Assembly (NCBI GenBank): GCA_013076295.1
Contig: RQOL01000828.1
Location: 310,001 to 374,000 of the forward strand
Length of the DNA: 64,000 bases
From: Sanderia malayensis
Taxonomy: Eukaryota; Cnidaria; Scyphozoa; Semaeostomeae; Pelagiidae
Direction: 5' to 3'
Part shown: piece after piece, positions 1-64,000 of the stretch
How positions within the stretch are numbered: position 1 is the stretch's first letter
Layout of the letters: each line of letters opens with the position of its first letter
Program-made: the position numbers and the translations under genes
Notes under the pieces: generated by a model
The model's input: only the letters and a program-made list of their open reading frames with translations
Told to the model about the DNA's origin: nothing
Database searches by the model: none

Positions 1-78
1 GAAGTGTACTCTTTTGTAATATAATGCCTTTTTTGTATGCATAAATGCAAATGAACAACAATATAATCTCAAAATAGA

Positions 79-150
79 TGGAGGAGCAGGGTTTAGAAGC
101 CTGGGCCTCTCGCATGCTAACCGAGAACTCTACCACTGAGCTACACCCCC
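79..150 (-). tRNA. tRNA-Ala(AGC)-like, cassette type A
   Basis: 72 nt with anticodon AGC in loop TTAGCAT and G3-U70 kept. Mismatches at the anticodon stem closing pair (G31-G39) and the top of the T stem weaken it. The T loop is altered (TTCTAAA), which breaks the B box. Possibly a pseudogene. Confidence 0.65.
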
Positions 151-249
151 GATGAGATAGTAAACTCTAGAAGTGAAAGCTTTTGTAAGTTAACGCCTTT
201 TCGTAAATGCATAAGTTCAAATAACTTAAGAAACTAATCTCAAAACATA

Positions 250-321
250 TGCAGGAGCAGGGTTTCCAACCCTGGGCTTCTAGCATGCGAAGAGAACACT
301 CTACCACTGAGCTGCACCCCG
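250..321 (-). pseudogene. tRNA-Ala(CGC)-like, cassette type B
   Basis: Anticodon CGC in loop TTCGCAT. The anticodon stem (TTCTC against GCTAG) has two mismatches and the acceptor end is poorly paired (C1, G71). This type recurs throughout the left array with the same defects, so it spreads as a repeat and not under selection as a tRNA. Confidence 0.65.
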
Positions 322-420
322 GATGAGCTATCAAACTCAACCAGTCAAAGTTTCTGTAACTTAACACCCTTTCTTGTATGCATAATTGCAAATAAACAAT
401 CAAAAAAATCTCAAAATTGA

Positions 421-492
421 TGGAGGGACAGGGTTTCGAGAACTGGGCTTCTGGCATGCAATGCCAGCGCCCTACCACTGAGCTACACCCCC
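421..492 (-). tRNA. tRNA-Ala(TGC)-like, cassette type C
   Basis: Anticodon TGC in loop ATTGCAT, held by a perfectly paired stem (CTGGC with GCCAG). G3-U70 is present. The T stem has two mismatches next to the loop and position 67 is C opposite U6. Confidence 0.65.
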
Positions 493-760
493 AACGAGCT
501 ATGAAGCTCTAGAAGTGTACTCTTTTGTAATATAATGCCTTTTTTGTATGCATAAATGCAAATGAACAACAATATAATCTCAAAATAGATGGAGGAGCAG
601 GGTTTCCAACCCTGGGCTTCTAGCATGCGAAGAGAACACGCTACCACTGAGCTGCACCTCCGATGAGCTGTTAATCTCAAGCAGTCAAAGTTTCTGTAAC
701 TTGAAGCCATTTCTTGTATGCATAATTGCTAATAAACAATCAAAATAATCACAAAATAGA

Positions 761-832
761 TGGAAGAGCAGGGTTTCGAACCCTGGGCCTCTCGCATGCT
801 AAGCGAGCACTCTACCACTGAGCTACACCCCC
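761..832 (-). tRNA. tRNA-Ala(AGC)
   Basis: Complete 72-nt cloverleaf. The anticodon stem CTCGC/GCGAG and the T stem are perfect, with the canonical TTCGAAA loop. The acceptor has G3-U70 plus an extra G4-U69 wobble. One of the best units of the left region. Confidence 0.8.
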
Positions 833-1443
833 AACGAGCTATGAAGCTCTAGAAGTGAACGCTTTTGCAAGTTAACGCCTTCTCATTTATGCATAAGTTC
901 AAATAACTTTTGAAACTAATCTTAAAACATATTCACGAACAGAGTTTCCAACCCTGGGCTTCTAGCATGCTAGGAGAGCTCTCTAATATTGAGCTGCACC
1001 CCGGAAGAGCTATCAAACTCAAGCAGTCAAAGTTTCTGTAACTTAACGCACTTTCTTGTATGCATAATTTCAAATAAACAATCAATATAATCTCAAAATA
1101 AATGGAGGAGTAGGGTTTCCAACCCTGGGCTTCTAACATGCTAGGAGAGCACTCTACCACTGAGCTGCACCCCTGATGAGCTATTCAACTCAAGCAGTCA
1201 AAGTTTCTGTAACTTAACGCCATTTCGTGTATGCATAATTGCTAATAAACAATCAAAATAATCTCAAGATAGATGGCAGAGCAGGGTTTCAAACCCTGGG
1301 CTTCTAACATGCTAGGAGAGCACTCTACCACTGAGCTGCACCCCTGATGAGCTATTAAATCAAGGAGTCAACGTTTCTGTAACTTAACGCCATTTCGTGT
1401 ATGCATAATTGCTAATAAACAATCAAAATAATTTCAAAATAGA

Positions 1444-1515
1444 TGGCAGAGCAGGGTTTCAAACCCTGGGGCTCTCGCATTCGAAGCCAGCGCTCTACCA
1501 CTGAGCTACACCCCC
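1444..1515 (-). tRNA. tRNA-like with Ser anticodon (CGA)
   Basis: The loop reads TTCGAAT, giving anticodon CGA (Ser UCG) in an alanine-type body. Position 70 is G, so the alanine identity pair is lost here. G29-G41 mismatch in the anticodon stem. The D and T stems are well formed. Confidence 0.6.
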
Positions 1516-2124
1516 AATGAGCTATGAATCCTAGAAGTCAACGCTTTTGTAACTTAATGACTTTTTTGTATGCATAAATGCAAATGAACAATCAATATAG
1601 TCTCAAAATAAATTTAGGAGCAGGATATCGAACCCTGGGGCTCTCGCATGCGAAGCCATCGCTCTACCACTCAGGTACACCCGCAACGAAGTATGAAGCT
1701 CTAGAAGTGAACGCTTTTGTAATTTAATGCCTTTTTTTGTATGCATAAATGCGAATGAACAACAACATAATCTCAAAATAGATGGAGGAGCAGGGTTTCG
1801 AAGCCTGGGCCTCTCCCATGCTAACCGAGAACTCTACCACTTAGCTACACCCCCGATGAGATAGTAAACTCTAGCAGTGAAAGCTTTTGTAAGTTAACGC
1901 CTTTTCGTAAATGCATAAGTTCAAATAACTTAGGAAACTAATCTCAAAACATATGCAGGAGCAGGGTTTCCATCCCTGGGCTTCTGGCATGGAAAGAGAA
2001 CACTCTGCCACCGAGCTGCACCCCGGATGAGCTTTGAAACTTAAACAGTCAAAATTTCGTAACTTAACGCCATTTATTGTATGCAAAAAATGCAAATAAA
2101 CAATCAAAATATTCTCAACATTGA

Positions 2125-2196
2125 TGGAAGAGCAGGGTTTCAAACCCGGTGCCTCTCGCATCCTACGCGAGCACTCTACAACTGAGCTACACCCCC
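2125..2196 (-). tRNA. tRNA-like with Pro anticodon (AGG)
   Basis: The anticodon stem CTCGC/GCGAG is perfect with loop GTAGGAT, giving AGG (Pro CCU). G3-U70 is retained. One mismatch in the T stem, and the D loop is AGTTGTA. Confidence 0.6.
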
Positions 2197-2635
2197 CAAC
2201 GAGCTATGAAGCTCTAGAAGTGAACGCTTTTGTAATTTAATGACTTTTTTGTATGCATAAATGCAAATGAACAATCAATATAATCTCAAACTAGATGGAA
2301 GAGCCGGGTTTCGAAGCCTGGGCCTCTCGCATGCTAACCGAGAACTCTACCACTTAGCTACACCCCCGATGAGATAGTAAACTCTAGCAGTGAAGGCTTT
2401 TGTAAGTTAACGCTTTTTCGTACATGCATAAGTTCAAATAACTTATGAAACTAATCTCTAAACATATTCAGGAGCAGGGTTTCCAACCCTGGGCATCTAG
2501 CATGCGAAGAGAACACTACCACTGAGCTGCACCCCAGATGAGCTATCAAACTCAACCAGTCAAAGTTTCTGTAACTTAACACCCTTTCTTGTATGCATAA
2601 TTGCAAATAAACAACCAAAATAGTCTCAAAATTGA

Positions 2636-2707
2636 TGGAGGGACAGGGTTTCGAAACCTGGGCTTCTGGCATGCAATGCCAGCGCCCTACCACTGAGCTA
2701 TACCCCC
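2636..2707 (-). tRNA. tRNA-Ala(TGC)
   Basis: Cassette type C with a better T stem (one mismatch) and A7 pairing with U66. The anticodon arm is perfect with TGC. U6-C67 remains mismatched. Confidence 0.7.
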
Positions 2708-3658
2708 AACGAGCTATGAAGCTCTAGAAGTGTACTCTTTTGTAATATAATGCCTTTTTTGTATGCATAAATGCAAATGAAGAACAATATAATCTCAAAA
2801 TAGATGGAGGAGCAGGGTTTAGAAGCCTGGGCCTCTCGCATGCTAACCGAGAACTCTACCACTTAGCTACACCCCCGATGAGATAGTAAACTCTAGCAGT
2901 GAAAGCTTTTGTAAGTTAACGCCTTTTCGTAAATGCATAAGTTCAAATAACTTAAGAAACTAATCTCAAAACATATGCAGGAGCAGGGTTTCCAACCCTG
3001 GGCTTCTAGCATTCGAAGAGAACACTCTACCACTGAGCTGCACCCCGGATGAGCTATCAAACTCAACCAGTCAAAGTTTCTGTAACTTAACACCCTTTCT
3101 TGTATGCATAATTGCAAATAAACAATCAAAATAATCTCAAAATTGATGGAGGGACAGGGTTTTCTAAAACTGGGCTTCTGGCATGCAATGCCAGCGCCCT
3201 ACCACTGAGCTACACCCCCAACGAGCTATGAAGCTCTAGAAGTGTACTCTTTTGTAATATAATGCCTTTTTGGTATGCATAAATGCAAATGAACAACAAT
3301 ATAATCTCAAAATAGATGGAGGAGCAGGGTTTCGAAGCCTGGGCTCCTCGCATGCTAACCGAGAACTCTACCACTGAGCTACACCCCCGATGAGATAGTA
3401 AACTCTAGCAGTGAAAACGTTTGTAAGTTAACGCCTTTTCGTAAATGCATAAGTTCAAATAACTTAAGAAACTAATCTCAAAACATATGCAGGAGCAGGG
3501 TTTCCAACCCTGGGCTTCTAGCATGCGAAGAGAACACGCTACCACTGAGCTGCACCTCCGATGAGCTGTTAATCTCAAGGAGTCAAAGTTTCTGTAACTT
3601 AACGCCATTTCTTGTATGCATAATTGCTAATAAACAATCAAAATAACCACAAAATAGA

Positions 3659-3730
3659 TGGAAGAGCAGGGTTTCGAACCCTGGGCCTCTCGCATGCTAA
3701 GCAAGCACTCTACCACTGAGCTACACCCCC
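3659..3730 (-). tRNA. tRNA-Ala(AGC)
   Basis: Near-consensus unit. The anticodon stem carries a U29-G41 wobble and the acceptor G3-U70 and G4-U69. The T arm is perfect with an intact B box. Confidence 0.78.
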
Positions 3731-6700
3731 AACGAGCTATGAAGCTCTAGAAGTGAACGCTTTTGTAAGTTAACGCCTTCTCATTTATGCATAAGTTCAA
3801 ATAACTTTTGAAACAAATCTTAAAATATATTCACGAACAGAGTTTCCAACCCTGGGCTTCTAGCATGCTAGGAGAGCTCTCTACTATTGAGCTGCACCCC
3901 GGAAGAGCTATCAAACTCAAGCAGTCAAAGTTTCTGTAACTTAACGCACTTTCTTCTTTGCATAATTTCAAATAAACAATCAATATAATCTCAAAATAGA
4001 TGGAGGAGTAGGGTTTCCAACCCTGGGCTTCTAGCATGCTAGGAGAGCACTCTAAAATTGAGCTGCACCCCGGATGAGCTATCAAACTCAACCAGTCAAA
4101 GTTTCTGTAACTTAACACCCTTTCTTGTATGCATAATTGCAAATATACAATCAAAATAATCTCAAAATTGATGGAGGGACAGGGTTTCGAAAACTGGGCT
4201 TCTGGCATGCAATGCCAGCGCCCTACCACTGAGCTACACCCCCAACGGGCTATGAAGTTCTAGAAGTGTACTCTTTTGTAATATAATGCCTTTTTTGTAT
4301 GCATAAATGCAAATGAACAACAATATAATCTCAAAATAGATGGAGGAGCCGGGTTTCGAAGCCTGGGCCTCTCGCATGCTAACCGAGAACTCTACCACTT
4401 AGCTACACCCCCGATGAGATAGTAAACTCTAGCAGTGAAGGCTTTTGTAAGTTAACGCCTTTTCGTATATGCATAAGTTCAAATAACTTATGAAACTAAT
4501 CTCTAAACATATTCAGGAGCAGGGTTTCCAACCCTGGGCATCTAGCATGCGAAGAGAACACTACCACTGAGCTTACCCCAGATGAGCTATCAAACTCAAC
4601 CAGTCAAAGTTTCTGTAACTTAACACCCTTTCTTGTACGCATAATTGCAAATAAACAACCAAAAAAATCTCAAAATTGATGGAGGGACAGGGTTTCGAAA
4701 CCTGGGCTTCTGGCATGCAATGCCAGCGCCCTACCACTGAGCTACACCCCCAACGAGCTATGAAGCTCTAGAAGTGTACTCTTTTGTAATATAATGCCTT
4801 TTTTGTATGCATAAATGCAAATGAACAACAATATAATCTCAAAATAGATGGAGGAGCAGGGTTTAGAAGCCTGGGCCTCTCGCATGCTAACCGAGAACTT
4901 TACCACTGAGCTACACCCCCGATGAGATAGTAAACTCTAGCAATGAAAGCTTTTGTAAGTTAACGCCTTTTCGTAAATGCATAAGTTCAAATAACTTAAG
5001 AAACTAATCTCAAAACATATGCAGGAGCAGGGTTTCCAACCCTGGGCTTCTAGCATGCGAAGAGAACACTAACACTGAGCTGCACCCCAGATGAGCTATC
5101 AAACTCAACCAGTCAAAGTTTCTGTAACTTAACACCCTTTCTTGTATGCATAATTGCAAATATACAATCAAAATAATCTCAAAATTGATGGAGGGACAGG
5201 GTTTCGAAAACTGGGCTTCTGGCATGCAATGCCAGCGCCCTACCACTGAGCTACACCCCCAACGGGCTATGAAGTTCTAGAAGTGTACTCTTTTGTAATA
5301 TAATGCCTTTTTTGTATGCATAAATGCAAATGAACAACAATATAATCTCAAAATAGATGGAGGAGCCGGGTTTCGAAGCCTGGGCCTCTCGCATGCTAAC
5401 CGAGAACTCTACCACTTAGCTACACCCCCGATGAGATAGTAAACTCTAGCAGTGAAGGCTTTTGTAAGTTAACGCCTTTTCGTATATGCATAAGTTCAAA
5501 TAACTTATGAAACTAATCTCTAAACATATTCAGGAGCAGGGTTTCCAACCCTGGGCATCTAGCATGCGAAGAGAACACTACCACTGAGCTGCACCCCAGA
5601 TGAGCTATCAAACTCAACCAGTCAAAGTTTCTGTAACTTAACACCCTTTCTTGTACGCATAATTGCAAATAAACAACCAAAAAAATCTCAAAATTGATGG
5701 AGGGACAGGGTTTCGAAACCTGGGCTTCTGGCATGCAATGCCAGCGCCCTACCACTGAGCTACACTCCCAACGAGCTATGAAGCGCTAGAAGTGTACTCT
5801 TTTGTAATATAATGCCTTTTTTGTATGCATAAATGCAAATGAACAACAATATAATCTCAAAATAGATGGAGGAGCAGGGTTTAGAAGCCTGGGCCTCTCG
5901 CATGCTAACCGAGAACTCTACCACTGAGCTACACCCCCGATGAGATAGTAAACTCTAGCAATGAAAGCTTTTGTAAGTTAACGCCTTTTCGTAAATGCAT
6001 AAGTTCAAATAACTTAAGAAACTAATCTCAAAACATATGCAGGAGCAGGGTTTCCAACCCTGGGCTTCTAGCATGCGAAGAGAACACTCTACCACTGAGC
6101 TGCACCCCGGATGAGCTATCAAACTCAACCAGTCAAAGTTTCTGTAACTTAACACCCTTTCTTGTATGCATAATTGCAAATAAACAATCAAAATAATCTC
6201 AAAAGTGATGCAGGGACAGGGTTTCGAAAACTTGGCTTCTGGCATGCAATGCCAGCGCCCTAGCACTGAGCTACACCCCCAACGAGCTATGAAGCTCTAG
6301 AAGTGTACTCTTTTGTAATATAATGCCTTTTTTGTATGCATAAATGCAAATGAACAACAATATAATCTCAAAATAGATGGAGGAGCAGGGTTTCGAAGCC
6401 TGGGCCCCTCGCATGCTAACCGAGAACTCTACCACTGAGCTACACCCCCGATGAGATAGTAAACTCTAACAGTGAAAACTTTTGTAAGCTAACGCCTTCT
6501 CATTTATGCATAAGTTCAAATAACTTTTGAAACTAATCTTAAAACATATTCACGAACAGAGTTTCCAACCCTGGGCTTCTAGCATGCTAGGAGAGCTCTC
6601 TACTATTGAGCTGCACCCCGGAAGAGCTATCAAACTCAAGCAGTCAAAGTTTCTGTAACTTAACGCACTTTCTTGTATGCATAATTTCAAATAAACAATC

Positions 6701-8761
6701 AATATAATCTCAAAATAGATGGAGGAGTAGGGTTTCCAACCCTGGGCTTCTAACATGCTAGGAGAGCACTCTACCACTGAGCTGCACCCCTGATGAGCTA
6801 TTCAACTCAAGCAGTCAAAGTTTCTGTAACTTAACGCCATTTCGTGTATGCATAATTGCTAATAAACAATGAAAATAATCTCAAAATAGATGGCAGAGCA
6901 GGGTTTCAAACCCTGGGCTTCTAACATGCTAGGAGAGCACTCTACCACTGAGCTGCACCCCTGATGAGCTATCAAACTCAACCAGTCAAAGTTTCTGTAA
7001 CTTAACACCCTTTCTTGTATGCATAATTGCAAATAAACAATCAAAATAATCTCAAAATTGATGGAGGGACAGGGTTTCGAAAACTGGGCTTCTGGCATGC
7101 AATGCCAGCGCCCTACCACTGAGCTACACCCCCAACGAGCTATGAAGCTCTAGAAGTGTACTCTTGTAATATAATGCCTTCTTTGTATGCATAAATGCAA
7201 ATGAACAACAATATAATCTCAAAATAGATGGAGGAGCAGGGTTTCGAAGCCTGGGCCTCTCGCATGCTAACCGAGAACTCTACCACTTAGCTACACCCCC
7301 GATGAGATAGTAAACTCTAGCAGTGAAAGCTTTTGTAAGTTAACGCCTTTTCGTAAATGCATAAGTTCAAATAACTTAGGAAACTAATCTCAAAACATAT
7401 GCAGGAGCAGGGTTTCCAACCCTGGGCTTCTAGCATGCGAAGAGAACACTCTACCACTGAGCTGCACCCCCGATGAGCTGTTAATCTCAAGCAGTCAGGG
7501 TTTCTGTAACTTAACGCCATTTCGTGTATGCATAATTGCTAATAAACAATCAAAATAATCACAAAATAGATGGAAGAGCAGGGTTTCCAACCCTGGGCTT
7601 CTAGCATGCTAGGAGAGCACTCTAAAATTGAGCTGAACCCCGGATGAGCTATCAAACTCAACCAGTCAAAGTTTCTGTAACTTAACACCCTTTCTTGTAT
7701 GCATAATTGCAAATATACAATCAAAATAATCTCAAAATTGATGGAGGGACAGGGTTTCGAAAACTGGGCTTCTGGCATGCAATGCCAGCGCCCTACCACT
7801 GAGCTACACCCCCAACGAGCTATGAAGCTCTAGAAGTGTACTCTTTTGTAATATAATGCCTTTTTTGTATGCATAAATGCAAATGAACAACAATATAATC
7901 TCAAAATAGATGGAGGAGCCGGGTTTCGAAGCCTGGGCCTCTCGCATGCTAACCGAGAACTCTACCACTTAGCTACACCCCCGATGAGATAGTAAACTCT
8001 AGCAGTGAAGGCTTTTGTAAGTTAACGCCTTTTCGTATATGCATAAGTTCAAATAACTTATGAAACTAATCTCTAAACATATTCAGGAGCAGGGTTTCCA
8101 ACCCTGGGCATCTAGCATGCGAAGAGAACACTACCACTGAGCTGCACCCCAGATGAGCTATCAAACTCAACCAGTCAAAGTTTCTGTAACTTAACACCCT
8201 TTCTTGTATGCATAATTGCAAATAAACAACCAAAATAATCTCAAAATTGATGGAGGGACAGGGTTTCGAAACCTGGGCTTCTGGCATGCAATGCCAGCGC
8301 CCTACCACTGAGCTACACCCCCAACGAGCTTTGAAGCTCTAGAAGTGTACTCTTTTGTAATATAATGCCTTTTTTCTATGCATAAATGCAAATGAACAAC
8401 AATATAATCTCAAAATAGATGGAGGAGCAGGGTTTCGAAGCCTGGGCCCCTCGCATGCTAACCGAGAACTCTACCACTGAGCTACACCCCCGATGAGATA
8501 GTAAACTCTAACAGTGAAAACTTTTGTAAGTTAACGCCTTTTCGTAAATGCATAAGTTCAAATAACTTAAGAAACTAATCTCAAAACATATGCAGGAGCA
8601 GGGTTTCCAACCCTGGGCTTCTAGCATGCGAAGAGAACGTGCTACCACTGAGCTGCACCTCCGATGAGCTGTTAATTTCAAGGACTCAAAGTTTCTGTAA
8701 CTTGAAGCCATTTCTTGTATGCATAATTGCTAATAAACAATCAAAATAATCACAAAATAGA

Positions 8762-8833
8762 TGGAAAAGCAGGGTTTCGAACCCTGGGCCTCTCGCATGC
8801 TAAGGGAGCACTCTACCACTGAGCTACACCGCC
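8762..8833 (-). pseudogene. Degenerate tRNA-Ala(AGC), marker unit of the 11/8-unit repeat
   Basis: Acceptor GGCGGTG against CTTTTCC has C3-U70 and other mispairs, so alanine identity is lost. The anticodon stem has CTCCC opposite GCGAG. The same defective unit recurs at 10,635, 11,996, 13,360 and 14,721, one per higher-order copy, showing co-amplification of a non-functional gene. Confidence 0.7.
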
Positions 8834-10634
8834 AACGAGCTATGAAGCTCTAGAAGTGAACGCTTTTGTAAGTTAACGCCTTCTCATTTATGCATAACTT
8901 CAAATAACTTTTGAAACTAATCTTAAAACATATTCACGAACAGAGTTTCCAACCCTGGGCTTCTAGCATGCTAGGAGAGCTCTCTACTATTGAGCTGCAC
9001 CCCTGATGAGCTATCAAACTCAACCAGTCAAAGTTTCTGTAACTTAACACCCTTTCTTGTATGCATAATTGCAAATATACAATCAAAATAATCTCAAAAT
9101 TGATGGAGGGACAGGGTTTCGAAAACTGGGCTTCTGGCATGCAATGCCAGCGCCCTACCACTGAGCTACACCCCCAACGGGCTATGAAGTTCTAGAAGTG
9201 TACTCTTTTGTAATATAATGCTTTTTTTGTATGCATAAATGCATATGAACAACAATATAATCTCAAAATAGATGGAGGAGCCGGGTTTCGAAGCCTGGGC
9301 CTCTCGCATGCTAACCGAGAACTCTACCACTTAGCTACACCCCCGATGAGATAGTAAACTCTAGCAGTGAAGGCTTTTGTAAGTTAACGCCTTTTCGTAT
9401 ATGCATAAGTTCAAATAACTTATGAAACTAATCTCTAAACATATTCAGGAGCAGGGTTTCCAACCCTGGGCATCTAGCATGCGAAGAGAACACTACCACT
9501 GAGTTGCACCCCAGATGAGCTATCAAACACAACCAGTCAAAGTTTCTGTAACTTAACACCCTTTCTTGTATGCATAATTGCAAATAAACAACCAAAATAA
9601 TCTCAAAATTGATGGAGGGACAGGGTTTCGAAACCTGGGCTTCTGGCATGCAATGCCAGCGCCCTACCACTGAGCTACACCCCCAACGAGCTATGAAGCT
9701 CTAGAAGTGTACTCTTTTGTAATATAATGCCTTTTTTGTATGCATAAATGCAAATGAACAACAATATAATCTCAAAATAGATGGAGGAGCAGGGTTTAGA
9801 AGCCTGGGCCTCTCGCATGCTAACCGAGAACTCTACTACTGAGCTACACCCCCGATGAGATAGTAAGCTCTAGCAATGAAAGCTTTTGTAAGTTAACGCC
9901 TTTTCGTAAATGCATAAGTTCAAATAACTTAAGAAACTAATCTCAAAACATATGCAGGAGCAGGGTTTCCAACCTTGGGCTTCTAGCATGCGAAGAGAAC
10001 ACTCTACCACTGAGCTGCACCCCGGATGAGCTATCAAACTCAACCAGTCAAAGTTTCTGTAACTTAACACCCTTTCTTGTATGCATAATTGCAAATAAAC
10101 AATCAAAATAATCTCAAAATTGATGGAGGGACAGGGTTTCGAAAACTGGGCTTCTGGCATGCAATGCCAGCGCCCTACCACCGAGCTACACCCCCAACGA
10201 GCTATGAAGCTCTAGAAGTGTACTCTTTTGTAATATAATGCCTTTTTTGTATGCATAAATGCAAATGAACAACAATATAATCTCAAAATAGATGGAGGAG
10301 CAGGGTTTCGAAGCCTGGGCCCCTCGCATGCTAACCGAGAACTCTACCACTGAGCTACACCCCCGATGAGATAGTAAACTCTAACAGTGAAAACTTTTGT
10401 AAGTTAACGCCTTTTCGTAAATGCATAAGTTCAAATAACTTAAGAAACTAATCTCAAAACATATGCAGGAGCAGGGTTTCCAACCCTGGGCTTCTAGCAT
10501 GCGAAGAGAACGTGCTACCACTGAGCTGCACCTCCGATGAGCTGTTAATTTCAAGGACTCAAAGTTTCTGTAACTTGAAGCCATTTCTTGTATGCATAAT
10601 TGCTAATAAACAATCAAAATAATCACAAAATAGA
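8762..10634 (-). repeat. Higher-order repeat copy 1, 11 units (1,873 bp)
   Basis: Defined from the marker unit whose acceptor reads GGAAAAG on the plus strand (starts 8,762, 10,635, 11,996, 13,360, 14,721). This copy holds both variable trimers: the GCCGGG-marked one near 9,279 and the one near 9,781 whose T-arm reads TTTAGAAGCC. Confidence 0.85.
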
Positions 10635-11995
10635 TGGAAAAGCAGGGTTTCGAACCCTGGGCCTCTCGCATGCTAAGGGAGCACTCTACCACTGAGCTAC
10701 ACCGCCAACGAGCTATGAAGCTCTAGAAGTGAACGCTTTTGTAAGTTAACGCCTTCTCATTTATGCATAACTTCAAATATCTTTTGAAACTAATCTTAAA
10801 ACATATTCACGAACAGAGTTTCCAACCCTGGGCTTCTAGCATGCTAGGAGAGCTCTCTACTATTGAGCTGCACCCCTGATGAGCTATCAAACTCAACCAG
10901 TCAAAGTTTCTGTAACTTAACACCCTTTCTTGTATGCATAATTGCAAATATACAATCAAAATAATCTCAAAATTGATGGAGGGACAGGGTTTCGAAAACT
11001 GGGCTTCTGGCATGCAATGCCAGCGCCCTACCACTGAGCTACACCCCCAACGGGCTATGAAGTTCTAGAAGTGTACTCTTTTGTAATATAATGCTTTTTT
11101 TGTATGCATAAATGCATATGAACAACAATATAATCTCAAAATAGATGGAGGAGCCGGGTTTCGAAGCCTGGGCCTCTCGCATGCTAACCGAGAACTCTAC
11201 CACTTAGCTACACCCCGATGAGATAGTAAACTCTAGCAGTGAAGGCTTTTGTAAGTTAACGCCTTTTCGTATATGCATAAGTTCAAATAACTTATGAAAC
11301 TAATCTCTAAACATATTCAGGAGCAGGGTTTCCAACCCTGGGCATCTAGCATGCGAAGAGAACACTACCACTGAGCTGCACCCCAGATGAGCTATCAAAC
11401 TCAACCAGTCAAAGTTTCTGTAACTTAACACCCTTTCTTGTATGCATAATTGCAAATAAACAACCAAAATAATCTCAAAATTGATGGAGGGACAGGGTTT
11501 CGAAACCTGGGCTTCTGGCATGCAATGCCAGCGCCCTACCACTGAGCTACACCCCCAACGAGCTTTGAAGCTCTAGAAGTGTACTCTTTTGTAATATAAT
11601 GCCTTTTTTGTATGCATAAATGCAAATGAACAACAATATAATCTCAAAATAGATGGAGGAGCAGGGTTTCGAAGCCTGGGCCCCTCGCATGCTAACCGAG
11701 AACTCTACCACTGAGCTACACCCCCGATGAGATAGTAAACTCTAACAGTGAAAACTTTTGTAAGTTAACGCCTTTTCGTAAATGCATAAGTTCAAATAAC
11801 TTAAGAAACTAATCTCAAAACATATGCAGGAGCAGGGTTTCCAACCCTGGGCTTCTAGCATGCGAAGAGAACGTGCTACCACTGAGCTGCACCTCCGATG
11901 AGCTGTTAATTTCAAGGACTCAAAGTTTCTGTAACTTGAAGCCATTTCTTGTATGCATAATTGCTAATAAACAATCAAAATAATCACAAAATAGA
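10635..11995 (-). repeat. Higher-order repeat copy 2, 8 units (1,361 bp)
   Basis: Nearly identical to copy 1 but lacking the TTTAGAAGCC trimer. The 512-bp length difference equals three units. Confidence 0.85.
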
Positions 11996-13359
11996 TGGAA
12001 AAGCAGGGTTTCGAACCCTGGGCCTCTCGCATGCTAAGGGAGCACTCTACCACTGAGCTACACCGCCAACGAGCTATGAAGCTCTAGAAGTGAACGCTTT
12101 TGTAAGTTAACGCCTTCTCATTTATGCATAACTTCAAATAACTTTTGAAACTAATCTTAAAACATATTCACGAACAGAGTTTCCAACCCTGGGCTTCTAG
12201 CATGCTAGGAGAGCTCTCTACTATTGAGCTGCACCCCTGATGAGCTATCAAACTCAACCAGTCAAAGTTTCTGTAACTTAACACCCTTTCTTGTATGCAT
12301 AATTGCAAATAAACAACCAAAATAATCTCAAAATTGATGGAGGGACAGGGTTTCGAAACCTGGGCTTCTGGCATGCAATGCCAGCGCCCTACCACTGAGC
12401 TACACCCCCAACGAGCTATGAAGCTCTAGAAGTGTACTCTTTTGTAATATAATGCCTTTTTTGTATGCATAAATGCAAATGAACAACAATATAATCTCAA
12501 AATAGATGGAGGAGCAGGGTTTAGAAGCCTGGGCCTCTCGCATGCTAACCGAGAACTCTACTACTGAGCTACACCCCCGATGAGATAGTAAGCTCTAGCA
12601 ATGAAAGCTTTTGTAAGTTAACGCCTTTTCGTAAATGCATAAGTTCAAATAACTTAAGAAACTAATCTCAAAACATATGCAGGAGCAGGGTTTCCAACCT
12701 TGGGCTTCTAGCATGCGAAGAGAACACTCTACCACTGAGCTGCACCCCGGATGAGCTATCAAACTCAACCAGTCAAAGTTTCTGTAACTTAACACCCTTT
12801 CTTGTATGCATAATTGCAAATAAACAATCAAAATAATCTCAAAATTGATGGAGGGACAGGGTTTCGAAAACTGGGCTTCTGGCATGCAATGCCAGCGCCC
12901 TACCACTGAGCTACACCCCCAACGAGCTATGAAGCTCTAGAAGTGTACTCTTTTGTAATATAATGCCTTTTTTGTATGCATAAATGCAAATGAACAACAA
13001 TATAATCTCAAAATAGATGGAGGAGCAGGGTTTCGAAGCATGGGCCCCTCGCATGCTAACCGAGAACTCTACCACTGAGCTACACCCCCGATGAGATAGT
13101 AAACTCTAACAGTGAAAACTTTTGTAAGTTAACGCCTTTTCGTAAATGCATAAGTTCAAATAACTTAAGAAACTAATCTCAAAACATATGCAGGAGCAGG
13201 GTTTCCAACCCTGGGCTTCTAGCATGCGAAGAGAACGTGCTACCACTGAGCTGCACCTCCGATGAGCTGTTAATTTCAAGGACTCAAAGTTTCTGTAACT
13301 TGAAGCCATTTCTTGTATGCATAATTGCTAATAAACAATCAAAATAATCACAAAATAGA
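11996..13359 (-). repeat. Higher-order repeat copy 3, 8 units (1,364 bp)
   Basis: This copy lacks the other trimer (GCCGGG-marked) and keeps the TTTAGAAGCC trimer at about 12,507. A hybrid unit near 12,168-12,395 joins the left part of one trimer to the right part of another, as expected from exchange between related trimers. Confidence 0.85.
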
Positions 13360-14720
13360 TGGAAAAGCAGGGTTTCGAACCCTGGGCCTCTCGCATGCTA
13401 AGGGAGCACTCTACCACTGAGCTACACCGCCAACGAGCTATGAAGCTCTAGAAGTGAACGCTTTTGTAAGTTAACGCCTTCTCATTTATGCATAACTTCA
13501 AATAACTTTTGAAACTAATCTTAAAACATATTCACGAACAGAGTTTCCAACCCTGGGCTTCTAGCATGCTAGGAGAGCTCTCTACTATTGAGCTGCACCC
13601 CTGATGAGCTATCTAACTCAACCAGTCAAAGTTTCTGTAACTTAACACCCTTTCTTGTATGCATAATTGCAAATATACAATCAAAATAATCTCAAAATTG
13701 ATGGAGGGACAGGGTTTCGAAAACTGGGCTTCTGGCATGCAATGCCAGCGCCCTACCACTGAGCTACACCCCCAACGGGCTATGAAGTTCTAGAAGTGTA
13801 CTCTTTTGTAATATAATGCTTTTTTTGTATGCATAAATGCATATGAACAACAATATAATCTCAAAATAGATGGAGGAGCCGGGTTTCGAAGCCTGGGCCT
13901 CTCGCATGCTAACCGAGAACTCTACCACTTAGCTACACCCCCGATGAGATAGTAAACTCTAGCAGTGAAGGCTTTTGTAAGTTAACGCCTTTTCGTATAT
14001 GCATAAGTTCAAATAACTTATGAAACTAATCTCTAAACATATTCAGGAGCAGGGTTTCCAACCCTGGGCATCTAGCATGCGAAGAGAACACTACCACTGA
14101 GCTGCACCCCAGATGAGCTATCAAACTCAACCAGTCAAAGTTTCTGTAACTTAACACCCTTTCTTGTATGCATAATTGCAAATAAACAACCAAAATAATC
14201 TCAAAATTGATGGAGGGACAGGGTTTCGAAACCTGGGCTTCTGGCATGCAATGCCAGCGCCCTACCACTGAGCTACACCCCCAACGAGCTTTGAAGCTCT
14301 AGAAGTGTACTCTTTTGTAATATAATGCCTTTTTTGTATGCATAAATGCAAATGAACAACAATATAATCTCAAATAGATGGAGGAGCAGGGTTTCGAAGC
14401 CTGGGCCCCTCGCATGCTAACCGAGAACTCTACCACTGAGCTACACCCCCGATGAGATAGTAAACTCTAACAGTGAAAACTTTTGTAAGTTAACGCCTTT
14501 TCGTAAATGCATAAGTTCAAATAACTTAAGAAACTAATCTCAAAACATATGCAGGAGCAGGGTTTCCAACCCTGGGCTTCTAGCATGCGAAGAGAACGTG
14601 CTACCACTGAGCTGCACCTCCGATGAGCTGTTAATTTCAAGGACTCAAAGTTTCTGTAACTTGAAGCCATTTCTTGTATGCATAATTGCTAATAAACAAT
14701 CAAAATAATCACAAAATAGA
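13360..14720 (-). repeat. Higher-order repeat copy 4, 8 units (1,361 bp)
   Basis: Same composition as copy 2, with the GCCGGG trimer near 13,879 and no TTTAGAAGCC trimer. Near-identity to copy 2 implies recent spread. Confidence 0.85.
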
Positions 14721-16216
14721 TGGAAAAGCAGGGTTTCGAACCCTGGGCCTCTCGCATGCTAAGGGAGCACTCTACCACTGAGCTACACCGCCAACGAGCT
14801 ATGAAGCTCTAGAAGTGAACGCTTTTGTAAGTTAACGCCTTCTCATTTATGCATAACTTCAAATAACTTTTGAAACTAATCTTAAAACATATTCACGAAC
14901 AGAGTTTCCAACCCTGGGCTTCTAGCATGCTAGGAGAGCTCTCTACTATTGAGCTGCACCCCTGATGAGCTATCAAACTCAACCAGTCAAAGTTTCTGTA
15001 ACTTAACACCCTTTCTTGTATGCATAATTGCAAATATACAATCAAAATAATCTCAAAATTGATGGAGGGACAGGGTTTCGAAAACTGGGCTTCTGGCATG
15101 CAATGCCAGCGCCCTACCACTGAGCTACACCCCCAACGGGCTATGAAGATCTAGAAGTGTACTCTTTTGTAATATAATGCTTTTTTGTATGCATAAATGC
15201 ATATGAACAACAATATAATCTCAAAATAGATGGAGGAGCCGGGTTTCGAAGCCTGGGCCTCTCGCATGCTAACCGAGAACTCTACCACTTAGCTACACCC
15301 CCGATGAGATAGTAAACTCTAGCAGTGAAGGCTTTTGTAAGTTAACGCCTTTTCGTATATGCATAAGTTCAAATAACTTATGAAACTAATCTCTAAACAT
15401 ATTCAGGAGCAGGGTTTCCAACCCTGGGCATCTAGCATGCGAAGAGAACACTACCACTGAGTTGCACCCCAGATGAGCTATCAAACACAACCAGTCAAAG
15501 TTTCTGTAACTTAACACCCTTTCTTGTATGCATAATTGCAAATAAACAACCAAAATAATCTCAAAATTGATGGAGGGACAGGGTTTCGAAACCTGGGCTT
15601 CTGGCATGCAATGCCAGCGCCCTACCACTGAGCTACACCCCCAACGAGCTATGAAGCTCTAGAAGTGTACTCTTTTGTAATATAATGCCTTTTTTGTATG
15701 CATAAATGCAAATGAACAACAATATAATCTCAAAATAGATGGAGGAGCAGGGTTTAGAAGCCTGGGCCTCTCGCATGCTAACCGAGAACTCTACCACTGA
15801 GCTACACCCCCGATGAGATAGTAAGCTCTAGCAATGAAAGCTTTTGTAAGTTAACGCCTTTTCGTAAATGCATAAGTTCAAATAACTTAAGAAACTAATC
15901 TCAAAACATATGCAGGAGCAGGGTTTCCAACCTTGGGCTTCTAGCATGCGAAGAGAACACTCTACCACTGAGCTGCACCCCGGATGAGCTATCAAACTCA
16001 ACCAGTCAAAGTTTCTGTAACTTAACACCCTTTCTTGTATGCATAATTGCAAATAAACAATCAAAATAATCTCAAAATTGATGGAGGGACAGGGTTTCGA
16101 AAACTGGGCTTCTGGCATGCAATGCCAGCGCCCTACCACTGAGCTACACCCCCAACGAGCTATGAAGCTCTAGAAGTGTACTCTTTTGTAATATAATGCC
16201 TTTTTTGTATGCATAA

Positions 16217-16224
16217 ATGCAAAT
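16217..16224 (+). promoter_or_regulatory. Octamer-like motif ATGCAAAT in the spacer
   Basis: An exact ATGCAAAT, the POU/Oct octamer, sits in this spacer about 90 bp upstream of the start of the next tRNA to the left (minus-strand sense). It is repeated in most spacers of this class. In metazoans octamers act in snRNA and tRNA-Sec promoters. A role here is inference; the AT-rich spacer could carry it by descent. Confidence 0.35.
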
Positions 16225-16242
16225 GAACAACAATATAATCTC

Positions 16243-16246
16243 AAAA
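16243..16246 (-). terminator. Pol III TTTT terminator
   Basis: Four Ts on the minus strand begin 5 nt past the discriminator base (TCTA, then TTTT). The motif is kept after most tRNA bodies in the array, which suggests each unit is or was a separate transcription unit. Confidence 0.7.
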
Positions 16247-16261
16247 TAGATGGAGGAGCAG

Positions 16262-16272
16262 GGTTTCGAACC
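16262..16272 (-). promoter_or_regulatory. Internal Pol III B box of the consensus unit
   Basis: GGTTCGAAACC is a perfect match to GGTTCGANNCC and spans the T stem-loop. Units whose plus strand reads TTTCC or TTTCAA at this point have lost the central C or G of the box. Confidence 0.82.
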
Positions 16273-16304
16273 CTGGGCCTCTCGCATGCTAAGCGAGCAC
16301 TCTA

Positions 16305-16315
16305 CCACTGAGCTA
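16305..16315 (-). promoter_or_regulatory. Internal Pol III A box of the consensus unit
   Basis: TAGCTCAGTGG fits the eukaryotic A-box pattern TRGYNNARNNGG and lies at tRNA nt 8-18. Shown for one unit; the same box is present in most units. Confidence 0.8.
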
Positions 16316-16934
16316 CACCCCCAACGAGCTATGAAGCTCTAGAAGTGAACGCTTTTGTAAGTTAACGCCTTCTCATTTATGCATAAGTTCAAATAACTTT
16401 TGAAACTAATCTTAAAACATATTCACGAACAGAGTTTCCAACCCTGGGCTTCTAGCATGCTAGGAGAGCTCTCTACTATTGAGCTGCACCCCGGAAGAGC
16501 TATCAAACTCAAGCAGTCAAAGTTTCTGTAACTTAACGCACTTTCTTGTATGCATAATTTCAAATAAACAATCAATATAATCTCAAAATAGATGGAGGAG
16601 TAGGGTTTCCAACCCTGGGCTTCTAGCATGCTAGGAGAGCACTCTACCACTGAGCTGCACCCCTGATGAGCTATTCAACTCAAGCAGTCATAGTTTCCGT
16701 AACTTAACGCCATTTCGTGTATGCATAATTGCTAATAAACAATCAAAATAATCTCAAAATAGATGGCAGAGCAGGGTTTCAAACCCTGGGCTTCTAACAT
16801 GCTAGGAGAGCACTCTACCACTGAGCTGCACCCATGATGAGCTATAAAACTCAAGGAGTCAACGTTTCTGTAACTTAACGCCATTTTGTGTATGCATAAT
16901 TGCTAATAAACAATCAAAATATTTTCAAAATAGA

Positions 16935-17006
16935 TGGCAGAGCAGGGTTTCAAACCCTGGGGCTCTCGCATTCGAAGCCAGCGCTCTACCACTGAGCTAC
17001 ACCCCC
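16935..17006 (-). tRNA. tRNA-like with Ser anticodon (CGA)
   Basis: Paralogue of the unit at 1,444, with the same CGA anticodon, G70 and G29-G41 mismatch. Its neighbours also match 1.2-1.9 kb, so the whole block was duplicated. Confidence 0.6.
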
Positions 17007-18299
17007 AACGAGCTATGAATCCTAGAAGTCAACGCTTTTGTAACTTAATGACTTTTTTGTATGTATAAATGCAAATGAACAATCAATATAGTCTGAAAAT
17101 AAATTTAGGAGCAGGATATCGAACCCTGGGGCTTTCGCATGCGAAGCCATCGCTCTACCACTCAGCTACACCCCCAACGAAGTATGAAGCTCTAGAAGTG
17201 AACGCTTTTGTAATTTAATGCCTTTTTTTGTATGCATAAATGCGAATGAACAACAATATAATCTCAAAATAGATGGAGGAGCAGGGTTTCGAAGCCTGGG
17301 CCTCTCGCATGCTAACCGAGAACTCTACCACTTAGCTACACCCCCGATGAGATAGTAAACTCTAGCAGTGAAAGCTTTTGTAAGTTAACGCCTTTTCGTA
17401 AATGCATAAGTTCAAATAACGTAGGAAACTAAACTCAAAACATATGCAGGAGCAGGGTTTCCAACCCTGGGCTTCTAGCATGCGAAGAGAACACTCTACC
17501 ACTGAGCTGCACCCCCGATGAGCTGTTAATCTCAAGCAGTCAAGGTGTCTGTAACTTAACGCTATTTCTTGTATGCATAATTGCTAATAAACAATCAAAA
17601 TAATCACAAAATAGATGGAAGAGCAGGGTTTCGAACCCTGGGCCTCTCGCATGCTAAGCGAGCACTCTACCACTGAGCTATACCCCGGATGAGCTATCAA
17701 ACTCAACCAGTCAAAGTTTCTGTAACTTAACACCCTTTCTTGTATGCATAATTGCAAATAAACAACCAAAATAATCTCAAAATTGATGGAGGGACAGGGT
17801 TTCGAAACCTGGGCTTCTGGCATGCAATGCCAGCGCCCTACCACTGAGCTATACCCCCAACGAGCTATGAAGCTCTAGAAGTGTACTCTTTTGTAATATA
17901 ATGCCTTTTTTGTATGCATAAATGCAAATGAAGAACAATATAATCTCAAAATAGATGAAGGAGCAGGGTTTAGAAGCCTGGGACTCTCGCATGCTAACCG
18001 AGAACTCTACCACTGAGCTACACCCCCGATGAATTAGTAAACTCTAGCAGTGAAAGTTTTTGTAAGTTAACGCCTTTTCGTAAATGCATAAGTTCAAATA
18101 ACTTAAGAAACTAATCTCAAAACATATGCAGGAGCAGGGTTTCCAACCCTGGGCTTCTGGCATGCGAAGAGAACACCTACCACTGAGCTGCACCCCGGAT
18201 GAGCTATCAAACTCAACCAGTCAAAGTTTCTGTAACTTAACACCCTTTCTTGTATGCATAATTGCAAATAAACAATCAAAATAATCTCAAAATTGATGG

Positions 18300-19320
18300 A
18301 GGGACAGGGTTTTCTAAAACTGGGCTTCTGGCATGCAATGCCAGCGCCCTACCACTGAGCTACACCCCCAACGAGCTATGAAGCTCTAGAAGTGTACTCT
18401 TTTGTAATATAATGCCTTTTTTGTATGCATAAATGCAAATGAACAACAATATAATCTCAAAGTAGATGGAGGAGCAGGGTTTAGAAGCCTGGGCCCCTCG
18501 CATGCTAACCGAGAACTCTACCACTGAGCTACACCCCCGATGAGATAGTAAACTCTAGCAGTGATAACTTTTGTAAGTTAACGCCTTTTCGTAAATGCAT
18601 AAGTTCAAATAACTTAAGAAACTAATCTCAAAACATATGCAGGAGCAGGGTTTCCAACCCTGGGCTTCTAGCATGCGAAGAGAACACGCTACCACTGAGC
18701 TGCACCTCCGATGAGCTGTTAATCTCAAGCAGTCAAAGTTTCTGTAACCTAACGCCATTTCTTGTATGCATAATTGCAAATAAACAATCAAAATAATCTC
18801 AAAATTGATGGAGGGACAGGGTTTTCTAAAACTGGGCTTCTGGCATGCAATGCCAGCGCCCTACCACTGAGCTACACCCCCAACGAGCTATGAAGCTCTA
18901 GAAGTGTACTCTTTTGTAATATAATGCCTTTTTTGTATGCATAAATGCAAATGAACAACAATATAATCTCAAAGTAGATGGAGGAGCAGGGTTTAGAAGC
19001 CTGGGCCCCTCGCATGCTAACCGAGAACTCTACCACTGAGCTACACCCCCGATGAGATAGTAAACTCTAGCAGTGATAACTTTTGTAAGTTAACGCCTTT
19101 TCGTATATGCATAAGTTCAAGTAACTTAGGAAACTAATGTCAAAACACATGCAGGAGCAGGGTTTCCAGCCCTGGGCTTCTAGCATGCGAAGAGAATACT
19201 CTACCACTGAGCTGCACCCCCGATGAGCCATTAAACTCAAGCCGTCAAAGTTTCTGTAACTTGACGCCATTTCTTGTATGCATAATTGCTAATAAACCAT
19301 AAAAATAATCTCAAAATAGA
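18300..19320 (-). repeat. Tandem duplication of a 512-bp trimer
   Basis: The unit marked GTTTTCTAAAACTGGG occurs near 18,309 and 18,821. The unit marked TTTAGAAGCCTGGGCCCC follows each copy at the same distance. The 512-bp offset is three units. Confidence 0.75.
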
Positions 19321-19491
19321 TGGAAGAGCCGGGTTTCAAACCCTGGGGCTCTCGCATGCGAAACCAGCGCTCTACCACTGAGCTGCACCCCGGATGAGGT
19401 ATAAGACTCAAGCAGTCAAAGCTTCTGAAACTTAACGCCTCTTCTTATATGCATAATTGCAAATAAACAATCAAAATAATCTAAAAATAGA

Positions 19492-19563
19492 TGGAGGAGC
19501 AGGGTTTCGAACACTGGGCCTCTCGCATACAATGCAAGCGCTCTACCACTGAGCTACACCCCC
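19492..19563 (-). tRNA. tRNA-like with Thr anticodon (TGT)
   Basis: Loop ATTGTAT gives TGT (Thr ACA). The stem CTTGC/GCGAG is paired with one G-U. The acceptor keeps G3-U70 and the D stem GCTC/GAGC is perfect. One T-stem mismatch (U52-C62). Founder-like member of a recurring Thr-anticodon subfamily. Confidence 0.68.
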
Positions 19564-20148
19564 AATGAGATAGTAAACTCTAGCAGTCAAAGTTTCTGTA
19601 ACTTAACGCCATTTCTTGTACGCATAATTGCAAATAAACAATAAAATTAATCTCAAAATAGATGGAAGAGCAGGTTTTCAAACCCTGGGCCTCTCGCATG
19701 CTAAGCGAGCACTCTACCACTGAGCTACAGGCCCAACTTGCTATGAATCTCTAGAAATGAACGCTTTTGAATTTTAATGAATTTTTGTATGAATAGATGC
19801 AAGTTAAAAATCAATATCATCTAACCATACATGGAGGAGCAGGTTTTTGAAGCCTGGGGCTCTCGCATGCGAAGCCAGCGCTCTATAACTCAGCTACACC
19901 CCCAACGCTTTTGTAATTTAATGCCTTTTTTGTATGCATAAATGCAAATGAACAACAACATAGTCTCAAAATAGATGGAGGAGCAAGGTTTAGAACCCTG
20001 GGCCTCTCGCATGCTAAGCAACAACTCTTCCACTGAGCTACACCCCCGATGAGATATTATATACTCTAGCAGTGAGAACTTTTGTAATTTAGTGCCTTTT
20101 TTGTATGCATAAATGCAAATGAACAACAATATAATCTCAAAAAATAGA

Positions 20149-20220
20149 TGGAGGTGCAGGGTTTCGAACCCTGGGCCTCTCGCATGCTAAGCGAGCAGTC
20201 TACCAGTGAGTTACACCCCC
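20149..20220 (-). tRNA. tRNA-Ala(AGC) with fully paired acceptor
   Basis: The acceptor 3' strand is CACCTCC, so U6-A67 pairs, unlike almost all neighbours. The anticodon and T arms are perfect. A D-stem mismatch (C11-C24) and A10 weaken the A box. Confidence 0.72.
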
Positions 20221-20641
20221 AACGAGCTATGAAGCTCTAGAATTGAACGCTTTTGCAATTTAATACTATTTTTTGTAAGCATAAAGCAAATGAACAACAA
20301 TATAATCTCAAAATAGATGGAGGAGCTGGGTTTTGAACACTGGGCTTCTCGCAGGCGAAGCCAACGCTCTACCACTGAGCTACACCCCGAACCAGCTATG
20401 AAGACTAGCAGTCAACGCTTTTGTAATTTAATGCCTTTTGTGTATGCATAAATGGAAATGAACAATCAAAAAAATCTCAAAATAGATGGAAGAGCAGGGT
20501 TTCGAACACTGGGCTTCTTGCAGGCGATGCCAACGGTCTACCACTGAGCTACACCCCGAACCAGCTATGAAACCTTTGTAATTTAATGCTTTTTTTTGTA
20601 AGCATAAAGCAAATGAACAATCAGAATAATCTCGAAATAAA

Positions 20642-20713
20642 TTTAGGAGCAGGGTTTCGAACCCTGCCGCTTGCGCATTCGAAGCCAGCGCTCCACCACT
20701 GAGCTACACCCCC
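20642..20713 (-). pseudogene. Degenerate tRNA-like with Ser anticodon (CGA)
   Basis: Loop TTCGAAT gives CGA, but the anticodon stem has three mispairs and the acceptor ends in AA at 71-72. The T arm is still perfect. Confidence 0.6.
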
Positions 20714-20810
20714 AACGAGCTATGAAGCTCTAGAAGTGAACGCTTTTATAATTTAATGCCTTTTTTGTATGCATAAATGCAAATGAACAACAATATAATC
20801 TCAAAATAGA

Positions 20811-20882
20811 TGGAGGTGAAGGGTTTCGAACCCTGGGCCTCTCGCATGCTAAGCGAGCACTCTACCACTGAGCTACACCCCC
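20811..20882 (-). tRNA. tRNA-Ala(AGC) with A67
   Basis: U6-A67 is paired and the anticodon arm is perfect. A single T-stem mismatch at 49-65. Recurs at 23,013 and 26,751 through block duplication. Confidence 0.75.
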
Positions 20883-20979
20883 AACGAGCTAAGAAGCTCT
20901 AGAAGTGACGCTTTTGTAATTTAATGCCTTTTTTTTGTAAGCATAAAGCAAATGAACAACAATATAATCTCAAAATAGA

Positions 20980-21051
20980 TGGAGGAGCAGGGTTTCGAAC
21001 CCTGGCCATCTCGTATGCTAAGCGAGCACTCTACCACTGAGCTACACCCCC
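20980..21051 (-). tRNA. tRNA-Ala(AGC), ACGAG variant
   Basis: Consensus except C31-A39 at the base of the anticodon loop and variable loop ATGGC. Same variant at 22,843, 23,182, 26,581 and 26,920. Confidence 0.72.
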
Positions 21052-21149
21052 AACGAGCTAAGAAGCTCTCGAAGTGAACGCTTTTGTAATTTAATGCCTT
21101 TTTTTGTATGCATAAATGCAAATGAACAACAATATAATCTCAAAAAAGA

Positions 21150-21221
21150 TGGAGGAGCAGGGTTTCGAACCCTGGGCCTCTCGCATGCTAAGCGAACACT
21201 TTACCACTGAGCTACACCCCC
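21150..21221 (-). tRNA. tRNA-Ala(AGC)
   Basis: U27-G43 wobble and a C13-A22 D-stem mismatch; otherwise consensus. Copies at 23,352, 27,090 and 36,432. Confidence 0.72.
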
Positions 21222-22155
21222 GATGAGATAGTAAACTCTAGAAGTGAACGCTAATGTAATTTAATGCTTTTTTGTATGCATAAAGCAAATGAACAACAAT
21301 ATAATCTCAAAATTGATGGAACATATGCATTAGCAGGGTTTCCAACCCTGGGCTTCTAGCATGCTAAGAGAAACTCTACCACTGAGCTGCATCCCGGATG
21401 AGCTACTGGACTCAGCAAGTCAAATTTTCTGTAACTTAACGCCTTTTCTTGTATGCTAAATTGCAAAAAAACAATAAAAAAATCTCAAAATAGATGGAGG
21501 AGCTGGGTTTCGAAAACTGGGCTTCTCGCTTGCGATACCAGCGCTCTACCACTGAGCTACACCCAAAACGAGCTATGAAGCTCTAGAAGTAAACGCTTTT
21601 GTATTTTAATGCCTTTATTTGTATGCATAAATGAAATGAACAACAATATAATCTTAAAATAGATGGAGGAGCAGGGTTTCGAACCATGGGCCTCTCGCAT
21701 GCTATGCGAGCTCTCTTCCACTGAGCTACACCCCAACGAGCTATGAAGCTCTAGAAGTGAACGCTTTTGTAATTTAATGCCATTTTTTCTATGCATAAAT
21801 GCAAAAGAACAATCAATATAATCTCAAAATAGTTGGAGGAGGAGGGTTTCGAACCCTGGGCCTCTCGCATGCTAAGCGTGCACTCTACTACTGAGCTACA
21901 CCCCGATGAGATAGTGAACTCTAGCAGTGAAGGCTTTTGTAAGTTAACGCCTATTCGTATAGGCATAGGTTAAAATAACTTATGGAACTAATCTCAAAAC
22001 ATATTCAGGACCAGGGTTTCCAACCCTGGGTTTCTAGCATGCTAAGAGACACTTTACCATTGAGCTGCCCCGGGATGAGCTATGAAGCCTTTGTAATTAA
22101 ATGCCTTTTTTGTATGCATAAATACATATGAACAACAACATTATCTCAAAATAGA

Positions 22156-22227
22156 TGGAGGAGCAGTGTTTCGAGCCCTGGGCCTCTCGCATGCTAAGCG
22201 AGCACAGTACCACTGAGCTACACCCCC
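22156..22227 (-). pseudogene. tRNA-Ala(AGC) with broken D stem
   Basis: The anticodon arm is perfect, but the D stem has mispairs at 13-22 and 12-23 and the T stem one mismatch. Copies at 24,360, 28,098 and 37,440. Confidence 0.65.
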
Positions 22228-22673
22228 GATGAGCTATGAAGCTCTAGAAGTGAACGCTTTTGTAATTTAATGCCGTTTTTTGTAAGCATAAAGCAAATGA
22301 ACAACAATATAATCTCAAAATTGATCGAGCATATGCAGCAGCAGGATTTCCAACCCTGGGCTTCTAGCATGCTAAAACAAACTGTACCACTGAGCTTCAC
22401 CCCGGATGAGCTACTGGACTCAGCCAGTCAAATTTTCTGTAACTTAACGCCATTTCTTGCATGCTAAATTGCAAAAAAACAATCAAAATAATCTCAAAAT
22501 AGATAGAGGAGCTGGGCTTCGAAAACTGGGCTTCTCGCATGCGATACCAGCGCTCTACCACTGAGCTACACCCCAAACGAGCTATGAAGCGCTAGAAGTG
22601 AACGCTTTTGTAATTTAAGGTCTTTTTTGTATGCATAAATGTAAATGAACAATAAATAAATTCCCAAAATAGA

Positions 22674-22745
22674 TGGAGGAGGAGGGTTTCGAACCCTGGG
22701 CCTCTCGCATGCTAAGCGAGCACTCTACCACTGAGCTACACCCCC
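22674..22745 (-). tRNA. tRNA-Ala(AGC)
   Basis: Consensus except C49-C65 in the T stem (GGAGGAGGAGGG on the plus strand). A, B and anticodon elements are intact. Copy at 26,412. Confidence 0.75.
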
Positions 22746-22842
22746 AACGAGCTAAGAAGCTCTAGAAGTGACGCTTTTGTAATTTAATGCCTTTTTTTTG
22801 TAAGCATAAAGCAAATGAACAACAATATAATCTCAAAATAGA

Positions 22843-22914
22843 TGGAGGAGCAGGGTTTCGAACCCTGGCCATCTCGTATGCTAAGCGAGCACTCTACCAC
22901 TGAGCTACACCCCC
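22843..22914 (-). tRNA. tRNA-Ala(AGC), ACGAG variant
   Basis: First member of a two-unit, 339-bp tandem repeat with 23,182. C31-A39 mispair; other arms consensus. Confidence 0.72.
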
Positions 22915-23012
22915 AACGAGCTAAGAAGCTCTCGAAGTGAACGCTTTTGTAATTTAATGCCTTTTTTTGTATGCATAAATGCAAATGAACAACAATATAA
23001 TCTCAAAATAGA

Positions 23013-23084
23013 TGGAGGTGAAGGGTTTCGAACCCTGGGCCTCTCGCATGCTAAGCGAGCACTCTACCACTGAGCTACACCCCC
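23013..23084 (-). tRNA. tRNA-Ala(AGC) with A67
   Basis: Copy of the 20,811 unit, with the acceptor fully paired around G3-U70. C49-U65 mismatch. Confidence 0.75.
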
Positions 23085-23181
23085 AACGAGCTAAGAGGCT
23101 CTAGAAGTGACGCTTTTGTAATTTAATGCCTTTTTTTTGTAAGCATAAAGCAAATGAACAACAATATAATCTCAAAATAGA

Positions 23182-23253
23182 TGGAGGAGCAGGGTTTCGA
23201 ACCCTGGCCATCTCGTATGCTAAGCGAGCACTCTACCACTGAGCTACACCCCC
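23182..23253 (-). tRNA. tRNA-Ala(AGC), ACGAG variant
   Basis: Second member of the 339-bp two-unit repeat; body identical to that at 22,843. Confidence 0.72.
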
Positions 23254-23351
23254 AACGAGCTAAGAAGCTCTCGAAGTGAACGCTTTTGTAATTTAATGCC
23301 TTTTTTTGTATGCATAAATGCAAATGAACAACAATATAATCTCAAAAAAGA

Positions 23352-23423
23352 TGGAGGAGCAGGGTTTCGAACCCTGGGCCTCTCGCATGCTAAGCGAACA
23401 CTTTACCACTGAGCTACACCCCC
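23352..23423 (-). tRNA. tRNA-Ala(AGC)
   Basis: Copy of the 21,150 unit at an offset of 2,202 bp, with the same D-stem mismatch and U27-G43. Confidence 0.72.
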
Positions 23424-24036
23424 GATGAGATAGTAAACTCTAGAATTGAACGCTAATGTAATTTAATGCTTTTTTGTATGCATAAAGCAAATGAACAACA
23501 ATATAATCTCAAAATCGATGGAACATATGCATTAGCAGGGTTTCCAACCCTGGGCTTCTAGCATGCTAAGAGAAACTCTACCACTGAGCTGCATCCCGGA
23601 TGAGCTACTGGACTCAGCAAGTCACATTTTCTGTAACTTAACGCCATTTCTTGTATGCTAAATTGCAAAAAAACAATAAAAAAAATCTCAAAATAGATGG
23701 AGGAGCTGGGTTTCGAAAACTGGGCTTCTCGCTTGCGATACCAGCGCTCTACCACTGAGCTACACCCAAAACGAGCTATGAAGCTCTAGAAGTGAACGCT
23801 TTTGTATTTTAATGCCTTTATTTGTATGCATAAATGAAATGAACAACAATATAATCTTAAAATAGATGGAGGAGCAGGGTTTCGAACCATGGGCCTCTCG
23901 CATGCTATGCGAGCTCTCTTCCGCTGAGCTACACCCCAACGAGCTATGAAGCTCTAGAAGTGAACGCTTTTGTAATTTAATGCCATTTTTTCTATGCATA
24001 AATGCAAAAGAACAATCAATATAATCTCAAAATAGT

Positions 24037-24108
24037 TGGAGGAGGAGGGTTTCGAACCCTGGGCCTCTCGCATGCTAAGCGTGCACTCTACTACTGAGCT
24101 ACACCCCC
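24037..24108 (-). tRNA. tRNA-Ala(AGC)
   Basis: A28-A42 mismatch in the anticodon stem and C49-C65 in the T stem. The paralogue at 21,834 has lost one C of the acceptor run. Copies at 27,775 and 37,117. Confidence 0.66.
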
Positions 24109-24359
24109 GATGAGATAGTGAACTCTAGCAGTGAAGGCTTTTGTAAGTTAACGCCTATTCGTATAGGCATAGGTTAAAATAACTTATGGAACTAATCTCA
24201 AAACATATTCAGGACCAGGGTTTCCAACCCTGGGTTTCTAGCATGCTAAGAGACACTTTACCATTGAGCTGCCCCGGGATGAGCTATGAAGCCTTTGTAA
24301 TTAAATGCCTTTTTTGTATGCATAAATACATATGAACAACAACATTATCTCAAAATAGA

Positions 24360-24431
24360 TGGAGGAGCAGTGTTTCGAGCCCTGGGCCTCTCGCATGCTA
24401 AGCGAGCACAGTACCACTGAGCTACACCCCC
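24360..24431 (-). pseudogene. tRNA-Ala(AGC) with broken D stem
   Basis: Copy of the 22,156 unit with the same D-stem and T-stem mismatches. Confidence 0.65.
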
Positions 24432-24877
24432 GATGAGCTATGAAGCTCTAGAAGTGAACGCTTTTGTAATTTAATGCCGTTTTTTGTAAGCATAAAGCAA
24501 ATGAACAACAATATAATCTCAAAATTGATCGAGCATATGCAGCAGCAGGATTTCCAACCCTGGGCTTCTAGCATGCTAAAACAAACTGTACCACTGAGCT
24601 GCACCCCGGATGAGCTACTGGACTCAGCCAGTCAAATTTTCTGTAACTTAACGCCATTTCTTGTATGCTAAATTGCAAAAAAACAATCAAAATAATCTCA
24701 AAATAGATAGAGGAGCTGGGCTTCGAAAACTGGGCTTCTCGCATGCGATACCAGCGCTCTACCACTGAGCTACACCCCAAACGAGCTATGAAGCGCTAGA
24801 AGTGAACGCTTTTGTAATTTAAGGTCTTTTTTGTATGCATAAATGTAAATGAACAATAAATAAATTCCCAAAATAGA

Positions 24878-24949
24878 TGGAGGAGGAGGGTTTCGAACCC
24901 TGGGCCTCTCGAATGCTAAACGAGCACTCTACTACTGAGCTACACCCCC
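24878..24949 (-). tRNA. tRNA-Ala(AGC)
   Basis: U31-U39 at the anticodon loop base and C49-C65 in the T stem. The copy at 28,616 has lost one G after the T stem (71 nt), and the copy at 37,958 has kept it. Confidence 0.66.
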
Positions 24950-25722
24950 GATGAGATAGTAAACTCTAGCAGTGAAGGCTTTTGTAAGTTAACGCCTTTT
25001 CGTATATGCGTAAGTTCAAATAACTTATGAAACTAATCTTAAAACTTAATGAGGAGCAGGTTTTCAACCCTGGGTTTCTAGCATGCTAGAAGAGCACTCT
25101 ACCATTGAGCTGCACCCCGGATGAGCAATAAAACTCAAGCAGTCAAAGTTTCTTTAACTTAACGCCCTTTCTTGTATGCATAATTACAAATAAACAATCA
25201 AAAAAATCTGAAAATAGATGGAGGAGCAGGGTTTCGAACATTGGGCTTCTCGCAGGCGATGCCAGCGCTCTACCACGGAGCTACACCCCCAACGAGCTAT
25301 GAAGCTCTAGAAGTGAACGCTTTTGTAATTTAATGCCTTTTTTGTATGCATAAAGCAAATGAACAACAATATAATCTCAAAATAGATGGAGGAGCAGGGT
25401 TTCGAACACTGGGCCTCTCGCAGGCGATGCCAGCGCTCTACCACTCAGCTACACCCCCAACGAGCTAGGAACCTCTAGAAATGAACGCTTTTGTAATTTA
25501 ATGCCTCTTTTGTATGCATAAATGCAAATGAACAACAATATAATCCCAAAATAGATGGAGGAGCAGGTTTAGAACCCTGGGCCTCTCGCATGCTAAGCGA
25601 GAACTCTACCACTGAGCTACACCACCAAAGAGCTATGAAGCTCTGGAAGTGAACGCTTTTGTAATTTAATGGCTTTTTGTATGCATAAATGCAAAAGAAC
25701 AACAATATAATCCCAAAGAAGA

Positions 25723-25794
25723 TGGAGGTGCAGGGTTTCGAACCCTGGGCCTCTCGCATGCTAAGCAAGCACTCTACCAGTGAGCTACACCCCG
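25723..25794 (-). tRNA. tRNA-Ala(AGC) with A67
   Basis: Intact B box, paired U6-A67 and U29-G41 wobble. The first base is C because the C-run is one short, giving C1-C72. Copies at 29,460 and 38,801. Confidence 0.7.
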
Positions 25795-25893
25795 GATGAG
25801 CTATAAGACTCAAGCAGTCAGAGTTTCTGTAACTTAACGCCCTTTCTTATATGCATAATTGCAAATAAACAATCAAAATAATCTCAAAATGGA

Positions 25894-25965
25894 TGGAGGA
25901 GCAGGGTTTCGAACACGGGGCCTCTCGCATACAATGCAAGCGCTCTACCACTGAGCTACACCCCC
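25894..25965 (-). tRNA. Thr-anticodon (TGT) hybrid unit at the duplication junction
   Basis: Loop ATTGTAT with a paired stem, and two T-stem mismatches. Its 5' end and following spacer come from a different unit than its paralogue at 29,631. This marks the breakpoint of the 3,738-bp tandem duplication. Confidence 0.66.
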
Positions 25966-26411
25966 GATGAGCTATGAAGCTCTAGAAGTGAACGCTTTTG
26001 TAATTTAATGCCGTTTTTTGTAAGCATAAAGCAAATGAACAACAATATAATCTCAAAATTGATCGAGCATATGCAGCAGCAGGATTTCCAACCCTGGGCT
26101 TCTAGCATGCTAAAACAAACTGTACCACTGAGCTTCACCCCGGATGAGCTACTGGACTCAGCCAGTCAAATTTTCTGTAACTTAACGCCATTTCTTGCAT
26201 GCTAAATTGCAAAAAAACAATCAAAATAATCTCAAAATAGATAGAGGAGCTGGGCTTCGAAAACTGGGCTTCTCGCATGCGATACCAGCGCTCTACCACT
26301 GAGCTACACCCCAAACGAGCTATGAAGCGCTAGAAGTGAACGCTTTTGTAATTTAAGGTCTTTTTTGTATGCATAAATGTAAATGAACAATAAATAAATT
26401 CCCAAAATAGA

Positions 26412-26483
26412 TGGAGGAGGAGGGTTTCGAACCCTGGGCCTCTCGCATGCTAAGCGAGCACTCTACCACTGAGCTACACCCCC
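26412..26483 (-). tRNA. tRNA-Ala(AGC)
   Basis: Exact positional copy of 22,674 at +3,738. Confidence 0.74.
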
Positions 26484-26580
26484 AACGAGCTAAGAAGCTC
26501 TAGAAGTGACGCTTTTGTAATTTAATGCCTTTTTTTTGTAAGCATAAAGCAAATGAACAACAATATAATCTCAAAATAGA

Positions 26581-26652
26581 TGGAGGAGCAGGGTTTCGAA
26601 CCCTGGCCATCTCGTATGCTAAGCGAGCACTCTACCACTGAGCTACACCCCC
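26581..26652 (-). tRNA. tRNA-Ala(AGC), ACGAG variant
   Basis: Copy of 22,843 at +3,738. Confidence 0.72.
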
Positions 26653-26750
26653 AACGAGCTAAGAAGCTCTCGAAGTGAACGCTTTTGTAATTTAATGCCT
26701 TTTTTTGTATGCATAAATGCAAATGAACAACAATATAATCTCAAAATAGA

Positions 26751-26822
26751 TGGAGGTGAAGGGTTTCGAACCCTGGGCCTCTCGCATGCTAAGCGAGCAC
26801 TCTACCACTGAGCTACACCCCC
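26751..26822 (-). tRNA. tRNA-Ala(AGC) with A67
   Basis: Copy of 23,013 at +3,738. Confidence 0.74.
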
Positions 26823-26919
26823 AACGAGCTAAGAGGCTCTAGAAGTGACGCTTTTGTAATTTAATGCCTTTTTTTTGTAAGCATAAAGCAAATGAACAAC
26901 AATATAATCTCAAAATAGA

Positions 26920-26991
26920 TGGAGGAGCAGGGTTTCGAACCCTGGCCATCTCGTATGCTAAGCGAGCACTCTACCACTGAGCTACACCCCC
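26920..26991 (-). tRNA. tRNA-Ala(AGC), ACGAG variant
   Basis: Copy of 23,182 at +3,738. Confidence 0.72.
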
Positions 26992-27089
26992 AACGAGCTA
27001 AGAAGCTCTCGAAGTGAACGCTTTTGTAATTTAATGCCTTTTTTTGTATGCATAAATGCAAATGAACAACAATATAATCTCAAAAAAGA

Positions 27090-27161
27090 TGGAGGAGCAG
27101 GGTTTCGAACCCTGGGCCTCTCGCATGCTAAGCGAACACTTTACCACTGAGCTACACCCCC
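27090..27161 (-). tRNA. tRNA-Ala(AGC)
   Basis: Copy of 23,352 at +3,738. It lies at the left edge of the 9.34-kb-offset duplication. Confidence 0.72.
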
Positions 27162-28097
27162 GATGAGATAGTAAACTCTAGAATTGAACGCTAATGTAAT
27201 TTAATGCTTTTTTGTATGCATAAAGCAAATGAACAACAATATAATCTCAAAATCGATGGAACATATGCATTAGCAGGGTTTCCAACCCTGGGCTTCTAGC
27301 ATGCTAAGAGAAACTCTACCACTGAGCTGCATCCCGGATGAGCTACTGGACTCAGCAAGTCACATTTTCTGTAACTTAACGCCATTTCTTGTATGCTAAA
27401 TTGCAAAAAAACAATAAAAAAAATCTCAAAATAGATGGAGGAGCTGGGTTTCGAAAACTGGGCTTCTCGCTTGCGATACCAGCGCTCTACCACTGAGCTA
27501 CACCCAAAACGAGCTATGAAGCTCTAGAAGTGAACGCTTTTGTATTTTAATGCCTTTATTTGTATGCATAAATGAAATGAACAACAATATAATCTTAAAA
27601 TAGATGGAGGAGCAGGGTTTCGAACCATGGGCCTCTCGCATGCTATGCGAGCTCTCTTCCACTGAGCTACACCCCAACGAGCTATGAAGCTCTAGAAGTG
27701 AACGCTTTTGTAATTTAATGCCATTTTTTCTATGCATAAATGCAAAAGAACAATCAATATAATCTCAAAATAGTTGGAGGAGGAGGGTTTCGAACCCTGG
27801 GCCTCTCGCATGCTAAGCGTGCACTCTACTACTGAGCTACACCCCCGATGAGATAGTGAACTCTAGCAGTGAAGGCTTTTGTAAGTTAACGCCTATTCGT
27901 ATAGGCATAGGTTAAAATAACTTATGGAACTAATCTCAAAACATATTCAGGACCAGGGTTTCCAACCCTGGGTTTCTAGCATGCTAAGAGACACTTTACC
28001 ATTGAGCTGCCCCGGGATGAGCTATGAAGCCTTTGTAATTAAATGCCTTTTTTGTATGCATAAATACATATGAACAACAACATTATCTCAAAATAGA

Positions 28098-28169
28098 TGG
28101 AGGAGCAGTGTTTCGAGCCCTGGGCCTCTCGCATGCTAAGCGAGCACAGTACCACTGAGCTACACCCCC
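28098..28169 (-). pseudogene. tRNA-Ala(AGC) with broken D stem
   Basis: Copy of 24,360 at +3,738. Confidence 0.64.
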
Positions 28170-29459
28170 GATGAGCTATGAAGCTCTAGAAGTGAACGCT
28201 TTTGTAATTTAATGCCGTTTTTTGTAAGCATAAAGCAAATGAACAACAATATAATCTCAAAATTGATCGAGCATATGCAGCAGCAGGATTTCCAACCCTG
28301 GGCTTCTAGCATGCTAAAACAAACTGTACCACTGAGCTGCACCCCGGATGAGCTACTGGACTCAGCCAGTCAAATTTTCTGTAACTTAACGCCATTTCTT
28401 GTATGCTAAATTGCAAAAAAACAATCAAAATAATCTCAAAATAGATAGAGGAGCTGGGCTTCGAAAACTGGGCTTCTCGCATGCGATACCAGCGCTCTAC
28501 CACTGAGCTACACCCCAAACGAGCTATGAAGCGCTAGAAGTGAACGCTTTTGTAATTTAAGGTCTTTTTTGTATGCATAAATGTAAATGAACAATAAATA
28601 AATTCCCAAAATAGATGGAGGAGGAGGGTTTCGAACCCTGGCCTCTCGAATGCTAAACGAGCACTCTACTACTGAGCTACACCCCCGATGAGATAGTAAA
28701 CTCTAGCAGTGAAGGCTTTTGTAAGTTAACGCCTTTTCGTATATGCGTAAGTTCAAATAACTTATGAAACTAATCTTAAAACTTAATGAGGAGCAGGTTT
28801 TCAACCCTGGGTTTCTAGCATGCTAGAAGAGCACTCTACCATTGAGCTGCACCCCGGATGAGCAATAAAACTCAAGCAGTCAAAGTTTCTTTAACTTAAC
28901 GCCCTTTCTTGTATGCATAATTACAAATAAACAATCAAAAAAATCTGAAAATAGATGGAGGAGCAGGGTTTCGAACATTGGGCTTCTCGCAGGCGATGCC
29001 AGCGCTCTACCACGGAGCTACACCCCCAACGAGCTATGAAGCTCTAGAAGTGAACGCTTTTGTAATTTAATGCCTTTTTTGTATGCATAAAGCAAATGAA
29101 CAACAATATAATCTCAAAATAGATGGAGGAGCAGGGTTTCGAACACTGGGCCTCTCGCAGGCGATGCCAGCGCTCTACCACTCAGCTACACCCCCAACGA
29201 GCTAGGAACCTCTAGAAATGAACGCTTTTGTAATTTAATGCCTCTTTTGTATGCATAAATGCAAATGAACAACAATATAATCCCAAAATAGATGGAGGAG
29301 CAGGTTTAGAACCCTGGGCCTCTCGCATGCTAAGCGAGAACTCTACCACTGAGCTACACCACCAAAGAGCTATGAAGCTCTGGAAGTGAACGCTTTTGTA
29401 ATTTAATGGCTTTTTGTATGCATAAATGCAAAAGAACAACAATATAATCCCAAAGAAGA

Positions 29460-29531
29460 TGGAGGTGCAGGGTTTCGAACCCTGGGCCTCTCGCATGCTA
29501 AGCAAGCACTCTACCAGTGAGCTACACCCCG
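29460..29531 (-). tRNA. tRNA-Ala(AGC) with A67
   Basis: Copy of 25,723, with C1 as there. Confidence 0.69.
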
Positions 29532-29630
29532 GATGAGCTATAAGACTCAAGCAGTCAGAGTTTCTGTAACTTAACGCCCTTTCTTATATGCATAATTGCA
29601 AATAAACAATCAAAATAATCTCAAAATGGA

Positions 29631-29702
29631 TGGAGGAGCAGGGTTTCGAACACGGGGCCTCTCGCATACAATGCAAGCGCTCTACCACTGAGCTACACCC
29701 CT
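29631..29702 (-). tRNA. tRNA-like with Thr anticodon (TGT)
   Basis: Same TGT loop as 25,894, but the 5' base is A (plus-strand CACCCCT), leaving A1-C72. Two T-stem mismatches. Confidence 0.62.
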
Positions 29703-30311
29703 AACGAGCTATGAAGCTCTAGAAGTGAACGCTTTTGTAACTTAATTCCTTCTTTTGTATGCATAAATGCAAAGGAACAACAATATAATCTCAAAATAGA
29801 TTGAGGAGCAGGGTTTCGAACCCTTTGCCTCTCGCATGCTAAGCGAGCACTCTACCACTGATGCTACACCCCCGATGAGATAGTAAACTCTAGCAGTGAA
29901 AGCTTTTGTAAGTTAACGCCTTTTCGTATATGCATAAGTTCAAATAACTTAGGAAACTAATCTCAAAACACATGCAGGAGCAGGTTTTCCAACCCTGGGC
30001 TTCTAGCATGCGAAGAGAACACTACCACTGAGCTGCACACCCGATGAACTATTAAACTCAAGCAGTCAAAGTTTCTGTAACTTAACGCGATTTCTTGTAC
30101 GCATAATTGCATATAAACAATAAAAATAATCTCAAAATAGATGGAAGAGCAGGTTTTCAAACCCTGGGCCTCTCGCATGCTAAGCGAGCACTCTACCACT
30201 GAGCTACAGGCCCAACCTGCTATGAATATCTAGAAATGAACGCTTTTGAATTTTAATGCCTTTTTTGTATGAATAGATGCAAGTTAAAAATCAATATCAT
30301 CTAAACATACA

Positions 30312-30376
30312 TGGAGGAGCAGGCCTTTGAACCCTGGGCCTCTCGCATGAGCGTTCTACAACTGAGCTGCACGCCC
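30312..30376 (-). pseudogene. 65-nt anticodon-deleted tRNA-like unit
   Basis: The anticodon arm is reduced to CTC-ATGC-GAG, a 3-bp stem with a 4-nt loop and no anticodon; the unit is 7 nt shorter than normal. Acceptor and D arm are recognisable. Confidence 0.75.
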
Positions 30377-30817
30377 AAAGAGCCATGAAGCTCTAGAAGT
30401 TAAAGCTTTTGTAATTTAATGCTTATTTTTCTATGCATAAATGCAAATGAACAATCAATATAATCTCAAAATAGTTAGAGGAGGAAGGGTTTGAACCCTG
30501 GGCTTCTAGCATGCAAAGAGAACACTCTACCACAGAGCTGCACCCCCGATGAGCCATTAAACTCAAGCCATCAAAGTGTCAGTAACTTAACGCCATTTCT
30601 TGTATGCAGAATTGCTAATAAACCATAAACATAATCTCAAAATAGATGGAGGAGCAGGGTTTCAAGCCCTAGGGATCTCGCATGCGAAGCCAGCGCTCTA
30701 GCACTGAGCTGCACCCCCGATGAGCGATTAAACTCAAGCAGTCAGAGTTTCTGTAACTTAACGCCCTTTCTTATATGCATAATTGCAAATAAACAATCAA
30801 AATGATCTCAAAATAGA

Positions 30818-30889
30818 TGGAGGAGCAGGGTTTCGAACACTGGGCCTCTCGCATACAATGCAAGCGCTCTACCACTGAGTTACACCCCT
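30818..30889 (-). tRNA. tRNA-like with Thr anticodon (TGT)
   Basis: Paired anticodon stem with one G-U, G3-U70 retained, A1 at the 5' end, and an A10 substitution in the A box (GAGTTAC on the plus strand). Confidence 0.63.
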
Positions 30890-30987
30890 AACAAGCTATG
30901 AAGCTCTAGAAGTGAACGCTTTTGTAATTTAATTCCTTCTTTTGTATGCGTAAATGCAAATGAACAACAATATAATCTCAAAATAGA

Positions 30988-31059
30988 TGGAGGAGCAGGG
31001 TTTCGAACCCTGGGCCTCTCGCATGCTAAGCGAGCACTCTACCACTGAGCTACAGCCCC
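30988..31059 (-). tRNA. tRNA-Ala(AGC)
   Basis: Consensus except C5-C68 in the acceptor (CAGCCCC on the plus strand). D, anticodon and T arms are perfect. Copy at 40,328. Confidence 0.76.
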
Positions 31060-31499
31060 GATGAGATAGTAAACTCTAGCAGTGAAAGCTTTTGTAAGTT
31101 AACGCCTTTTCGTTTTTGCATAAGTTCAAATAACTTCGGAAACTAATCTTAAAACATATGCAGGAAGAGGGTTTCCATCCCTGGGCTTCTAGCATGCGAA
31201 GAGAACACTCTACCACTGAGCTGCACCCCCGATGATCTATTAAACTCAAGGAGTCAAAGTTTCTGTAACTTAACGCCATTTCTTGTACGCATAATTGCAA
31301 ATTATCAATAAAAATAATCTCAAAATAGATGGAAGAGCAGGTTTTCAAACCCTGGGCCTCTCGCATGCTAAGCGAGCACTCTAGCACTGAACTACAGGCC
31401 CAACTTGCTATGAATTTCTAGAAATGAACGCTTTTGAATTTTAATGCCTTTTTTGTATGAATAGATGCAAGTTAACAATCAATATCATCTAAACATACA

Positions 31500-31564
31500 T
31501 GGAGGAGCAGACTTTTGAACCCTGGGCCCCTCGCATGAGCGTTCTACAACTGAGCTTCACCCCC
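31500..31564 (-). pseudogene. 65-nt anticodon-deleted tRNA-like unit
   Basis: Same 7-nt anticodon-arm deletion as 30,312. The T loop is TTCAAAA and the B box is degraded. Confidence 0.75.
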
Positions 31565-32006
31565 AAAGAGCCATGAAGCTCTAGAGGTGAAAGCTTTTGT
31601 AACTTAATGCCTATTTTTCTATGCATAAATGCAAATGAACAATCAATATAATCTAAAAATAGGTGGAGGAGCAGAGTTTCGAACACTGGGCCTCTCGCCT
31701 GCAAAGCAAGCGTTCTATCACTGAGCTACACCCCCGATGAGATAGTAAACTCTGGCAGTGGGAGTTTTTGTAAGTTAACGCCTTCTCGTCTATGCATAAT
31801 TTCAAGTAACTTATAAAACTAATCTCAAAACATATTCAGGAGCAGGGTTTCCAGCCCTGGGCTTCTTGCAAGTTAGGAGAGCACTCTACCATTGAGCTGC
31901 ACCCCGGATGAGCTATAAGACTCAAGCAGTCAGAGTTTCTGCAACTTAACGCCCTATTTTTGTATGCATAAATGCAAATGAACCATCAGTATAATCTCAA
32001 AATAGA

Positions 32007-32078
32007 TGGAGGAGCAGGGTTTCGAACCCTGGGCCTCTCGCATGCTAAGCGAGCACTCTACCACTGAGCTACACCCCC
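32007..32078 (-). tRNA. tRNA-Ala(AGC), identical to consensus
   Basis: Base-for-base identical to the 16,251 unit although 15.7 kb away and set in a different block, with a slightly different spacer. All arms are paired except U6-U67. Confidence 0.88.
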
Positions 32079-33030
32079 GATGAGATAGTAAACTCTAGCA
32101 GTGAAAGCTTTTGTAAGTTAACGCCTTTTCGTATATGCATAAGTTCAAATAACTTAGGAAGCTAATCTCAAAACATATGCAGGAGCAGGGTTTCCAACCC
32201 TGGGCATCTAGCATGCGAAGAGAACACTCTACCACTGAGCTGCACCCCCGATGATCTATTAAACTCAAGCAGTCAAAGTTTCTGTAACTTAACGCCATTT
32301 CTTGTACGCATAATTGCAAATAAACAATAAAAATAATCTCAAAGTAGATGGAAGAGCAGGTTTTCAATCCCTGGGCCTCTCGCATGCTAGGCGAGCACTC
32401 TACCTCTGAGCTACTATCCCAACTTGCTATGAATTTCTAGAAATGAACGCTTTTGAATTTTAATGCCTTTTTTGTATGAATAGATGCAAGTTAACAATCA
32501 ATATCATCTAAACATACATGAAGGAGCAGGCTTTTGAACCCTGGGCTTCTAGCATGCAAAGAGAACACTCTACCACTGAGCTTCACCCCGATGAGCAATT
32601 GAACTCAAGCCGTCAAAGTTTCTGTAACTTAACGCCATTTCTTGTATGAATAATTGCTAATAAACCATAAACATAATCTCAAAATAGATGGAGGAGAAGG
32701 GTTTCAAGCTCTGGGGATCTCGCATGCAAAGCCAGCGCTCTAACACTGAGCTGCACCCCCGATGAGCGATTAAACTTAAGCAGTCAAAATCTCTGTAACT
32801 TAACGCCATTTCTTGTATGCATAATTGCTAATAAACCATAAAAATAATCTCAAAATAGATGGAAGAGCAGGGTTTCAAACCCTGGGGCTCTCGCATGCGA
32901 AACCAGCGCTCTACCACTAAGCTGCAACCCCGATGAGCGATTAAACTCAAGCAGTCAAAGTTTCTGTAACTTAACGCCATTTCTTGTATGCATAATTGCT
33001 AATAAACCATAAATATAATCTCAAATTAGA

Positions 33031-33102
33031 TGGAGGAGCAGGGTTTCGAACCCTGGGCCTCTCGCATGCTAAGCGAGCACTCTACCACTGAGCTACACCC
33101 CC
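33031..33102 (-). tRNA. tRNA-Ala(AGC), identical to consensus
   Basis: Identical body to 16,251 and 32,007. The spacer on its 3' side differs (TCAAATTAGA), so the body is conserved beyond the flank. Confidence 0.88.
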
Positions 33103-33371
33103 GATGAGATACTAAACCCTAGCAGTGAATACTTTTGTAAGTTAACGCCTTTTCGTATATTCATAAGTTCAAATAACTTAGGAAACTAATCTCAAAACAT
33201 ACGCAGGAGCAGGGTTTCCAACCCTGGGCTTCTAGCATGCGAAGAAAACACTCTACCACTGAGCTGCACCCCGCTGAGCAATTAAACTCAAGCCGTCAAA
33301 GTTTCTGTAACTTAACGCCATTTCTTGTATGCATAATTGCAAATAAACAATCAAAATGATCTCAAAATAGA

Positions 33372-33443
33372 TGGAGGAGCAGGGTTTCGAACACTGGGCC
33401 TCTCGCATACAATGCAAGCGCTCTACCACTGAGTTACACCCCT
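33372..33443 (-). tRNA. tRNA-like with Thr anticodon (TGT)
   Basis: Member of the Thr-anticodon subfamily with A1 and A10. Copies at 34,731 (8-unit duplication) and in the 42.7-kb paralogous segment. Confidence 0.62.
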
Positions 33444-33541
33444 AACGAGCTATGAAGCTCTAGAAGTGAACGCTTTTGTAATTTAATTCCTTCTTTTGTA
33501 TGCGTAAATGCAAATGAACAACAATATAATCTCAAAATAGA

Positions 33542-33613
33542 TGGAGGAACAGGGTTTCGAACCCTGGGCCTCTCGCATGCTAAGCGAGCACTCTACCACT
33601 GAGCTACAGCCCC
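33542..33613 (-). tRNA. tRNA-Ala(AGC)
   Basis: C5-C68 and G7-U66 in the acceptor; remaining arms consensus. Copy at 42,883. Confidence 0.72.
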
Positions 33614-34053
33614 CATGAGATAGTAAACTCTAGCAGTGAAAGCTTTTGTAAGTTAACGCTATTTCGTTTTTGCATAAGTTCAAATAACTTAGGAAACTAA
33701 TCTTAAAACATATGCAGGAGCAGGGTTTCCAACCCTGGGCTTCTAGCATGCGAAGAGAACACTCTACCACTGATCTGCACCCCCGATGATCTATTAAACT
33801 CAAGCAGTCAAAGTTTCTGTAACTTAACGCCATTTCTTGTACGCATAATTGCAAATAAACAATAAAAATAATCTCAAAATAGATGGAAAAGCAGGTTTTC
33901 AAACCCTGGGCCTCTCGCATGCTAAGCGAGCACTCTACCACTGAACTCCAGGCCCTACTTGCTATGAATTTCTAGAAATGAACGCTTTTGAATTTTAATG
34001 CCTTTTTTGTATGAATAGATGCAAGTTAACAATCAATATCATCTAAACATACA

Positions 34054-34118
34054 TGGAGGAGCAGACTTTTGAACCCTGGGCCCCTCGCATGAGCGTTCTA
34101 CAACTGAGCTTCACCCCC
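34054..34118 (-). pseudogene. 65-nt anticodon-deleted tRNA-like unit
   Basis: Same deletion class as 31,500, inside the 8-unit duplication. Confidence 0.74.
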
Positions 34119-34730
34119 AAAGAGCCATGAAGCTCTAGAAGTGAAAGCTTTTGTAACTTAATGCCTATTTTTCTATGCATAAATGCAAATGAACAATCAA
34201 TATAATCTCAAAATAGGTAGAGGAGGAAGGTTTTGAACCCTGGGCTTCTAGCATGCAAAGAGAACACTCTACCACTGAGCTGCACCCCCAATGAGCGATT
34301 AAACTCAAGCCGTCGAAGTTTCTGTAACTTGACGCCATTTCTTGTATGCATCATTGCTAATAAACCATAAAAATTATCTCAAAATAGATGGAAGAGCAGG
34401 GTTTCAAACCATGGGGCTCTCGCATGCGAAACCAGCGATCTAACACTGAGCTGCATCCCCGATGAGCCATTAAACTCAAGCCATCAAAGTGTCAGTAACT
34501 TAACGCCATTTCTTGTATGCAGAATTGCTAATAAACCATAAACATAATCTCAAAATAGATGGAGGAGCAGGGTTTCAAGCCCTGGGGATCTCGCATGCGA
34601 AGCCAGCGCTCTAGCACTGAGCTGCACCCCCGATGAGCGATTAAACTCAAGCAGTCAGAGTTTCTGTAACTTAACGCCCTTTCTTATATGCATAATTGCA
34701 AATAAACAATCAAAATGATCTCAAAATAGA

Positions 34731-34802
34731 TGGAGGAGCAGGGTTTCGAACACTGGGCCTCTCGCATACAATGCAAGCGCTCTACCACTGAGTTACACCC
34801 CT
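34731..34802 (-). tRNA. tRNA-like with Thr anticodon (TGT)
   Basis: Copy of 33,372 at +1,359. The right breakpoint of the large 9.34-kb-offset duplication lies within this unit's anticodon arm. Confidence 0.62.
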
Positions 34803-34900
34803 AACGAGCTATGAAGCTCTAGAAGTGAACGCTTTTGTAATTTAATTCCTTCTTTTGTATGCGTAAATGCAAATGAACAACAATATAATCTCAAAATAGA

Positions 34901-34972
34901 TGGAGGAGCAGGGTTTCGAACCCTGGGCCTCTCGCATGCTAAGCGAGCACTCTACCACTGAGCTACAGCCCC
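34901..34972 (-). tRNA. tRNA-Ala(AGC)
   Basis: Consensus with C5-C68; G66 keeps pairing, unlike its copy at 33,542. Confidence 0.75.
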
Positions 34973-35412
34973 CATGAGATAGTAAACTCTAGCAGTGAAA
35001 GCTTTTGTAAGTTAACGCTATTTCGTTTTTGCATAAGTTCAAATAACTTAGGAAACTAATCTTAAAACATATGCAGGAGCAGGGTTTCCAACCCTGGGCT
35101 TCTAGCATGCGAAGAGAACACTCTACCACTGATCTGCACCCCCGATGATCTATTAAACTCAAGCAGTCAAAGTTTCTGTAACTTAACGCCATTTCTTGTA
35201 CGCATAATTGCAAATAAACAATAAAAATAATCTCAAAATAGATGGAAGAGCAGGTTTTCAAACCCTGGGCCTCTCGCATGCTAAGCGGGCACTCTACCAC
35301 TGAACTCCAGGCCCAACTTGCTATGAATTTCTAAAAATGAACGCTTTTGAATTTTAATGCCTTTTTTGTATGAATAGATGCAAGTTAACAATCAATATCA
35401 TCTAAACATACA

Positions 35413-35477
35413 TGGAGGAGCAGACTTTTGAACCCTGGGCCCCTCGCATGAGCGTTCTACAACTGAGCTTCACCCCC
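35413..35477 (-). pseudogene. 65-nt anticodon-deleted tRNA-like unit
   Basis: Copy of 34,054 at +1,359. Confidence 0.74.
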
Positions 35478-36431
35478 AAAGAGCCATGAAGCTCTAGAAG
35501 TGAAAGCTTTTGTAACTTAATGCCTATTTTTCTATGCATAAATGCAAATGAACAATCAATATAATCTCAAAATAGGTAGAGGAGGAAGGTTTTGAACCCT
35601 GGGCTTCTAGCATGCAAAGAGAACACTCTACCACTGAGCTGCACCCCCAATGAGCGATTAAACTCAAGCCGTCGAAGTTTCTGTAACTTGACGCCATTTC
35701 TTGTATGCATAAATGCTAATAAACCATAAAAATTATCTCAAAATAGATGGAAGAGCAGGGTTTCAAACCATGGGGCTCTCGCATGCGAAACCAGCGATCT
35801 AACACTGAGCTGCATCCCCGATGAGCGACTAAACTCAAGCAGTCAAAGTTTCTGTAACTTAACGCCATTTCTTGTATGCAGAATTGCTAATAAACCATAA
35901 AAATAATCTCAAAATAGATGGAAGAGCAGGGTTTGAAACCCTGGGGCTCTCGCTTGCGAAACCAGCGCTCTACCACTGAGCTGCAACCCCAATGAGCGAT
36001 TAAACTCAAGCAGTCAGAGTTTCTGTAACTTAACGCCCTTTCTTGTATGCATAATTGCAAATAAACAATCAAAATAATCTCCAAATAGGTGGAGGAGCAG
36101 GGTTTCGAACACTGGGCCTCTCGCCTGCAAAGCAAGCGTTGTATCACTGAGCTACACCCCCGATGAGATAGTAAACTCTGGCAGTGGGAGTTTTTGTAAG
36201 TTAACGCCTTCTCGTCTATGCATAATTTCAAGTAACTTATAAAACTAATCTCAAAACATATTCAGGAGCAGGGTTTCCAGCCCTGGGCTTCTTGCAAGCT
36301 AGGAGAGCACTCTACTATTGAGCTGCACCCCGGATGAGCTATAAGACTCAAGCAGTCACAGTTTCTGCAACTTAACGCCCTATTTTTGTATGCATAAATG
36401 CAAATGAACAACAATATAATCTCAAAAAAGA

Positions 36432-36503
36432 TGGAGGAGCAGGGTTTCGAACCCTGGGCCTCTCGCATGCTAAGCGAACACTTTACCACTGAGCTACACC
36501 CCC
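36432..36503 (-). tRNA. tRNA-Ala(AGC)
   Basis: Copy of 27,090 at +9,342, first unit of the second large segment. Confidence 0.72.
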
Positions 36504-37439
36504 GATGAGATAGTAAACTCTAGAATTGAACGCTAATGTAATTTAATGCTTTTTTGTATGCATAAAGCAAATGAACAACAATATAATCTCAAAATCGATG
36601 GAACATATGCATTAGCAGGGTTTCCAACCCTGGGCTTCTAGCATGCTAAGAGAAACTCTACCACTGAGCTGCATCCCGGATGAGCTACTGGACTCAGCAA
36701 GTCACATTTTCTGTAACTTAACGCCATTTCTTGTATGCTAAATTGCAAAAAAACAATAAAAAAAATCTCAAAATAGATGGAGGAGCTGGGTTTCGAAAAC
36801 TGGGCTTCTCGCTTGCGATACCAGCGCTCTACCACTGAGCTACACCCAAAACGAGCTATGAAGCTCTAGAAGTGAACGCTTTTGTATTTTAATGCCTTTA
36901 TTTGTATGCATAAATGAAATGAACAACAATATAATCTTAAAATAGATGGAGGAGCAGGGTTTCGAACCATGGGCCTCTCGCATGCTATGCGAGCTCTCTT
37001 CCACTGAGCTACACCCCAACGAGCTATGAAGCTCTAGAAGTGAACGCTTTTGTAATTTAATGCCATTTTTTCTATGCATAAATGCAAAAGAACAATCAAT
37101 ATAATCTCAAAATAGTTGGAGGAGGAGGGTTTCGAACCCTGGGCCTCTCGCATGCTAAGCGTGCACTCTACTACTGAGCTACACCCCCGATGAGATAGTG
37201 AACTCTAGCAGTGAAGGCTTTTGTAAGTTAACGCCTATTCGTATAGGCATAGGTTAAAATAACTTATGGAACTAATCTCAAAACATATTCAGGACCAGGG
37301 TTTCCAACCCTGGGTTTCTAGCATGCTAAGAGACACTTTACCATTGAGCTGCCCCGGGATGAGCTATGAAGCCTTTGTAATTAAATGCCTTTTTTGTATG
37401 CATAAATACATATGAACAACAACATTATCTCAAAATAGA

Positions 37440-37511
37440 TGGAGGAGCAGTGTTTCGAGCCCTGGGCCTCTCGCATGCTAAGCGAGCACAGTACCACTGA
37501 GCTACACCCCC
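37440..37511 (-). pseudogene. tRNA-Ala(AGC) with broken D stem
   Basis: Copy of 28,098 at +9,342. Confidence 0.64.
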
Positions 37512-38800
37512 GATGAGCTATGAAGCTCTAGAAGTGAACGCTTTTGTAATTTAATGCCGTTTTTTGTAAGCATAAAGCAAATGAACAACAATATAATCTC
37601 AAAATTGATCGAGCATATGCAGCAGCAGGATTTCCAACCCTGGGCTTCTAGCATGCTAAAACAAACTGTACCACTGAGCTGCACCCCGGATGAGCTACTG
37701 GACTCAGCCAGTCAAATTTTCTTTAACTTAACGCCATTTCTTGTATGCTAAATTGCAAAAAAACAATCAAAATAATCTCAAAATAGATAGAGGAGCTGGG
37801 CTTCGAAAACTGGGCTTCTCGCATGCGATACCAGCGCTCTACCACTGAGCTACACCCCAAACGAGCTATGAAGCGCTAGAAGTGAACGCTTTTGTAATTT
37901 AAGGTCTTTTTTGTATGCATAAATGTAAATGAACAATAAATAAATTCCCAAAATAGATGGAGGAGGAGGGTTTCGAACCCTGGGCCTCTCGAATGCTAAA
38001 CGAGCACTCTACTACTGAGCTACACCCCCGATGAGATAGTAAACTCTAGCAGTGAAGGCTTTTGTAAGTTAACGCCTTTTCGTATATGCGTAAGTTCAAA
38101 TAACTTATGAAACTAATCTTAAAACTTAATGAGGAGCAGGTTTTCAACCCTGGGTTTCTAGCATGCTAGAAGAGCACTCTACCATTGAGCTGCACCCCGG
38201 ATGAGCAATAAAACTCAAGCAGTCAAAGTTTCTTTAACTTAACGCCCTTTCTTGTATGCATAATTACAAATAAACAATCAAAAAATCTGAAAATAGATGG
38301 AGGAGCAGGGTTTCGAACATTGGGCTTCTCGCAGGCGATGCCAGCGCTCTACCACGGAGCTACACCCCAACGAGCTATGAAGCTCTAGAAGTGAACGCTT
38401 TTGTAATTTAATGCCTTTTTTGTATGCATAAAGCAAATGAACAACAATATAATCTCAAAATAGATGGAGGAGCAGGGTTTCGAACACTGGGCCTCTCGCA
38501 GGCGATGCCAGCGCTCTACCATTCAGCTACACCCCCAACGAGCTAGGAACCTCTAGAAATGAACGCTTTTGTAATTTAATGCCTCTTTTGTATGCATAAA
38601 TGCAAATGAACAACAATATAATCCCAAAATAGATGGAGGAGCAGGTTTAGAACCCTGGGCCTCTCGCATGCTAAGCGAGAACTCTACCACTGAGCTACAC
38701 CACCAAAGAGCTATGAAGCTCTGGAAGTGAACGCTTTTGTAATTTAATGGCTTTTTGTATGCATAAATGCAAAAGAACAACAATATAATCCCAAAGAAGA

Positions 38801-38872
38801 TGGAGGTGCAGGGTTTCGAACCCTGGGCCTCTCGCATGCTAAGCAAGCACTCTACCAGTGAGCTACACCCCG
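38801..38872 (-). tRNA. tRNA-Ala(AGC) with A67
   Basis: Copy of 29,460 at +9,341. Confidence 0.69.
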
Positions 38873-39651
38873 GATGAGCTATAAGACTCAAGCAGTCAGA
38901 GTTTCTGTAACTTAACGCCCTTTCTTATATGCATAATTGCAAATAAACAATCAAAATAATCTCAAAATGGATGGAGGAGCAGGGTTTCGAACACGGGGCC
39001 TCTCGCATACAATGCAAGCGCTCTACCACTGAGCTACACCCCTAACGAGCTATGAAGCTCTAGAAGTGAACGCTTTTGTAACTTAATTCCTTCTTTTGTA
39101 TGCATAAATGCAAAGGAACAACAATATAATCTCAAAATAGATTGAGGAGCAGGGTTTCGAACCCTTTGCCTCTCGCATGCTAAGCGAGCACTCTACCACT
39201 GATGCTACACCCCGATGAGATAGTAAACTCTAGCAGTGAAAGCTTTTGTAAGTTAACGCCTTTTCGTATATGCATAAGTTCAAATAACTTAGGAAACTAA
39301 TCTCAAAACACATGCAGGAGCAGGTTTTCCAACCCTGGGCTTCTAGCATGCGAAGAGAACACTACCACTGAGCTGCACACCCGATGAACTATTAAACTCA
39401 AGCAGTCAAAGTTTCTGTAACTTAACGCGATTTCTTGTACGCATAATTGCATATAAACAATAAAAATAATCTCAAAATAGATGGAAGAGCAGGTTTTCAA
39501 ACCCTGGGCCTCTCGCATGCTAAGCGAGCACTCTACCACTGAGCTACAGGCCCAACCTGCTATGAATATCTAGAAATGAACGCTTTTGAATTTTAATGCC
39601 TTTTTTGTATGAATAGATGCAAGTTAAAAATCAATATCATCTAAACATACA

Positions 39652-39716
39652 TGGAGGAGCAGGCCTTTGAACCCTGGGCCTCTCGCATGAGCGTTCTACA
39701 ACTGAGCTGCACGCCC
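39652..39716 (-). pseudogene. 65-nt anticodon-deleted tRNA-like unit
   Basis: Copy of 30,312 at +9,340. Confidence 0.74.
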
Positions 39717-40327
39717 AAAGAGCCATGAAGCTCTAGAAGTTAAAGCTTTTGTAATTTAATGCTTATTTTTCTATGCATAAATGCAAATGAACAATCAATA
39801 TAATCTCAAAATAGTTAGAGGAGGAAGGGTTTGAACCCTGGGCTTCTAGCATGCAAAGAGAACACTCTACCACAGAGCTGCACCCCCGATGAGCCATTAA
39901 ACTCAAGCCATCAAAGTGTCAGTAACTTAACGCCATTTCTTGTATGCAGAATTGCTAATAAACCATAAACATAATCTCAAAATAGATGGAGGAGCAGGGT
40001 TTCAAGCCCTAGGGATCTCGCATGCGAAGCCAGCGCTCTAGCACTGAGCTGCACCCCCGATGAGCGATTAAACTCAAGCAGTCAGAGTTTCTGTAACTTA
40101 ACGCCCTTTCTTATATGCATAATTGCAAATAAACAATCAAAATGATCTCAAAATAGATGGAGGAGCAGGGTTTCGAACACTGGGCCTCTCGCATACAATG
40201 CAAGCGCTCTACCACTGAGTTACACCCCTAACAAGCTATGAAGCTCTAGAAGTGAACGCTTTTGTAATTTAATTCCTTCTTTTGTATGCGTAAATGCAAA
40301 TGAACAACAATATAATCTCAAAATAGA

Positions 40328-40399
40328 TGGAGGAGCAGGGTTTCGAACCCTGGGCCTCTCGCATGCTAAGCGAGCACTCTACCACTGAGCTACAGCCCC
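40328..40399 (-). tRNA. tRNA-Ala(AGC)
   Basis: Copy of 30,988 at +9,340, with the same C5-C68. Confidence 0.75.
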
Positions 40400-40839
40400 G
40401 ATGAGATAGTAAACTCTAGCAGTGAAAGCTTTTGTAAGTTAACGCCTTTTCGTTTTTGCATAAGTTCAAATAACTTCGGAAACTAATCTTAAAACATATG
40501 CAGGAAGAGGGTTTCCATCCCTGGGCTTCTAGCATGCGAAGAGAACACTCTACCACTGAGCTGCACCCCCGATGATCTATTAAACTCAAGGAGTCAAAGT
40601 TTCTGTAACTTAACGCCATTTCTTGTACGCATAATTGCAAATTATCAATAAAAATAATCTCAAAATAGATGGAAGAGCAGGTTTTCAAACCCTGGGCCTC
40701 TCGCATGCTAAGCGAGCACTCTAGCACTGAACTACAGGCCCAACTTGCTATGAATTTCTAGAAATGAACGCTTTTGAATTTTAATGCCTTTTTTGTATGA
40801 ATAGATGCAAGTTAACAATCAATATCATCTAAACATACA

Positions 40840-40904
40840 TGGAGGAGCAGACTTTTGAACCCTGGGCCCCTCGCATGAGCGTTCTACAACTGAGCTTCAC
40901 CCCC
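40840..40904 (-). pseudogene. 65-nt anticodon-deleted tRNA-like unit
   Basis: Copy of 31,500 at +9,340. Confidence 0.74.
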
Positions 40905-41346
40905 AAAGAGCCATGAAGCTCTAGAGGTGAAAGCTTTTGTAACTTAATGCCTATTTTTCTATGCATAAATGCAAATGAACAATCAATATAATCTAAAAAT
41001 AGGTGGAGGAGCAGAGTTTCGAACACTGGGCCTCTCGCCTGCAAAGCAAGCGTTCTATCACTGAGCTACACCCCCGATGAGATAGTAAACTCTGGCAGTG
41101 GGAGTTTTTGTAAGTTAACGCCTTCTCGTCTATGCATAATTTCAAGTAACTTATAAAACTAATCTCAAAACATATTCAGGAGCAGGGTTTCCAGCCCTGG
41201 GCTTCTTGCAAGTTAGGAGAGCACTCTACCATTGAGCTGCACCCCGGATGAGCTATAAGACTCAAGCAGTCAGAGTTTCTGCAACTTAACGCCCTATTTT
41301 TGTATGCATAAATGCAAATGAACCATCAGTATAATCTCAAAATAGA

Positions 41347-41418
41347 TGGAGGAGCAGGGTTTCGAACCCTGGGCCTCTCGCATGCTAAGCGAGCACTCTA
41401 CCACTGAGCTACACCCCC
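41347..41418 (-). tRNA. tRNA-Ala(AGC), identical to consensus
   Basis: Fourth base-for-base copy of the consensus body, at +9,340 from 32,007. Confidence 0.88.
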
Positions 41419-42371
41419 GATGAGATAGTAAACTCTAGCAGTGAAAGCTTTTGTAAGTTAACGCCTTTTCGTATATGCATAAGTTCAAATAACTTAGGAA
41501 GCTAATCTCAAAACATATGCAGGAGCAGGGTTTCCAACCCTGGGCATCTAGCATGCGAAGAGAACACTCTACCACTGAGCTGCACCCCCGATGATCTATT
41601 AAACTCAAGCAGTCAAAGTTTCTGTAACTTAACGCCATTTCTTGTACGCATAATTGCAAATAAACAATAAAAATAATCTCAAAGTAGATGGAAGAGCAGG
41701 TTTTCAATCCCTGGGCCTCTCGCATGCTAGGCGAGCACTCTACCTCTGAGCTACTATCCCAACTTGCTATGAATTTCTAGAAATGAACGCTTTTGAATTT
41801 TAATGCCTTTTTTGTATGAATAGATGCAAGTTAACAATCAATATCATCTAAACATACATGAAGGAGCAGGCTTTTGAACCCTGGGCTTCTAGCATGCAAA
41901 GAGAACACTCTACCACTGAGCTTCACCCCCGATGAGCAATTGAACTCAAGCCGTCAAAGTTTCTGTAACTTAACGCCATTTCTTGTATGAATAATTGCTA
42001 ATAAACCATAAACATAATCTCAAAATAGATGGAGGAGAAGGGTTTCAAGCTCTGGGGATCTCGCATGCAAAGCCAGCGCTCTAACACTGAGCTGCACCCC
42101 CGATGAGCGATTAAACTTAAGCAGTCAAAATCTCTGTAACTTAACGCCATTTCTTGTATGCATAATTGCTAATAAACCATAAAAATAATCTCAAAATAGA
42201 TGGAAGAGCAGGGTTTCAAACCCTGGGGCTCTCGCATGCGAAACCAGCGCTCTACCACTAAGCTGCAACCCCGATGAGCGATTAAACTCAAGCAGTCAAA
42301 GTTTCTGTAACTTAACGCCATTTCTTGTATGCATAATTGCTAATAAACCATAAATATAATCTCAAATTAGA

Positions 42372-42443
42372 TGGAGGAGCAGGGTTTCGAACCCTGGGCC
42401 TCTCGCATGCTAAGCGAGCACTCTACCACTGAGCTACACCCCG
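42372..42443 (-). tRNA. tRNA-Ala(AGC) with shortened 5' G-run
   Basis: Copy of the consensus unit 33,031, but the acceptor run is one base shorter (CACCCCG), so base 1 would be C or the tRNA would start one base late. An example of a functional-looking unit starting to decay after duplication. Confidence 0.7.
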
Positions 42444-42882
42444 ATGAGATACTAAACACTAGCAGTGAATACTTTTGTAAGTTAACGCCTTTTCGTATAT
42501 TCATAAGTTCAAATAACTTAGGAAACTAATCTCAAAACATACGCAGGAGCAGGGTTTCCAACCCTGGGCTTCTAGCATGCGAAGAAAACACTCTACCACT
42601 GAGCTGCACCCCCGCTGAGCAATTAAACTCAAGCCGTCAAAGTTTCTGTAACTTAACGCCATTTCTTGTATGCATAATTGCAAATAAACAATCAAAATGA
42701 TCTCAAAATAGATGGAGGAGCAGGGTTTCGAACACTGGGCCTCTCGCATACAATGCAAGCGCTCTACCACTGAGTTACACCCCTAACGAGCTATGAAGCT
42801 CTAGAAGTGAACGCTTTTGTAATTTAATTCCTTCTTTTGTATGCGTAAATGCAAATGAACAACAATATAATCTCAAAATAGA

Positions 42883-42954
42883 TGGAGGAACAGGGTTTCG
42901 AACCCTGGGCCTCTCGCATGCTAAGCGAGCACTCTACCACTGAGCTACAGCCCC
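42883..42954 (-). tRNA. tRNA-Ala(AGC)
   Basis: Copy of 33,542 at +9,341 (C5-C68, G7-U66). Confidence 0.7.
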
Positions 42955-43393
42955 CATGAGATAGTAAACTCTAGCAGTGAAAGCTTTTGTAAGTTAACGC
43001 TATTTCGTTTTTGCATAAGTTCAAATAACTTAGGAAACTAATCTTAAAACATATGCAGGAGCAGGGTTTCCAACCCTGGGCTTCTAGCATGCGAAGAGAA
43101 CACTCTACCACTGATCTGCACCCCGATGATCTATTAAACTCAAGCAGTCAAAGTTTCTGTAACTTAACGCCATTTCTTGTACGCATAATTGCAAATAAAC
43201 AATAAAAATAATCTCAAAATAGATGGAAAAGCAGGTTTTCAAACCCTGGGCCTCTCGCATGCTAAGCGAGCACTCTACCACTGAACTCCAGGCCCTACTT
43301 GCTATGAATTTCTAGAAATGAACGCTTTTGAATTTTAATGCCTTTTTTGTATGAATAGATGCAAGTTAACAATCAATATCATCTAAACATACA

Positions 43394-43458
43394 TGGAGGA
43401 GCAGACTTTTGAACCCTGGGCCCCTCGCATGAGCGTTCTACAACTGAGCTTCACCCCC
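43394..43458 (-). pseudogene. 65-nt anticodon-deleted tRNA-like unit
   Basis: Copy of 34,054 at +9,340. Confidence 0.74.
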
Positions 43459-44413
43459 AAAGAGCCATGAAGCTCTAGAAGTGAAAGCTTTTGTAACTTA
43501 ATGCCTATTTTTCTATGCATAAATGCAAATGAACAATCAATATAATCTCAAAATAGGTAGAGGAGGAAGGTTTTGAACCCTGGGCTTCTAGCATGCAAAG
43601 AGAACACTCTACCACTGAGCTGCACCCCCAATGAGCGATTAAACTCAAGCCGTCGAAGTTTCTGTAACTTGACGCCATTTCTTGTATGCATCATTGCTAA
43701 TAAACCATAAAAATTATCTCAAAATAGATGGAAGAGCAGGGTTTCAAACCATGGGGCTCTCGCATGCGAAACCAGCGATCTAACACTGAGCTGCATCCCC
43801 GATGAGCCATTAAACTCAAGCCATCAAAGTGTCAGTAACTTAACGCCATTTCTTGTATGCAGAATTGCTAATAAACCATAAACATAATCTCAAAATAGAT
43901 GGAGGAGCAGGGTTTCAAGCCCTGGGGATCTCGCATGCGAAGCCAGCGCTCTAGCACTGAGCTGCACCCCCGATGAGCGATTAAACTCAAGCAGTCAGAG
44001 TTTCTGTAACTTAACGCCCTTTCTTATATGCATAATTGCAAATAAACAATCAAAATGATCTCAAAATAGATGGAGGAGCAGGGTTTCGAACACTGGGCCT
44101 CTCGCCTGCAAAGCAAGCGTTGTATCACTGAGCTACACCCCCGATGAGATAGTAAACTCTGGCAGTGGGAGTTTTTGTAAGTTAACGCCTTCTCGTCTAT
44201 GCATAATTTCAAGTAACTTATAAAACTAATCTCAAAACATATTCAGGAGCAGGGTTTCCAGCCCTGGGCTTCTTGCAAGCTAGGAGAGCACTCTACTATT
44301 GAGCTGCACCCCGGATGAGCTATAAGACTCAAGCAGTCACAGTTTCTGCAACTTAACGCCCTATTTTTGTATGCATAAATGCAAATGAACCATCAGTATA
44401 ATCTCAAAATAGA

Positions 44414-44485
44414 TGGAGGAGCAGGATTTCGAACCCTGGGCCTCTCGCATGCTAAGCGAGCACTCTACCACTGAGCTACACCCCC
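44414..44485 (-). tRNA. tRNA-Ala(AGC)
   Basis: Consensus except G53-U61, a wobble at the top of the T stem that also alters the B box slightly. Confidence 0.8.
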
Positions 44486-44925
44486 GATGAGATAGTAAAC
44501 TCTAGCAGTGAAAGCTTTTGTAAGTTAACGCCTTTTCGTATATGCATAAGTTCAAATAACTTAGGAAACTAATCTCAAAACATATGCAGGAGCAGGGTTT
44601 CCAACCCTGGGCTTCTAGCATGCGAAGAGAACACTCTACCACTGAGCTGCACCCCCGATGATCTATTAAACTCAAGCAGTCAAAGTTTCTGTAACTTAAC
44701 GCCATTTCTTGTACGCATAATTGCAAATAAACAATAAAAATAATCTCAAAGTAGATGGAAGAGCAGGTTTTCAAACCCTGGGCCTCTCGCATGCTAAGCG
44801 AGCACTCTACCTCTGAGCTACAGGCCCAACTTGCTATGAATTTCTAGAAATGAACGCTTTTGAATTTTAATGCCTTTTTTGTATGAATAGATGCAAGTTA
44901 ACAATCAATATCATCTAAACATACA

Positions 44926-44990
44926 TGAAGGAGCAGGCTTTTGAACCCTGGGCCTCTCGCATGAGCGTTCTACAACTGAGCTGCACCCCC
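44926..44990 (-). pseudogene. 65-nt anticodon-deleted tRNA-like unit
   Basis: Same 7-nt anticodon-arm deletion, with a G2-U71 wobble in the acceptor. Confidence 0.74.
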
Positions 44991-45738
44991 AAAGAGCCAT
45001 GAAGCTCTAGAAGTGAAAGCTTTTGTAATTTAATGCCTATTTTTCTATGCATAAATGCAAATGAACAATCAATATAATCTCAAAGTAGGTAGAGGAGGAA
45101 GGTTTTGAACCCTGGGCTTCTAGCATGCAAAGAGAACACTCTACCACTGAGCTTCACCCCCGATGAGCAATTGAACTCAAGCCGTCAAAGTTTCTGTAAC
45201 TTAACGCCATTTCTTGTATGAATAATTGCTAATAAACCATAAACATAATCTCAAAATAGATGCAGGAGAAGGGTTTCAAGCTCTGGGGATCTCGCATGCA
45301 AAGCCAGCGCTCTAACACTGAGCTGCACCCCCGATGAGCGATTAAACTTAAGCAGTCAAAATCTCTGTAACTTAACGCCATTTCTTGTATGCATAATTGC
45401 TAATAAACCATAAAAATAATCTCAAAATAGATGGAAGAGCAGGGTTTCAAACCCTGGGGCTCTCGCATGCGAAACCAGCGCTCTACCACTGAGCTGCAAC
45501 CCCGATGAGCGATTAAACTCAAGCAGTCAAAGTTTCTGTAACTTAACGCCATTTCTTGTATGCATAATTGCTAACAAACCATAAAATTAATCTTAAAATA
45601 GATGGAAGAGCAGGGTTTTGAACATTGAGCTGCACCCCGGATGAGGAATAAGACTCAAGCAGTCAGAGTTTCTGTAACTTAACGCCCTTTCTTATATGCA
45701 TAAATGCAAATAAACAATCAAAATAATCTCAAAGTAGA

Positions 45739-45810
45739 TGGAGGAGCAGGGTTTCGAACACTGGGCCTCTCGCATACAATGCAAGCGCTCTACCACTGAG
45801 CTACACCCCT
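45739..45810 (-). tRNA. tRNA-like with Thr anticodon (TGT)
   Basis: Paired anticodon stem and normal A box. A1 at the 5' end and one T-stem mismatch. Confidence 0.63.
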
Positions 45811-45908
45811 GACGAGCTACGAAGCTCTAGAAGTGAACCGTTTTGTAATTTAATTCCTTCTTTTGTATGCATAAATGCAAAGGAACAACAATATAATCTC
45901 AAAATAGA

Positions 45909-45980
45909 TGGAGGAGCAGGGTTTCGAACCCTGGGCCTCTCGCATGCTAAGCGAGCACTCTACCACGGAGCTACACCCCC
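45909..45980 (-). tRNA. tRNA-Ala(AGC)
   Basis: Consensus except A14 to C, which would lose the U8-A14 tertiary pair and alter the A box. Confidence 0.74.
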
Positions 45981-46789
45981 GATGAGCAATTAAACTCAAG
46001 CCGTCAAAGTTTCTGTAACTTAACGCCATTTCTTGTATGCATAATTGCTAATAAACCATAAAAATAATCTCAAAATAGATGGAAGAGCAGGGTTTCAAAC
46101 CCTGGGGCTCTCGCATGCGAAACCAGCGCTCTACCACTGAGCTGCAACCCCGATGAGCGATTAAACTCAAGCAGTCAAAGTTTCTGTAACTTAACGCCAT
46201 TTCTTGTATGCATAATTTCTAACAAACCATAAAATTAATCTCAAAATAGATGGAAGAGCAGGGTTTTGAGCACTGGCCTTCTCGCATGCGATGCCAGCGC
46301 TCCTCCACTGAGCTACACCCCGAACAAGCTATGAGGCCTAGAAGTCAACGCACTTGTAATTTAATGCTTTATTTGCATGCATAAATGCAAATGAACAACA
46401 ATATAATCTCAAAATAGATTGAGGAGCAGGGTTTCAAACCCTGAGCCTCTCGCACACAAAGCCATCGCTCTACTGCTGAGCTACACCCCCAACAAGCTAT
46501 GAAGTTCTAGAAGTGAACGCTTTTGTAATATAATGCCTTTTTTTGTATGCATAAATGCAAATGAACAACAACATAATCTCAAAATAGATGGAGGAGCACG
46601 GTTTCAAGCCCTGGGTTTCCCGCATGCTAAACGAACACTCTACTACTGAGCTACACCCCCGATGAGATAGTAAACTCTAGCAGTGAAAGCTTTTGTAAGT
46701 TAGCGCCTTTTTGTTGATTGATAAGTTCAAATAACTTATGAAACTAATCTCAAAACATATTCACGAGCAGGGTTTCCAACCCTGGGCTG

Positions 46790-47830
46790 AAACTTAAAAC
46801 TGAAAAGGTTGAAACCTTAAATTTGAATACGTTCGGATCAGAAAGTTTTGTTAAAAAGGTTTGTGACCGTGTAACCGTGAATTTAGAAACTAGGGACGAA
46901 GTAATTCCGATTACAGCACTTAGTTCCCCAGCCGTGTGTTCCCCTATTACTTCTCGCGTAGAAGTTAGCGATTTCCCGCATCTGCAAGGTCTTGATTTAG
47001 CCGATAGCGTAAACACTAGCAATAAGCGCATTGACTTTCTCATTGGCGCAGATTACTATCACAGTTTTGTTACTGGGGAGGTAATTAAAGTAAATATGGG
47101 TCCCGTAGCCATAAATAGTAAACTTGGATGGCTACTTTCTGGACCTGTTTGTCACGACAATTAGGAAACTTCATGTACTAACATTGTCTCAAGTCTTGTT
47201 CTAGACATTGTGCCTTGCAGAGAAGACGTATTGGACGAAAATCGCGAAATCTCTGAATCGCTTGACAGATTTTGGAAACACGAGTCTATGGGTATTGAGC
47301 ACAACGAAAAACCGAGGAAAGAACGCCCGACATCCAAATCAAATTTGTGGATAAAGATCAACGATATGAGGTAGGCCTTCCCTGGAAGGAAAATATTTCA
47401 GAAAAATTACTATCGGATTATGATATGTGCAGAAATCATCTTAACAGTCTTTATAAGAAATTGCGAGAAAATCCCGAACTTCTCAAGCAATACGATGAGG
47501 TTTTTAAGGAACAGCATGCCTCAGGCATTATAGAGAAGGTAACCCCTGAAAAAGAGGATGAACATAACGCACATTTTTTATGTCATTTTGGGGTGGTCAG
47601 AAACGAAAGACAAACCACCAAATTACGTGTCGTCTTTGATGGATCAGCTAAGAGTAATCAAAATTTTTTGTCTATCAACGACAGGTTAGAGATAGGAAAC
47701 AATCACATGCCATTGTTATTCGATACACTCGTAAGATTTCGTGCCCACCCAATTGCACTCACGGCTGACATTGCGAAAGCCTTTTGCAAGTGCAAATACA
47801 AGAAGCAGGCAGGGACGTCCTAAGGTTTTT
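46790..47830 (+). pseudogene. pol: BEL/Pao pol, disrupted 5' portion (protease end to RT start)
   Basis: Open from the left junction. 46,790-47,161 encodes the end of the retroviral-type aspartic protease region (FLIGADYYHSF, then GWLLSGP). A TAG stop lies at 47,162-47,164, followed by same-frame coding to about 47,330. A frame change near 47,320-47,345 leads into 47,347-47,823, which carries the linker (GLPWKEN) and the RT fingers (VVFDGSAKSNQ; ALTADIAKAF). A second frame change by one base at a T-run near 47,783, in the middle of an RT catalytic motif, joins it to the long downstream frame. These three lesions make the copy unable to yield a full Pol protein. The start of this frame is not preserved. 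Confidence 0.85.
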
Positions 47831-50800
47831 GTGGTTCGACGATATTACCAAAGATAATCCATCTGTCGTGCAATACCCTTATTGCAGATTAGTCTTTGGT
47901 TTGACCTGTAGCCCTGCCGTCTTAGGAGAAACGATTAAGCATCATGTATCTCAATTTCAAAACGAATTTCCAGAGGTTGTCAAGGTTTTGAACAGGCTAT
48001 ATTGCGATGATCTCTCGTTTGGGTCGAATAATGCAAACGAAGCATTTGAAATTTACGCAAAGGCAAAAGAGATCATGTTAGCCGGGGGGTTCAATCTCAG
48101 GAAATGGAACTCGAACGATAAAATCCTCCTCAACCAGATCGAAATGCACGAAAACAAAGTCTCACAGAGAAACACGGTGTCTGAAACGTTAGTTGAGACA
48201 GCAGAGGATGATCACTCGTACTCGAAGCATGTTATAGGTAACCCTAGTTCGGGGGAGGGAAATAAGGTCCTAGGGGTTAACTGGAACACCGATCTTGATA
48301 CATTAGAGTTGGAATTAGCATCTGTTGCAGAATTTGCAAAATCTTTAACCCCTTCCAAACGCTCACTATTGAAAATAATGGCCACGATCTTCGACCCACT
48401 TGGTATGATACGTGTTTTAACGGTAAATTTTAAGATGTTTTTTCAACACCTATGCTTGAGTAAAACCGACTGGGATTCCGAATTGCAGGGAACTGACAGA
48501 CAAACGTATGACTCACTATGCAATTCTCTCACGCAATTTAAGGGTGTAAAAATCCCAAGATGCATTGCAATAAAGGGAAACGTCAAAGGTGTGCAGATCC
48601 ATGGGTTTTCTGACGCAAGCGAGCGCGCATATGCTAGTGTTGTATACGTACGTGCGGAATATGCATCTGGCGCAATAGATACAAGGTTTTTAGCATCTAA
48701 GTCTAAAGTAGTCCCTATTAAGAAACAGAGCATACCTCGCTTAGAACTACTACTGGGTGCTTGTTTGATGGCTAAACTTGTCCATACCGTGGAAGGAATT
48801 CTTCAAGAAGAACTTAAGCTGAGAGCCATTGAGAAATTTTATTGGGTCGATTCCATGTCAGTCCTTTGCTGGATTCAAAACAACAAGCCTTGGACCCAGT
48901 ATGTACGCAATAGAGTGTCGGAAATATTACAAGTTTCAAATAGGGAACAATGGTTTCATTGCCCGGGGGTTGAAAACCCAGCAGATCTTCCCTCGCGTGG
49001 TAAGTCTTCCGACCTTGTAGCCAACCTTTTGTGGTGGGAGGGTCTAAAATATTTAAAGGTAAATTCGGAAAATTGGCCAACACGCCCATCCAGTAAGGAA
49101 TTAGAGATTCCAAGTGCTATGCAGGAAAAGGTTAAGAAAGATCCGGTAATAACACATGCCATGCTAGTTGCTGACAAAGGCTTGCAGCCTCGTACTGATA
49201 AATTGATCGATTTATCGCGTTTTAGTAGTAAGAATAAGGTGTTACGTACCGTTGCATGGGTATACAGGTTCATCTCGAATTTGAAGTCAGCAATTAATAA
49301 GGAACCCCGAAACGAAGAGGAAAGGCTTGGGGTACATGAGCTAGAATCAGCTGAAATCGCCTTAATCAGGTCAATACAAAGTGACGTCTTTTCAAAAGAA
49401 ATAGCCTTCTTAACTTCGGAAACTAAAACGCAGAACAAAGTTAAGACACCATTATACGTAACACAGTTCAATTTGTTTCTGGACAGTCATAAAGTTCTTA
49501 GGTGTAAATCTCGTATTGGTAAGGCCAACGTGGCTGACGCAAATAAAGTGCCAATACTGCTACCCTCGCGTAATCGTTATTCAGAGCTAATTGCCAAGCA
49601 GTGTCACGATTCAGTGTACCACAACGGAACTAGAGACACATTGAACCTCGTAAGACAGAAGTATTGGATTTTGCGCGGACGAGAAATGGTCAAACGCATA
49701 GTCAAAGGTTGCATTTTATGTAAGAAAATCAAAGGGTTGTGTTATAAGACCGTGTATAACCCTGAATTACCCGAATTTCGCGTCGATGATGGTCCGCCGT
49801 TTTGCCATGTAGGCTTAGATTTCGCAGGGCCTCTTCTCGTCAAAGACAAAAGGTCAGCTGAAAGTCACAAATCGCATGTCTGTTTGTTTACATGCGCATC
49901 AACTCGTGCTGTACATCTAGAGCTTGTCGAGTCTTTAGATGTAGAATGTTTCATCAGGGCTTTCAAGAGATTCTGTGCGCGGCGTGGTCTGCCCTCCACA
50001 ATAATATCTGACAACGCTAAAACATTTAAATGTGCTGCCAAAGAAGTACGGAAATTATTGCGTAGTCCTAGAATTGGTGAATTTCTCGCTCAAAAAGGCG
50101 TCGAATGGAAATTCATCGTAGAGCTTGCCCCTTGGCAATGGGGCATGTGGGAAAGACTAGTGCGAAGTGTAAAACGGTGTCTGGTAAAGATAGTCGGCCG
50201 TTCCTTGTTAAGCTATTCGGAATTAGGTACCATTTTAGTGGAGATAGAAAGTATTATCAATTCTCGGCCAATAACGTATGTCTACGAAGATCAAGACGGA
50301 ATATCGTATCCGTTAACACCATCTCAATTGATAAGTGGTCGCAATCTATATCTCTTAGCTAGCGATGGCCACTACGAAATTGTGAGTACACACGACACTC
50401 TTTCTAGGCGAGCCCGATATAACCGTAAGGTATTAAGTCAATTTACTGCGCGCTGGCGCAATGAATATCTTTCTAGTCTTTTAGCAGCATTTAGGCCAAA
50501 AGACAAGGCTCGAGAACCGGTTGTTGCTGTAGGAGACATTGTCATTCTGAAAGACGAACAGCGGAAGCGATGTTTTTGGAAAATGTGCAAAGTATTGGAA
50601 TTATTCAAGGGAAATGATGGCTCCATTCGTGCTGCCAAGGTACAAGTCGCTTCGCAAGAGGGTGGTAAGAGAGTCCTAAACAGGGCTCTAAAATTACTTA
50701 TTCCGCTTGAAATTAATTGTAGCCTACCATTAAGTAAATCTTATGACAATGAGAATGACGCGCCACCGCAGCCATCGCATGCTACGTCGCAGCGAGCCAA

Positions 50801-50873
50801 CGCGCGAACTGATTCAAGACCAAAGCGCAATGCTGCCGCAATCGGTGAATTGCTTCGTAGAGACATTTTGTAA
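47784..50873 (+). CDS. pol: BEL/Pao Pol fragment: RT, RNase H, integrase
   Basis: 1,029 codons open without a stop. Residues 1-110 hold the RT palm with YCDD at 73-76. The Pao-type peptidase_A17/RNase H part follows, with D277 (SDAS), E321, D356 (WVDS) and D401 (PADLPSRG) placed as RNase H acidic residues. An integrase zinc finger is visible as H608, H613, C643 and C646. The integrase core has D679, D743 (SDNAKTF) and E790, with 46 residues between the last two. A DUF5641-like C-terminal domain spans roughly 880-985. The start codon is arbitrary because the true frame enters from upstream across a one-base shift. The protein would copy and integrate retrotransposon DNA, but this copy lacks the first RT catalytic aspartate in frame. 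Related Pol sequences are common in marine invertebrates (family knowledge). Confidence 0.92.
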   Translation: MQVQIQEAGRDVLRFLWFDDITKDNPSVVQYPYCRLVFGLTCSPAVLGETIKHHVSQFQNEFPEVVKVLNRLYCDDLSFGSNNANEAFEIYAKAKEIMLAGGFNLRKWNSNDKILLNQIEMHENKVSQRNTVSETLVETAEDDHSYSKHVIGNPSSGEGNKVLGVNWNTDLDTLELELASVAEFAKSLTPSKRSLLKIMATIFDPLGMIRVLTVNFKMFFQHLCLSKTDWDSELQGTDRQTYDSLCNSLTQFKGVKIPRCIAIKGNVKGVQIHGFSDASERAYASVVYVRAEYASGAIDTRFLASKSKVVPIKKQSIPRLELLLGACLMAKLVHTVEGILQEELKLRAIEKFYWVDSMSVLCWIQNNKPWTQYVRNRVSEILQVSNREQWFHCPGVENPADLPSRGKSSDLVANLLWWEGLKYLKVNSENWPTRPSSKELEIPSAMQEKVKKDPVITHAMLVADKGLQPRTDKLIDLSRFSSKNKVLRTVAWVYRFISNLKSAINKEPRNEEERLGVHELESAEIALIRSIQSDVFSKEIAFLTSETKTQNKVKTPLYVTQFNLFLDSHKVLRCKSRIGKANVADANKVPILLPSRNRYSELIAKQCHDSVYHNGTRDTLNLVRQKYWILRGREMVKRIVKGCILCKKIKGLCYKTVYNPELPEFRVDDGPPFCHVGLDFAGPLLVKDKRSAESHKSHVCLFTCASTRAVHLELVESLDVECFIRAFKRFCARRGLPSTIISDNAKTFKCAAKEVRKLLRSPRIGEFLAQKGVEWKFIVELAPWQWGMWERLVRSVKRCLVKIVGRSLLSYSELGTILVEIESIINSRPITYVYEDQDGISYPLTPSQLISGRNLYLLASDGHYEIVSTHDTLSRRARYNRKVLSQFTARWRNEYLSSLLAAFRPKDKAREPVVAVGDIVILKDEQRKRCFWKMCKVLELFKGNDGSIRAAKVQVASQEGGKRVLNRALKLLIPLEINCSLPLSKSYDNENDAPPQPSHATSQRANARTDSRPKRNAAAIGELLRRDIL

Positions 50874-50954
50874 ACGATCGTTTTTTGTTATTTTTATAAT
50901 CTTATAGCTACTTATCATTGTTATGTTACGTAGTTTTTGGTCTCATCGTAGAGC

Positions 50955-50969
50955 CAAAACGGGGGAGAA
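50955..50969 (+). other. Polypurine tract of the BEL/Pao element
   Basis: AAAACGGGGGAGAA lies directly before the 3' LTR, where plus-strand DNA priming would occur. The 80 bp between the pol stop and this tract holds no other feature that I can see. Confidence 0.7.
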
Positions 50970-51185
50970 TGTTGTAATGGTATATCTAGTTGTGGTGAAA
51001 AGAACCACGTGATTGTGGGGCTCACGTGAGCCATGGTTATGTAATCATGTATCATGTTTATTCGGACACTTGTTCACTTGTTTAATCGGAGACGTACTTA
51101 TATTCCTTGCCTTTATATATCCATGTTATGTTATGTTAACTATGAATGTGTTTTCACTGCCTCGTTAGAACATCACTTTACAACA
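50970..51185 (+). repeat. 3' LTR of BEL/Pao element (216 bp)
   Basis: Begins TGTTGTAA and ends TTACAACA, a perfect 8-bp terminal inverted repeat with the TG/CA ends expected of an LTR. Array spacer (GCATAATTGC) resumes immediately. The target-site duplication cannot be checked because the 5' LTR is missing. Confidence 0.85.
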
Positions 51186-51396
51186 GCATAATTGCAAATA
51201 AACAATAAAAATAATCTCAAAATAGATGGAAGAGCAGGTTTTCAAACCCTGGGCCTCTCGCATGCTAAGCGAGCACTCTACCTCTGAGCTACAGGCCCAA
51301 CTTGCTATGAATTTCTAGAAATGAACGCTTTTGAATTTTAATGCCTTTTTTGTATGAATAGATGCAAGTTAACAATCAATATCATCTAAACATACA

Positions 51397-51461
51397 TGGA
51401 GGAGCAGGCTTTTGAACCCTGGGCCTCTCGCATGAGCGTTCTACAACTGAGCTGCACCCCC
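51397..51461 (-). pseudogene. 65-nt anticodon-deleted tRNA-like unit
   Basis: Same deletion class (CTC-ATGC-GAG remnant), here to the right of the BEL element. Confidence 0.74.
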
Positions 51462-51901
51462 AATGAGCCATGAAGCTCTAGAAGTGAAAGCTTTTGTAAT
51501 TTAATGCCTATTTTTCTATGCATAAATGCAAATGAACAATCAATATAATCTCGAAATAGGTAGAGGAGGAAGGTTTTGAACCCTGGGCTTCTAGCATGCA
51601 AAGAGAACACTCTACCACAGAGCTGCACCCCCGATGAGCGATTAAACTGAAGCCGTCAAAGTTTCTGTAACTTAACCCCATTTCTTGTATGCAGAATTGC
51701 TAATAAACCATAAATATAATCTCAAAATAGATGGAGGAGCAGGGTTTCAAGGCCTGGGGATCTCGCATGCGAAGCCAGCGCTCTACCACTGAGCTGCAAC
51801 CCCGATGAGCGATTAAACTCAAGCAGTCAGAGTTTTTGTAACTTAACGCCCTTTCTTGTATGCATAATTGCAAATAAACAATCAAATAATCTCAAAATAG
51901 G

Positions 51902-51973
51902 TGGAGGAGCAGGGTTTCGAACACTGGGCCTCTCGCATGCAAAGCAAGCGTTCTATCACTGAGCTACACCCCC
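51902..51973 (-). tRNA. tRNA-Ala(TGC)-like
   Basis: Loop TTTGCAT gives TGC. Anticodon stem CTTGC/GCGAG is paired. C11-A24 in the D stem and U52-C62 in the T stem are mispaired. Confidence 0.66.
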
Positions 51974-52413
51974 GAAGAGATAGTAAACTCTAGCAGTGGG
52001 AGTTTTTGTAAGTTAACGCCTTCTCGTCTATGCATAAATTCAAATAACTTATAAAACTAATCTCAAAACATATTCAGGAGCAGGGTTTGCAGCCCTGGGC
52101 TTCTTGCAAGCTAGGAGAGCACTCTACCATTGAGGTGCACCCCGGATGAGCTATAAGACTCAAGCAGTCAGAGTTTCTGTAACTTAACGCCCTTTCTTAT
52201 ATGCATAATTGCAAATAAACAATCAAAATAATCTCAAAATAGATGGAGGAGTAGGGTTTCGAACACTGGGCCTCTCGCATACAATGCAAGCGCTCTACCA
52301 CTGAGTTACACCCCTAACGAGCTATGAAGCTCTAGAAGTGAACGCTTTTGTAATTTAACTCCTTCTTTTGTATGCATAAATGCAAAGGAACAACAATGTA
52401 ATCTCAAAATAGA

Positions 52414-52485
52414 TGGAGGAGCAGGGTTTCGAACCCTGGGCCTCTCGCATGCTAAGCGAGCACTCTGCCACTGAGTTACACCCCT
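52414..52485 (-). tRNA. tRNA-Ala(AGC)
   Basis: Body as in the unit at 52,584 but with A1 and A10 changes at the 5' side (GAGTTACACCCCT on the plus strand). First copy of the single-unit duplication. Confidence 0.7.
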
Positions 52486-52583
52486 AACGAGCTATGAAGC
52501 TCTAGAAGTGAACGCTTTTGTAATTTAACTCCTTCTTTTGTATGCATAAATGCAAAGGAACAACAATGTAATCTCAAAATAGA

Positions 52584-52655
52584 TGGAGGAGCAGGGTTTC
52601 GAACCCTGGGCCTCTCGCATGCTAAGCGAGCACTCTGCCACTGAGCTACACCCCC
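52584..52655 (-). tRNA. tRNA-Ala(AGC)
   Basis: Consensus with a D-loop U to C change (AGTGGCA). G3-U70, intact A and B boxes, all stems paired except U6-U67. Confidence 0.85.
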
Positions 52656-53094
52656 GATGAGATAGTAATCTCTAGCAGTGAAAGCTTTTGTAAGTTAACG
52701 CCTTTTCGTATATGCATAAGTTCAAATAACGTAGGAAACTAATCTCAAAACATATGCAGGTGCAGGGTTTCCAACCCTGGGCTTCTAGCATGCGAAGAGA
52801 ACACTCTACCACTGAGCTGCAGCCCCGATGATCTATTAAACTCAAGCAGTGAAAGTTTCTGTAACTTAACGCCATTTCTTGTACGCATAATTGCAAATAA
52901 ACAATAAAAATAATCTCAAAATAGATGGAAGAGCAGGTTTTCAAACCCTGGGCCTCTCGCATGCTAAGCGAGCACTCTACCACTGAGCTACAGGCCCAAC
53001 TTGCTATGAATTTCTAGAAATGAACGCTTTTGAATTTTAATGCCTTTTTGTATGAATAGATGCAAGTTAACAATCAATATCATCTAAACATACA

Positions 53095-53159
53095 TGGCGG
53101 AGCAGGCTTTTGAACCCTGGGCCTCTCGCATGAGCGTTCTACAACTGAGCTGCACCCCC
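53095..53159 (-). pseudogene. 65-nt anticodon-deleted tRNA-like unit
   Basis: Same deletion class, with an additional acceptor change (GGCGGAG on the plus strand). Confidence 0.73.
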
Positions 53160-53604
53160 AATGAGCCATGAAGCTCTAGAAGTGAAAGCTTTTGTAATTT
53201 AATGCCTATTTTTCTATGCATAAATGCAAATGAACAATCAATATTATCTCAAAATAGGTAGAGGAGGAAGGTTTTGAACCCTGGGCTTCTAGCATGCAAA
53301 GAGAACACTCTACCAATGAGCTGCACCCCCGATGAGCCATTAAACTCAAGCCGTCAAAGTTTCTGTAACTTAACGCCCTTTCTTATATGCATAATTGCAA
53401 ATAAACAATCAAAATAATCTCAAAATAGATGGAGGAGCACGGTTTCGAACACTGGGCCTCTCGCATACAATGCAAGCGCTCTACCACTGAGCTACACCCC
53501 TAACGAGCTACGAAGTTCTAGAAGTGAACGCTTTTGTAATTTAATTCCTTCTTTTGTATGCATAAATGCAAAGGAACAACAATATAATCTCAAAATAGAT
53601 GGAG

Positions 53605-53634
53605 GAGCAGGGATTCGAACCCTGAGCTACACCC
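53605..53634 (-). pseudogene. Internally deleted mini-tRNA unit
   Basis: The acceptor 3' strand and T arm (GCAGGGATTCGAACCCTG on the plus strand) join directly to the D-arm 5' side and acceptor (AGCTACACCCCC). The anticodon arm, variable loop and half of the D arm are missing. The CCCTG / CACTGAGC similarity may have guided the deletion. Confidence 0.65.
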
Positions 53635-54715
53635 CCGATGAGATAGTAAACTCTAGCAGTGAAGGCTTTTGTAATTTAACGCCTTTTGGTATATGCATAA
53701 TTGCTAACAAACCATAAAATTAATCTCAAAATAGATGGAAGAGCAGGGTTTTGAACATTGAGCTGCACCCCGGATGAGGTATAAGACTCAAGCAGTCAGG
53801 GTTTCTGTAACTTAACGCCCTTTCTTGTATGCATAATTGCAAATAGACAATCAAAATAATCTGAAAATAGGTGGAGGAGCAGGGTTTCGAACTCTGGGCC
53901 TCTCGCATGCAAAGCAAGCGTTCTATCACTGAGCTACACCCCCGATGAGATATTAAACTCTAGCAGTGGGAGTTTTTGTAAGTTAACGCCTTCTCAAAAT
54001 TCAAATAAATTATATAACTAATCTCAAAACATATTCAGGAGCAAGGATTCCAACCCTGGGCTTCTTGCAAGCTAGGAGAGCACTCTACTATTGAGCTGCA
54101 CCCCGGATGAGCTATAAGACTCAAGCAGTCAGAGTTTCTGTAACTTAACGCCCTTTCTTATATGCATAATTGCAAATAAACAATCAAAATAATCTCAAAA
54201 TGGATGGAGGAGCAGGGTTTCGAACACGGGGCCTCTCGCATACAATGCAAGCGCTCTACCACTGAGCTACACCCCTAACGAGCTATCAAGCTCTAGAAGT
54301 GAACGCTTTTGTAATTTAATTCCTTCTTTTGTATGCATAAATGCAAAGGAACAACAATATAATCTCAAAATAGATGGAGGAGGAGGGTTTCGAACCCTGT
54401 GCCTCTTGCATGCTAAGCGAGCACTCTACCACTGAGCTACATCCCCGATGAGATAGTAAACTCTAGCAGTGAAAGCTTTTGTAAGTTAACGCCATTTCGT
54501 ATATGCATAAGTTCAAATAACTTGGAAACTAATCTCAAAACATATGCAGGAGCAGCGTTTCCAACCCTGGGCTTCTAGCATGCGAAGAGAACACTCTACC
54601 ACTGAGCTGCACCCCCGATGAGCTATTAAACTCAAGCAGTCAAAGTTTCTGTAACTTAACGCCATTTCTTGTATGCATAATTGCTAATAAACCATAAAAA
54701 TAATCTAAACATAGA

Positions 54716-54787
54716 TGGAAGAGCAGGGTTTCAAACCCTGGGGCTTTCGCATGCGAAGCCAGCGCTCTACCACTGAGCTACACCCCC
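54716..54787 (-). tRNA. tRNA-Ala(CGC)-like
   Basis: Loop TTCGCAT gives CGC. The D stem GCTC/GAGC is perfect and the T stem is perfect with loop TTTGAAA. G29-G41 and C27-A43 mispair the anticodon stem. G3-U70 and G4-U69 in the acceptor. Confidence 0.68.
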
Positions 54788-54884
54788 AACGAGCTATGAA
54801 GCCTAGTAGTCGACGCTTTTGTACTTTAATGCCTTTTTTGTATGCATAAATGCAAATGAACAATCAATATAATCTCACAATTAA

Positions 54885-54956
54885 TTTAGGAGCAGGGTTT
54901 CGAACCCTGGGGCTCTCGCATGCGAAGCCAGCGCTTTACCACTAAGCTACACCCCC
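54885..54956 (-). tRNA. tRNA-Ala(CGC)-like
   Basis: CGC anticodon with a perfect T arm and B box. Acceptor positions 71-72 are A-A, unpaired with G1-G2. Confidence 0.6.
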
Positions 54957-55158
54957 CAATAAGCTATGAAGCTCTAGAAGTGAACGCTTTTGTAATTTAA
55001 TGCCCTTTTTTGTATGCATAAACGCAAATGAACAACAATATAATCTCAAAAATATGCAGGAGCAGGGTTTCGAACCCTGGGCTTCTAGCATGCGAAGAGA
55101 ACACTCTACCACCGAGCTGCACCCCCGATGATCTATTAAACTCAAGCAGTCAAAGTTT

Positions 55159-55519
55159 GTTAAGTTAAGTCCTGGGTATGACGTTAAACTACAACCGGTG
55201 GTAAGGCTCCAGTTTATAAGTTCTGGAGTTGTGGGGAAGATGGAGTAACCCCTTAATTACCATTACTCCCAGGTCCATCCTGGCTCGGGGTGGTAGTACC
55301 TGTCTGGGCCCCAACTATGGGTCAAATAGCGGAGTACACCCAATGAGGTCGTCACCTCTAGTGTATGTAGACTGAAGCGGCAGTGGTGGCAGTGATCACC
55401 GAAGGCGCGACAGCAAAGATGTGTGGCACATCTAGGGCACTTTCTTGACGCATAGAGTCTTGTGGCCAGCCACCGTGGAAGAGATTAGGGCCTCACCACG
55501 TATCAACCTATAGTTAACC
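55159..55519 (+). other. LINE 5' UTR
   Basis: GC-richer than the array and unrelated to it. It presumably carries the element's own internal promoter, but I recognise no motif. It leads to the ATG at 55,520 in the context AACCATGG, close to a good animal start context. Confidence 0.6.
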
Positions 55520-58459
55520 ATGGATTCTAATAAAGGTGTAAATAGTTATACAGACGAAGTTGAGCCCCCTGCGACTGACTCTGTTATAAATAGCTACTGG
55601 GAAGAAAATAGTGCATCTGGTAGTAATAGGGCAACTAATCGTAAGGACGGTTATAATGACGGTGGTAATCTCAATCCGCAAGGAGGATCATCACCCGAAA
55701 CAGTTTGTCTGAAAACCAGAGATAATATTTTACGGATAGCAACATGGAATGTACGAACGCTATACCAGGATGGTAATATCGAAAATTTAATACAAGAAGT
55801 GGAAGAAATGAGACTGGATATAACAGGCATAGCAGAGGTGCGATGGACAGATGCAGGTATAATGGCTAAGGATGATTACACAATCATGTACAGTGGTGGA
55901 GAGGAACACAGGAATGGCGTTGCATTCATTATAAATAAGAATGTAAAGAGATCACTATTAGGTTTTTGGCCTATATCGGAACGTGTCGCAGTAATGAAAC
56001 TAGAAGGCAAGCCGTTCAACATTGCGTTGATTCAGGTGTATACTCCTACCAGTGACTACTCAGACGAGGATATTGATATATTTTATGAAAGCATACAGAA
56101 GGCGATAAAGCATGCGAAATCGGATGACATCATGTTTGTGATGGGAGACATGAATGCGAAAGTTGGATCAAAGAGATATGGCAGCATAGTAGGCTCATAT
56201 GGTTTGGGTGAGATAAACCCAAGAGGTGAGCGGCTCATTGAATTTTGCGATCGAAACAACCTCGCGATAATGAACACGTGGTTCCAACAGCCAAGGCGTC
56301 GCCTATATACATGGAGCAGCCCAGACGGTGTGACACGCAATCAAATTGATTACATCATGGTAAGACAGCGCTTCAGGAACTGTGTACAACAAGTAAAGAC
56401 GTACCCTGGGGCAGACGTCGGCTCGGATCACAATCCTGTCGTAATGAGGGTTAAAATCAAGCTGAAGAAAATTCAGAAACCAAAAATCATGCCAAGATAC
56501 GACATGAATTTGTTGAGAGATGGTACCATTAGAGAACGATTTGGTGTTGCGGTAAGAAACATGTACGAAAGTTTTAACGTGGAGTGCGATACTAAACAAT
56601 CGGTTGAAGGTGCCATCGACCAAAAGTGGTGTAATATTAGAGATAGTATGAAGAAAACAACAGAAGAACTGATTCTGAGGAAGGAGAACAAGGCAAAACA
56701 ACCATGGATGAAAGATCACATACTACAGCTTATGACCGAAAGAAAGCAGAACAAATGTAATGAATCAAAATACCGCGAGTTCAACAAGAAAATCAAAGTC
56801 GCCTGTAAAAAGGCAAAGGAGGAGTGGCTAGATGAGAGGTGTAGAGAAATTGAAGAGTTGGATAAGATCGGACGGACAAGACAAATGTATGACAAAGTAA
56901 AGGAACTGACTAGCGGTAAAAAGATGGGGGTTTATCAATCCGGAATAAATGACAAAAATGGTGAAGCATTATTTGACAAAGAAGACATCAAGAAGAGATG
57001 GGTTGAATACATCGGCGAGCTTTATGATGATGACCAAGGTGATATACCGACCGTGAGCAATCTGGAGGGACCATGTATTCTGCATTCTGAAGTTGAGCAA
57101 GCTATCAAAGAGTTGAAATGTGGGAAAGCTGGTGGAGAAGATGAAATTACCGCCGAAATGTTGAAGGCATTAGATAATGCAGGAACAAAGATACTGGTAG
57201 AGATATGCAATATGATATACAATACGGGGTATCTACCAGAAGATCTCCTAAGATCAATCTTTATAACACTGCCAAAGAAACCGAAGGCTATGAACTGTCA
57301 AGATTTTAGAACTATAAGCTTGATGAGTGTCATGATAAAGCTTATTCTGAAAATTATTCTCAAACGCATAAATAGTAAAATTGAGAGTAAAGTCGGAGAG
57401 ACGCAGAGTGGCTTCCGGGAACAGAAGGGAACTCGGGATGCGATCTATAATCTGAGAATGATAGGAGAGAGATATCTAGAAAAGCAGAAAGATGTATACG
57501 TCTGTTTTATTGATTACCAAAAAGCATTCGATCGTGTAAGCCATCAAAAAGTAGTGAAGTGTCTTCAAGGGATTGGAGTGGATGGTAAAGACTTGCGTGT
57601 TCTTATCAACTTATACTGGAAACAGAAAGCCGTCGTGCGGACGGATGGAGGCCTGTCAGCAGAGATTCCCATAAAGAGAGGTGTTCGACAAGGTTGTGTC
57701 ATCTCACCGAGCCTGTTTAACCTCTACACAGAATACATTTTTAGAGAAATTGTTGAAATCAAGGGTGTTGTTATTGGTGGTCGTTCAACGAACAGTCTTA
57801 GATATGCAGATGACACTGCTTTGTTGGCAGAAACTGAGGAAGAACTGCAAGAGATAATTGATACCATAAACCGGGTGGGAATTGAGCATGGGATGGTCAT
57901 CAATGTCAGAAAGACCAAAACAATGGTCATCAGCAGGAAGGAGGTTGTACCAAAAGTTACGATCCATGTTAAAGGAGACAAACTGGAACAAGTGCAAAAG
58001 TTTGTGTATCTAGGTCATATGATCACGGAAGATGGAAAATGTGAAACTGAAATAAAAAGACGTATTGAAATAGCAAGATCTGCAATTAATCAAATGAAAG
58101 CACTAATTGTTTCGGGAAAGATATCTGTGAAAGTTAGAATACGTTTGGCTAAGTGCTACATTTGGTCTACACTGATGTACGGAGCTGAGGCATGGACAAT
58201 TAGTAAGGTGATGCAGACAAAACTGGAGGCTTTTGAAATGTGGATCTACCGCAGAATAATGAAAGTGCCGTGGACAGCAAAGAAAAGTAATGTGGAAGTT
58301 CTCACCCTTGTGAATGAAAGGAGGAAGCTAATGGGCATGATAAAAGAACGAAAATTGAAGTACCTCGGTCACATTTTACGACATCCATGTCTTGGAAAGG
58401 AACTATGCGAAGGAATGGTAAATGGTAAACGCGGGAGAGGAAGACCTAGACTGAAGTGA
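55520..58459 (+). CDS. LINE ORF: endonuclease and reverse transcriptase
   Basis: 979 codons. The N-terminal 70 residues are low in recognisable features. An exonuclease/endonuclease/phosphatase domain spans about 71-312, with N77 (TWNVRT), E106 (AEVRW), D210 and N212 (GDMNAK), D277 (NQIDYIM) and the catalytic pair D303-H304 (GSDHNPV). A linker rich in charged helices follows. Reverse transcriptase lies at about 560-830, with FIDYQKAFD, the GVRQGCVISPSLFN turn and YADD at 762-765. The C-terminal region has the LGHILRH and GKRGRGRP motifs typical of this group. The enzyme would nick target DNA and prime reverse transcription from the nick. The ORF ends at a TGA, but the same frame stays open for 39 more codons to 58,577 and encodes the usual W-rich tail, so this TGA looks like a point-mutation stop. 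Confidence 0.93.
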   Translation: MDSNKGVNSYTDEVEPPATDSVINSYWEENSASGSNRATNRKDGYNDGGNLNPQGGSSPETVCLKTRDNILRIATWNVRTLYQDGNIENLIQEVEEMRLDITGIAEVRWTDAGIMAKDDYTIMYSGGEEHRNGVAFIINKNVKRSLLGFWPISERVAVMKLEGKPFNIALIQVYTPTSDYSDEDIDIFYESIQKAIKHAKSDDIMFVMGDMNAKVGSKRYGSIVGSYGLGEINPRGERLIEFCDRNNLAIMNTWFQQPRRRLYTWSSPDGVTRNQIDYIMVRQRFRNCVQQVKTYPGADVGSDHNPVVMRVKIKLKKIQKPKIMPRYDMNLLRDGTIRERFGVAVRNMYESFNVECDTKQSVEGAIDQKWCNIRDSMKKTTEELILRKENKAKQPWMKDHILQLMTERKQNKCNESKYREFNKKIKVACKKAKEEWLDERCREIEELDKIGRTRQMYDKVKELTSGKKMGVYQSGINDKNGEALFDKEDIKKRWVEYIGELYDDDQGDIPTVSNLEGPCILHSEVEQAIKELKCGKAGGEDEITAEMLKALDNAGTKILVEICNMIYNTGYLPEDLLRSIFITLPKKPKAMNCQDFRTISLMSVMIKLILKIILKRINSKIESKVGETQSGFREQKGTRDAIYNLRMIGERYLEKQKDVYVCFIDYQKAFDRVSHQKVVKCLQGIGVDGKDLRVLINLYWKQKAVVRTDGGLSAEIPIKRGVRQGCVISPSLFNLYTEYIFREIVEIKGVVIGGRSTNSLRYADDTALLAETEEELQEIIDTINRVGIEHGMVINVRKTKTMVISRKEVVPKVTIHVKGDKLEQVQKFVYLGHMITEDGKCETEIKRRIEIARSAINQMKALIVSGKISVKVRIRLAKCYIWSTLMYGAEAWTISKVMQTKLEAFEMWIYRRIMKVPWTAKKSNVEVLTLVNERRKLMGMIKERKLKYLGHILRHPCLGKELCEGMVNGKRGRGRPRLK

Positions 58460-58579
58460 AGTGACAACATCACAAAATGGACTGACAAGTCGTATGCGGA
58501 ATGCTCGCGGATAGCGAGTGACCGCAATAGATGGCGATCCATGGTAGCCAACTTCCTACCGGAGGGGGCACCCAGATGA
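58460..58579 (+). pseudogene. LINE ORF tail beyond a premature TGA
   Basis: In-frame continuation of the LINE ORF after the TGA at 58,457-58,459, with DNITKWTDKSY and RNRWRSMVANFL, ending at a TGA at 58,577-58,579 next to the GATGAT tail. Conservation of the frame up to the element end supports a single recent nonsense change. Confidence 0.75.
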
Positions 58580-58826
58580 TGATGAGTTTCTGTAACTTAA
58601 TGCCATTTCTTGTACGCATAATTGCAAATAAACAATAAAAATAATCTAAAAATAGATGGAAGAGCAGGTTTTCAAACCCTGGGCGTCTCGCATGCTAAGC
58701 GAGCACTCTACCACTGAGCTACAAGCACAACTTGCTATGAATCCCTAGAAGTGAACGCTTTTGTAATTTAATGCCCTTTTTTGTATGCATAAATGCAAAA
58801 AAACAACAATATAATCTCAAAATAGT

Positions 58827-58898
58827 TGGAGGAGCAGGGCTTCGAACCCTGGGCCTCTCGCATGGTAAGCGAGCACTCTACCACTGAGCTACACCCCC
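58827..58898 (-). tRNA. tRNA with Gly anticodon (ACC) in an alanine body
   Basis: Acceptor with G3-U70, D stem, anticodon stem CTCGC/GCGAG and T stem CAGGG/CCCTG are all intact (U6-U67 only). The loop is TTACCAT, giving anticodon ACC (Gly GGU). It differs from the consensus unit mainly by G35C36 to C35C36. Because AlaRS reads G3-U70 and not the anticodon, charging with alanine is expected if it is expressed. Confidence 0.78.
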
Positions 58899-59506
58899 GA
58901 TGAGATAGTAAACTCTAGCAGTGAAAGCTTTTGTAAGTTAACGCTTTTTCGTATATGCATAGGTTCGAATAACTTATGAAACTAATCTCAAAACATATTA
59001 AGGAGCAGGGTTTCAAACCCTGGGCTTCTATCATGCTAGGAGAGCACTCTACCAATGAGCTGCACCCCGGATGAGCTATCAAACTCAAGCAGTCAAAGTT
59101 TCTGTAACTTAACGCCATTTCTTGTATGCATAATTGCTAATAAACCATAAAATTAATCTCAAAATAGATGGAAGAGCGGGGTTTCGAACAGTGGCCTTCT
59201 CGCATGCGATGCCAGCGCCGCTCCACTGAGCTACACCCCGAACAAGCTATGAAGCCTAGAAGTCAACGCACTTGTAATTTAATGCCTTTTTTGTATGCAT
59301 AAATGCAAATGAACAACATTATAATCTCAAAATAGATGGAGGCGCAGGGTTTCAAACCCAGGGCCTCCCGCATACAAAGCCAGCGCTCTGCCGCTGAGCT
59401 ACACCCCCAACGAGCTCTGAAGTTCAAGATTTCAGCGCGTTTTAAATTTAATGCCTATTGTTTATGTATAAATGCAAATGAACAATCAAGATAATCTCCA
59501 AACATA

Positions 59507-59571
59507 TGAGGGAGCAGGGTTTCGATTCCTGGGCCTCTTGCATGAGCGTTCTACCACTAAGCTACACCCCC
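59507..59571 (-). pseudogene. 65-nt anticodon-deleted tRNA-like unit
   Basis: Same deletion length, but the surrounding body differs from the 30-53 kb members (T loop variant, plus-strand CTCTTGCATGAGC), so the class is older than the block duplications. Confidence 0.7.
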
Positions 59572-59670
59572 AACGAGCTATGAATCCCTAGAAGTGAACG
59601 CTTTTGTAATTTAATGCCTTATTTTCAATGCATAAATGCAAATAAACAATGAATATAATCTCAAATCAGA

Positions 59671-59742
59671 TGAAGGAGCAGGGTTTCGAACACTGGGCTT
59701 CTCGCATGAAATGCCAGCGCTCTACCACTGGGCTACACCCCC
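59671..59742 (-). tRNA. tRNA-like with Glu anticodon (TTC)
   Basis: Loop ATTTCAT gives TTC (Glu GAA). G3-U70 is present and G2-U71 wobbles. Mismatches at C12-A23 in the D stem, G29-G41 in the anticodon stem and one in the T stem make function doubtful. Confidence 0.6.
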
Positions 59743-59976
59743 AACGAGTTATGAAGCTCTAGAATTTAGCGCGTTTTTATTTTAATGCCTATTTTTATGC
59801 ATAAATGCAAATGAACAATCAATATAATCTCAAAACATATGAAGAAGCAAGGCGTTCTACAACTGAGCTGCACCCCCAAAGAGCTATGAAGCTCTAGAAG
59901 TCAACGCTTTTGTAATTTAATGGCCGTTTTTGTATGCATAAATGAAAATGAACAATCAATATAATCTTAAAAAAAA

Positions 59977-60048
59977 TTTAGGAGCAGGGTTTCGAAGCCT
60001 GGGGCTCTCGCATTCGAAGCCAGCGCTCTACCACTGAGCTACACCCCC
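59977..60048 (-). tRNA. tRNA-like with Ser anticodon (CGA)
   Basis: Loop TTCGAAT gives CGA. G3-U70 is present, but A71 and A72 do not pair. G29-G41 and C53-C61 mismatches. Confidence 0.6.
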
Positions 60049-60314
60049 AACAAGCTATGAAGCCTAGAAGTCAACGCTTTTGTAATTTAATGCCCTTTTT
60101 TGTATGCATAAATGCAAAAGAACAACAATATAGTCTCAAAATAGTTGGAGGAGCAGGGCTTCCAACCCTTGGCCGCTCGCATGCTAAGCCAGCGCTCTAC
60201 CACTAAGCTACACCCCCAACGAGCTATGAATCCCTAGAAGTGAACGCTTTTGTAATTTAATGCCCTTTTTGTATGCATAAATGCAAAAGAACAACAATAT
60301 AATCTTAAAATAGT

Positions 60315-60386
60315 TGGAGGAGCAGGGCTTCCAACCCTGGGCCTCTCGCATGCTAAGCGAGCACTCTACCACTGAGCTACACCCCC
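60315..60386 (-). tRNA. tRNA-Ala(AGC)
   Basis: Perfect acceptor (apart from U6-U67), D and anticodon arms. The T loop is TTGGAAG, so the B-box C is replaced by G, which should impair TFIIIC binding. Confidence 0.7.
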
Positions 60387-60824
60387 GATGAGATAGTAAA
60401 CTCTAGCAGTCAAAGTTTCTGTAACTTAACGCCATTTCTTGTATGCATAATTGCTAATAAACCATAAAAATAATCTCAAAATAGATGGTAGAGCAGGGTT
60501 TCAAACCCTGGGGCTCTCGCATGCGAAACCAGCGCTCTACCACTGAGCTGCAACCCCGATGAGCGATTAAACTCAAGCAGTCAAAGTTTCTGTAACTTAA
60601 CGCCATTTTTTGTATGAATAATTGCTAATAAACCATAAAATTAATCTCAAAATAGATGGAAGAGCAGGGATTCGAACAGTGGCCTTCTCCCATGCGATGC
60701 CAGCGCTCCTCCACTGAGCTACACCCCGAACAAGCTATGAAGCCTAGAAGTCAACGCACTTGTAATTTAATGCCTTTTTTGCATGCATAAATGCAAATGA
60801 ACAACAATATAATCTCAAAATAGA

Positions 60825-60896
60825 TGGAGGCGCAGGGTTTCAAACCCTGGGTCTCTCGCATACAAAGCCAGCGCTCTACCGCTGAGCTACACCCCC
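60825..60896 (-). tRNA. tRNA with Thr anticodon (TGT) in an alanine body
   Basis: Best Thr-anticodon unit. The acceptor is fully paired, with G3-U70 and U6-G67. The D stem GCTC/GAGC and T stem are perfect (loop TTTGAAA). Loop TTTGTAT gives TGT. Only G29-G41 is mispaired. Confidence 0.72.
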
Positions 60897-60995
60897 AACG
60901 ATCTATGAAGTTCAAGATTTCAGCGCGTTTTTAATTTAATGCCCTTTTTTCAACGCATAAATGCAAATAAACAATCAATATAATCTCAAATCAGA

Positions 60996-61067
60996 TGGAG
61001 GAACAGGGTTTCGAACCCTGGGTCTCTCGCATGCTAAGCGAGCTCTCTAACACTGAGTTACACCCCC
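60996..61067 (-). tRNA. tRNA-Ala(AGC)
   Basis: Anticodon and T arms are perfect with an intact B box. A10 and A25 break the D stem, and G7-U66 wobbles. Confidence 0.7.
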
Positions 61068-61336
61068 GATGAGAATGTAAACTCTAGCACTGAAGGCTTT
61101 TGTAAGCTAGCGCCTTTTCGCAGATGCATAAGTTCAAATAACTTCTGAAACTAATCTCAAACATATTCACGAGCAGGGTTTCCAGCCCTTGGCTTCTAGC
61201 ATGCTAAAAGAACGCTCTACCATTGAGCTGCACCCCGGAAGAGCTTCCAAACTCAAGCAGTCAAAATTTCTGTAACTTAACGCCATTTCTTGTATGCATA
61301 ATTGCAAATAAACAACCAAAATAATCTCAAAATAGA

Positions 61337-61408
61337 TTGAGGAGCAAGGTTTCGAACACTGGGCTTCTGGCATGCAATGCCAGCGCTCTACCACTGAGCT
61401 ACACCCCC
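61337..61408 (-). tRNA. tRNA-Ala(TGC)
   Basis: Anticodon stem CTGGC/GCCAG is perfect with loop ATTGCAT. D stem perfect, G3-U70 present. A72 leaves the first pair open, and the T stem has one mismatch. Confidence 0.7.
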
Positions 61409-61505
61409 AACCAGCTATGAACCCTAGAAGTAAACGCTTTTGTAATTTAATGCCTTTTTTGTATGCATAAATGCAAATGAACAATCAATATAATCTCAAA
61501 AAAAA

Positions 61506-61577
61506 TTTTGGAGCAGGGTTTCGAGCCCTGGGTCTCTCGCATTCGAAGCCAGCGCTCTACCACTGAGCTACACCCCC
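61506..61577 (-). tRNA. tRNA-like with Ser anticodon (CGA)
   Basis: T arm perfect with loop CTCGAAA; loop TTCGAAT gives CGA. Acceptor 70-72 is AAA, so both alanine identity and the end pairs are lost. Confidence 0.58.
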
Positions 61578-61845
61578 AACGAGCTATGAAGCTCTAGAAG
61601 TGATCTCTTTTGTAATTTAATGCCGTTTTTTGTATGCATAAATGCAAATGAACAATCAATAGAATCTCAAAATAGATGGAGGAGCAGGCTTTTGAACCCT
61701 GCGCCTCACGCATACAAAGCCAGCGCTCTACCAATGAGCTACACCCCCAACGAGCTATGAAGCTCTAGAATTCAGCGCGTTTTTAATTTAATGCCTACTT
61801 TGTATGCATAAAAGCAAATGAACAACAGTAGAATCTCAGAATAGA

Positions 61846-61917
61846 TCGAGGAGCAGCGTTTCGAGCCCTGGGCCTCTCGCAAGCTAAGCAAGCACTCTAC
61901 CACTGAGCTACACCCCC
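61846..61917 (-). tRNA. tRNA-Ala(AGC)-like
   Basis: Loop TTAGCTT with U29-G41 wobble. G1-G72 and one T-stem mismatch. Confidence 0.62.
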
Positions 61918-62186
61918 AATGAGATAGTAAACTCTAGCAGTGAAGGCTTTTGTAAGTTAACGCCTTCTCGTATATGCATAAGTTCAAATAACTTATGAAA
62001 CTAATCTCAAAACATATTCAGGAGCAGGGTTTCCAACCCTGGCTTCTTGCATGCTAGGAAAGTACTCTACCATTGAGCTGCACCCCCGATGAGCTATTAA
62101 ACTCAAGCAGTCAAAGTTTCTGTAACTTAACGCCATTGCTTGTATGCATAATTGCAAATAAACAATCAAAATAATCTAAAAATAGA

Positions 62187-62258
62187 TGGAAGAGCAGGTT
62201 TTCAAACCCTAGGCCTCTCGCATGCTAAGCGAGCACTCTACCACTGAGCTACACCCCC
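62187..62258 (-). tRNA. tRNA-Ala(AGC)
   Basis: Anticodon and D arms are consensus. The T loop TTTGAAA and a mismatch at 53-61 weaken the B box. Confidence 0.68.
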
Positions 62259-62357
62259 AACCAGCTATGAAGCTCTAGACGTGAAAACTTTTGTAATTTA
62301 ATGACTTTTTTTGTATGCATAAATGCAAATGAACAATAAAAATAATCTCAAAATAGA

Positions 62358-62429
62358 TGGAGGAGCAGGGTTTCGAACACGGGGCCTCTCGCATCCTAAG
62401 CGAGCACTCTACCACTGAGTTACACCCCC
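62358..62429 (-). tRNA. tRNA-like with Pro anticodon (AGG)
   Basis: Perfect anticodon stem CTCGC/GCGAG with loop TTAGGAT gives AGG. The D stem ACTC/GAGT is fully paired by A10-U25. G3-U70 is present. Two T-stem mismatches. Confidence 0.66.
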
Positions 62430-62596
62430 GATGAGATAGTAAACTTTAGCAGTGAAAGCTTTTGTAAGTTAACACCTTTTCGTATATGCATAAGCTCAAG
62501 TAACTTAGGAAATTAATCTCAAAACATATGCAGGGCAGGGTTTTCAACCCTGGGCTTCTAGCATGCGAAGAGAACACTCTGCCACTGAGCTGCACC

Positions 62597-62958
62597 TGTC
62601 GGAGAACTTAACTCCGATTTGCTAGTTGTTAGCTTGAACAGAAATTTCGCAAGAAGAAACACACTGATCAATAGAATTCAGCTTTTTCAAAAGTGTACAC
62701 TCATGTCCACTTCAATTCTATCTCGAAAAACGCAACTGAACAATACATAAATTTCATAATTATTTCAACGTGCTTTATAGGAAATGAGTAATATTCTTTA
62801 AACTACAAACCAATCAGATCGTTACAAATGTCTCTATTTTATCCAATCAAAACATAATTAGTAATATAAGGGTTAGTCATTAAACCATGTGGAAGGCCAT
62901 CACAGTAAGAAGTTCGATGAGTCAGTTAGCTGCGCATGTGCACAAGGAATTTCCCACA
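62597..62958 (-). repeat. 3' LTR of second BEL/Pao element (362 bp)
   Basis: On the minus strand it begins TGTGGGA and ends TCCGACA, with TG/CA ends and an imperfect inverted repeat. It is AT-rich in the middle; a CTTATATTAC stretch near 62,865-62,875 could be a TATA-like element, but this is weak. Confidence 0.8.
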
Positions 62959-62970
62959 TTCCCCCCTCCT
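62959..62970 (-). other. Polypurine tract of second BEL/Pao element
   Basis: AGGAGGGGGGAA on the minus strand, directly before the LTR and just after the pol stop at 62,975. Confidence 0.75.
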
Positions 62971-62974
62971 TGAC

Positions 62975-64000
62975 TCAAAGGGAGTCAAGAAGCGCTTGGG
63001 TCTTAGCGCGCGCGTCTCGCGCTGCAGCTCGAGTAGGTCGGCGGCTCTGATCCTGGTGACCTTGCAACTCGTTCTGATTTCTATCACTAGACACACTTCT
63101 ACTGTTCTCGTTCGAATTACGCTGACTACTCTCAACTTCTAATGGGTAAAGCTTCTGAATAGGACGATTCAATACATCAGGCTTACCCTTGCCTGGTTTT
63201 CTAACCTTCGCCCCTCTTACCACTCCATCTGTTCCCTTGATTAGCGCCTGCACGATTCCTGTTTTCCACAATCCTCTCTTCATATTGTCCTCGTAGATAA
63301 GGACAATGTCACCTACCGACACTGAACTCGGTTTATTTTTCCTTTGTCGATGTCTCTCGCGTAGGTCTACAAGGTATTCCTTTCTCCACCTGTTCCAAAA
63401 GTGCGTTAATTTCCTGGTAAGATTTAAGAATCGACTGTTTACCGTATTAGAATTACCCGTGTAATCTTCCTCGTCATCACTTTCACCAATCTCAATGCCT
63501 TCTGACAGTGTGGATAATCGATGTCCGAACATCAAGTGTGAAGGTGTCAAGACTTGACCTTCAATCTCATCGTAACTGTAGGTCAAGGGCCTGGAATTAA
63601 GAGTATTCTCAATCTCTGATAACACAGTGTTTAGTTCATCAAAAGTTAATTTAGCGTTACCTAACACCTTCCTTGCGCATCTTTTCACCGATTGCATCAT
63701 TCGCTCAAAAAATCCTCCCCACCATGGACTTCTTTCCAAGTTGAACTTCAACTGAATGCGTCTAGACAGTAGAAATTCTTGTACCGTTGACTCCTTTGAC
63801 ACTTCCTTGAGTGACCTTGCTGTGGCCTTGAAGGTTTTGGCATTATCTGAAACGATAAGATGTGGTGTGCCTCTGCGGGCACAGAATCGTCTTAAGCAAT
63901 TGATAAAGGTGCTAGCATTAAGATCAGATACCAACTCCAAATGCAATGCCCTTGTTACGCAGCAAGAGAATAAAGCAAGATATGCTTTGGACATTTCACC
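62975..64000 (-). CDS. pol: BEL/Pao Pol C-terminus: integrase core and DUF5641
   Basis: Partial: the frame enters from beyond 64,000, and the first methionine in view is at 63,994. Counting from that methionine, residues 1-110 are the integrase core with D50 (VSDNAKTF) and E97 (FFERM), 46 residues apart; the first catalytic aspartate lies outside the window. Residues about 195-290 form a DUF5641-like domain (WRKEYLVDL; VGDIVLIYED; GLWKTGIV). The tail is basic and ends with a stop five bases before the polypurine tract. No frame break is seen in this part, so this copy looks younger than the one at 46.8 kb. Confidence 0.92.
   Translation of the reverse strand, partial: GEMSKAYLALFSCCVTRALHLELVSDLNASTFINCLRRFCARRGTPHLIVSDNAKTFKATARSLKEVSKESTVQEFLLSRRIQLKFNLERSPWWGGFFERMMQSVKRCARKVLGNAKLTFDELNTVLSEIENTLNSRPLTYSYDEIEGQVLTPSHLMFGHRLSTLSEGIEIGESDDEEDYTGNSNTVNSRFLNLTRKLTHFWNRWRKEYLVDLRERHRQRKNKPSSVSVGDIVLIYEDNMKRGLWKTGIVQALIKGTDGVVRGAKVRKPGKGKPDVLNRPIQKLYPLEVESSQRNSNENSRSVSSDRNQNELQGHQDQSRRPTRAAARDARAKTQALLDSL

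Follow-up and report, generated by a model that had tools for sequence, protein, structure and literature searches.

The window analysed here comprises 64,000 nucleotides of the genome of the scyphozoan Sanderia malayensis (contig RQOL01000828.1, hereafter C781, positions 310001-374000). Between positions 79 and 62596 it carries 324 non-overlapping tRNA-Ala-like bodies, as counted with an nhmmer profile of the bodies themselves, of which 293 are near full length and all lie on the minus strand. Approximately 55 kb of repeat DNA is left after two transposon inserts are taken off (Table 1), and TRF reported 268.5 copies of a 171-bp period at 11-45623 (76% match) as well as additional blocks up to 62596. 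The first-pass annotation had described a 55-kb satellite of about 320 units derived from alanine-tRNA genes, spaced at approximately 170 bp on one strand without any orientation switch, and TRF, the profile count and the body spacing bear this out. The array runs past the window by approximately 40 kb leftward and 59 kb rightward, the right side having further interruptions. As a whole it occupies approximately 164 kb including inserts (C781:269687-433437) and holds 695 bodies, 695/695 on the same strand, with spacing peaks at 171 bp (290), 169 bp (131) and 170 bp (126). Such a long head-to-tail array of a short unit is what is expected of a satellite. TTAGGG was absent from the 1.5 kb at either end of the contig, which gives no indication that the array is subtelomeric.

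Table 1. Features of the window (positions within the 64,000 nucleotides).
Feature	Position	Strand	Evidence and remarks
tRNA-Ala-derived satellite, block 1	1..46788	-	TRF 171-bp period, Rfam/ARAGORN matches, profile body count; extends left to C781:269687
72-base tRNA-Ala(AGC) body, among the best gene-like units	16251..16322	-	Rfam 63.2 bits; 100% identical to C478 array genes; passes the strict test
Tandem duplication, 22-unit block	22404..29702	-	Unit-by-unit comparison; lag 3738 bp, mean divergence 0.0008/site; coordinates are 5' ends of first and last unit
55-unit higher-order repeat	27336..44142	-	Unit-by-unit comparison; lag 9342 bp, 45-unit run, mean divergence 0.0033; coordinates are unit 5' ends
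BEL/Pao retrotransposon fragment inside array	46789..51185	+	Pfam Peptidase_A17, Integrase_H2C2, DUF5641; apparent 3' LTR 50970-51185 (by eye); 5' part not seen
tRNA-Ala-derived satellite, block 2	51186..55158	-	TRF, profile body count
LINE inside array	55159..58584	+	Pfam RVT_1 and Exo_endo_phos; a single 981-codon open frame encodes both endonuclease and reverse transcriptase
tRNA-Ala-derived satellite, block 3	58585..62596	-	TRF, profile body count; array picks up again at C781:379152, outside the window
Left part of apparent BEL/Pao element, ~6.45 kb	62593..64000	-	DUF5641 in minus-strand frame 62978-64000 (Pfam); self-comparison

The LINE has a GAT-repeat tail and, by eye, what looks like a 5-bp target duplication (AGTTT). 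The 366-bp start of the element at the right edge of the window recurs at C781:378680-379044 (97.8%), and we read the two copies as an LTR pair.

Each unit of approximately 171 bp consists of a 72-base tRNA gene followed by a T-run Pol III terminator, with approximately 99 bp from one body to the next. The bodies are recognised by tRNA models: Rfam RF00005 gave 187 matches above the gathering score in the window (best 63.2 bits; all 150 listed on the minus strand), and the possibility raised at the outset that such models might score the bodies as unrelated does not hold. ARAGORN made 138 tRNA calls, all on the minus strand and mostly Ala, with some Ser, Thr, Pro, Leu, Arg, Gly and Glu. Given that these numbers compare with 324 bodies found by the profile, many bodies fall below the thresholds of the tRNA models. 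Among the 318 aligned units of the window, 275 carry an Ala anticodon (AGC 148, CGC 82, TGC 45) and 285 the G3:U70 pair, as befits tRNA-Ala (AGC). Judging from the sequence, the tRNA identity of the bodies is not due to chance. Over the whole locus G3:U70 is found in 626/673 units and an Ala anticodon in 514/673; this retention could be taken as a sign against full decay of the bodies, although common descent suffices as an explanation.

Our analysis revealed three monomer classes (A, B and C), which form an ABC trimer nested in repeats of 22 units (3.74 kb) and 55 units (9.34 kb). ABC triplets occur 32 times in the window, whereas 1000 shuffles gave 3.4 on average and never more than 12. For classes A and B the consensus body is a full-length tRNA-Ala(AGC) that has G3:U70 and both internal promoter boxes (A and B), and TTTT follows within a few bases of its 3' end. 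The class C consensus is broken. Besides the trimer, repeats of 8, 16, 22, 49 and 55 units were found, at many distinct lags. The nested higher-order repeats proposed from the first inspection, an organisation typical of satellites, were thus confirmed by unit-by-unit comparison, which yielded divergences of 0.08% for the recent 22-unit block, 0.33% at the 55-unit lag and 1.2% at the 49-unit lag; a megablast self-comparison (19 rows) had missed repeats that the former comparison later revealed. We infer unequal exchange as the mechanism behind them.

The description of the units as genes, on the other hand, could not be upheld. A strict test was applied, demanding at least 19/20 stem pairs, an Ala anticodon, G3:U70, A box, B box and TTTT, with no gap. 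It was passed by 25/318 aligned window units, all of them AGC and six with all 20 pairs, and by 49/673 units of the whole locus. A perfect B box is present in 59/318 window units, and in 146/673 units of the locus vs. 35/47 in a second, cleaner Ala array on contig C478. Both boxes are kept in 92/673 C781 units, while all 20 pairs together with all signals are found in 15/673, vs. 13/47 on C478. Only 50% of the units retain the C of the B box GGTTCGA, a base that hardly varies among tRNAs. The array is therefore not one in which most units are intact, constrained genes. The least conserved body columns include CpG positions. CpG decay was considered as the cause of body variability and is not claimed, several common stem-pair changes being transversions.

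The comparison of bodies with spacers points in the same direction. Between random C781 units, body divergence is 19% and spacer divergence 22%, and over all pairs of the 673 units the body/spacer divergence ratio is 0.849 (0.82-0.87; window 0.84). In five samples from other arrays of this genome (Lys, Cys and two Arg) it is 0.11-0.26, bodies being approximately 4-9 times less diverged than spacers. Within classes the C781 ratio is 1.50 (A), 1.20 (B) and 1.64 (C), so that the classes with an intact consensus are kept hardly better than the broken one. Part of the excess over 1 could stem from bodies having been exchanged between classes, not from mutation. Among within-class pairs, those with the greatest divergence (spacer 0.15-0.25) give 0.87, 0.76 and 1.00, and some old constraint is thus possible; binning pairs by spacer divergence inflates the ratios of the lowest bins. 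Going by these sequence comparisons, loss of constraint on the tRNA body is the unusual feature of the C781 array.

The comparison with the C478 array, in which 18/47 units pass the strict test, is not a clean one, since its close pairs also give ratios above 1 (2.57 and 2.02; in a second analysis 5.09 and 1.20) and the range of its overall ratio (0.72; 0.56-0.90) extends into that of C781. Values of 0.43-0.69 are confined to its more diverged pairs. The middle section of this array carries 6.66 deleted columns per unit vs. 0.13 in the outer units, which we read as unpolished long-read errors. Among the Ala matches listed (of 366 and of 196, and all 116 of another set), every one lies on C781, in or beside the C478 array, or in one of four single genes. 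The single and flanking genes that were read are TGC (C907, C829, C597 and two beside the C478 array) or CGC (C859 and four beside the C478 array), and no AGC tRNA-Ala gene outside the two arrays was found among the matches listed. It is likely that the C478 array is the main source of tRNA-Ala(AGC). Furthermore, the single-isotype array does not stand alone: in addition to the second Ala array, the genome contains arrays of Lys-TTT, Cys-GCA, Arg-ACG/TCG and Arg-CCT, the last with some Lys-CTT. Periods across the different isotypes are 171, 170-173, 172, 179 and 150 bp, and their spacers gave no mutual match better than E 0.02 (11-base word).

Primate alpha satellite, a centromeric repeat without tRNA origin, likewise has a 171-bp monomer and diverged monomer classes arranged in higher-order repeats. 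The C781 repeat, however, is tRNA-derived, occurs on two contigs (C781 and C478) among the matches listed and shows no sign of a centromere role; the common period is probably a coincidence. Large tRNA clusters are already known from Nematostella, zebrafish and Entamoeba, and the C781 array is a variant of these. Nematostella vectensis is reported to have more than 17000 tDNAs, 89% of them clustered (Bermudez-Santana et al., 2010, PMC2888827). As described there, its clusters and those of teleosts resemble C781 in combining tandem, mostly parallel tRNA genes with pseudogenes, fifty and more per cluster, but neighbouring pairs in Nematostella are mostly of different isotypes, whereas C781 has one isotype, 695 bodies at one locus, monomer classes, higher-order repeats and mostly decayed units. 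In Entamoeba, tRNA genes also form the units of tandem arrays, although these are described as holding as many as five tRNA genes separated by short tandem repeats (PMC2652664), compared with one tRNA per unit in C781. Pike 5S rDNA offers a further example of head-to-tail amplification of Pol III genes, its spacer families forming both homogeneous and mixed blocks; its genes are described as homogeneous and without significant pseudogenisation (PMC5437419), while pseudogenisation dominates in C781. Finally, the human VNTR at 1q23.3 is a tandem repeat containing tRNA genes, but with 7.3-kb units in 9-43 copies (PMC4041453). No comparable tRNA-Ala satellite came up in searches of an open-access library.

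We believe, with good though not full confidence, that unequal exchange expanded a tRNA-Ala(AGC) array at C781 into a satellite in which most units are pseudogenes and a minority has stayed gene-like. A founding unit of approximately 171 bp would have been multiplied head to tail, most likely via unequal crossing-over, until copy number was far above the need of the cell and selection on single copies would have ceased. Most bodies would then have lost the B box, stem pairs or the anticodon, and one monomer class would have died as a class and yet still have been co-amplified. Transposons would also have inserted. Direct observation provides the single strand, the trimer of three diverged classes and the re-amplified blocks of 8 to 55 units. 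The units passing the strict test resemble intact tRNA-Ala(AGC) genes and are possibly transcribed. A possible but rather doubtful alternative is that the array serves as a reserve of functional tRNA-Ala(AGC), e.g., for oocytes or early embryos. It would then stay large since intact units provide an isoacceptor that is needed, the broken units being passengers. The strict-test units, all AGC in the window, fit such a reserve, as do the TGC or CGC anticodons of the Ala genes read outside the arrays among the matches listed, and maternally deposited tRNAs of zebrafish are reported to stem from highly repetitive regions (PMC11417395). However, within-class bodies are not better conserved than spacers, unlike in the samples of other arrays, and the C478 array by itself offers its 18 strict units.

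The remaining readings appear less probable. tRNA genes can serve as barriers, and the array could have a structural or regulatory role, with clustered TFIIIC sites acting as a barrier or insulator, or 171-bp units positioning nucleosomes and marking heterochromatin. The periods of 150-179 bp in different-isotype arrays with unlike spacers would agree with such a role, and the human tRNA tandem repeat has been proposed as a boundary element (PMC4041453). We nevertheless regard it as unlikely, considering how few units keep the B box or both boxes and that satellites often have repeats of nucleosome size; occurrence on two of 918 contigs among the matches listed also speaks against a general centromere repeat, and a general centromere satellite is unlikely. 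It is very improbable that false duplication during assembly accounts for the size of the array, above all for its near-identical blocks of 3.7 kb and 9.3 kb. The small divergence of the 22- and 55-unit repeats would be compatible with this, as would the deletion-rich middle of the C478 array, such as unpolished reads would give. Yet the 224 kb examined contain no gaps (0 N), class A units carry only 0.25 deletions each, the differences between random units are not producible by misassembly, and six interruptions of unequal length and the many distinct lags point to a real history. A tandem array of a tRNA-derived SINE would share the tRNA-like head, the A and B boxes and the many copies, but this origin is extremely improbable and was rejected: TTTT stands directly behind the body in 576/673 units, neither a SINE body nor a LINE-type tail is apparent by eye in the unit consensus, and the matches listed include no dispersed copies, falling on C781 and C478 only.

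The C781 array illustrates clearly how housekeeping genes in tandem can become satellite DNA, and the same genome holds built-in controls in the conserved arrays of other isotypes and the cleaner Ala array. The origin of a satellite from Pol III genes, and the point where selection stops seeing single copies, can thereby be measured. Expression of the intact minority, if it occurs, would mean that satellite-like DNA supplies an essential isoacceptor. By analogy with the maternal tRNA arrays of zebrafish, it is conceivable, though improbable, that the tRNA-Ala(AGC) supply is encoded only in the satellite-like arrays on C781 and C478, the decaying one on C781 being a reservoir of egg or germline type, here in a cnidarian, of which only a small and recently re-amplified minority is used (e.g., 20.8-23.4 and 26.4-27.2 kb of the window). 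Were this true, tRNA satellites would represent a way of providing maternal tRNA that recurs among animals.

The window corresponds to C781:310001-374000 in an assembly of 918 contigs and 184,004,477 bases. A search with a profile of the tRNA body, the 72-base tRNA-like part of a unit, revealed 324 minus-strand bodies in the window; over C781:240001-464000 it revealed 695, with none on the other strand. A single-sequence search returned 691 bodies, from C781:269687 to 433437. The array consists of seven blocks with six interruptions between them, of 3.3 to 13.4 kb each; body-to-body spacing peaks at 169-171 bp, and the joined 224 kb around the array contain 0 N. The aligned unit set comprised 673 C781 units (318 in the window) with a neighbour-body spacing of 140-200 bp; a further 22 bodies, 6 of them in the window, fell outside this range and were therefore not counted as units. 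At the left contig end (C781:1-1500) there is a different tandem repeat (92-bp unit, 16.3 copies, 89% match), in which TTAGGG was not found.

The overall consensus body of the C781 units is a 72-base tRNA-Ala with anticodon AGC and G3:U70, an A box of TAGCTCAGTGG, a B box of GGTTCGAAACC and TTTT a few bases 3' of the body. Its sixth acceptor pair is a U:U mismatch, which the consensus of the second Ala array of the genome, on contig C478, shares. Three main monomer classes were distinguished, namely A (n=158), B (n=158) and C (n=133), plus smaller ones. The consensus bodies of classes A and B are intact, and that of class C is mispaired in both the acceptor stem and the anticodon stem and has its B box replaced by GGTTGGAAACC. 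The order ABC occurs 32 times in the window; 1000 shuffles gave 3.4 on average and never more than 12. Higher-order repeats are listed in the table along with the other tRNA arrays.

Higher-order repeats of the C781 satellite and further tRNA arrays of the genome
Feature	Location	Unit or length	Divergence
22-unit higher-order repeat		3738 bp	0.08%
55-unit higher-order repeat		9342 bp	0.33%
49-unit higher-order repeat		9327 bp	1.2%
16-unit higher-order repeat		2725 bp	0.4%
Second Ala array, cleaner	C478:2636805-2644707		
Lys-TTT array	C817:598687-620156	unit ~170-173 bp	
Cys-GCA array	C675:288739 to at least 310175	unit ~179 bp	
Arg-ACG/TCG array	C726:2899913-2912464	unit ~150 bp	
Arg-CCT array with some Lys-CTT	C616:6611567-6615422	unit 172 bp	

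If the units were working genes, their bodies would be expected to diverge less than the spacers between them. In the Lys, Cys and Arg arrays the bodies of the sampled units are conserved far above the spacers, with body/spacer divergence ratios of 0.22 and 0.12 for Lys-TTT (21 and 7 units), 0.25 for Cys-GCA (8 units), 0.11 for Arg-ACG (12 units) and 0.26 for Arg-CCT (16 units), these being short samples of 7-21 units each. The ratio is 0.849 (0.82-0.87) for the C781 units and 0.844 (0.81-0.88) for those in the window. Within classes it amounts to 1.50 (A), 1.20 (B) and 1.64 (C), and class C, an inner control with a broken consensus, is close to class A. Body exchange between classes probably also contributes to the ratios above 1. 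Among the most diverged within-class pairs the ratio goes down to 0.87, 0.76 and 1.00. Independent pairs drawn from the whole C781 unit set and sorted into bins of total divergence gave, in order of increasing distance, 1.38, 1.15, 1.32, 1.13 and 0.76.

A strict gene test demanded at least 19 of the 20 stem pairs, an Ala anticodon, the G3:U70 pair, an A box, a B box and TTTT, without a gap. In the window 25 of the 318 units passed it, in the C781 locus 49 of the 673 and on C478 18 of the 47; raising it to all 20 pairs left 6, 15 and 13, respectively. The 25 strict window units all carry AGC; repeated blocks at window 20.8-23.4 and 26.4-27.2 kb contain 13 of them. The C478 gene used as a search query is identical over 72 bases to seven C781 bodies. 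The C478 array is thus cleaner than C781 in gene signals. Its overall body/spacer ratio is 0.72 (0.56-0.90), an interval that overlaps that of C781. Close pairs exceed 1 (2.57 and 2.02 in one binning, 5.09 and 1.20 in another) and more diverged pairs fall below it (0.69, 0.62 and 0.43; second binning 0.61 and 0.45). Each bin holds between 2 and 21 pairs, and selection on the C478 array is a claim built on few pairs. Small deletions abound in the middle of this array (6.66 deleted columns per unit versus 0.13 in the outer units, which keep the ~171 bp spacing), and this middle looks like unpolished long-read sequence.

With regard to other tRNA genes, a genome search with RF00005 yielded 15,278 first-look candidates, 63 of which were scored. 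Three Ala searches (at least 366 and at least 196 matches listed, and all 116 in the third) led to C781, to places in or beside the C478 array, or to four single genes. The anticodon is TGC in the genes on C907, C829 and C597 and in two at C478:2632453-2632844, and CGC in the gene on C859, in one at C478:2635570 and in three at C478:2646569-2646984. Since the outlying Ala genes read carry TGC or CGC, no AGC gene was seen beyond the C781 and C478 arrays among the matches listed and the genes read. Spacers of arrays of different isotypes gave no mutual match better than E 0.02. The Arg-CCT query missed its own locus, consistent with the skipping of very common words. In that array of alike units on C616, Lys-CTT anticodons occur amid Arg-CCT in 2 of the 6 genes of one sample and 2 of the 17 of another, possibly an anticodon shift inside the array.

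Large tRNA clusters are already known. Nematostella has more than 17,000 tDNAs, 89% of them clustered, in clusters of fifty and more; these are mostly of mixed isotypes (PMC2888827), whereas the C781 array is of a single isotype. In zebrafish eggs and early embryos, isodecoders derive from highly repetitive regions (PMC11417395), and pike 5S genes, unlike the C781 units, underwent higher-order amplification without significant pseudogenisation (PMC5437419). In the portions available to us, these three papers do not describe a tRNA satellite that is built from one isotype, falls into monomer classes and has lost constraint. The main text of the genome paper on the jellyfish Sanderia malayensis holds no word beginning with tRNA (PMC7305137).

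The array is also interrupted by transposons. A LINE at window 55159-58584 has an unbroken 981-codon endonuclease/reverse-transcriptase frame, a GAT tail and an apparent target duplication, and may perhaps be a recent insertion; a EukProt protein matches it at 100% across 55% of the query. A likely BEL/Pao element of ~6.45 kb spans window 62593 to C781:379044, with 366-bp ends 97.8% alike, and the insert separating the last array blocks (C781:424001-434000) contains BEL-like, non-LTR reverse-transcriptase-like and THAP-like frames, as judged by eye.

As to its origin, a tandem tRNA-Ala array probably expanded on one strand by unequal crossing-over, after which three monomer lineages would have diverged to form the recurrent trimer, with late re-amplification of 8- to 55-unit blocks. 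Selection on single copies would have lapsed, with tRNA still supplied by the array on C478 and perhaps by a few units of C781. The transposon insertions are consistent with a locus where insertions cause little harm.
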